From assembly GCA_902761655.1 (NCBI GenBank), contig CACWLD010000013.1:10743-46062 (forward strand): DNA of 35,320 nt, in the 5' to 3' direction. This DNA comes from an uncultured Bacteroidia bacterium. GTDB taxonomy: Bacteria > Bacteroidota > Bacteroidia > Bacteroidales > UBA932. The notes beneath the pieces are model-generated. The model made no database searches. It saw only the letters and a program-made list of their open reading frames with translations, and had not been told where the DNA came from. Position numbers and translations under genes: made by a program. Each line of letters opens with the position of its first letter. The first letter of the stretch is position 1. Below, in pieces: positions 1 to 35,320 of the stretch.

Positions 1-325
1 GCTTGAGCGTCAGGTCTCCGGAGGCCCTGCTCCAGGTATCCTCAACGTCAAAGACTACGCCTGACACTTCAATCTGCGCAGCCGCTACGGTCGCATCCTT
101 TGTGCTGGAAAGCGACGAATAGGGGGCATAGAATTCAGTGGCCATCCCATCGTGCCATATCTGCACCTGGACGGGAGCAGACTGGCTCACAATGGCGCCT
201 GAAGGGGTGGAAAGCACTACTCCCCACTCACTATCTCCGCTCTTCTGGAAGATGTCTTCCGGAGCGTTCGATGAACACGAAATGGCAACCATTACAGTTG
301 CCATAAGAATGAAAAAACGATTCAT
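1..325 (-). CDS. putative lipoprotein, 3' part missing (cut by window edge)
   Basis: The frame is open from an ATG at 325-323 to the window edge, giving 108 residues and no stop, so the gene continues beyond position 1. The N-terminus begins MNRFFILMATVMVAISC, a short hydrophobic signal peptide with a lipobox ending at Cys17, so this is very probably a lipoprotein exported by Sec and lipidated by Lgt. The rest (EDIFQKSGDSEWGVVLSTP and onward) is rich in Ser, Val and Asp, looks beta-structured and extracellular, and matches no family I recognise. It starts 21 bp after the gpmI stop on the same strand, with no -7 box visible in that gap, so it may be read through from gpmI. A bacterial surface or periplasmic protein is as far as the sequence goes. 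Confidence 0.7.
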   Translation of the reverse strand, partial: MNRFFILMATVMVAISCSSNAPEDIFQKSGDSEWGVVLSTPSGAIVSQSAPVQVQIWHDGMATEFYAPYSSLSSTKDATVAAAQIEVSGVVFDVEDTWSRASGDLTLK

Positions 326-346
326 ATGTATTAATTAGTGGTGTGG

Positions 347-1867
347 CTAAATCAACGGCTCCGCCGTCATCAGCTCAGGCTGAGGGATTCCCATCAGCTT
401 GAGGATGGTAGGAGCCACGTTGCACAGTGCACCGTCCTTGACTTCCTTTACGGAAGGCTCGTTGATGACAATGAACTGCACCTCGTTGAGTGAGTGGGCG
501 GTGTTGGGGCTGCCGTCCTCGTTCACTGCATAGTCTGCGTTGCCGTGGTCAGCGGTAAGGAGCACTACATAGTCGTGGTTGATGGCTGCGGTAACAACGG
601 CCTCTACACATCCGTCAATGCATCCTACAGCGTTCTTGATGGCTTTGTATACGCCTGTGTGGCCCACCATATCGCCGTTGGCAAAGTTCAGGATGATCAT
701 GTCGTTCTTCTCCGTGCGGATAGCCTCTACAAGCTTGTCCGTAACCTCAATTGCGCTCATCTCCGGCTGGAGGTCATAGGTGGCAACCTTGGGGGAATTC
801 ACAAGGATACGGTCCTCGTTCTGGAACGGGGTCTCGCGGCCGCCGTTGAAGAAGAATGTCACGTGAGCGTATTTCTCGGTCTCAGCGATGCGGAGCTGGT
901 GCTTTCCGGCGGCTGCTACGGTCTCTCCAAGGGTCTGGACAACCTCTTCCTTGTCAAAGAGGATGTGGAGGCCGGTGAATGAAGCGTCGTAAGGAGTGAG
1001 GCAGCAGTAGTACAGAGGGATGGTGTGCATACCCTCGTCCGGCATATCGTTCTGGGTGAGGACGTTGGTGAGCTCGCGGGCGCGGTCATTACGGAAGTTG
1101 AAGAAGATGATGGCGTCGCCTTCCTCAATCTTTGCCTTGGGCTCTCCGTTGGCGCGGGTGATTACTATAGGCTTTACGAACTCGTCAGTTACGTCTGCGT
1201 CGTATGAAGCCTGGATACCTTCAGCTGCAGTGAAGAACTTGTCTCCCTTGCCGTCTACAAGCATATCGTATGCATCCTTGATGCGGTTCCACCTCTTGTC
1301 GCGGTCCATTGCATAGAAACGGCCGCATACTGTTGCAATCTCTCCGGTGGTCTCCGCCATCTTGCCCTCAAGTTCCTCAAGGAAGCCTTTTCCGCTGCGC
1401 GGATCCGTGTCGCGTCCGTCCATAAAGCAGTGTACGAACACCTTGTCAAGGCCCTGTCTCTTGGCCTCTGCAAGGAACTCATAGAGGTGCTCCAATGAAG
1501 AGTGAACGCCACCGTTTGAGGTAAGACCCATAAAATGGAGTTTCTTGCCGCTCATCTTTACATATTCGTAGGCGGCCTTGATCTCCTTGTTCTCCAGGAG
1601 GGCGTGCTTCCTGCAGGCCATATTTATCTTTACCAGGTCCTGGTAAACGACGCGTCCGGCGCCAAGGTTCATATGTCCCACCTCAGAGTTTCCCATCTGT
1701 CCGTCAGGAAGGCCTACATATTCTCCGCAGGCCTGCAGATGTGAGAACGGGTACTTTGCCCTGAGTGAATCAATGAATGGTGTTCCCTGTGTATATATAG
1801 CGTTGGAAGCATCTTTACGGCCTTCTCCCCAGCCGTCCAGGATCATAAGAAGAACTTTTCTGTTCAT
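347..1867 (-). CDS. gpmI: 2,3-bisphosphoglycerate-independent phosphoglycerate mutase
   Basis: Interconverts 3- and 2-phosphoglycerate in cytosolic glycolysis and gluconeogenesis using two Mn ions and a phosphoserine intermediate. The 506-residue length is normal for the family. Visible signatures are the N-terminal DGWG (11-14), the catalytic-serine segment [14 protein letters not shown] with Ser61, [11 protein letters not shown] in the phosphotransferase domain, and the C-terminal alkaline-phosphatase-superfamily metal motif TADHGNAD followed by TAHSLNEV. The ATG at 1867 gives the canonical [14 protein letters not shown] start. The gene is divergent from rnr, and a TAAATTTG -7 box at 1906-1913 (minus strand) lies about 38 nt upstream. 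The truncated lipoprotein gene follows 21 bp downstream. One of the three CATG sites in the window (698-701) lies here, in an Asp-Met codon pair. Confidence 0.97.
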
Positions 1868-1881
1868 ATCGTAATATTTGT

Positions 1882-1889
1882 TATATTTG
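1882..1889 (+). promoter_or_regulatory. -7 box for rnr
   Basis: TATATTTG matches the Bacteroidetes primary sigma -7 consensus TAnnTTTG and lies 30 nt before the rnr ATG. No clear TTG -33 element is seen at the usual spacing. Confidence 0.65.
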
Positions 1890-1905
1890 CTTTAATAAAA
1901 TTACG

Positions 1906-1913
1906 CAAATTTA
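1906..1913 (-). promoter_or_regulatory. -7 box for gpmI
   Basis: On the minus strand this reads TAAATTTG, matching TAnnTTTG, 38 nt before the gpmI ATG. It lies closer to rnr than the rnr box does, so the two divergent transcripts would overlap at their 5' ends inside the 52-bp gap. Confidence 0.6.
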
Positions 1914-1919
1914 CACAAT

Positions 1920-3905
1920 ATGAAACGAAAAAAGAATCCCTCCAAGTTGGGAAAATCCAGAAAACCAAGAAAATCATTCAGCGTACTGACGGGAAAGGTT
2001 CAGATGACCCGGGACGGATTCGTTTTTGTGATTGTCGACGGCCAGGATGACGACATCTTTGTCAAGGCTTCCAAGACCAGGCACGCCCTTCACGGAGACA
2101 TAGTGAAGGTTGCCGTGACCAAGGAAAAGTCTGACAGGCAGCGCCGTGAGGGAGAAATCGTGGAGATCGTGGAACACTCCAAGATACCTTTCGTGGGCAT
2201 CCTCCACGTTGCAGGATTCCAGGCCTGGGTGCTTATGCAGTCCCGCACAATGCCCTATGACATCCTCATAGACGCAGAAGAAGTAAAGGCCAAGGGCATC
2301 AAGAGCGGGATGAAGGTTGCCGCCGCCGTGGACGGCTGGGACCGCAAGGCAACTGCCCCGTTCGGCCACATAGTGGACGTACTGGGCAAGCCGGGGGACA
2401 ACGATACGGAAATGCACGCCATCCTCACGGAATTCGGCCTGCCGTACCGCTTTGAGCCTGACGTGGAGAAAGAAGCGGCTTCCATCAAGCCCGACATCAC
2501 CCCCGATGACATAAAGGGCCGCCGCGACTTCCGCGACACCTTCACCTTCACAATCGACCCTGCCGATGCCAAGGACTTTGACGACGCCCTCTCCTACAAG
2601 CCGCTGGGCAACGGCCTCATAGAGGTAGGCGTCCACATTGCGGACGTTTCATATTATGTAAAGCCCGATACCCTGATTGACAAGGAAGCCCAGGCGCGCG
2701 GCACTTCCGTCTACCTTGTAGACCGCACCGTGCCTATGCTCCCTGAAAAACTCAGCAACAACCTCTGCTCCCTGCGTCCCGGAGAGGACAAACTCACCTT
2801 CTCCGCCGTATTCGAGATGACGCCTAAGGGCAAGGTTGTGAACCGCTGGTTCGGCCGCACCATTATCTGTTCTGACCACCGCCTGGACTACGACCAGGCT
2901 CAGGTCATCATAGAAAAGGCGGCCTCCCCTTCCGAAGACTATAAGCCGGAAATGCTGGACACCGCCATCTCCACCCTCTGGGGCATTGCCAAGATCCTCA
3001 GGGAGAAGCGCTTCAAGCTTGGCGCCATCAGTTTTGAAAGGCCGGAGATGAAGGTGGAAGTGGATGCCAACGGAAAGCCACTACGCGTTTACCAGAAGAT
3101 CTCCAAGGAAGCCAACTGGCTCATAGAGGAGTTTATGCTTCTGGCAAACCGCTCCGTGGCGGAATTCGTAGCTGCCAAGGGCAAGACAATGGTCTACCGT
3201 ATCCACGCAGAGCCCAACGAGCAGAAGATAATGGACCTCAAGGCCTTCGCCAAGAACTTCGGCTACAAGATGGGAGACATCTCCAACCCCAAGGCCGTGG
3301 CCGGTTCCCTGAACGAACTCCTTGACAAGGCAAAGGGAACGCCGGAGCACGACGCCCTTGAACTGCTCTCCCTCAGGGCAATGTCAAAGGCCATATACAG
3401 CACCGAGAACATTGGCCACTACGGCCTCGCATTCCCCTGCTACACCCATTTCACGTCGCCTATCCGCCGCTACCCTGACACAATGGTGCACCGCCTCCTT
3501 GGCCTTTATCTGGACGATGCCAAGAACCAGAACCAGGAGTACTACGAGAAGCAGTGCAAGCACGCTTCGGAACGCGAAGCCCTTGCCGCCGATGCGGAAA
3601 GGGCCAGCGTCAAGTATAAGCTGGTTGAGTTTATGATGGACAAGATTGGCCAGGAATTCGACGGAACCGTATCCGGAATAACGGAGTGGGGAATGTACGT
3701 GGAAATAGCCCCCACCAAGATAGAGGGTATGGTTCCCCTCCGCGAAATCCGTTCGGACTTCTTTGAATTCGACGAGAAGCGTTACCGCCTTGTGGGAAAG
3801 AGAACGCACAAGGTGTTCCTTTTGGGAGACCCTGTGCGTATTCGTGTAAAAGACGCAAACCTGGAGCAGAAGCTCCTGGATTACGAACTTGTAGAGGAAG
3901 TCTAA
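1920..3905 (+). CDS. rnr: ribonuclease R (RNB/S1 3'-5' exoribonuclease)
   Basis: Processive 3'-5' exoribonuclease of the RNase II/R family, which degrades structured RNA and helps clear tmRNA-tagged messages; smpB lies elsewhere in this window. The order of domains is a basic N-terminal tail (MKRKKNPSKLGKSRKPRKS), two cold-shock-like OB folds (about 20-180), the RNB domain with the metal-binding DPADAKDFDDA segment at residues 213-223, and a C-terminal S1 domain (about 577-655, FDGTVSGITEWGMYVEI). At 661 residues it is somewhat short for the family because the N-terminal helix-turn-helix and the lysine-rich C-tail are reduced. The ATG at 1920 lies 30 nt after a TATATTTG box. The stop codon interlocks with that of the convergent peptidase gene (3902-3905). 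Confidence 0.95.
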   Translation: MKRKKNPSKLGKSRKPRKSFSVLTGKVQMTRDGFVFVIVDGQDDDIFVKASKTRHALHGDIVKVAVTKEKSDRQRREGEIVEIVEHSKIPFVGILHVAGFQAWVLMQSRTMPYDILIDAEEVKAKGIKSGMKVAAAVDGWDRKATAPFGHIVDVLGKPGDNDTEMHAILTEFGLPYRFEPDVEKEAASIKPDITPDDIKGRRDFRDTFTFTIDPADAKDFDDALSYKPLGNGLIEVGVHIADVSYYVKPDTLIDKEAQARGTSVYLVDRTVPMLPEKLSNNLCSLRPGEDKLTFSAVFEMTPKGKVVNRWFGRTIICSDHRLDYDQAQVIIEKAASPSEDYKPEMLDTAISTLWGIAKILREKRFKLGAISFERPEMKVEVDANGKPLRVYQKISKEANWLIEEFMLLANRSVAEFVAAKGKTMVYRIHAEPNEQKIMDLKAFAKNFGYKMGDISNPKAVAGSLNELLDKAKGTPEHDALELLSLRAMSKAIYSTENIGHYGLAFPCYTHFTSPIRRYPDTMVHRLLGLYLDDAKNQNQEYYEKQCKHASEREALAADAERASVKYKLVEFMMDKIGQEFDGTVSGITEWGMYVEIAPTKIEGMVPLREIRSDFFEFDEKRYRLVGKRTHKVFLLGDPVRIRVKDANLEQKLLDYELVEEV

Positions 3906-5890
3906 AGCAGGCCCCTTCCGCGGAGGAACGGCTCTGACTGTGGCTCCCTGCCGCGGAACTGCTTGAACAGGGTCATAGCCTCTTCTGAACCGCCTTTCTC
4001 AAGGAAGGTTTCCTTGAACTTTTTGGCCAGTTCCTTGTCCCATACTCCGTTGGGGGATTCCTCAAAGGCCGCGAAAGCGTCCTTGTCAATGACCTCTGCC
4101 CAGAGATAGCCATAGTATCCTGCGCTGTAGCCACCGCCAAAGATGTGGTTGAAGTAAGATGTGCGGTAGCGCGGGATAATCTCGTCTATCAGGCCCATCT
4201 CCTTGCAGACCTTTGCCTCGAATTCATCTATGTCAATACCTTCTACGCTGCTCAGTTCGTGCCATTTCATATCCAGGATGGAAGCGGCGCAGAGCTCGGT
4301 TGTGGTAAAGCCCTGGTTGAACTTGGAAGAGTTGATGATCTTCTGGACAAGCTCCTGGGGGATGACCTCTCCTGTCTGGTAGTGCTTTGCGTACTGGGCG
4401 AGCAGTTCGGGCTGGAAAGCCCAGTTCTCGTTGAACTGGGAGAATGTCTCCACAAAGTCACGGGTTACGCTGGTGCCGCTTACGGAAGGATAGTGGCACT
4501 TGGTAAGGAGTCCGTGAAGTGCGTGGCCGAACTCGTGGAATGCGGTCTCAACCTCGTCTACGGTGAGCAATGCAACGCCGTTCTCGTCAGGAGAAGTGAA
4601 GTTTGCAACATTGCAGATGATGGGACGCACCTCGTTGCCGTTAGCATCGAAGTACTGGTCGCGGAAATTGTTCATCCACGCGCCGCCTCTCTTGCTGGAA
4701 CGGGGGAAATAGTCGCTGGAGAATATTCCAAGCAGGTTTCCGTTCTCATCGGTCACTTTGTAGACAATTACCTCAGGATTGTATTTAGGAACGTCTGGAA
4801 GTTCTTCTACATTTACTCCATAGAGGGTCTTTGCGGCCAGGAAGACACCCTTGCGCACGTTGTTGACCTCGAAGTAAGGCTTGGTCATCTCCTCGTCCAG
4901 GGCGTATTTCTGCTGGCGGACTTTCTCTGAATAGTACCACCAGTCCCAAGGCTCGATCTTGAAACCGGCGATCTTCTCCATATCGGCAACTTCTTCCTTT
5001 GCCCTGATTACGGCCGCCTTCATTATTCCGTCAAGGAACTCGTCAACGGTCTGGTGGTCGTGGGCCATCTTGTTGGCCAGGAGGAAGTCTGCGGAGTTGT
5101 CATATCCCATAAGCTTGGCCTTGCGGGTGCGGAGGTCCATAAGCTTGAGGAAGAGTTCGCGGTTGTCATACTCGTTGCCGTTGTGTCCCCTTGAAGAGTA
5201 AGCCTTGAACATACGCTCGCGAAGGGCCCTGTCTTCAGTGGTTGTCATAGCGGTGGGGTATGCGGATACCGAGATGCCAAACTCCTCCTTGAAGGCATTG
5301 TTCTCTGCCAACAGGTTGGTACTCAGCTTGTTGCTTACGGTTGACATCTCCGTATTTATCTTGCGGAGTTCCTCCTGGTCTGCATCGCTGAGGCCGATGC
5401 CGTTGCGCTCGAAAGCCTCGTAGAGTTTCTTGAGAACCATCTGCTGCTCACGGGTGAGGCCGCTCTGGTCTGCGTTGTAGATGGCCGCAACCCTCTCATA
5501 GAGCTTCTTGTTCATATAGATGTTGTCGCTGTGCTGGGACTGAAGCGGAGTCGCCTCCTCTATCAATGCCTCCATCTCCGGAGAGTTTTCAGTCTCCGAC
5601 AGATTGTACAGCACACCAGTAACCTTTGAGAGCAAGTTGCCGGAAAGCTCCAGCGCCGCTACGGTATTCTCAAAGGTTGGAGCCGCAGGGTTGTCCACAA
5701 TGGCCTTGATCTCGGCCTCCTGCTCTGCTATTCCGGCCTTGATCGCCGGCATATAGTGTTCTATCTTTATCTTGTCAAACGGGGGTATCCCGTAAGGGGT
5801 GTCCCACTCCTGCATAAAAGGATTCTGCTCCTTTGGGGCGCAGGAAGCCAATGCTAATGCTGCTGCCACGATAATTAATGCTTTTTTCAT
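3902..5890 (-). CDS. M3 family metallopeptidase lipoprotein (Dcp/oligopeptidase type)
   Basis: Zinc peptidase of family M3 (dipeptidyl carboxypeptidase or oligopeptidase A type) that trims short peptides. The zinc motif HEFGH is at residues 452-456 within ETAFHEFGHALHGLL, and the C-terminal FNHIFGGGYSAGYYGYLWAEV segment is the typical substrate-binding Tyr/Gly loop. The N-terminus MKKALIIVAAALALASC is a lipoprotein signal peptide, so this copy is exported and membrane-anchored, unlike cytosolic E. coli Dcp. The length of 662 residues is normal. Its ATG overlaps the stop of the upstream EEP-fold gene (ATGA, 5887-5890), so the two are translationally coupled. That places a peptidase at the end of a nuclease operon. 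It converges on rnr with a 4-bp stop-stop overlap. Confidence 0.93.
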   Translation of the reverse strand: MKKALIIVAAALALASCAPKEQNPFMQEWDTPYGIPPFDKIKIEHYMPAIKAGIAEQEAEIKAIVDNPAAPTFENTVAALELSGNLLSKVTGVLYNLSETENSPEMEALIEEATPLQSQHSDNIYMNKKLYERVAAIYNADQSGLTREQQMVLKKLYEAFERNGIGLSDADQEELRKINTEMSTVSNKLSTNLLAENNAFKEEFGISVSAYPTAMTTTEDRALRERMFKAYSSRGHNGNEYDNRELFLKLMDLRTRKAKLMGYDNSADFLLANKMAHDHQTVDEFLDGIMKAAVIRAKEEVADMEKIAGFKIEPWDWWYYSEKVRQQKYALDEEMTKPYFEVNNVRKGVFLAAKTLYGVNVEELPDVPKYNPEVIVYKVTDENGNLLGIFSSDYFPRSSKRGGAWMNNFRDQYFDANGNEVRPIICNVANFTSPDENGVALLTVDEVETAFHEFGHALHGLLTKCHYPSVSGTSVTRDFVETFSQFNENWAFQPELLAQYAKHYQTGEVIPQELVQKIINSSKFNQGFTTTELCAASILDMKWHELSSVEGIDIDEFEAKVCKEMGLIDEIIPRYRTSYFNHIFGGGYSAGYYGYLWAEVIDKDAFAAFEESPNGVWDKELAKKFKETFLEKGGSEEAMTLFKQFRGREPQSEPFLRGRGLL

Positions 5891-6996
5891 CTTGAAACTA
5901 TGATAAATGTTGGATAATGGTCACTGTAACCGTTTATGAATTCCCCGCCGGAGAATGTCCTGTATGGGGTGCCCGCATATCGGCCGTCCTGCTGGGTGAG
6001 GAAGTCTGCGTTGAAGACTTTTCCATAGTATTTCCCGGCCTCTATCTTTTGGATCTTCAGGCCTCCCTTGGGGGCGTTTGCAAGGGCGTTGTTCACCAGT
6101 ATCTGGTCGAATATCTGCCACTGGCCGCGGTACTCCATTGAGCCGTATCCGGCCTTGAGCATTAACAGGAAGGGATTGAAGAAATCATCGTCGTCAACGT
6201 CTTCGAGTTCTTCCTTTCCATTGAGGAAGTCTGTCATACTCTCGTCAGTGGGGTCGTCGTTCATATCGCCCATAACGGCTATCTTGATGCCGGGATACTT
6301 CTTCTGGAGGGCCATTGCGTCGTTGTAGATGATCTCCGCTCCCCTGTTGCGCAGGTCCGCGGGCTTGTCGTTCACGCGGGACGGAAGGTGCGCCACGTAC
6401 ACGGCGAAGGGCTCGCCCTGAAGCTGACCGCGTACCATAAGCACGTCGCGGGTGCTGAATGACCTCTGCTCCTCGCGGGTCATATAGAAGTTTATCCTGG
6501 AATTCTTGAAGTCATAAGGGATTGACTTGACTTCCTGTACCTGGAAGACGTCCGGCCTGTAGATGAGGCCAACGTCAATGCCGCGGCCGTCGCCGCCCTC
6601 CTCCAGGATACATTTGTATCCGGAGTCCTGCAGCTCCGGCTGCTTCAGCAGGTCTGTCAGGGCTCCAATGTTCTCAACCTCCGCAACGCCCAGGATAGCG
6701 TGGTACTGGCCGTTGTATTCCGCAATAGCCTTGATTGCCGAGGCCATATTGTGAAGTTTCTTCTGATACTTGTCTTCCGTCCACTGGTTCTCCCCGTCAG
6801 GCAGGAAGGCGGCGTCGTTTATGCGCGGGTCATCCTGGGTGTCAAAGAGGTTCTCCAGGTTGTAGAAACCAATGACAAGGCTTCCGTCAGGGTAGGACGG
6901 CTTGGTCTGCCCAAAGCTCCTGATGGCAAAAAGGATCAGGTAACCCAGCACACAGACTATGATAAGGGAAAGAAGGCTTTTAAGAATTCTTTTCAT
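5887..6996 (-). CDS. membrane-anchored endonuclease/exonuclease/phosphatase (EEP) fold hydrolase
   Basis: Metal-dependent phosphodiesterase or phosphatase of the DNase I-like EEP superfamily, 369 residues. An N-terminal hydrophobic helix (about 6-27) without a clear lipobox anchors or exports it. Catalytic-site motifs are in family order: FYNLENLFD (Asn46, Glu48), GVAEVEN (Glu106/Glu108), VAHLPSR (His203), GDMNDDP (Asp244, Asn246) and YSDHYP (Asp359-His360). All residues expected for an active enzyme appear to be present. The substrate cannot be read from sequence; DNA, RNA, nucleotides and phospholipid headgroups are all possible in this fold. It starts 10 nt after the stop of the DRGH nuclease gene and overlaps the M3 peptidase start by 4 nt. 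This context makes nucleic-acid breakdown products the most plausible substrates (inference). Confidence 0.88.
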   Translation of the reverse strand: MKRILKSLLSLIIVCVLGYLILFAIRSFGQTKPSYPDGSLVIGFYNLENLFDTQDDPRINDAAFLPDGENQWTEDKYQKKLHNMASAIKAIAEYNGQYHAILGVAEVENIGALTDLLKQPELQDSGYKCILEEGGDGRGIDVGLIYRPDVFQVQEVKSIPYDFKNSRINFYMTREEQRSFSTRDVLMVRGQLQGEPFAVYVAHLPSRVNDKPADLRNRGAEIIYNDAMALQKKYPGIKIAVMGDMNDDPTDESMTDFLNGKEELEDVDDDDFFNPFLLMLKAGYGSMEYRGQWQIFDQILVNNALANAPKGGLKIQKIEAGKYYGKVFNADFLTQQDGRYAGTPYRTFSGGEFINGYSDHYPTFIIVSR

Positions 6997-7006
6997 ATAT
7001 GCTGTC

Positions 7007-8803
7007 TCACTGTTTCAAATTGTTCCACCACCAGCTGTCCGTTGCAGGGTCCTTTGCCTCCACAGCGCTTTCTACTGCATCCGGAAGGTTGTGGAAGAAA
7101 TCTTCTCCGGTCAGTTCCTCAAGCTGGTCTATTGAAACCGCAATGCTCTGGTCAACCTTCTTCTGGGTGTACTCACGGTGCTCCAGCCAGAATCCTATCG
7201 CATTATAGTTGCCCTGATAAACCCTCAGGAGGGCCTTGTAGTAATGGTTTGGCACCGTCACTGACTTTCCTTCATTGTCCTTGACGGTTGTGACGCTGTC
7301 GTCAACCACGCATCCGGTAACCACATAGAGGGTGTCGGTGTCGTAATTCTTTGGCCAGGACCAGTCACGGACCCTTTGCTCGAGGTCTGCCCATAGCTGG
7401 CCGTTGAGGGCGTTGAGCTGAGGGGTCATATTGGTCCAGTAGAAGGTCTTGACGTTGGACTCGTAGCACAGGCGGTCCGCAGACGGAATCTGATGGCCGC
7501 GGTCGTAGGATTTGCCGTCGGAAGAAGAGTATGTGTTGTTCAGGACGGGCTGCTCACTGCTCTTGAGAAGCGGGTCAAGACCCCATTTGTCAGTCCTGGT
7601 GCCGTATCCCCAAGCCTTTCGGTAAAGAGGATATGCAACCCAGCGGGCTACGAGATGGTGGCGGTCCCAGTACATTGAGTAGTTCCTGACTTCATTGCTG
7701 CCTATGAACATTGTGTGGTGCAGGAACTGATGCTCATCACCTTCAGATGTGGCAGGGAGTTCAAGCCAAGGCTCGGAGGTGCTGTTGGCCTTATAATCGG
7801 CATATACCCTTTGAGGGGTTGGGTGCGGGATATGGGACTCATAATATGCAGGCTGGTCGTTTCCGCCGGCCTGTGGCTCTCCGTGATACTCTGAGCGCTG
7901 GGTTATGAAGGAAAGTTCGTCACCTTCCTTGAGGCCAAGCTGGGCAAAGGTCTGGTCGTTTTCGCCTTCGCTGTACTCTTTGGTCATTCCATAGACAAAC
8001 ACTTCCCCGGTCTCGTCCTTTATGTAGAAGTTTCCATACGCCTTGGCCGTATTGTCACATATCTGGGTGATTATTCCTGTAAGCCTGAACCAGTCTCCCG
8101 TACCGGTGGACTTCTCTTTGAACTGGGCTATGGTGATGGTTTCTGCCTGTATTGTAGCATCCTGGTTTATATTCACCACGGCGGTCTTGCCGCCCATTGT
8201 GAAAGTGAATTTTCCGGAACGCTCGTCGTCATCTTCGTTGGGATCTACCGTTACGGTAACAGACTGGGAATTGGCAGAGCCTTGACCGGAAGCGGGGCTG
8301 AGCTTGATCCAGGCAGACCCGGTGGATACGGTCCAGTCTTCAGTGGCCTTGAAAGTCAGGGTCTTGGTTTCGCCTTTGGCGGGGAACGACATAGATGTGG
8401 CCGACGGCTTCAGCTCCCCTTGAGAAACGTAGGCCTCCTGTGAAACTGTAAGTTTAGTTGTCACTGTGTTGCTGCCTTTCCCGGTAAAGGTAACCGTTGC
8501 GTTGCGTGCTTCGCCCTTGTTTGCCTGGACTGTCACTTTCACCACGGCACCACTTCTGGAAACGCCTCCGCCGGTGATGTTGACACTGGCCCAGTCAGCG
8601 TCGGACTGGGCGGTCCAGTTGCAGTTGGTGGTCACGGTAACCTCTTTGCTTTCCGCTCCGCTGGAAAAAGACAGGCTTGCCGGGGACACCGCAACGGACG
8701 CTGCCTCCTGCTGCTGGCCTGATCCGTTGTTCTCCGGCTCGCTGCAGGAAACAAGCATAGACACGGCCGCCATCACGGCTATTGTAAATTGTCTGAGTTT
8801 CAT
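7007..8803 (-). CDS. secreted DNA/RNA non-specific endonuclease lipoprotein with BACON and OB-fold domains
   Basis: Surface or periplasmic nuclease of the NUC (Serratia nuclease-like, beta-beta-alpha metal) family, 598 residues. The ATG at 8803 is chosen over an in-frame TTG at 8830 because that TTG lies inside the -7 box. Order of domains: lipoprotein signal with Cys20 (MLVSC); two BACON beta-sandwich domains (about 36-123 and 130-215); an OB-fold-like domain (about 222-320, WFRLTGIITQICDNTAKAYGNFYIKD) like those in secreted nucleases of the YhcR type; and the NUC domain (about 350-598). The catalytic DRGH is at 434-437 with general base His437. The Mg-ligand Asn467 in NMTPQLNALN sits exactly 30 residues later, as in Serratia nuclease. 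It leads an operon with the EEP hydrolase and the M3 peptidase. Active-site residues are intact. Confidence 0.92.
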   Translation of the reverse strand: MKLRQFTIAVMAAVSMLVSCSEPENNGSGQQQEAASVAVSPASLSFSSGAESKEVTVTTNCNWTAQSDADWASVNITGGGVSRSGAVVKVTVQANKGEARNATVTFTGKGSNTVTTKLTVSQEAYVSQGELKPSATSMSFPAKGETKTLTFKATEDWTVSTGSAWIKLSPASGQGSANSQSVTVTVDPNEDDDERSGKFTFTMGGKTAVVNINQDATIQAETITIAQFKEKSTGTGDWFRLTGIITQICDNTAKAYGNFYIKDETGEVFVYGMTKEYSEGENDQTFAQLGLKEGDELSFITQRSEYHGEPQAGGNDQPAYYESHIPHPTPQRVYADYKANSTSEPWLELPATSEGDEHQFLHHTMFIGSNEVRNYSMYWDRHHLVARWVAYPLYRKAWGYGTRTDKWGLDPLLKSSEQPVLNNTYSSSDGKSYDRGHQIPSADRLCYESNVKTFYWTNMTPQLNALNGQLWADLEQRVRDWSWPKNYDTDTLYVVTGCVVDDSVTTVKDNEGKSVTVPNHYYKALLRVYQGNYNAIGFWLEHREYTQKKVDQSIAVSIDQLEELTGEDFFHNLPDAVESAVEAKDPATDSWWWNNLKQ

Positions 8804-8827
8804 ATAGGATAAGTATATTGTATCCCT

Positions 8828-8835
8828 CAAATATA
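8828..8835 (-). promoter_or_regulatory. -7 box for the nuclease operon
   Basis: Minus strand TATATTTG, 24 nt before the ATG at 8803 and just downstream of the terminator of the preceding operon. It overlaps the TTG that would otherwise extend the nuclease reading frame, which helps fix the start. Confidence 0.65.
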
Positions 8836-8854
8836 GATAAATATGCTTAAAAAT

Positions 8855-8888
8855 AAAAGGCGCAAAGCATCTACACCCTGCGCCTTTT
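8855..8888 (-). terminator. rho-independent terminator of the receptor/lipoprotein operon
   Basis: Perfect 10-bp stem: 8855-8864 pairs with 8879-8888, with a 14-nt loop. On the minus strand the second arm ends in TTTT followed by ATTTTTAA. It starts 21 nt after the TAA of the lipoprotein gene (8910) and separates that operon from the nuclease operon. The A-rich other side could make it partly bidirectional, but no plus-strand gene ends here. Confidence 0.85.
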
Positions 8889-8909
8889 GATTATTACAGA
8901 TTAACTTTT

Positions 8910-11258
8910 TTACTCTGTGTATTTGATAACTATAGAATCCAGGTAACCGGCATATGTACTTGTGTTGGCAAGCTTGAAATATGTGTAGTTGCCAGCGGAA
9001 AGATCATATGTGGTGGAAGTGGCATCTGAAGTTCCCTCGATTACAGTCTCAGGGTTCTCTGCGGTACCGGCAGTCAGTGTATAGTTGGTAGCGTAGAATC
9101 CGTCACCCTTTGTGATGACAATCTTTGCTATCTTCTTTCCAAGAGGAGTCTTGTTGGCAAGATAGCCGGCTGACTTCTTGAACTGAAGGCCTTCCTTGGC
9201 GCCTGTTCCCTTTGCATAGCAAGCCAGCTGGTTTGCAACGAAAGTGATACCGCCAATTGTGATCTCTACATCATCGCCGTACTTTGAAGGAACGTCGTCC
9301 TGGGTAACTGTAATGGTAGGAAGTGGAGCTGCAACGACTACATTGCAGGTAGCCTCGGCGGCTGTATAGTCGCCTTCTGCCGGAGCAGTGAGGGTGATGG
9401 TAGCCTCGCCTGTCTTGAGTCCGGTAACGGTTCCGTCTGCGCTTACTGTAGCAACGGTCTCGTCAGAAGACTTGTAGGTGATAGCCGCACCGCTGTTGGT
9501 GGTTGCGCCCAGAGCGGCAGTGCCTCCGTTCTCAACCTCGAGGGTTGCGGGAACGGTTATGGCGCCACCTATCTTGGTTGCAGTGAAATCCTTGTTAGCC
9601 CAGATGCCAAGCTGCTTCTTGCCGTTGTTGTAGCAAGGGATGGCAATGAGGTCTCCCTCGGAATTTGTGGTGATAATAACCTGGTTGTTAACCTTTGCAT
9701 AAAGGTCGATGCTAGAGCTTCCCTGTGAAAGTTTTCCATTCCTGTCGCCCTTTCCAAGGCCGTCAGTGAACTTGACGCCCTCGAGCTTGACTACGCGGCT
9801 TACATACTTGGGGAAGTCCTTGATAAGGTCTGCAAGGGTAACTGTGAGGATGACAGGCTCGCCTGTAGACTTCACAGCCTCGGAATCGTTCCAGGAAGTA
9901 AGCTCAGGAGCTCCGCCGTACATAGTGCCCTTTCCGGTGATCTTTCCGGTGAAGGCGTCGCCAACCTTGAGGCCGTGGCCGCTCTTGTAAAGCAGGATGC
10001 CGGCCTTGCCGTCATCGATGAATGCGTTGTTTCCGTTTACATAGGAAACCACTGCGTTGGTGAGTTCAGCGTCATAGTCTGCGCTTGTTCCTGTGAGCTC
10101 GCACCAGGCGTTGAGGTCTGCTACGGACTTGATAGGAGCAGACTGGACAAGTTCTACAATCATATTGGTGGTCTCGCCAATGATCTGGAACTTAGCGGTA
10201 CGTGTAGCACCGGTGTTGGCGCCAAGACTGATCTCAATGTTGCCGTTGTTTGTTCCTGCAGGAGTGAAGTCCTTAACCCAGGAATCGTGGTTCCTTACCT
10301 TCCAGGACCTGTTGGCTGTTACAGGAATCTTGGCGGTTTCAGCGCTTGCAAGGACGAATGTCTTTTCAGGAGCTGCAAGTTCCTCTCCGGTAGGCTCGGC
10401 CTGATCCATATAGATCTGAGGCAGCACATATCCGGTAGCCACTGTTGGCCAAGCGCCAAAGTCCTTGTACTGGGCATTGTCGTACTGGAGGATCCTGTCG
10501 CCGGCGGAGATGTTCTTGAGAGTGGCCTCTCCCTTGTCGTTGAACTCGAGAGTCCAGGTGCTGGCCTTGCTGATGTCAGTTGTAAGGTAGAAGTTTGCGT
10601 AGCTTGCGCTCTGATAGATGTAAGCTCCATTAGGCTGCTTGATTGCATAACCTCCCTCTACCGGCTCCAGCCTGTGGCTCAGGGAACCGTTGTTCATTAC
10701 TATAACGCCGTCAGCATCAGGGGTAACCTTGGTGGTGTAGCCATATGCATATGAGTTGTCATCCTTGCCTGCACCAATGTTCATTGCAGCCTGGAGGTCT
10801 CCTCCAAGGTCGAACACTATAAGGTAGGTAACCTGAGGATCCATAACTGATGTGGAAGTGATCTTCCTGTAGTACCTGGTGGCGTCAAGTCCGGCCTCAC
10901 CCTTCTGGGATACGTTTACGGAGAATCTCTTGTCGCCTGCGCCGCAGAAAGCAACTACATCGGCCCTGGGGGCGTTGAGTTCGTTCCACTCATCAAGATT
11001 CTTGCTGGCAATCATCTTTACGGCAGCATTGCCTGTTCCGTGGGAAGGGGAAATGGTGATCCATTCCGGAGCATATGCATACCAGTCTCCGTCTGCAGAA
11101 AGGTTGACTGTAACCTCCTGGGGGGCGGCTCCGTCAAACTCTATGACGGTCTGGTCACCTGACAATGCAAGTGCGAGCACGTCGCCGGCCTGCTGGCAGG
11201 AAGCGAACAGTGTGATGCCGGCGGCTATTGCGAATATTGCTTTAAATATCTTTTTCAT
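8910..11258 (-). CDS. large multidomain surface lipoprotein (BACON-like, OB-fold, Big_2) paired with TonB-dependent receptor
   Basis: A 782-residue lipoprotein (signal MKKIFKAIFAIAAGITLFASC, Cys21), probably displayed on the cell surface. Domains read by eye: a BACON-like sandwich (about 34-118); a Gly/Tyr-rich module (about 143-288, VTYLIVFDLGGDLQAAMN); a second BACON-like sandwich (298-375); a DUF5689/OB-fold-like segment (about 376-560, AELTNAVVSYVNGNNAFIDDGKAGILLY, then VGDAFTGKITG); a bacterial Ig-like Big_2 domain (about 562-645, VATVSADGTVTGLKTGEATITL); and a C-terminal beta module ending in LDSIVIKYTE. No catalytic motif is seen. It starts 20 bp after the receptor gene and shares its transcript, the position a SusD-type binding partner occupies in polysaccharide loci, but it is not SusD-like. 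OB folds often bind nucleic acid, and the nuclease encoded next also carries one, so it may be a ligand-capture protein (inference). Confidence 0.8.
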   Translation of the reverse strand: MKKIFKAIFAIAAGITLFASCQQAGDVLALALSGDQTVIEFDGAAPQEVTVNLSADGDWYAYAPEWITISPSHGTGNAAVKMIASKNLDEWNELNAPRADVVAFCGAGDKRFSVNVSQKGEAGLDATRYYRKITSTSVMDPQVTYLIVFDLGGDLQAAMNIGAGKDDNSYAYGYTTKVTPDADGVIVMNNGSLSHRLEPVEGGYAIKQPNGAYIYQSASYANFYLTTDISKASTWTLEFNDKGEATLKNISAGDRILQYDNAQYKDFGAWPTVATGYVLPQIYMDQAEPTGEELAAPEKTFVLASAETAKIPVTANRSWKVRNHDSWVKDFTPAGTNNGNIEISLGANTGATRTAKFQIIGETTNMIVELVQSAPIKSVADLNAWCELTGTSADYDAELTNAVVSYVNGNNAFIDDGKAGILLYKSGHGLKVGDAFTGKITGKGTMYGGAPELTSWNDSEAVKSTGEPVILTVTLADLIKDFPKYVSRVVKLEGVKFTDGLGKGDRNGKLSQGSSSIDLYAKVNNQVIITTNSEGDLIAIPCYNNGKKQLGIWANKDFTATKIGGAITVPATLEVENGGTAALGATTNSGAAITYKSSDETVATVSADGTVTGLKTGEATITLTAPAEGDYTAAEATCNVVVAAPLPTITVTQDDVPSKYGDDVEITIGGITFVANQLACYAKGTGAKEGLQFKKSAGYLANKTPLGKKIAKIVITKGDGFYATNYTLTAGTAENPETVIEGTSDATSTTYDLSAGNYTYFKLANTSTYAGYLDSIVIKYTE

Positions 11259-11278
11259 AATCTCTTTTCCTCACTGGT

Positions 11279-14200
11279 TTAGTTGAACATATAACGGAGA
11301 CCAAGCTGGATCTGCCAGGTATTGTAGATAGAAGAAGCATACCTGTAGGTGTGGTCGCTGTTACCGGAGAAGGAATAAACAGGAGCGACTGTAGAGCTGA
11401 TTGACTCTGCGTTGGTGCAGTGGAGAAGCTTGCCGCTGTTGCAGTCGAGGATGCTGGGAACACCCCACTTGGGATTGAACAGGTTGTTGAAGTTCAGGAA
11501 GTCAACAGAGAACTGGAACTTGTGAACTGACTTGCCGGTCTTGAACTGGAAGTCCTGGGCAACGCGAAGGTCAAAGTGGTGAACCCAAGGAGCGCGGGCG
11601 CTGTAGGCCTCGGCATACTGTCCCTTGTGGCTGCGAAGGTAGCTGTCCTGCTGAACGAAGTTCCAGAAAGCCTGCATATCGTCTGCGGAAGCCCACTTGA
11701 GCTCGTCCGGTGTGTTGGGGATGTAGATGAGGTCGTAAGCGGAACCGTCGCCGTTGATGTCTGCGTCATACAAGAAGGAATATCCGTTGGAAGAATAGCC
11801 CTCGTACATCAGGGAAACGTGGGTGTCGAAACCTATCTTGGTCCTGTTGGTCCAGTTGATGGAACCGATCACACGGTCAGGAACTACGTAAGAAGACCTC
11901 TGGAGGGTGGCGAACTCAGGTCCGTTCACTGTGTAGAGGGAGGTGTATGCAGAGGAAGCAGCGCTACCAGGCATACCGGTGATCTCCTTGGACTCAGTGC
12001 GGGTGTAAGCAGCCATAATGCTGAGGTTCTCAAGAGGCTGGGCGTTAATGGTTATGTTAGCTGAATAACCGTAGCCTTCCCTTGTGTTGGTAAGAACGAA
12101 AGCATTGGTGCTCTGATACTTATATTTAGCAGGGTAGATGAGGCGGTTGTCTGCGCCAAGCATCCTGTCCCAACTGTCAGAAGGCATAATGTTGTAGTTT
12201 GTAAGCCTTACTCCGTAGATGGTCTTGTTGAAGATACCCTCGGCAGTAACGGTCAGAGGGAAGCTTACAGGAAGCTGATAGTCGAATGCGAGAGAAACCT
12301 TTGCCGTTGTAGGGATCTTGAAGTTGGGGTCTACACCGTCAACCTCGCTTCCAATAACACCGTCTTTAGGATCGATGGTCTTGGGGAACATCTTAGGATC
12401 CAGTGAGTTCATCTTGTCCAGGAGGGCTGCCTTGTCAGTGATGATAGGGCCTGCGAAAGCGGCAAGGAGAGGATCAGGTGTACTGTTCTTACCCTTCCAG
12501 CTGGTGGAGATCCTGGCAACATTCTGAATCATATTGGAGTTTGTAGGCATATTGGTGAAGAACACCAGTGAAGGAAGCCTTGAGAAGAGGCCGGCGCCTC
12601 CGCGGATCTTCAGGGTGCTGTCTCCGAATACGTCCCAGGAGAAGCCCACACGTGGAGAAGTTGTCACGTGGTTTGCAGGCCATACACCTGTGTCGATGTG
12701 CCTTCCGCCGTAGTCGAGGGCCTTGATGGCGTTGTTTGTCATAATGTCCTTCTCGTCAAAGGCGAGCAGGTCGAAACGTGCGCCGTAAGTGAGCTTGAAG
12801 TTCTTGCCAATTGACCACTCGTCCTGAAGGTATGCGCCAAACTGGTTGAATGTGATCTGGGCGGTAGGGTTAGGGTTGCCGTTATAACCGTAAGTGAGGG
12901 CGATGGTCTCAGGAGCAGCCTGGTTGTAGAAGTCCTCAAGGCTCTTGTAACGGTAGTAACCTGTTCCGTTACGCATATATGCGTTGTTTGCGAACTGGTG
13001 CTCGTAGCTCAGACCAACAAGGAAGTGGTGGTTGCCAAGGTCCAGGGTGAAGTCGTCCTTGGCGGTAAGGGTGTTGTTGTAAACACCGTTGTTGTAGGTG
13101 AAGAGCTCGTATCCTGCTGAGATGTAAGGCATAATGGTTCCGGCAGTATCGGCTGTGCCGTCAAGGATGTCGATGAACGGGAACTCTGAAGAGGTTGATC
13201 CACGGACGTCGGCGATCATTGTGTAGGTTGCCAGGAACTGGTTGTGCATATTCTCGCCAATGCGGCTGTTGAGGTCAAGTGACCAGGTGTTTACGTTGTT
13301 CTGTGCGTTGTAGCAAGAGTTCACGTAAGCCATACCGTACTGGGAGAGACGGTTTCCTGAAGCGCGTGAGATGGCGTTTGAAGAAGAGCCGTTGGTCTGC
13401 TGCCAGTAAAGGTTCTGGGTGTAGTTGTAACGGAGGGCAAGACGGTTCCTCTCGTTGATGTTCCAGTCAATGCGGACAAGGACCTTCTTGTTGGTCTCTG
13501 TTCCAGGATAGTTTGTCCAGGAACCAGTGTCATATCCATAAGTGTCCTTCAGATACTTGGAAACTCCCTCGAGGTCAGAAAGCTTGGTCCTGGAGATGTA
13601 TTTATTAGGATTAGCAACTCCGTCGGTGGAGCCTCTCCACTGGTTCATTGAAGACGGTGACACGGTGTACTCACCGCTGAGGAAGAAGAACAGCTTGTTC
13701 TTGATGATAGGGCCACCAACGGTGAAGCCGTAAACGTTCTTCTGGTCTTCCTCGATCCTCTCAAGCTTGTTCTTGTCAGGATCTATGATTCCACGCATCT
13801 TGTTGTTGAAGTAATACGTGTAGGCTGTACCCTTGACGGTGTTTGTTCCGGACTTGGTGATTGCGTTTACGCTGGCGCCGATGAAGTTGGTCTGACGTAC
13901 GTCGTAAGGGGCGATCACGACCTGGACCTCCTGGAATGCATCCATTGAGATAGGGTTGCCGCCTCCGGGGAGGTTTGCGGAAAGACCGAAGTTGTTGTTG
14001 AAGTTTGCTCCGTCCACAGTAAAGTTGGTGGAACGTCCGTCGGCACCTGCGAAGCTCATTCCATTTGCATAAGGAGAGAGCTTTGCGATATCCTGGATGC
14101 TGCGGTTTACGCTAGGGAGTTCCTCCATCTGTGAAAGGGAGATGTTGGTTCCCGCACCGGTCTTGGTGGTGGTGAACTTGGATGTAGAAGCCACAACTAC

Positions 14201-14545
14201 AACCTCGTTGAGCTGCTCGGAACTCTTAAGGTTGGCATTGATCGTATAAATCTCACCCAAGAGGAGGGTCACGTCATTGTGCACCTCCGTAGCCATACCA
14301 ATGAATGAAATCTCCACTTTGTATGGACCTCCGGAACGCATACCGGTGATGGTGTAGCGACCGTCGTTGTTGGTGATTGCATAGTACTGGGTTCCGGAAG
14401 GCTCGTGGACTGCCACTACGGCAGCACCGATGAGGGGCTCTCCGAACTCATCTGCAATCTGTCCGCTCATGCTGGATGTGGTCACCTGTGCATAGGCTGC
14501 CAATCCGGCGAATAATGTCGCAAAAGCGAGCAAGAAACGTTTCAT
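11279..14545 (-). CDS. Oar-like TonB-dependent outer-membrane receptor
   Basis: Outer-membrane gated channel of 1088 residues. It has a signal peptide (1-20, ending AYAQ), a carboxypeptidase-regulatory-like sandwich (about 24-107, GQIADEFGEPLIGAAVVAV), a plug domain (about 115-240, with SVNRSIQDIAKLSPYANG and TNFTVDGANFNNNFG) and a long beta-barrel with typical extracellular-loop segments ending RYMFN. The plug wording (AGADGRSTNFTVDGANFNN; VIAPYDVRQTNFIGASVNAITKSGTN) is that of the Oar subgroup rather than SusC, and no SusD gene follows. Oar-type receptors import or display unknown large ligands. It is the first gene of an operon with the 782-residue lipoprotein, behind a TATTTTTG box at 14594-14601. 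One of three CATG sites is at 14468-14471, in the signal-proximal Ser-Met pair. Confidence 0.92.
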   Translation of the reverse strand: MKRFLLAFATLFAGLAAYAQVTTSSMSGQIADEFGEPLIGAAVVAVHEPSGTQYYAITNNDGRYTITGMRSGGPYKVEISFIGMATEVHNDVTLLLGEIYTINANLKSSEQLNEVVVVASTSKFTTTKTGAGTNISLSQMEELPSVNRSIQDIAKLSPYANGMSFAGADGRSTNFTVDGANFNNNFGLSANLPGGGNPISMDAFQEVQVVIAPYDVRQTNFIGASVNAITKSGTNTVKGTAYTYYFNNKMRGIIDPDKNKLERIEEDQKNVYGFTVGGPIIKNKLFFFLSGEYTVSPSSMNQWRGSTDGVANPNKYISRTKLSDLEGVSKYLKDTYGYDTGSWTNYPGTETNKKVLVRIDWNINERNRLALRYNYTQNLYWQQTNGSSSNAISRASGNRLSQYGMAYVNSCYNAQNNVNTWSLDLNSRIGENMHNQFLATYTMIADVRGSTSSEFPFIDILDGTADTAGTIMPYISAGYELFTYNNGVYNNTLTAKDDFTLDLGNHHFLVGLSYEHQFANNAYMRNGTGYYRYKSLEDFYNQAAPETIALTYGYNGNPNPTAQITFNQFGAYLQDEWSIGKNFKLTYGARFDLLAFDEKDIMTNNAIKALDYGGRHIDTGVWPANHVTTSPRVGFSWDVFGDSTLKIRGGAGLFSRLPSLVFFTNMPTNSNMIQNVARISTSWKGKNSTPDPLLAAFAGPIITDKAALLDKMNSLDPKMFPKTIDPKDGVIGSEVDGVDPNFKIPTTAKVSLAFDYQLPVSFPLTVTAEGIFNKTIYGVRLTNYNIMPSDSWDRMLGADNRLIYPAKYKYQSTNAFVLTNTREGYGYSANITINAQPLENLSIMAAYTRTESKEITGMPGSAASSAYTSLYTVNGPEFATLQRSSYVVPDRVIGSINWTNRTKIGFDTHVSLMYEGYSSNGYSFLYDADINGDGSAYDLIYIPNTPDELKWASADDMQAFWNFVQQDSYLRSHKGQYAEAYSARAPWVHHFDLRVAQDFQFKTGKSVHKFQFSVDFLNFNNLFNPKWGVPSILDCNSGKLLHCTNAESISSTVAPVYSFSGNSDHTYRYASSIYNTWQIQLGLRYMFN

Positions 14546-14593
14546 TTGATTGTATAGTTTTTGATGTTGAAAATAAATATCTGTTTAACCCGG

Positions 14594-14601
14594 CAAAAAT
14601 A
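14594..14601 (-). promoter_or_regulatory. -7 box for the receptor operon
   Basis: Minus strand TATTTTTG fits TAnnTTTG, 48 nt before the receptor ATG. The surrounding 14546-14660 is AT-rich and shows no other structure I can support. Confidence 0.5.
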
Positions 14602-14704
14602 CTTCATAAAAAGGTGACTTAAAAATTAAAATCGTTTTACCCCTTTAAAATTGTTAACAAGATATCAACAACATATTAACAGTTACGAATTCATAATAAA
14701 ATTA

Positions 14705-14712
14705 TATATTTG
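14705..14712 (+). promoter_or_regulatory. -7 box for metK
   Basis: TATATTTG on the plus strand, 61 nt before the metK ATG at 14774. It shows that the open frame extending up to 14651 is not translated, since those codons lie upstream of the expected transcript start. Confidence 0.7.
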
Positions 14713-14723
14713 CAGTCAGAAAC

Positions 14724-14755
14724 ACGTGGACAGATTTGTATGCTTGCAACCACGT
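14724..14755 (+). other. hairpin in the metK leader
   Basis: A 6-bp perfect stem pairs 14724-14729 (ACGTGG) with 14750-14755 (CCACGT), close to the predicted 5' end of the metK transcript, and a small inner pairing of TTG with CAA is possible. The loop is long and the stem short, so the structure is modest. It does not match the SAM-I or SAM-II riboswitch consensus as I know them. It might be a 5' stabilising hairpin or a regulatory element. Confidence 0.3.
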
Positions 14756-14773
14756 CAAAAAATGCTAAAAAAT

Positions 14774-16000
14774 ATGAAAAAGAACTATCTGTTTACTTCA
14801 GAATCCGTTTCTGAAGGCCACCCGGACAAGGTGGCGGACCAAATTTCCGATGCAATTCTGGACGAATTCCTCAGGCAGGACCCCGAATCCAAGGTGGCCT
14901 GCGAAACTTTCTGTTCTACCGGCCTGGTAGTCATTGGCGGAGAAGTCAATTCCACAGCTTACGTAGATGTCCAGCAGACAGCCCGCAGGGTTATCTGCAG
15001 GATAGGTTACGACAGGGCTGACTATATGTTCGACGGCAATTCCTGCGGAGTGCTCTCCGCGATACACGAGCAGAGCGCCGACATCAACCGCGGCGTAGTC
15101 CGCGAGAATCCGGAGGAGCAGGGCGCCGGAGACCAGGGAATGATGTTCGGCTACGCCTGCAGGGACACGCAGGAGTATATGCCTCTTCCTATCTCCCTGG
15201 CGCACAGGATCCTCCAAATCCTTACGGGCATACGCAAGAACGAGCCCGGGCTTATGCCTTACCTGCGTCCCGACGCAAAATCCCAGTTCACAATAGAATA
15301 CGACGGCGAGAGCAACAAGCCGGTGCGCATACACACCATTGTCCTCTCCACCCAGCACGACGAGTTCGACACTGACGATGCAATGCACGACAAGATTACT
15401 GCCGACGTGCGCGACATCCTCATCCCAAGGCTCATAAAGAGCCTGCCCGCCCAGACCGCGGCGCTCTTTGACAAGGGATTCGAACTGCTTGTGAACCCTA
15501 CAGGAAAATTCGTGATCGGCGGCCCCCACGGGGACACAGGCCTCACGGGACGCAAGATCATCGTGGACACCTACGGAGGCAAGGGCGCGCACGGCGGAGG
15601 CGCCTTCTCCGGCAAGGATCCATCAAAGGTTGACCGCAGCGGCGCCTATGCCGCGCGCTACATTGCCAAGAACCTTGTAGCCGCAGGCGTCGCAGACCAG
15701 ATTGAAGTGCAGCTGGCCTACGCCATTGGCGTGGCCCGGCCTGTAAGCGTTTACATAAACACTTACGGCACGGCCGCCCACTGCCTGGACGACGGCCTCA
15801 TCGCAGAAAAGGTAAAAGAGCTGTTCGATTTGCGTCCTGCCGCAATAATTGATAAATTTGGACTCAAGAACCCCATTTACGAACCTACGGCCGCATACGG
15901 GCACTTTGGCAAAGACCCTTACGTGAAGGACGGAATACAGTTCTTCGGATGGGAGAAGCTGGATGCGGTGGACGCAATCAAGAAAGCATTTAACATCTAA
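14774..16000 (+). CDS. metK: S-adenosylmethionine synthetase
   Basis: Makes SAM from methionine and ATP in the cytosol. SAM is the methyl donor for at least two methyltransferases encoded here (trmB and the RlmI-like gene). The 408-residue protein starts [19 protein letters not shown], with the ATP/methionine-binding GHPDK at 15-19, then [12 protein letters not shown], the P-loop-like [16 protein letters not shown] and a C-terminal [13 protein letters not shown]. The ATG at 14774 is preferred over in-frame ATGs at 14762 and upstream because it gives the conserved family N-terminus and lies downstream of the TATATTTG box at 14705. The length fits the family. The next gene follows after 11 bp on the same strand. 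Confidence 0.97.
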
Positions 16001-16011
16001 AGACCACAATT

Positions 16012-17013
16012 ATGAGACGGCACCTGGCAATATTGCTGGCCGCGCTTGCAGGCACCCTGACCCTGAGCGCCCAGAGCGTTATCAAACTCAACCCGCAGTC
16101 TGACGGAAGGTACACCATTGACGCCACCGTCAACGGTGTTGGCGTCAAGACATTCTATGCAGCCGAGAACTGGTTCGCAAGCGTGTCTTCCACCACCTAC
16201 CTGTTCCTTTACGAGAACGGATACATAGAGGACGCCGACGTCAACGGCGTTACGGTTCTCAAGATGCCGGACGGTTCCACGGTAAAGGCAGGCTCCTTTG
16301 TCATCAGGAACCTGAGGATAGGCAACATCATTGTCCAGAACCTGCCGGCGTTCGTGCTCACCAAGCAGAACGTGCCTCTCATAGTGGGCAACTCAGCCTT
16401 CGACTGCTTTGGAGAAGTGGTCCAGGACGGCGACAGGCTCCTTGTATATGACGGCACCGTGCTGGCGGAGGAAACTCCAAAGGACACCCAGCCGGACGAG
16501 GCCGACAAGCTGAAAGCGGACGTACAGGAGTACCTTGACGCCAAGGATTACGCTTCCGCCGCAAAATGCTTCGACGCCCTCAAGGAGATGGGCGAGCTCA
16601 GTATGTATAACGAGTACCAGTACGCAATGGTCCTGAACATAGTCGGACGCAGCGACGAGTGCATTTCCCTTTGCGAGAAATGGATCGGGGAAAACCTTGG
16701 CCGCGCAATGGTCCTGGATTACTGGATGTACGACGCCCTTGGAGACTGCTACGCGCGCAAGAAGGAAGTCAAGAAATCCATAGAGAACTATGAGAAGGCC
16801 GTGGCCACATACTGCAAGCTTTTCAACACCTCCGAGAAGGAGATCAAGAAGAGCAAGTTCAAGGACGAAACCCTGAGCTACACCCTTTATGACCTTGGAA
16901 GGCAGTATGCCTCAGTGAACATTGGAAAGACAGAATACTATATGGCACTTGCCGCAAAGAGCGGCAACCAGGCTGCAATAGATTTCTGCAAGTCAGTGCA
17001 CATCAAGTACTAG
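16012..17013 (+). CDS. exported retropepsin-like domain protein with degenerate active site and C-terminal TPR-like region
   Basis: A 333-residue exported protein with a signal peptide (1-20, LTLSAQ). Residues about 30-148 follow the layout of retropepsin-like clan AA aspartic proteases found in Bacteroidetes: YTIDATVNGVGVKTF, then the region that normally holds the catalytic D-T/S-G triad, then GSFVIRNLRIGNIIVQNLPAFV, and the closing VPLIVGNSAFDCFGEV. At the catalytic position this protein has A50-A51-E52 in FYAAENWFASVSS, so proteolysis is not expected. Residues about 165-333 are helical and TPR-like (YEKAVATYCKLF, YYMALAAKSGNQAAI). It lies 11 bp after metK and ends in a stop interlocked with the miaA-like gene. 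A binding or scaffold role is the simplest reading. Its family is recognised by layout, not by strong motifs. Confidence 0.72.
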   Translation: MRRHLAILLAALAGTLTLSAQSVIKLNPQSDGRYTIDATVNGVGVKTFYAAENWFASVSSTTYLFLYENGYIEDADVNGVTVLKMPDGSTVKAGSFVIRNLRIGNIIVQNLPAFVLTKQNVPLIVGNSAFDCFGEVVQDGDRLLVYDGTVLAEETPKDTQPDEADKLKADVQEYLDAKDYASAAKCFDALKEMGELSMYNEYQYAMVLNIVGRSDECISLCEKWIGENLGRAMVLDYWMYDALGDCYARKKEVKKSIENYEKAVATYCKLFNTSEKEIKKSKFKDETLSYTLYDLGRQYASVNIGKTEYYMALAAKSGNQAAIDFCKSVHIKY

Positions 17014-17798
17014 CGTACCTCCGTCCAGTGGATCTGGACGCCGTCCCTTTCCATCCCGCGGAACCAGGTCATCTGCCTCTTGGCAAACTGGTGGATGGCG
17101 TTTGACAGCAGCGTGAACATTTCATCGTAACTCAGTATGCCCAAAACATACTGGGTTACGTATTTATACTCCAGGCCATAATAGATGAGGTCCTCCGCCG
17201 CGACGCCGCTTTCCATCAGCCCCCTTATCTCCTCCGCCATTCCGTTTTCCAGGCGCTCCTTGAGGCGGACGTCTATGCGCCGTATCCTTTCCTCGCGGGT
17301 GACCAGGGTCCCAATGAAATATGTCTTGTGTGGAAGCATCGCAGGATCCACCTGGGGGACATCCTTTGAGAAGTCGTATCCGCAGGTGGCCGCCTCTATG
17401 TAAAGGCCGGTGCCGCCGCACAGGATGGGCACTCCCCCGCGCGAGCGGATGTCCTGGTACACGTCCGCAAAGTCCTTCTGGTAGCGGTATACGTTGTATC
17501 TGGAGCCGGCGGGTGCAATGTCTATGAGATGATATGGAATCTCTCCGTACTCCTCCAGGTCCTTGCCCGTGCCAATGTCCATCCCCCTGTATACCTGGCG
17601 GGAATCCGCCGATATTATCTCCGCACCGGGGATCTGGCGCGCCAGGTTCACCGCGTACCGCGTCTTCCCTGACGCGGTGGGCCCCAGCACGCAGATCAGG
17701 TCTATCTCCCCCGAAGCGTACTTGTCCGCAATGGCGGGCACGTCAATCTCTTCCGGGGAAGGAAGTTCTGCGAACATTGTAAAGCGGACTTTTGGCAT
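17010..17798 (-). CDS. miaA: MiaA-like tRNA dimethylallyltransferase, short form
   Basis: tRNA A37 isopentenyltransferase family, which transfers dimethylallyl from DMAPP to A37 of UNN-decoding tRNAs. Recognisable elements in order are: Walker A GPTASGKT (39-46); SADSRQVYRGMDIGTGKDLEEY (63-84); PYHLIDI (88-94); GGTGLY (128-133); the RLENGMAEEIRGLM helix (182-195); YGLEYKYVTQYVLG in place of the usual GYRQ region; and FAKRQMTWFR (238-247). It is 262 residues although it carries a 30-residue N-terminal extension, because the stretch between GGTGLY and the ERLENG helix is only about 50 residues. Canonical enzymes have roughly 100 there, including the insertion domain with its D-x-x-R-x-x-RALE signature. 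It is the last gene of the smpB string (9-bp gap) and converges on the gene at 16012. Confidence 0.82.
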   Translation of the reverse strand: MPKVRFTMFAELPSPEEIDVPAIADKYASGEIDLICVLGPTASGKTRYAVNLARQIPGAEIISADSRQVYRGMDIGTGKDLEEYGEIPYHLIDIAPAGSRYNVYRYQKDFADVYQDIRSRGGVPILCGGTGLYIEAATCGYDFSKDVPQVDPAMLPHKTYFIGTLVTREERIRRIDVRLKERLENGMAEEIRGLMESGVAAEDLIYYGLEYKYVTQYVLGILSYDEMFTLLSNAIHQFAKRQMTWFRGMERDGVQIHWTEVR

Positions 17799-17807
17799 AT
17801 GGACGGG

Positions 17808-18260
17808 TTATGAGCGATCCATTTCGCGGCGGATATCTTTCTCCTTGATACTCTGGCGCTTGTCAAACACCTTCTTGCCCTTTGCAAGGGCTATCAGGAG
17901 CTTGGCGTAGCCGTTCTCCGCTATATACAGGCGGACGGCCACAATTGTAAGGCCTTTCTCCTTTACGGCCTGGGAAAGGTGCTTGAGCTCGCGGCGCGTG
18001 AGCAGCAACTTGCGGTCACGCTTGGGCTCGTGCGCGCCCCAGGAAGCCCAGAAATAGGGCGAAATGTTAAGGTTGCGTACGTACAGCTGGCCAAGGTTGT
18101 CAAAATAGCAGTAGGCATCCGCCAGGGAGGCCTTTCCCGCACGGACGGACTTAATCTCCGTTCCCACCAGGACAATCCCGGCGGTGTAGGTCTCAAGGAA
18201 TTCATAGTCGAAGGAGGCCCTCCTGTTGTTTATCTGTATTTTGCTCTTGGCTTTTGGCAT
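17808..18260 (-). CDS. smpB: SsrA-binding protein SmpB
   Basis: Binds tmRNA and delivers it to stalled ribosomes in trans-translation. The 150-residue protein has the full family pattern: INNRRASFDYEFLETYTAGIVL, GTEIKSVRAGKASLADAY, HEPKRDRKLLL, and a basic C-terminal tail beginning KGKKVFDKRQSIKEKDIRRE, which folds in the decoding centre. The tmRNA gene itself is not in this window. A TACCTTTG box at 18268-18275 lies only 7 nt before the ATG, so smpB appears to have its own promoter inside the gene string and perhaps a leaderless message. The miaA-like gene follows 9 bp downstream. Confidence 0.97.
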   Translation of the reverse strand: MPKAKSKIQINNRRASFDYEFLETYTAGIVLVGTEIKSVRAGKASLADAYCYFDNLGQLYVRNLNISPYFWASWGAHEPKRDRKLLLTRRELKHLSQAVKEKGLTIVAVRLYIAENGYAKLLIALAKGKKVFDKRQSIKEKDIRREMDRS

Positions 18261-18267
18261 TACTGTG

Positions 18268-18275
18268 CAAAGGTA
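18268..18275 (-). promoter_or_regulatory. -7 box immediately before smpB
   Basis: Minus strand TACCTTTG matches TAnnTTTG and ends 7 nt before the smpB ATG, inside the 21-bp gap after trmB. If used, transcription would start at or within a few nucleotides of the start codon. No clear TTG -33 element is seen. Confidence 0.55.
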
Positions 18276-18281
18276 GTGATT

Positions 18282-19064
18282 TTACTGATGACCGAAAGTC
18301 CTTCGCGGGCCTTCCGCCTCCCTCCAGGCCTTGGAATCGAATTCCTGGGGATCCTGAGGGTACTCATAGGCCCCTTCCCTGTCTATCCTGAAACGCAGGA
18401 AGGTAATCTTGTATCCCTGCTCAAGGAACATCTTCTCATAAAAGGTCTGCACCTCGTACAGTTCCGGCATAGGAAGACGCTGCCCTCCGTAGAGGTCCTG
18501 CGTGCAGGCGAGCACCTCCAGGGCGTTCTTCTTTGCCACGGCCAGCGAATACTGGTGCAGGAACATACTGTCGGTCTTCAAATTTACAATTCCGCCTTCC
18601 TTGAGGAACGAGCGGTAACGCTCCAGGAACATTGGTGAGGTGAGGCGTGAGTTTTCGCTCTTCATCTGGGGATCGGAGAAAGTGAGCCATATTTCCGAAA
18701 CCTCCCCCGGAGCGAAGAACGCCGTGATGAACTCTATGCGCGTGCGCAGGAACGCCACGTTGGGCAGCGCCCGCTGCGTGGCTTCCTTGGCGCCCTTCCA
18801 AAGGCGGGCGCCCTTGATGTCCACGCCTATATAGTTGCGTGAAGGGTCCCTGAGCGCAAGGTCTATGGTGTATTCCCCCTTGCCGCAGCCCAGTTCAAGT
18901 ACTATTGGATTGTCATTATGGAAGACATCCCTCCCCCAATTGCCCTTCACCGGATGGTCTTGAAGGTTGAAATAACCTTCCCTTAGGATTTCCTGCGAGT
19001 CCGGCTGTATAAGGCAGGAGAAAGTCTCGTTCTCCGCAAATTTCCTGAGTTTTCCGTGTCCCAT
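18282..19064 (-). CDS. trmB: tRNA (guanine-N7)-methyltransferase TrmB
   Basis: Class I SAM methyltransferase making m7G46 in tRNA variable loops. The 260-residue protein shows the SAM-binding motif VLELGCGKGEYTIDLA followed by IGVDIKGARLWKGA, the IWLTFSDPQMKSENSRLTSP segment (equivalent of the family's FPDPWPKxRHxKRRL motif, here in a Bacteroidetes wording), and LKTDSMFLHQYSL. The ATG at 19064 shares its A with the gldH TGA stop (TGATG) and has an AGGAGG-like sequence 8 nt upstream, so it is preferred over the TTG at 19082. The N-terminal tail GHGKLRKFAENETFSC is typical of the phylum's version. It is part of the trxA-to-miaA gene string and is followed by smpB after 17 bp. Confidence 0.93.
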   Translation of the reverse strand: MGHGKLRKFAENETFSCLIQPDSQEILREGYFNLQDHPVKGNWGRDVFHNDNPIVLELGCGKGEYTIDLALRDPSRNYIGVDIKGARLWKGAKEATQRALPNVAFLRTRIEFITAFFAPGEVSEIWLTFSDPQMKSENSRLTSPMFLERYRSFLKEGGIVNLKTDSMFLHQYSLAVAKKNALEVLACTQDLYGGQRLPMPELYEVQTFYEKMFLEQGYKITFLRFRIDREGAYEYPQDPQEFDSKAWREAEGPRRTFGHQ

Positions 19065-19462
19065 CAATAAACCCTCCTGCAAACAAGTCCAAGGCCCCTG
19101 AGGCCCTCTACATCCGCCGTGGCGTCAAGTTTCCACACTCCGTTTTCCTCCGGAACAATGCCCGTGCGGTAAGCCACCTTGTCGTGCCCGTCGCGCACAA
19201 AATACACCCTTTCCGAATACCTTGCCCCGGAAGGGGATGTCCACATCACATCTATGGGGAACTCCGGAACCTTCTTCCAGGAATCCACCCTTGAATAGAA
19301 GAACAGGTCGTAAGCGCAGTCCGTATGCGTCATATCCACCTCAAAGCTGTACCTTCCATCCGTATTCTGGATGAACTTCTCGGTGGAAAGAGGCTCCGAA
19401 CAAGACAGCACTGAAAGAATCAGTGCTGAAAAGAGCGCTATGCGGCTTGCTGTCCTACTCAT
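19064..19462 (-). CDS. gldH: GldH-like lipoprotein
   Basis: Small exported lipoprotein of 132 residues, signal MSRTASRIALFSALILSVLSC with Cys21. The mature part has TDGRYSFEVDMTHTDCAYDLFFYSRVDSW, IDVMWTSPSGARYSERVYF and ENGVWKLDATADVEGLRGLGLV, a beta-rich pattern consistent with GldH, first defined in Flavobacterium gliding but common in non-motile Bacteroidales. Position supports this: in Bacteroidales gldH usually sits directly after the PSP1/RicT gene, as here. The ATG at 19462 overlaps the end of ricT by 8 nt; the longer open frame upstream is ricT sequence in another frame. Without a database match the assignment rests on synteny plus general pattern. It is slightly shorter than typical GldH. 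Confidence 0.65.
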   Translation of the reverse strand: MSRTASRIALFSALILSVLSCSEPLSTEKFIQNTDGRYSFEVDMTHTDCAYDLFFYSRVDSWKKVPEFPIDVMWTSPSGARYSERVYFVRDGHDKVAYRTGIVPEENGVWKLDATADVEGLRGLGLVCRRVY

Positions 19463-20612
19463 CTGTCTTGGGGGCTGCTTTCTTCTTGCCGTTCTTCTTG
19501 TGCTTGTGCTTCTTCTTTGAAGGCTTGTCAAAGCGGGAGATGCTTCCCTCGCCCACGGCTGTGATGAATTCCGGCATCTCAATGCTGCCGTCGCCCTTGA
19601 GGCTTTCCGGCTTGAGCCCGTTGCGGTTCATCTTTATGACTTCCTTGACCTCCTCCGCAGTAAGGACGTACAGGTCAGAAAGGGAGCCCTTGTCGTATGA
19701 GAAATACATAAGCTGGCGCAGGATGTCCGTCTTGATAAGGTATACGGGGCCGTCTTCGAACTCAAGCGGCTCGGAAACCTTGGGGATGTGCGTCTGGGCG
19801 TCCATATAGTTGGCAACCTCGTAATTGAGGCAGCACTTGAGCTTTCCGCACTGGCCCGCAAGCTTCTGCGGGTTCAGCGAAAGGTCCTGGCAGCGGGCCG
19901 CCGCCGTGGAAATGGACTGGAAGCTGGTTATGTAGTTGGCGCAGCAGAGTTCCCTTCCGCATACGCCTATACCTCCAATGAGGCCGGCCTCCTGCCGCGC
20001 GCCAATCTGCTTCATCTCAATGCGGATGCGGAATTCTTCCGCAAACACCTTGATCAGCTGGCGGAAATCCACGCGGCCGTCGGCAATGTAGTAGAATATG
20101 GCCTTTGTGCCGTCGCCCTGGAATTCCACGTCGCCAATCTTCATATCAAGGCCCATCTCCGTGGCTATCCTGCGCGCCTTGATCATTGTCTCGTGCTCGC
20201 GTGCGATGGCCTCCTGCCACTTGTCAATGTCAAAGGAACGGGCCTTGCGGTATATCTTCTTGAACTCCGTCTTGTCAGGATCCATCCCCTTGCACTTCAT
20301 CTGGCGCACTACTATAGGCCCTTCCAGGGTGACAATTCCCAGATCGTGGCCGTTGGTGGCCTCAACCACCACCAGGTCTCCCTGCTTCACGCTCTGCCCG
20401 GAGGCATTCACATAAATGCCCTTGCGGGTGTTCTTGAAGCGTACTTCGTACAGATCCTTATATTTTTCCTGAGGCACGCCCTTGAGCCAGTCATAGTCCC
20501 TGAGCTTGCAGCAGCCGCGGCGGTACGTGACGTCCTGGCCCTGTTCGCTGTCAGTGACCACGCATCCGCGGAAGCAGTCGTACCTTATAGATTCGTTTTC
20601 GTTTCCTGTCAT
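19455..20612 (-). CDS. ricT: PSP1 domain protein, RicT/YaaT family
   Basis: Cytosolic PSP1-domain protein of 385 residues. In Bacillus the RicT homologue forms a Fe-S complex that modulates RNase Y and phosphorelay; the role in Bacteroidetes is not settled. Cysteines are concentrated at 13, 17, 34-35 and in two motifs, VCGRELCC (218, 223, 224) and QCGKLKCC (255, 260, 261), suitable for Fe-S or zinc binding. The PSP1 core spans about 55-270 (VRFKNTRKGIYVN, DVEFQGDGTKAIFYYIADGRVDFRQL). The C-terminus is a lysine-rich tail (KKKHKHKKNGKKKAA), probably nucleic-acid or ribosome contacting. It starts 5 bp after holB and its end overlaps gldH by 8 bp. The neighbourhood holB-ricT-gldH is a conserved Bacteroidales arrangement. 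Confidence 0.92.
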   Translation of the reverse strand: MTGNENESIRYDCFRGCVVTDSEQGQDVTYRRGCCKLRDYDWLKGVPQEKYKDLYEVRFKNTRKGIYVNASGQSVKQGDLVVVEATNGHDLGIVTLEGPIVVRQMKCKGMDPDKTEFKKIYRKARSFDIDKWQEAIAREHETMIKARRIATEMGLDMKIGDVEFQGDGTKAIFYYIADGRVDFRQLIKVFAEEFRIRIEMKQIGARQEAGLIGGIGVCGRELCCANYITSFQSISTAAARCQDLSLNPQKLAGQCGKLKCCLNYEVANYMDAQTHIPKVSEPLEFEDGPVYLIKTDILRQLMYFSYDKGSLSDLYVLTAEEVKEVIKMNRNGLKPESLKGDGSIEMPEFITAVGEGSISRFDKPSKKKHKHKKNGKKKAAPKTDE

Positions 20613-20617
20613 ATCCT

Positions 20618-21565
20618 TTATATCATAAGAAACATCCTGTTTACCATATCGCAGAACAGAATCTTCTGATTAACATTCCTGTCTATTAGCATACTGGCCC
20701 TGTCCAGGACCTCCGATGCCTTGCGCGGGAAGGTGCGCCTGCACTTTGAGGCCAGCTCCCGCAAATAATCATTGTCCACTGCCGAAAGGTCCTTGAGTCC
20801 CTGCTGAAGCAGGAAGACTTCCCTGAGCGCATCGCCCGCGAAGCGGCAGAAAGCTTTCATCTTCTCGCGCGATTTGAGGGATGCGAGCGCCTCCCCCGCG
20901 TCCAGCGCAGCGCCAAGGTCCCTGGCGAGCAGGGAATCCATCAGCGAGCGGAACAAATCCATACGCTCCCCAATATAGTCATTTCCCTTCACATTCCTAT
21001 CAGGAACCAGCCTGATTCTCTGGCATCGGGAACTTATGGTGGGGAGCACTTTCTCCGGAGCGTGCGTGATGAAAAGCAGCTGTGTCTTGCCAACAGGCTC
21101 CTCGATGGCCTTGAGGAGACGGTTGGCGGCATCGGCGTTCATCTTTTCCGGAAGGTAAACCACGACGGCCTTGTAGCCACCCTCTATTGGGGTGAACGCT
21201 AGGCAGTTAAGTATGGCCTTTGCCTCCGGCACCGCAATAATTGCGGACTTGCTTTCAAAGCCCAGAGCCTCGTTGAACTCGTTCTCCGTGAAGGCGGGAT
21301 TTGAAAGCACCAGTTCCTTCCATTGCGGGAGGTAGGGCTCGGAGAGGCCGCCCACGCAAGGGAAGGTATAGTGGACGTCCAGATGGATCATCCTTGACAC
21401 CTTTGGAGAGCCGAAGAGCTGCTCCAGGAAGGCGTGGCAGAAGGCTATCGCACCGCCGCCGTCGTCTTCGTGGAACATAATGGCGTGAGGTATCCTGCCG
21501 GATGCTATCATCCCGGCAAGCGCCTGCTTCACCTGATCGTTTCCCTGTATGTCGTCAAAAGTCAT
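20618..21565 (-). CDS. holB: DNA polymerase III delta-prime-like clamp-loader subunit
   Basis: AAA+-like clamp-loader subunit of 315 residues. It starts TFDDIQGNDQVKQALAGMIASGRIPHAIMF, the standard delta-prime opening, and keeps the SRC arginine-finger motif at 179-181 (TISSRCQRIRL) and the LLKAIEEP helix before it. The Walker A position (32-39, HEDDGGGA) is degenerate, as delta-prime need not bind ATP. The four-cysteine zinc module usually found after the first helix is absent: only Cys43 and Cys70 lie in that region. The ATG at 21565 overlaps the polyprenyl synthase stop (ATGA) and is preferred over the TTG at 21583. Position before ricT agrees with Bacteroidales synteny. DnaX-type function is excluded by the lost P-loop. 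Confidence 0.85.
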   Translation of the reverse strand: MTFDDIQGNDQVKQALAGMIASGRIPHAIMFHEDDGGGAIAFCHAFLEQLFGSPKVSRMIHLDVHYTFPCVGGLSEPYLPQWKELVLSNPAFTENEFNEALGFESKSAIIAVPEAKAILNCLAFTPIEGGYKAVVVYLPEKMNADAANRLLKAIEEPVGKTQLLFITHAPEKVLPTISSRCQRIRLVPDRNVKGNDYIGERMDLFRSLMDSLLARDLGAALDAGEALASLKSREKMKAFCRFAGDALREVFLLQQGLKDLSAVDNDYLRELASKCRRTFPRKASEVLDRASMLIDRNVNQKILFCDMVNRMFLMI

Positions 21566-22536
21566 ATAGTCCTGTATGCGCAATAATCAGCCAGTTTCAA
21601 GAGCCAGTCCTTTGCGGGAGACCAGTCCAGCGGCTCCAGGGACTCTTTGGCCCTGTTTACATAATCCTGAAGCGTAACTGCCGCCCGAGCGGTCCCGTTC
21701 CTGTCCTTTACAAAAACTTCCACCTTGGCCACGTTTCCTTCCTTTTCAGGAATCTCCTTGACCATACGGCGGACCTCAGCCTGACGCTTTGGCTCCACCC
21801 CGTCAAGGGCTTCCAGCAGCGGAAGGGTTATCTTCCCCTCACGCAGGTCGGTCCCCACAGGCTTTCCCAGGTCAGCCCCGTCATAGTCCAGGATATCGTC
21901 TTTGATCTGGAAAGCCATCCCCAGGTTCCGTCCGTACTCCCTGACCGCATTCTCAACCTTGCGTGGCGCTCCGGCCGTAATGGCCGCCGCGCAGCATATG
22001 GTTTCGAACAATGTCGCGGTCTTGAGGTATATCATATCCTCATAGTCCATCCTGGTGGTATCAGCGCTCTCCGCCTTTTCCATCTGGAACATCTCCCCGT
22101 CCACAAGGTCCTTGACGGTATGGGAAAACATCCCAAGCAAGGTCTTGGAGTATCTCCTGCAACCCAGGATGGTGTCAACCGCCATCACCAGCCAGAAATC
22201 TCCGGCAAGGACGGAAGCCTTGGACCCAAGCATTGACATAACCGTGGGCACGCCGCGGCGCCTGGAACTCTGGTCCAGGACATCGTCGTGCAGGAGGGTG
22301 GCGTTATGCAATAGTTCCGATGCCGCCGCAACCCTTTTGCTCTCATCGGTAACATTTCCGCAGGCCTTTGAAACCAGAAGGCTCAGCATTGGCCTGAGCA
22401 TCTTGCCCTCATTGGAGACCAGGTATGTGTTGGTCTCGTTCATAAGGGTGGCATCGCTGTACAGGGCCCCTTTGAAAAGGTCCTGGACAGAAATCCAGTC
22501 ATCTGCCAGAAATGTCTGTACCTGAGCGAAATCCAT
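21562..22536 (-). CDS. polyprenyl diphosphate synthase (all-trans, IspB/HepT type)
   Basis: Elongates farnesyl diphosphate with isopentenyl diphosphate to the long prenyl chain of menaquinone. The 324-residue protein has both aspartate-rich motifs: DDVLD at 84-88 (followed by SSRRRGVPT) and DDILD at 213-217 (followed by GADLGKPVGTDLREGK). It also has the GKMLRP segment at 44-49 that binds IPP. Residues just before the first motif are small (NAT), which in this family fits a long product. The ATG at 22536 shares one base with the LOG stop (TAATG); the open frame continuing upstream to 22977 is a read-through of LOG sequence in another frame. It is translationally coupled to genes on both sides. 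Product length cannot be fixed from sequence. Confidence 0.92.
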   Translation of the reverse strand: MDFAQVQTFLADDWISVQDLFKGALYSDATLMNETNTYLVSNEGKMLRPMLSLLVSKACGNVTDESKRVAAASELLHNATLLHDDVLDQSSRRRGVPTVMSMLGSKASVLAGDFWLVMAVDTILGCRRYSKTLLGMFSHTVKDLVDGEMFQMEKAESADTTRMDYEDMIYLKTATLFETICCAAAITAGAPRKVENAVREYGRNLGMAFQIKDDILDYDGADLGKPVGTDLREGKITLPLLEALDGVEPKRQAEVRRMVKEIPEKEGNVAKVEVFVKDRNGTARAAVTLQDYVNRAKESLEPLDWSPAKDWLLKLADYCAYRTI

Positions 22537-23069
22537 TACAGCAACGCTTTGAATTCCTCCAGGGTCTCGGGGAAAAGCAACAGTTCGCGGGTCTTGCTCT
22601 CCAGCATTCCCTCGCGTACATAGTAATCCATCAGATCCTTCACGGGATTGTAGAAACCGCAGCAGTTGTAGGCAACCACCTTGCCCGGATACTTGCCCAA
22701 CTTTGCAAGGGTGTATGTCTCGAACAGTTCGTCCAGCGTTCCAATTCCACCGGGGAGGGCCACCGCAATGTCGGGGCCGTACTGGCGCATAAGGTCCTTG
22801 CGCTGGGACATAGTGTCCGTCCATATCATCCTGGTGAGGTCCGGGTGAGAGAATTCCTCCATAAAGCGAGGCAGGACGCCAATGTTGGCGGCCCCGCAGG
22901 CCGTGGCCTCGTCGGCCACCACTTTCATAAGTCCCCTTGTAGCCCCTCCGGACACAATGGTGTAGCCTTTCAAGCAAGTCGCACGGACAACTTCCCGTGC
23001 GGCTTGGAAATATTCAGGTTTGATGTCCGAATTGGACGAGCAAAAGAATAATGCGCCTTTGTTTCCCAT
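22536..23069 (-). CDS. LOG family protein (cytokinin riboside monophosphate phosphoribohydrolase type)
   Basis: Rossmann-fold nucleotide hydrolase family once labelled lysine decarboxylase; members release the base from nucleoside 5'-monophosphates. The 177-residue protein carries SGGATRGLMKVVADEA (40-55), MSQRKDLM with Arg90-Lys91, and the phosphate/ribose loop PGGIGTLDELFE (106-117) with Glu114, so catalytic residues look intact. The length fits the short LOG group. Its ATG follows the barrel-protein stop with no gap, and its stop shares a base with the polyprenyl synthase start. Substrate is unknown. Since bacterial LOGs recycle nucleotides, no link to the MiaA product should be assumed from distance alone. 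Confidence 0.9.
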   Translation of the reverse strand: MGNKGALFFCSSNSDIKPEYFQAAREVVRATCLKGYTIVSGGATRGLMKVVADEATACGAANIGVLPRFMEEFSHPDLTRMIWTDTMSQRKDLMRQYGPDIAVALPGGIGTLDELFETYTLAKLGKYPGKVVAYNCCGFYNPVKDLMDYYVREGMLESKTRELLLFPETLEEFKALL

Positions 23070-23723
23070 CTAGAAGAAGAATGCAAGTGAAATTACCCAG
23101 CCCTGGAAATTCTTGTTGTCCTTAAAGGCACTCATCACAAACTCATCCACGGTTTCAGGCCTGCCGTGCTCCGGAGCCTTGTAAAGGGATCCGCAGTTCA
23201 CATAATGCTTGGCTGAAACCTGCATAAAACCAAACAGGTCCAGTCCGCCTCCCCAGGCATATCCGTATTCAAGTCTCTGTATGCAGTCCCAGACATTGTT
23301 CCTTGTGATGCTAGTGCCACCCACGGCCTTTGTCTGGATCCTGTCATTGAAAGCATAGCCAACGAAAGGCTCCACAAGGGCATACGGGCGGAAAATCAGC
23401 AGGTCCGGCCCCCACTGGAGCTGGAGCGCCGCCTCAACGAAACCCATATGCAGATTGAACATTGACAATTCAACTTCATTGTTAAGGGCGTAGGTCAAGT
23501 CCGTACCCTTGACGCTGTAACTGAACTCCGGCTGAACCGCAAAGCCCAGGGCAACCGGATACTTATAGGCTATTCCGGCGCGGAACTGGGTCACGTTGTC
23601 AATGTTGAAGTCCTGGAGCTTGGCGCTGGAAGACGTGACTCCTCCAAAGACACCAACCCCTTCCTGTGCAAAAGCGGCAATTCCCGCACACAGGAATATC
23701 ATAGTTAAAAGAATCCGCTTCAT
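23070..23723 (-). CDS. predicted outer-membrane beta-barrel protein
   Basis: A 217-residue exported protein with signal MKRILLTMIFLCAGIAAFAQ (1-20), then alternating hydrophobic strands: GVGVFGGVTSSSAKLQ, QFRAGIAYKYPVALGFAVQPEFSYSVKG, SMFNLHMGFVEAALQLQWG, FRPYALVEPFVGYAF and YAWGGGLDLFGFMQVSAKHYVNCG. It ends in GWVISLAFFF, an aromatic C-terminus suited to barrel assembly. This is the pattern of small PorT/OmpX-like 8-strand barrels common in the phylum, but I cannot name a family. The ATG at 23723 is chosen for the signal peptide. It is one of only three CATG contexts in the window (23721-23724). It starts 7 bp after trxA and abuts LOG. Confidence 0.8.
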   Translation of the reverse strand: MKRILLTMIFLCAGIAAFAQEGVGVFGGVTSSSAKLQDFNIDNVTQFRAGIAYKYPVALGFAVQPEFSYSVKGTDLTYALNNEVELSMFNLHMGFVEAALQLQWGPDLLIFRPYALVEPFVGYAFNDRIQTKAVGGTSITRNNVWDCIQRLEYGYAWGGGLDLFGFMQVSAKHYVNCGSLYKAPEHGRPETVDEFVMSAFKDNKNFQGWVISLAFFF

Positions 23724-23730
23724 GGCCGGC

Positions 23731-24042
23731 CTAGAGAAGTGCCTCAAGCTGCGCTACTATGTCCTCCTTTGACACTACGCCCACCATCCTTGCAACGGGC
23801 TGTCCGCCCTTGAGGAAGATGAGGGTAGGGATGTTCCTGATACCGAACTGGGCTGCAATCTCGTCAGCGTCGTCAACGTTGCACTTGGCAACTGAAACTT
23901 TGCCTTCCATCTCTTTTGCAACCTCGTCCACTGTAGGGGAAAGAACGCGGCAGGGGCCGCACCACGATGCCCAGAAATCTATCATCACCGGCTTCTCTGA
24001 AGCCAGGATGTCATTGATATTGTTGTTAGTTACAATTTCCAT
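23731..24042 (-). CDS. trxA: thioredoxin
   Basis: Cytosolic disulfide reductase of 103 residues with the WCGPC active site at 27-31 (FWASWCGPCRVLSP) and the cis-proline in NIPTL (Pro72). No signal peptide is present, so it is not one of the phylum's periplasmic TlpA-like proteins. The ATG at 24042 gives MEIVTNNNINDIL, a normal thioredoxin opening; the upstream in-frame codons lie in promoter sequence. A TATATTTG box ends only 7 nt before the ATG and is paired with a TTG 21 nt further up, so the message is probably leaderless or nearly so. It is the first gene of the ten-gene string reaching the miaA-like gene. Confidence 0.95.
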   Translation of the reverse strand: MEIVTNNNINDILASEKPVMIDFWASWCGPCRVLSPTVDEVAKEMEGKVSVAKCNVDDADEIAAQFGIRNIPTLIFLKGGQPVARMVGVVSKEDIVAQLEALL

Positions 24043-24049
24043 AGTATTA

Positions 24050-24081
24050 CAAATATAGTAAAAATTAGTATGTCTTCTCAA
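24050..24081 (-). promoter_or_regulatory. trxA promoter (-33 TTG and -7 TATATTTG)
   Basis: Minus strand: TTG at 24079-24081, a 21-nt spacer, then TATATTTG at 24050-24057, matching the Bacteroidetes arrangement TTG-N19-21-TAnnTTTG. The -33 element lies inside the end of the preceding PG0541-type gene. The box ends 7 nt before the trxA ATG. Confidence 0.7.
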
Positions 24082-24358
24082 TGTTCCAGACAAAAGCCCT
24101 GAGGCCTATGTCCTGGAACTGGAGGTCCTTCTCGCGGACCTTTTCAAGTATGGTATCCACCTTGGAATCCTCCACTATGGCAAGGATGGCGTTGTTCATC
24201 GAAGGCCACGTGTGGTTGCCGTAATGGGGTATTCCCGTCTCGCTTCCCCTGCCTCCTATGTCCTCCCAGCGGGTGAATCCCCTCTGTCCGGCTTCTTCCA
24301 GTATGTCTACTATCTCCTGGTCATATGCCTGGCCGTAAGAAATAAATATCGCCTTCAT
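24065..24358 (-). CDS. PG0541-type transporter-associated small protein
   Basis: A 97-residue cytosolic protein, MKAIFISYGQAYDQEIVDILEEAGQRGFTRWEDIGGRGSETG in outline, ending in GLRAFVWNIEKTY. The alternating strand/helix pattern and length resemble the ferredoxin-like P-II/CutA-type fold, and the wording matches the PG0541 family seen beside RND and other transporters in Bacteroidales. It starts 4 bp after the pump gene, so it is the last gene of the efflux operon and probably co-translated. A sensing or regulatory role on the pump is plausible but not shown. The ATG at 24358 is the first credible start; upstream in-frame sequence belongs to the pump gene. Confidence 0.78.
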   Translation of the reverse strand: MKAIFISYGQAYDQEIVDILEEAGQRGFTRWEDIGGRGSETGIPHYGNHTWPSMNNAILAIVEDSKVDTILEKVREKDLQFQDIGLRAFVWNIEKTY

Positions 24359-24362
24359 AATC

Positions 24363-27300
24363 TTATGCTTTTTGGAGTTTCTTTTTCTCCTTCCTGGTTG
24401 CAAACACGCAGTAGACGGAAGGGATGAGTACAAGGGTTACAAGTGTAGAGATGCTCAGACCCCAGCAGACCGTGAGTCCAAGAGGACGCCACATCTCGGA
24501 GCCTTCTCCAAGGCCAAGGGCCATAGGAAGCATTCCCAGCACGGTGGTGAGGGTTGTCATAAGGATAGGGCGCAGACGGCTCCTGGCTGCCGTAACGGAA
24601 GCCTCAACCGCGCTCATTCCCCTTTCCTGACAAAGTATGGTATAGTCTATCAGCACGATACCGTTCTTCACGACTATACCCAGGAGGATTATGATTCCAA
24701 TCATTGGCATAATGCCCAGGGCGGCGCCGGAAAGCCTCAATCCAAGGATCACGCCCGTAAGGGCGAAAGGAACCGAGAACATAATCACGAACGGACTCAT
24801 AAACGATTCGAACTGGGATGCCATAACCATATAGACAAGTATCAGGATGAGCAGCATAAGGGTGATCAGGTCACCGAACATCTCCTGCTGGTCCTCATAA
24901 TCTCCGGCCACCACTGCCGTAAGTTCTCCCGGAATTTCCGTCTTGTCAATTATCTGCTGGGACAGGGCTACCGCCTCGCTGAGGGCATACCCCTTGTTGA
25001 GCATTCCCGTTACGGTGATGAGCCTCTCACGGTCCTTCCTCTCGATTGTAGGAGGAACCCTTGTCTCTATAACGTTTCCAAGCTCCTTCATACGGACAGG
25101 CCTTCCTGCGGCATTGTAAACCACAATGTTGCCTATATCCTCGGTACTGGTGCGGAATTCGGGGGCGTAGCGGACCCTGATGCTGTACTCTTCGCCTTCC
25201 TCACGGTAGAACGAACCCACGGAACCGCTCATTGCCGCGCTGAACGCGTTGCCCACGGTGGTGGAATTGAGGCCGTTCATTGCCAGTTTGGTGCGGTCAA
25301 GGTCAAGCTGGTACTCGGGGTTGTACTCGTCGCGGCTCAGGAGAACCTGGGCGAACATAGGGTTCTGGAGCATCTGCTCCTGGATTGCCCTTGCCACCAC
25401 GTCAGTGCTCTCGAAGTCGTATCCGTATATTTCTATCTCAACCGATGAGCCTCCGCCCAGCGACATTCCGCCCTCGCGCACGTTCGCCTTGCGAACTTCA
25501 GGGAAGCGGGCTATTATGGAGCGCAGCTGCGCCGATATGTCCGCGGTGCTGCGCTTGCGCTTCTCCATACTTCCCACGTTGATGTTCAGGGAGAGCACGT
25601 TGGTACCGTTGGTCTGCATACTGGCAAAGGTGTTGTCCGTATCGGCGGAGCCGAAGGTATGGCTCATTATCACAATCTCCGGGATTTCCGCGGAAATCTG
25701 GTCATACAGGCGCGCAGCCAGGTCCGCAGTGACGCTCTGGGCGGTTCCGGCAGGCAACTCTATGGTTGCCTGGATACGCCCTCCGTCACTGGTAGGGAAC
25801 AACTCCGTCTTGAGGCCCGGAGCCAGCGTTATAAGCGTGATAAGGAATACGCCGAAAGCTATTCCGATGGTTGCCTTGCGGTGCGTAGTCGCCCAGGCAA
25901 TGATCTTTCCATACCAGTTGGAAATGGCGTCCAGACCCTTGTTTATGGGGCCGAAGATGGCATTGTGCAGTTTTCCGGTCTTGGGACCCGCCTTAAGCAT
26001 CTGCGAGCACATCATAGGCACCAGGGTGAGGGCCGCGGTGGTGGAAACGATCATAATCAGGGAAACTATCCAACCAAGCTGCTTGAACAGGATTCCCGCC
26101 ATTCCCTTGACCATTGTGATGGGGATGAACACGCAGAGCATTGTGAGGGTGGAGGCGATTACTGAGATGGCTACCTCAGAAGTGGCGAGCACCGCCGCCT
26201 CCTTGGGCTTCTCTCCCCTTTCAAGGTGCGTGGAGACATTCTCAAGCACCACTATGGCATCGTCCACGACCATTCCAATTGCTATTGAAAGCGCTGACAT
26301 TGAAATGATGTTGAGCGAATTGCCGGTGGCGAGCAGGTAAACCAGCGAAGCCAGCAGGGCTATAGGGATGGAAAGCACTATTATGAAAGTGGCCCTCCAC
26401 CTTCCAAGGAAGATGAACACCACCAGCATAACCACTATGAAGGTGATCAGGATGGTCTCCTTGAGGGAGTTGATGGTGTTGATGATATTGTCAGAAGAGT
26501 CGATGACCGTGGTGATCTCAATGTCAGAAGGGAGTTCCTTCTGGATATCGGCCAGTTTCTTCTTGACGTTCTTGATCACGTTCACGGTGTTGGCGCCGGA
26601 CTGCTTCTGGATTACAATCTGAGCCGAACGCTTTCCGTTGGTATAGGACTCCTGTTCACGCTCCTGCTGTCCGTCAACTACGGTTGCCACGTCCCTGAGG
26701 TAGATTGCGCGGCCTCCAACGTTGGCCACCACAATGTCCAGCAGTTCCGAAGGGTCGCCGAACTCTTTCTGCACGCGCAGGTTGAAAGTTTCGGAACCTA
26801 CGTCTATGTTTCCGGAAGGCAGGTTCCTGTTCTCCATTGCAATGATGGAGGAAAGGGTGCTTACGGACAGGCCGTATGCCTGCAGCTTGTTAGGGTCGCA
26901 GTAAACCTGGATCTCGCGGGAAGGGGCGCCCTGTACGCTCACGGTACCTACTCCAGATACACGGGCAAGCGGAGTGACCAGCTTGTCGTCCAGGATCTTG
27001 TCAAGGCCCGGGAGGGACTGGTCAGCCGTAGCTGACATAATCATAATTGGCATATCATCCGCGCTGAACTTGAAGATGGTGGGGATTGATGCGCCGTCAG
27101 GCAGCACGGAACTTACCATATCAAGTTTGTCGCGGACGTCGTTGGTGGCTTCGTCAATGTCAATTCCATACTCGAACTGGAGGGTGAGCATAGATATGTT
27201 CTCCCTTGAACGGGAGGTGAGTTCCTTGAGGTTTGCAACTCCGTTGAGGGAGTTCTCAAGGGTCTTGGTCAGGTTCTGCTCTATATCCGAAGCGCTGGTG

Positions 27301-27458
27301 CCAGGATATGAAGACATAACCATAATCACGTTGGCGTCGAATTCCGGCAGCTGGGCTATGGGGATCCTGGTCAGCGAGAAAAGGCCGAACACCAGGAAGG
27401 CCATAAAGATGAGGGCCGTTGTAACCGGATGCCGGACGGCTGTTCTGTAAATGCTCAT
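24363..27458 (-). CDS. RND family efflux pump permease (HAE1/AcrB type)
   Basis: Inner-membrane proton-driven pump subunit of a tripartite exporter, 1031 residues, the usual size. It starts MSIYRTAVRHPVTTALIFMAFLVFGLFSL (first membrane helix). The first large periplasmic loop runs about 35-335, and helix 4 carries the proton-relay pair Asp399-Asp400 in GMVVDDAIVVLENV. A second periplasmic loop follows (about 560-860), and the C-terminal half has the relay lysine in GIVVKNGIVLIDYT. The N- and C-halves are duplicated as in all RND pumps. Substrate (drugs, bile salts or others) cannot be told. It starts 3 bp after the fusion-protein gene and is followed 4 bp later by the PG0541-type gene, making a four-gene operon with the tolC-like gene. 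Confidence 0.96.
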   Translation of the reverse strand: MSIYRTAVRHPVTTALIFMAFLVFGLFSLTRIPIAQLPEFDANVIMVMSSYPGTSASDIEQNLTKTLENSLNGVANLKELTSRSRENISMLTLQFEYGIDIDEATNDVRDKLDMVSSVLPDGASIPTIFKFSADDMPIMIMSATADQSLPGLDKILDDKLVTPLARVSGVGTVSVQGAPSREIQVYCDPNKLQAYGLSVSTLSSIIAMENRNLPSGNIDVGSETFNLRVQKEFGDPSELLDIVVANVGGRAIYLRDVATVVDGQQEREQESYTNGKRSAQIVIQKQSGANTVNVIKNVKKKLADIQKELPSDIEITTVIDSSDNIINTINSLKETILITFIVVMLVVFIFLGRWRATFIIVLSIPIALLASLVYLLATGNSLNIISMSALSIAIGMVVDDAIVVLENVSTHLERGEKPKEAAVLATSEVAISVIASTLTMLCVFIPITMVKGMAGILFKQLGWIVSLIMIVSTTAALTLVPMMCSQMLKAGPKTGKLHNAIFGPINKGLDAISNWYGKIIAWATTHRKATIGIAFGVFLITLITLAPGLKTELFPTSDGGRIQATIELPAGTAQSVTADLAARLYDQISAEIPEIVIMSHTFGSADTDNTFASMQTNGTNVLSLNINVGSMEKRKRSTADISAQLRSIIARFPEVRKANVREGGMSLGGGSSVEIEIYGYDFESTDVVARAIQEQMLQNPMFAQVLLSRDEYNPEYQLDLDRTKLAMNGLNSTTVGNAFSAAMSGSVGSFYREEGEEYSIRVRYAPEFRTSTEDIGNIVVYNAAGRPVRMKELGNVIETRVPPTIERKDRERLITVTGMLNKGYALSEAVALSQQIIDKTEIPGELTAVVAGDYEDQQEMFGDLITLMLLILILVYMVMASQFESFMSPFVIMFSVPFALTGVILGLRLSGAALGIMPMIGIIILLGIVVKNGIVLIDYTILCQERGMSAVEASVTAARSRLRPILMTTLTTVLGMLPMALGLGEGSEMWRPLGLTVCWGLSISTLVTLVLIPSVYCVFATRKEKKKLQKA

Positions 27459-27461
27459 ACC

Positions 27462-28490
27462 TTACAATGTCACTTGCGAGCCGTCCCTGAGGGCGGTATG
27501 TCCCTTGGTTACTACAATGTCTCCTTCCTTAAGTCCGTCAAGGATCTCATACTCCTGGCCGAAATGCCTTCCCAGGGTCACTACAACGCTCTTTACGGTA
27601 TTGTCCGGCTGGAGCAGATATACGGACCTCTGGCCCGATCCCTGCTGCTTGATGACCGCGCTGTCAGGTATCACAATGCTGTGGTTGGTTGCAAATGTAA
27701 CGGTTACGCGGGCGTACATTCCAGGGCGCAGCACCCTGTCCGCATTGGTCACAAGAATTTCTGCAGTGAATGTATGGGTGGCCGGGTCAATGGTAGGATA
27801 AAGCCTGTTCACCTTGCCCTCGAAGGTCCTGCCGGGGATGGCGTCGGCGGTGATGGAAACCACGTCGCCTTTCTTCACGCGGGTATAGTCAGTTTCAGAT
27901 ATGCCCACAAGAATCTTGACGGGAGTGATCTGCTGCACCACATAGATTGGCGATGCCATTGCGTACATATCGCCGCTGTCATAGTTCCTGGCGGTGATTA
28001 CGCCGCCCATAGGGGCGCGGAGGACGGTATTCTCAAGGAGGTTGTCATAGGAAGCCTTGCTGACCTTGTAAGCCAGTTCCACGGCCTCGAAATCGGACTG
28101 GGAGATGCCTCCGGCCTGGAACAGGCCGCGCAGGCGCACCAACTCCGTGGAGTCGTTGGCCAGCTTGAGCGCGGACTGGGTCAGGCCCACGGCGTCCATT
28201 TCCGCCAGAATCTGGCCCTTGGAAACGAAGTCTCCAACCTCTACGTATACTTTAGAAATCCTGTTGCCGCTCTGCGGAACAACGTTGTTCACCGCATAAG
28301 CCTGCACTGTGGAAGAATAAGTGTCTTCCTGCGGAACATCCTGGAAGGATGCCGTATATGTCTCAACCTTTGGAATCTGGTCCGCCTGGGCCATCATCAT
28401 AGGGTCCTGTGCGGGTTTTCTCTGGCCGCAGGCGCATACTGCAATGGCGGCTATGGCTGCAGGTGCCAATATCTTGACTGCTTTGTTCAT
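27462..28490 (-). CDS. efflux RND periplasmic adaptor (membrane fusion protein) lipoprotein
   Basis: AcrA/MexA-type adaptor of 342 residues linking the pump to the outer-membrane channel. Signal MNKAVKILAPAAIAAIAVCAC with lipid-attachment Cys21 indicates membrane anchoring in the periplasm. Visible parts are the lipoyl-like halves (SGNRISKVYVEVGDFVSKGQILAEMD and LRAPMGGVITARNYDSGDMY), a short helical hairpin between them (about 90-150), the beta-barrel region (KILVGISETDYTRVKKGD) and the membrane-proximal part ending LREKGD-like KEGDIVVTKGHTAL. The ATG at 28490 is chosen for the signal peptide; the longer frame upstream to 28721 overlaps tolC. It lies 16 bp after the tolC-like gene and 3 bp before the pump. 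Confidence 0.95.
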   Translation of the reverse strand: MNKAVKILAPAAIAAIAVCACGQRKPAQDPMMMAQADQIPKVETYTASFQDVPQEDTYSSTVQAYAVNNVVPQSGNRISKVYVEVGDFVSKGQILAEMDAVGLTQSALKLANDSTELVRLRGLFQAGGISQSDFEAVELAYKVSKASYDNLLENTVLRAPMGGVITARNYDSGDMYAMASPIYVVQQITPVKILVGISETDYTRVKKGDVVSITADAIPGRTFEGKVNRLYPTIDPATHTFTAEILVTNADRVLRPGMYARVTVTFATNHSIVIPDSAVIKQQGSGQRSVYLLQPDNTVKSVVVTLGRHFGQEYEILDGLKEGDIVVTKGHTALRDGSQVTL

Positions 28491-28506
28491 ATATATGCCT
28501 TGTTTT

Positions 28507-29940
28507 TTATTCGTTGGAAAAATCTTTCCCCAGTGTCTGCTCCAGGGCTGCCTTTGCAAGGACAAAACTGTACACGGCCTGGGACACTCCCAGCTCTGCC
28601 TGGGTGAGGGCCAGCTGTGCGTCGTTAAGGTCCGTGAGTGTACTGCGTCCCAGATTGTATGACTGGGTTGCAATGCTGTACGCCTTGCGCGCGGTCTGCT
28701 CAGCCTCCCTTGCGGCGTCATAGGACTTCATACTCGTCTCCATCTGGTTCAGGTACTGGCGTATGGCTATCTTCAGCTGGCGCTCTGTATTCAGCGCCTG
28801 GAGCTGAAGCTGCTCATACTGCACCTTTGACTGGCGCACGGCGTTGTGCCTTCGGCCTCCGGCAAAGATGGGGATGGAGAGGCTGAGTCCCACATAGGAG
28901 TATGGAGACCAGCGGTACTCCCTGAAATTGAAGTCGTTGGTCATTGCGTTCACGCTGTATGCGAACGCAAGGGACAGGGTTGGCAGGGATGCGAACTGCT
29001 GCATCTTTATGGCGTCGGCCAGCTGCCCTGCCTGGATTTCCAGCTGCTTCATTGTGGAGTTGTTCTCCAGGGAGAAGTCATCGTTCTCGTGGATATCGCG
29101 GAACATAAGGGCTGCGTTGTCCTGAAGATCCCCGGCAACGTCTATGTCCATATCAAGGTCAATTCCCATCACGGCCTTCAACTGCCAGAGGGTCATATCT
29201 ATGTTGTTCTCCGCGTCGTACAGGTTGGGGATTGCGTTGGCCACGGAAGTCTTTGCACGCGTGTATTCCAATTCCGATGCCTTTTGCGCATTGTAGCGCA
29301 TCTCTGTCTGGCGGAAGTTCTCCACGGCGTTGTCGTAGACTTCTTCATATACCTTGTAAGCCTCCTTTGCAAGCTGCACGGCGTAGAACGCCTGCTTTAC
29401 CTGCGTAATCATATCCAGGCGGGATGCCCTGGCTTTCTCCACTGCCAGTTCCACGTCTTCTCCGGATATCTTTATGCTCTTCCACAACTGAGCGTTCACC
29501 AGGGGCATTGCGGCCTGGATTCCGGTAGAGAACGTATTCCAGCGTCCTACCTCAATTCCGCCTCCGGACGGCCTCTGGCTGGGACTGGGAGCGGGAGTAT
29601 CCTCTCCACTTCCCTGGGACGATCCGCCTCCGCCCATCATAGAACCAATGTCAAAGTCCATATACATAACCTGCTTCTTGATGGTTCTCTGGTACGAACC
29701 GCTTCCGTCAACCTGCGGGAACAGGGACGCGTAAGACCCCTTGAGGGCATATTGGGTGCGGGTTATCTCCTTGTCCGCCACCTTGACGGCTATGTTCTCA
29801 CTGAGCGCTATGACTATGGCGTCGTCCAGAGTGAGGACGACGGGCGATGACGCCGCCTGAGGGGTGGCTATCTGGGCACATAGCGGGAAACTGAGGAATG
29901 CGGCAAGGATAAAACTAACTAACCTTCTCATTCTAATCAT
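28507..29940 (-). CDS. TolC family outer-membrane efflux channel
   Basis: Outer-membrane factor of the tripartite pump, 477 residues. A signal peptide (about 1-22, LSFPLCAQ) is followed by two repeats of the long coiled-coil/barrel unit typical of TolC proteins: LTLDDAIVIALSENIAVKVADKEI with YASLFPQVDGSGSY, and MKQLEIQAGQLADAIKMQQFASLPTLSLAFAY with LSLSIPIFAGGRRH. Coiled-coil heptads appear before TLTDLNDAQLALTQAELGVSQA. A Gly/Ser/Pro-rich insert (SMMGGGGSSQGSGEDTPAPS, about 99-118) probably forms an extracellular loop. The ATG at 29940 is used; a second ATG at 29931 is equally possible. It is first in the efflux operon. I see no good TAnnTTTG box upstream, only an imperfect inverted repeat at 29957-29991. 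Confidence 0.94.
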   Translation of the reverse strand: MIRMRRLVSFILAAFLSFPLCAQIATPQAASSPVVLTLDDAIVIALSENIAVKVADKEITRTQYALKGSYASLFPQVDGSGSYQRTIKKQVMYMDFDIGSMMGGGGSSQGSGEDTPAPSPSQRPSGGGIEVGRWNTFSTGIQAAMPLVNAQLWKSIKISGEDVELAVEKARASRLDMITQVKQAFYAVQLAKEAYKVYEEVYDNAVENFRQTEMRYNAQKASELEYTRAKTSVANAIPNLYDAENNIDMTLWQLKAVMGIDLDMDIDVAGDLQDNAALMFRDIHENDDFSLENNSTMKQLEIQAGQLADAIKMQQFASLPTLSLAFAYSVNAMTNDFNFREYRWSPYSYVGLSLSIPIFAGGRRHNAVRQSKVQYEQLQLQALNTERQLKIAIRQYLNQMETSMKSYDAAREAEQTARKAYSIATQSYNLGRSTLTDLNDAQLALTQAELGVSQAVYSFVLAKAALEQTLGKDFSNE

Positions 29941-29956
29941 TTACTACTGTATTAGG

Positions 29957-29991
29957 ACCGGAAGAATGCAACAAAAAACATTCCATCCGGT
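29957..29991. repeat. imperfect inverted repeat upstream of the efflux operon
   Basis: ACCGGA (29957-29962) pairs with TCCGGT (29986-29991), and GAATG (29964-29968) with CATTC (29979-29983), around an A-rich centre, with a one-base versus two-base interruption. It lies 17 nt before the tolC-like ATG. It could be an operator for a dimeric regulator, an RNA hairpin in the leader, or a second terminator after lgt (its minus-strand loop is U-rich). Confidence 0.45.
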
Positions 29992-29997
29992 TCAATT

Positions 29998-30021
29998 GAA
30001 GGCCGGTAGAAACCGGCCTTC
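29998..30021 (-). terminator. terminator of the pgk-lgt operon
   Basis: Perfect 10-bp GC-rich stem, 29998-30007 with 30012-30021, and a 4-nt loop, starting 4 nt after the lgt TAA. On the minus strand the following sequence (AATTGAACC) is not a strong U-tract; on the plus strand the tail (ATATTTATTTCTGTTTT) is U-rich, so it may also stop antisense transcription entering lgt. Confidence 0.7.
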
Positions 30022-30025
30022 ATAT

Positions 30026-30862
30026 TTATTTCTGTTTTGTTGCGTAAGCTGGAATCTTTTTCCTGTAAGCGTATATCAGGACGGCGATTCCAATTATCAC
30101 GAATGGGATGGAAAGGAGCTGTCCCATATTGAGGGCCATTGTCTCCTCGAATCCCACCTGCGGTTCCTTGATGAACTCTATGAGGAATCTCATTCCAAAG
30201 CATCCTACAAGGAAAAGCCCAAAGAAGAAGCCGCGCGGGAGCTTGTCAAGCTTAGTCTTGTACAGGCGCCACATCACAAGGCCAAGGATCAGGTAGCTGA
30301 GGGCCTCGTACAGCTGGGTTGGGTGCTTTGGCAGAGTCTCTCCCCTGTTCTCGAAGATGAATCCCCAGGGAAGGGAGGTAACGTCGCCGTAGATTTCTGA
30401 ATTGAACAGATTTCCGAGCCTTATGAAGCATCCGGCAAACGCCACGGTTATGCACAGGTGGTCCAGCAGCCACAGGAAATCAAATCCGTGCTTCTTGCCC
30501 CACTTTGAGGAGAACCACCACATTGCAAGAATTATGGCGATGGCTCCTCCGTGGCTTGCAAGGCCGCCCTTCCAAGGCATAAATATCTCCCAGAATCCTT
30601 TCCAGGAACCCAGATAATAGTCCGGCTGATAAAAGAGGCAGTGCCCCAGGCGGGCTCCCACTATTGTTGCTATGAGCAGCGTATAGAGGAGCGGATCCAG
30701 AATGTCCTCGGAAACCTTCTCCCTGCGGCAGTAGCTCTTGAAGATGAACCAGCCAAGGATGAATCCGGAGATAAACAGGAGTGAATACCACCTGACTTGC
30801 AGAGGCCCCGCCTGAAACAGGACGGGGTCTACGTGCCAGTGAACTGCCAGGATACCGGTCAT
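30026..30862 (-). CDS. lgt: prolipoprotein diacylglyceryl transferase
   Basis: Inner-membrane enzyme transferring diacylglyceryl from phosphatidylglycerol to the lipobox cysteine, the first step for the many lipoproteins encoded in this window. The 278-residue protein has about seven membrane helices. Motifs: ARLGHCLFY (70-78), GGLASHGGAI (99-108) with catalytic His104, and GCFIRLGNLFNSEIYG (144-159) with Arg148. It ends with a short basic tail. It starts 1 nt after the pgk stop, so the two genes share a message, and a strong hairpin follows. Length and motifs are normal. Confidence 0.97.
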   Translation of the reverse strand: MTGILAVHWHVDPVLFQAGPLQVRWYSLLFISGFILGWFIFKSYCRREKVSEDILDPLLYTLLIATIVGARLGHCLFYQPDYYLGSWKGFWEIFMPWKGGLASHGGAIAIILAMWWFSSKWGKKHGFDFLWLLDHLCITVAFAGCFIRLGNLFNSEIYGDVTSLPWGFIFENRGETLPKHPTQLYEALSYLILGLVMWRLYKTKLDKLPRGFFFGLFLVGCFGMRFLIEFIKEPQVGFEETMALNMGQLLSIPFVIIGIAVLIYAYRKKIPAYATKQK

Positions 30863-30863
30863 A

Positions 30864-32117
30864 TTACTCGCGGATGGCTGCTATGCCGGGGAGGTCCTTG
30901 CCCTCGATAGCCTCGAGCATTGCACCGCCGCCGGTAGATACGTAACTAACTTTCTTTGCGTAACCCATCTGGGTAACTGCTGCAACAGAATCACCGCCAC
31001 CAACAAGGGTGTAAGCTCCGTTCTCAGTAGCCTTTGCAAGGAGTTCTGCGATGCGGAGGGTTCCCTTTGCGAATGCAGGGATCTCAAATACACCTACAGG
31101 ACCGTTCCAGAGGATGGTCTTGGAATTGGCGATAACCTTCTCCCACTCCTTGAGTGTGTCAGGACCTGCGTCAACTCCCTCCCAGTCGTCAGGAATCTCG
31201 TTTGCGGGGAAGAGCTTGGTAACTGCATCGTTGGAGAACTCCTGTGTGCAGACAGCCTGGTCTGAGATGTAAACGTTCACGCCCTTTGCCTTTGCCTCCT
31301 CGAGGATTGCGAGTGCATCCGGCATAAGTTCGTCCTCGTGCAGGGAAAGACCGATCTTTCCGCCCTGGGCCTTGATGAATGTGTAACCCATTCCACCGCC
31401 GATGATAAGGTTGTCAACCTTTCCGAGGAGGTTCTTGAGAACTGCGAGCTTGGAAGAAACCTTTGCTCCGCCGATGATAGCGGTAAGAGGCTTCTGTGCG
31501 TTGTGAAGTACGTTGTCGATAGCCTTGATCTCGCCTTCCATCAGGTAGCCGAACATCTTGTCATCAGGGAAGTACTTTGCGATGAGGGCGGTTGAAGCGT
31601 GAGCCCTGTGTGCTGTTCCGAATGCGTCGTTGATGTAGCAGTCAGCGTAGGAAGCGAGCTTCTTGACGAACTCCTTCTGGCTTTCCTTTACGGCAGCCTT
31701 GGCTGCTTTCTTCTCCTCGTCGGTAGCGTCCTCTGCGAGTCCGCGGGGTTTGCCTTCCTCCTCAGCGTAGAAGCGGAGGTTCTCAAGGAGGAGAGCCTCG
31801 CCCGGCTTGAGGGCGGCTGCCTGTGCGTCTGCCTTCTGGCAGTCCTCAGCGAACTGTACGGGCACTCCGAGCTTCTCGGATACGTGGTCAACTATATGCT
31901 TGAGGGAGAACTTGGGGTTAACTCCCTTAGGGCGTCCGAGGTGGGACATAATGATAACTGATCCGCCTTCCTGAAGAACTTTCTTGAGGGTGGGGATGGC
32001 GGCCCTGATACGGGTATCGTCAGTAATTTTGAAATTCTCGTCAAGTGGAACGTTGAAATCCACGCGTACTATGGCCTTCTTTCCGGCGAAGTCATAAGAG
32101 TCGATGTACTTTTGCAT
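30864..32117 (-). CDS. pgk: phosphoglycerate kinase
   Basis: Cytosolic glycolytic enzyme making ATP and 3-phosphoglycerate from 1,3-bisphosphoglycerate and ADP, the step just before that of gpmI in the same window. The 417-residue protein has the substrate-binding start [24 protein letters not shown] in outline, [41 protein letters not shown], the hinge [10 protein letters not shown] and the nucleotide loop [10 protein letters not shown]. Length is normal. The ATG at 32117 is 33 nt after a TAAATTTG box (32150-32157). It forms an operon with lgt (1-nt gap) and diverges from the methyltransferase gene at 32184. Confidence 0.97.
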
Positions 32118-32149
32118 TTGTATAAAGTGTTAAGATTATTTCAAGTCTA

Positions 32150-32157
32150 CAAATTTA
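32150..32157 (-). promoter_or_regulatory. -7 box for pgk-lgt
   Basis: Minus strand TAAATTTG fits TAnnTTTG, 32 nt upstream of the pgk ATG, in a 66-bp divergent gap shared with the methyltransferase promoter. Confidence 0.6.
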
Positions 32158-32170
32158 CTAAAAAAACTAA

Positions 32171-32178
32171 TATCTTTG
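32171..32178 (+). promoter_or_regulatory. -7 box immediately before the methyltransferase gene
   Basis: TATCTTTG fits TAnnTTTG and ends 5 nt before the ATG at 32184, so transcription would start at or next to the start codon. No convincing TTG -33 element is visible. Confidence 0.6.
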
Positions 32179-32183
32179 TAATT

Positions 32184-33101
32184 ATGAGCATACAATATCC
32201 CGGAGAATTTTGGAAAGATTATGAGCTGGTGGACAGCGGAGCTTCCGAGAAGCTGGAAAGGTTTGGGAATTACTATATGATAAGGCCCGAACCCAAGGCC
32301 CTCTGGGACAAGACCCTCCCTGAAAGCAAGTGGGAATCAATGGCACACACGCGCTTCAAGCCCGGCGCCGGATTCGGCAAGGCCGGAAAGGAAGACAGCG
32401 GCACGTGGGAGCGCCTCAAGAAGATGGACGACCAGTGGTACATAGGCTACGGCGGCTCCCAAGGGCCGCGCTTCAACCTGCGGCTGGGCCTCACCTCCTT
32501 CAAGCACGTGGGCGTCTTCCCTGAGCAGGCTCCAAACTGGGAATATATCTACAGCAGTGTCCGCGAACTCTCCGGAGCCCTTCCCAAAGGCACGGTGCCA
32601 AAGGTGCTCAACCTGTTCGCTTACACCGGAGCGGCCTCGCTGGCGGCAAAGGCGGCCGGGGCCGACGTCACCCACCTGGACTCCGTCCGTCAGGTGGTGA
32701 CCTGGGCCAAGGCCAATATGGAGCGCAGCGGCCTTTCTGACATACGCTGGGTGGTAGAGGACGCCCTCAAGTTCGCCAAGAGGGAGGCCCGCCGCGGCAA
32801 CAAATACAACGGCATCATACTGGACCCTCCCGCATACGGCCACGGTCCCGACGGCGAGAAATGGAAACTGGACCAGTGTCTTTTCGATATGCTCAAATGT
32901 GTGGGGGAAATCCTTGAGCCGGAACACGCCTTTATGGTTCTGAACCTCTATTCCAACGGTTACTCTCCCCTCCTTGGGGAAACCACCGTGCGTGAGGCCC
33001 TTGGCGGCGCCGTCCCGGAAATGGAAAGCGGGGAGCTCGCCTTGCGTGACCGCTTCGGCAAAGCCCTCCCGCTCAGTATCTACGTTCGCGTCAAGCGCTA
33101 G
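32184..33101 (+). CDS. class I SAM-dependent methyltransferase, RlmI-like
   Basis: Cytosolic methyltransferase of 305 residues in the group related to rRNA m5C/m2G enzymes (RlmI/RlmL-like). The SAM site is VLNLFAYTGAASLAAKAAGADVTHLD (about 140-165), and motif IV is IILDPPAYGHG, with DPP as in rRNA base methyltransferases. The C-terminal part ends ALPLSIYVRVKR. It lacks an N-terminal PUA domain, so it is a short form; target RNA and base are not known. The ATG at 32184 gives MSIQYPGEFWKDYELVDSG, a normal opening for this group; in-frame codons up to 32112 precede the -7 box. The stop interlocks with that of the DUF2723 gene (33098-33101). Confidence 0.88.
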   Translation: MSIQYPGEFWKDYELVDSGASEKLERFGNYYMIRPEPKALWDKTLPESKWESMAHTRFKPGAGFGKAGKEDSGTWERLKKMDDQWYIGYGGSQGPRFNLRLGLTSFKHVGVFPEQAPNWEYIYSSVRELSGALPKGTVPKVLNLFAYTGAASLAAKAAGADVTHLDSVRQVVTWAKANMERSGLSDIRWVVEDALKFAKREARRGNKYNGIILDPPAYGHGPDGEKWKLDQCLFDMLKCVGEILEPEHAFMVLNLYSNGYSPLLGETTVREALGGAVPEMESGELALRDRFGKALPLSIYVRVKR

Positions 33102-35320
33102 TCTTTCTCCTCTATCGCACCGCCCATCGCCTTGATCATAGCCTCAAGGCTGTCCTCAGCCTCCTTTGCCAGCTCTTCCTGGCCGTTGTTGCGCAGCCTG
33201 TTGGAAAAATAGTAGAGGAAACTGGTGCACTGGTCAAAGTCGCCCTCGGCATATTTGTAGAACTCCATATAGAAGGCGCAGGCGTCCAGGAGCTCGTTCA
33301 TATAATTCCTGGCAAGGGCCAATCCCTCCTGCTCGCATCCAAGTTTCAGGTAATCCTCAATCGTGCCAATGACACTCAGATCCACGCCGGAGAGGCCTAT
33401 GGGCAATCCCTCTATAGGATAATAGCGCATCACGTCACGCCCCTTGTCAAGAAGCGTGCGGGCCCGCTCGTTCTGGCCTATCTTCATATAGAACTCTGCG
33501 CAGGTCTCGAACAAATTTGGCAGAGACATAACTCCCAGATGGGTGTAAAGGTTCTGGTAGTCAATGAAATAGTCTCCCCTTGACACGGCGTCGAACTTGA
33601 ACGTGTCCATAAGCAGGTGGTAAAGGTAATCCGGATCCACAATGCCCACGTTGGTAGAAGAAGCACCGGTCTTTACAGGGGTGAGGCGGTATGAATATCC
33701 GTCATACATCAGGTAATCCTTGACGCCAATGTTCAGGTCTCCTCCCATATTGAGCATATTGATTGGCCTGTCCCACTCGTAATTGGAGAGAAGGTCCAGG
33801 AGGAACAGTTCCGGTTTGGTCAGATAATCCTTGCCTTCCGGTATCTCAAGCACAATGTACTCCGGAATAACCTCCTCGAACATATCAGACAGGATGCCGT
33901 ACTTAAGCACGTTCTCCTTGTTGACCTGAACGGCTATCTTGCGTGACATTATGTAGTCCACCTTGGCGCCGCTCTGCAGATTGATCTTTGCGTCCGGATG
34001 GCGGAAGACGGCCATAACGTCCTTTATGTCAATCACCTGGTCACGGGTATCGTACAGGTAAACGTACTCGTTGGTTCCGTAGAGCAGCTGCTCCGGCGGA
34101 ATGCTGAGATTGAGCGGGGCGGACTTGTTGACCGCATATTTCATCTGGTCTATATGCCAGTCTGTTCCAAGCAGGGATGTGTTGCATATGCGCACGTCAG
34201 TACGGATATCCTCAACCTCCTGGGCGTACCACAGAGGGAAGGTATCGTTGTCTCCGTGGGTGATGAGTATACCGTTGGGGCCTACTGAATTCAGGTAATT
34301 GGCAGCCATTTCCACTGCTGTGCGGCGGTTGCTGCGGTCGTGGTCGTCCCAGTTCTGGGCAGCCATCAGCACGGGCACAAGCAGGCACGCCGCGGTCACT
34401 GCGGCCGCTACAGGCAGGCTTCCCTTGCCCTTGAGGGCTTCGGAAAGCCAGGAATAAAGCGCCGCCACCGCAAGCCCTATCCACATACAGAAAGAATAGA
34501 AGGATCCTGCGTAGGCGTAATCCCTCTCGCGCACCTGGAACGGGGGCTGGTTAAGATAAATCACAATGGCGATTCCCGTCATAAAGAACATCAGGAACAC
34601 CAGCCAGCAGCCCCTCTTGTCCTTGCCAAACTGGAAGAACAGGCCCAGGAGTCCAAGCAGGAACGGCAGCATATAATAATGGTTCTTGGCCTTGTTGTCC
34701 CTGAGGACGGCGGGAGCGTCGCTCTGGTCACCTAACCTCAGGTTGTCAATGGCCTTGATTCCGCTCTCCCAGTTGCCCTTGAAGATATCTCCCGGCACGG
34801 GGCTGTGGATATCGTTCTGGCGGCCGGCAAAGTTCCAGAAGAAATACCTCCAGTACATCCAGTTGAGCTGGTAGTCGAAGAAGTAGGCCAGGTTGGCCTT
34901 CATAGTGGGCTTCTTGTGCTCCGCACCGGAAATCTTGCGCCCGGTTCCCTTCATATAGCTCTCGTAGAAATCTTCATTCTGGGTTCCGGAAGAGGAAGCG
35001 CTCCACATCCTTGGGAAAAGCATCTTGCCTTCCGGCTTGTAGGTAGGAGAGAGCGGTCCCTGGGTCTTGACATACTTGCCGTTGAGCGGGGCCCAGTAGT
35101 CCTTTGTGTCAATCTCGTACGGGGCGTCGAAATACTCTCCGTAAATGAGAGGATTGCTTCCGTACTGCTCGCGTGAAAGGTATCTTACCAGCGTGAAGGC
35201 GTTGTCAGGCTGATACTCGTTGGTAGGAGTCTTTACGCTTGAGCGGATGATACAGATGCTGAACAGGGAGAAGCCGATTGTTATTGTGGTGAAGCACAGC
35301 AGGACAGTGTTCCAGAACAC
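33098..35320 (-). CDS. DUF2723 / GT117-family membrane protein, N-terminus cut by window edge
   Basis: C-terminal 740 residues of a large membrane protein. The reading frame is open to position 35320 and the first codon there is not a real start. In Bacteroidetes, DUF2723 proteins are classed as glycosyltransferase family 117 with a GT-C-like membrane part, thought to use polyprenyl-linked sugars. Here several hydrophobic helices remain (YMLPFLLGLLGLFFQF, CWLVFLMFFMTGIAIVIYL, FYSFCMWIGLAVAALYSWL). They are followed by the family hallmark GILITHGDNDTFPLWYAQEVEDIRTDVRICNTSLLGTDW (described in outline) and a soluble, partly helical TPR-like tail. Loop segment FQVRERDYAYAGSFY is also characteristic. 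It converges on the methyltransferase gene with a 4-bp stop overlap. The catalytic N-terminal part is outside the window. Confidence 0.9.
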   Translation of the reverse strand: MFWNTVLLCFTTITIGFSLFSICIIRSSVKTPTNEYQPDNAFTLVRYLSREQYGSNPLIYGEYFDAPYEIDTKDYWAPLNGKYVKTQGPLSPTYKPEGKMLFPRMWSASSSGTQNEDFYESYMKGTGRKISGAEHKKPTMKANLAYFFDYQLNWMYWRYFFWNFAGRQNDIHSPVPGDIFKGNWESGIKAIDNLRLGDQSDAPAVLRDNKAKNHYYMLPFLLGLLGLFFQFGKDKRGCWLVFLMFFMTGIAIVIYLNQPPFQVRERDYAYAGSFYSFCMWIGLAVAALYSWLSEALKGKGSLPVAAAVTAACLLVPVLMAAQNWDDHDRSNRRTAVEMAANYLNSVGPNGILITHGDNDTFPLWYAQEVEDIRTDVRICNTSLLGTDWHIDQMKYAVNKSAPLNLSIPPEQLLYGTNEYVYLYDTRDQVIDIKDVMAVFRHPDAKINLQSGAKVDYIMSRKIAVQVNKENVLKYGILSDMFEEVIPEYIVLEIPEGKDYLTKPELFLLDLLSNYEWDRPINMLNMGGDLNIGVKDYLMYDGYSYRLTPVKTGASSTNVGIVDPDYLYHLLMDTFKFDAVSRGDYFIDYQNLYTHLGVMSLPNLFETCAEFYMKIGQNERARTLLDKGRDVMRYYPIEGLPIGLSGVDLSVIGTIEDYLKLGCEQEGLALARNYMNELLDACAFYMEFYKYAEGDFDQCTSFLYYFSNRLRNNGQEELAKEAEDSLEAMIKAMGGAIEEKD

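Follow-up and report, generated by a model that had tools for sequence, protein, structure and literature searches.

CATG sites in the window

The window, i.e. the whole stretch of 35,320 nucleotides that was analysed, comes from an uncultured Bacteroidales bacterium. It contains among others the genes for RNase R (rnr), phosphoglycerate mutase, an outer-membrane receptor and a barrel protein, and throughout its length the palindrome CATG is nearly absent. A count finds three sites, exactly those that the initial annotation had placed at 698, 14468 and 23721:

1-35320, no strand: CATG-depleted stretch, 3 sites where 136 are expected, or 132.3 (sd 8.2) from synonymous shuffles
698-701, no strand: residual CATG within the gene for phosphoglycerate mutase (minus strand, 347-1867; Pfam iPGM_N), located by count
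14468-14471, no strand: residual CATG within the gene for the outer-membrane receptor (minus strand, 11279-14545; Pfam OMP_b-brl_4, TonB_dep_Rec_b-barrel)
23721-23724, no strand: residual CATG at the first ATG (23723) of the barrel protein frame (23070-23747, minus strand; Pfam OMP_b-brl_2), the place where a start codon had been proposed

The maximal-order Markov model gives an observed/expected ratio (O/E) of 0.022, the lowest of all 4-mers in the window, which marks CATG as an underrepresented palindrome; the tens of sites that would speak against depletion were not seen. With independent bases the expectation is 136.2, inside the range of 130-140 estimated earlier. When the codons of 22 window genes were shuffled synonymously, none of 200 shuffles had fewer than 112 sites. 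Base composition and codon use are thus ruled out as the cause of the deficit by the Markov expectation and the shuffle together. The component words are as plentiful as the initial annotation had stated (CAT 539, ATG 476, CATA 254, CATC 162, CATT 120). Of the other palindromes that it named as occurring freely, GAATTC has 22 copies. CTAG, which it did not mention, is also low here (O/E 0.19). TTC does dominate in rnr (22 against 8 TTT), and one of the two examples of TTT before ATG in that gene reads TTTATG as described (3630-3635), while the other (3133-3138) reads TTATGC, its coordinate being off by one base.

Depletion across the genome and escape in three codon phases

The deficit extends over the whole genome of the window (G000, assembly 93.68% complete), and nowhere near a ratio of 1: eight stretches picked irrespective of CATG contain 26 sites against 583 expected, and the genome has 19 copies of GCATGC but 318 of CGTACG, the same letters in reverse order. 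Residual sites, 136 in 387 kb of examined stretches, are grouped in patches.

Codon-phase counts were made in G000 after excluding the 9 of 20 stretches richest in CATG. All three phases evade the word, each through different substitutions. Histidine before G is encoded by CAT 5 times and by CAC 334 times, against 458 and 512 before other bases; the 18 NNY codons, when they precede Met, end in T 593 times and in C 11 times, against 9513 and 19615 elsewhere; and only 3 of 409 NCN codons before TGN end in A. Histidine itself is rarer before G (0.0131 vs 0.0205), whereas in 20 control loci the frequencies are 0.0217 and 0.0220.

Selection might instead act on RNA, against the word CAUG as the target of a ribonuclease, and the gaps between open frames in G000 are less depleted, with 2 sites against 8 expected, very small numbers. 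Gaps in seven other depleted loci, however, are as strongly depleted as the genes (1 vs 18). A palindrome suits a dimer acting on duplex DNA, which also counts against selection on RNA, and we regard this explanation as very improbable.

Distribution among relatives and turnover of sites

Depletion is patchy in the clade and has occurred repeatedly and separately among relatives: in an RNase R tree with 77 rows, nine have an O/E under 0.1, and nine changes are needed to place them. Another genome, G292, flagged as depleted by its GCATGC count, was dropped when two of its stretches gave ratios of 0.50 and 0.55. The nearest relative examined, L001, has a ratio of 0.34 on 6.8 kb. The state switches between close relatives, and the "long-standing" pressure envisaged in the initial annotation should be read with caution.

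The depleted locus L078 retains none of the 78 CATG sites of its relative L064, against 305 of 679 sites of 13 other palindromes. Taken with the three codon phases, which escape in different ways, this comparison strongly supports selection against the whole word CATG rather than decay of one base. The earlier proposal of "selection or mutation" thereby stands in its first part, and a mutational cause confined to one base does not agree well with the data, as changes are seen at all positions and in all codon phases.

Such a cause, for instance a mutational hot spot at deaminating methylated cytosine, would explain why depleted loci have 1.44 times as much CATA and TATG as control loci, why 6 of 9 CATG sites of L001 are CATA in the window, and why 25 of the 78 L064 sites are TATG or CATA in L078. 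Among the 62 of 78 sites listed, though, most escapes are other changes (18 to CACG or CGTG, 11 to CAGG or CCTG, 5 to CATC and 3 to CAAG), histidine before G is preserved through T to C, and 9 of the 16 genomes with strong depletion, including G000, lack C5 methyltransferases. Decay of one modified base as the whole cause is ruled out by the codon phases and the L078/L064 comparison; it may contribute, and a hot spot as the main explanation is highly unlikely.

The speed of turnover sets a limit on time. Pairs of relatives about 10% diverged have lost 31-36% of the 13 other palindromes and 22-25% of CATG sites. Given this turnover, a ratio as low as 0.02 suggests that the pressure against CATG ended at most about 1% of lineage divergence ago. 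The depletion could otherwise be what remains from a restriction system that disappeared in the distant past: the ratio of 0.34 in L001 would agree with that, and sites of systems known solely in other strains of a species were underrepresented in 43.3% of cases in the part of the survey considered here (PMC4687349). Turnover as in the relatives would, however, refill a genome past 0.02 after about 1% of divergence, and an old vestige is accordingly improbable.

NlaIII-type operons in relatives

Some relatives with low CATG encode an operon of NlaIII type, made up of an ICEA nuclease, a D12 methyltransferase and an extra methyltransferase. Four genomes in the set carry it, none with an O/E above 0.51: G335 (1 CATG site observed, 112 expected) and G340 (18 of 238), both of the same genus as the window's genome, G233 of the same family (79 of 205), and G019 (56 of 110). 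The nuclease gene adjoins the D12 gene in all four, and in G335 the contig ends inside it. The extra gene is of PF01555 type with an HPPY motif, and in G233 the operon includes one more gene, whose EVE match is below threshold. CATG is the predicted target of these operons. In G016, which has 26 of 60 expected sites, a solitary D12 gene lies next to the gene that also neighbours the operon of G019, an arrangement such as loss of the nuclease from the operon would leave. Phage relatives of the operon's D12 enzyme are annotated as "ulcer associated adenine specific DNA methyltransferase"; a plasmid search for ICEA gave one record with a partial match, and comparison of the ICEA protein with solved structures gave no match.

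Search for a candidate agent in depleted genomes

The search for a CATG methyltransferase or endonuclease that the initial annotation had recommended found none in G000: there is no match to ICEA (PF05315), D12 (PF02086), PF01555 or C5 families, and an inspection of 49 possible [DN]PP[YF] places yielded only putative RsmD-, TrmN6- and PrmC-like genes. In G335 the system is next to a sir2 gene; next to the sir2 gene of G000 there are no such genes either. Of the 16 genomes with strong depletion, 15 yielded no matching system. That there are only four operon carriers, and ICEA in only 1 of these 16, counts against a restriction-modification reading.

Methyltransferase families were rejected as markers of depletion. 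The excess of D12 is mild (9 of the 21 genomes whose O/E does not exceed 0.53 vs 5 of 29 others; 4 of the 16 strongly depleted); PF01555 (4 of 21 vs 7 of 29, over cut-off) and C5 (8 of 20 genomes taken as depleted or intermediate vs 14 of 30 others) are no commoner in depleted genomes. In the depleted genome G053 (99% complete) the DNA methyltransferases found are Type I, IIG and an Eco57I-type gene; these sit in CATG-bearing islands, look recently acquired, and were set aside. Likewise, a candidate CATG system in G014 (L112), a D12 gene lying next to a PDDEXK_13 nuclease, looks newly arrived, its 3.75 kb having 6 CATG sites against 14.5 expected, with 0 of 95 elsewhere in the genome. A protein of 469-499 aa with a weak PF01555 match is a putative TrmA/RlmD-like RNA methyltransferase found in depleted and other genomes alike. 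G160 (L157) encodes a 913-aa NPPF protein.

In six of the 16, neither D12 nor PF01555 nor C5 gives a match above cut-off, which also counts against a restriction-modification reading. This, with the seemingly recent genes of G053, would suit an agent without the searched methyltransferase families, such as a nuclease or DNA-binding toxic factor tolerated chiefly through near-absence of its sites. Against this, an unguarded nuclease would cut the sites still present in G000, and an unusual methyltransferase (e.g. with an HPPY motif or some other odd one) could have evaded the searches in G053 and G160. We consider such an agent unlikely, if the most credible of the alternatives; the fuller proposal, that an unrecognised agent, lacking a methyltransferase of the known families, circulates in the Bacteroidales and has many times driven near-total loss of CATG in the clade, hosts coping chiefly by emptying their genomes, is somewhat less likely still.

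The initial suggestion of an NlaIII-like agent survives in part: restriction-type cutting is the best candidate, with NlaIII-type operons in the same genus and family, and the searches described above turned up no CATG system in G000 itself. The lineage probably was until very recently, or still is, under strong selection to purge CATG from double-stranded DNA by a CATG-specific Type II restriction-modification-like cutting system (NlaIII/HpyI-like, or another of the same specificity). Sites that escape methylation would occasionally be cut, and any synonymous change destroying CATG would be favoured. In this genome the system may lie outside the 93.7% complete assembly, may have been lost very recently, or may belong to an unrecognised enzyme family.

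This extreme word avoidance comes with a natural series: relatives range from strongly depleted through intermediate to normal, some carry NlaIII-type operons, and one has a solitary methyltransferase at the site of a neighbour's operon. The pace of gaining and losing restriction avoidance can thus be measured within one family. That no recognised methyltransferase is present in several of the genomes with strong depletion, including one that is 99% complete, points either to a defence system still hidden or to something that metagenome assembly fails to recover.

Comparison with known systems

CTAG, also a palindrome, is low here and in every one of the 80 loci from relatives (0.00-0.59), and the part of the survey considered describes it as underrepresented in most tested genomes regardless of restriction-modification systems (PMC4687349); CATG depletion is not so universal. 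The same source reports that Type II restriction sites are avoided in prokaryotic genomes, with traces also where the system is not encoded. The present case is alike in that a short palindrome is selectively removed and traces occur in genomes without the system, and, as far as that account goes, differs in the ratio of about 0.02, the repeated switches of state among relatives and the fact that no matching system was found in nearly all strongly depleted genomes. As in NlaIII and HpyI (iceA1 with hpyIM), the relatives' ICEA-family nuclease lies beside a D12 methyltransferase; unlike those systems, which like the relatives' operons have no counterpart found in the window's genome, the operons add the PF01555-type HPPY gene and, in G233, the sub-threshold EVE gene.

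CATG in the window and in its genome

A string count confirmed the initial annotation's three CATG sites in 35,320 bases (698, 14468 and 23721), and independent bases give an expectation of 136.2, within its range of about 130-140; of its two rnr coordinates, one was correct and the other off by 1 base. Maximal-order Markov expectation is 136, so that CATG has the lowest observed/expected ratio (O/E) of all tetranucleotides in the window, 0.022; CTAG is the next-lowest palindrome (0.19), and the 14 remaining palindromes lie between 0.71 and 1.24. Synonymous codon shuffling of 22 window genes in 200 draws yielded 132.3 CATG (sd 8.2, minimum 112) against the observed 3. In a Pfam scan of 25 window frames, which left out smaller or overlapping ones, 23 match a family over the cut-off, none of them of the restriction-modification kind. 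The protein at 7007-8830 combines BACON domains with a DNA/RNA non-specific endonuclease domain.

Depletion beyond the window was borne out by whole-genome counts of 19 GCATGC versus 318 CGTACG in the source genome G000 (2,005,445 bases, 63 contigs, 93.68% complete; window at G000:C13:10743-46062). Twenty stretches of it (386,693 bases) hold 136 CATG versus 1455 expected; 12 of them were chosen for the presence of GCATGC, and the other 8 hold 26 versus 583. A further 20, selected on other grounds, hold 23 versus about 441. Residual sites are grouped in patches; variable genes hold some of these, and others lie within ribosomal protein, rpoB and EF-Tu-like genes (assigned by eye). Gaps between open frames have 2 CATG versus 8 expected in G000, and 1 versus 18 in seven depleted loci of relatives. 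An ExbD/ExbB-like gene run (assigned by eye; L140:1-2260, on G000:C4) carries ten CATG in 2.3 kb, as if recently acquired by an otherwise depleted genome.

Signs of selection on the word

Codons of G000 were counted in the window and 11 of the first 20 stretches, the 9 richest in CATG being excluded. Histidine is written CAT 5 and CAC 334 times ahead of G, and 458 and 512 times ahead of other bases; the 18 NNY codons end in T 593 times and in C 11 times ahead of Met, versus 9513 and 19615 at other positions; and NCN ahead of TGN ends in A in 3/409 cases. These biases are also present in seven other depleted loci and absent from 20 hand-picked control loci. His itself is rarer ahead of G-codons (0.0131 versus 0.0205 otherwise; 0.0217 and 0.0220 in the control loci), which indicates that the loss of CATG cost some amino acids.

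Of the 78 CATG sites in the relative's locus L064, none is kept in L078 (79.6% identity), and 305 of 679 sites of 13 other palindromes are (0.16-0.58 per palindrome). In L078, the 62 listed L064 sites read TATG (15), CATA (10), CGTG (9), CACG (9), CAGG (6), CATC (5), CCTG (5) and CAAG (3). In the control pair L064/L052, 16 of 32 CATG survive; of 19 in L052, L057 retains 0. The nearest relative of the window, L001 (RNase R 91% identical; CATG O/E 0.34 over 6.8 kb), has nine sites, none retained in the window, where six are CATA. Since CATA/TATG also show the largest gain in depleted loci relative to controls (1.44-fold), C-to-T is the commonest escape from CATG, an excess that goes against a pure picture of whole-word selection.

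Distribution and timing

The RNase R gene recruited 80 named loci, each with Bacteroidales, Bacteroidia or Candidatus Cryptobacteroides in its title; ruminant or horse guts are the source of many. CATG O/E is at most 0.08 in 8 (L009, L023, L024, L026, L048, L057, L078, and L061, whose value rests on 3 kb), 0.16-0.51 in 11, and 0.53-1.21 in 61. On a quick RNase R tree of 77 of the 81 proteins (4 had no usable frame), the state of O/E below 0.1, with 9 members, needs 9 changes, a count by which gain and loss are indistinguishable.

Relatives that differ by 10.1-10.7% (three pairs) share 64-69% of sites of the 13 other palindromes; for CATG the share kept is 75-78%. If turnover is halved between lineages, we infer that O/E would recover by roughly 2-4% per 1% lineage divergence once the pressure ends; at this rate, an O/E of 0.02 means that no more than about 1% divergence has accrued since the pressure last acted.

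Other words are affected elsewhere. Locus L051 has no AGCT (48.8 expected), and its genome, G047, encodes a 613-aa protein with two stretches of the D12 methyltransferase family (PF02086; L113:529-2370) in AGCT-free DNA (0 versus 8.5); this is a parallel case with a different word. A DpnII-like D12 gene occurs in G003, G044 and G043 (L104, L105 and L106), with GATC at 0.23 in G003 and 0.36 in G044, yet not low (0.81) in G043.

Methyltransferase and nuclease genes in depleted genomes

On the evidence of sampled DNA, strong depletion is seen in 16 genomes: G000, G003, G006, G007, G009, G010, G011 (3 kb sampled), G014, G053, G160, G209 (8 kb), G223, G225, G241 (10 kb), G262 (7 kb) and G335. Richer stretches, up to O/E 0.51, occur in G160 and G223 where the selection followed CATG sites or methyltransferases; G223 is included because of a single low stretch together with its number of GCATGC. 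The NlaIII-type nuclease family ICEA (PF05315) is matched in one of the 16; D12 in four (G003 and G006, of DpnII-type look by eye, G014, G335); PF01555 methyltransferases over the cut-off in five (G003, G010, G223, G262, G335); and C5 methyltransferases (PF00145) in seven (G003, G010, G014, G209, G225, G241, G335). D12, PF01555 and C5 are all unmatched over the cut-off in G000, G007, G009, G011, G053 and G160.

Among these six, motif places were read in G000 and G053, with DNA patterns that leave out HPPY and other odd motifs. All 49 possible [DN]PP[YF] places of G000 gave, as methyltransferase-like genes, just RsmD-, TrmN6- and PrmC-like ones. Of 75 places in G053, those permitting D/N/S before PP and Y/F/W after it were all read; they gave three genes that sit in CATG-bearing stretches (Type I HsdM, IIG and Eco57I-type), plus housekeeping genes.

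NlaIII-type operons in relatives

ICEA was matched in 2 of 50 genomes of the first search set, and over the cut-off in 3 of 299, with a fourth match below it. As G005 and G335 share coordinates, the carriers are four: G335, G340, G233 and G019. The operon of G340 and G233 comprises a PF01555-type gene of 262-265 aa with an HPPY motif, an ICEA nuclease (226 aa) and a D12 methyltransferase (334 aa); that of G233 has an extra 379-aa gene (L155:8610-9749) with a sub-threshold EVE match and no PADLOC match. In G335 the contig ends within the nuclease gene; this genome of about 2.3 Mb has eleven C5 stretches.

CATG numbers 1 of 112 expected in G335, 18 of 238 in G340, 79 of 205 in G233 and 56 of 110 in G019. 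Since 19 of the 80 loci have O/E of at most 0.51, the presence of all four carriers in that range makes a link between the operon and low CATG suggestive, on small numbers. G016 has a D12 gene alone, without an ICEA match, adjoining the same acyl-CoA synthetase-like neighbour (assigned by eye) as in G019; its CATG count is 26 of 60 expected.

Comparison with known systems

Our literature searches found no published account of Bacteroidales depleted in CATG. PMC2749054 puts iceA1 at 52% identity to NlaIII, and a title cited there terms hpyIM CATG-specific. According to PMC4687349, where a system is encoded by other strains of the species alone, its sites were underrepresented in 43.3% of 1930 cases. 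As a system was repeatedly not found in depleted genomes, the agent may be of an unrecognised kind. Among known kinds of agent, we can name none but a CATG-specific restriction-type system that fits genome-wide, all-phase selection on a palindrome, coming and going between relatives.
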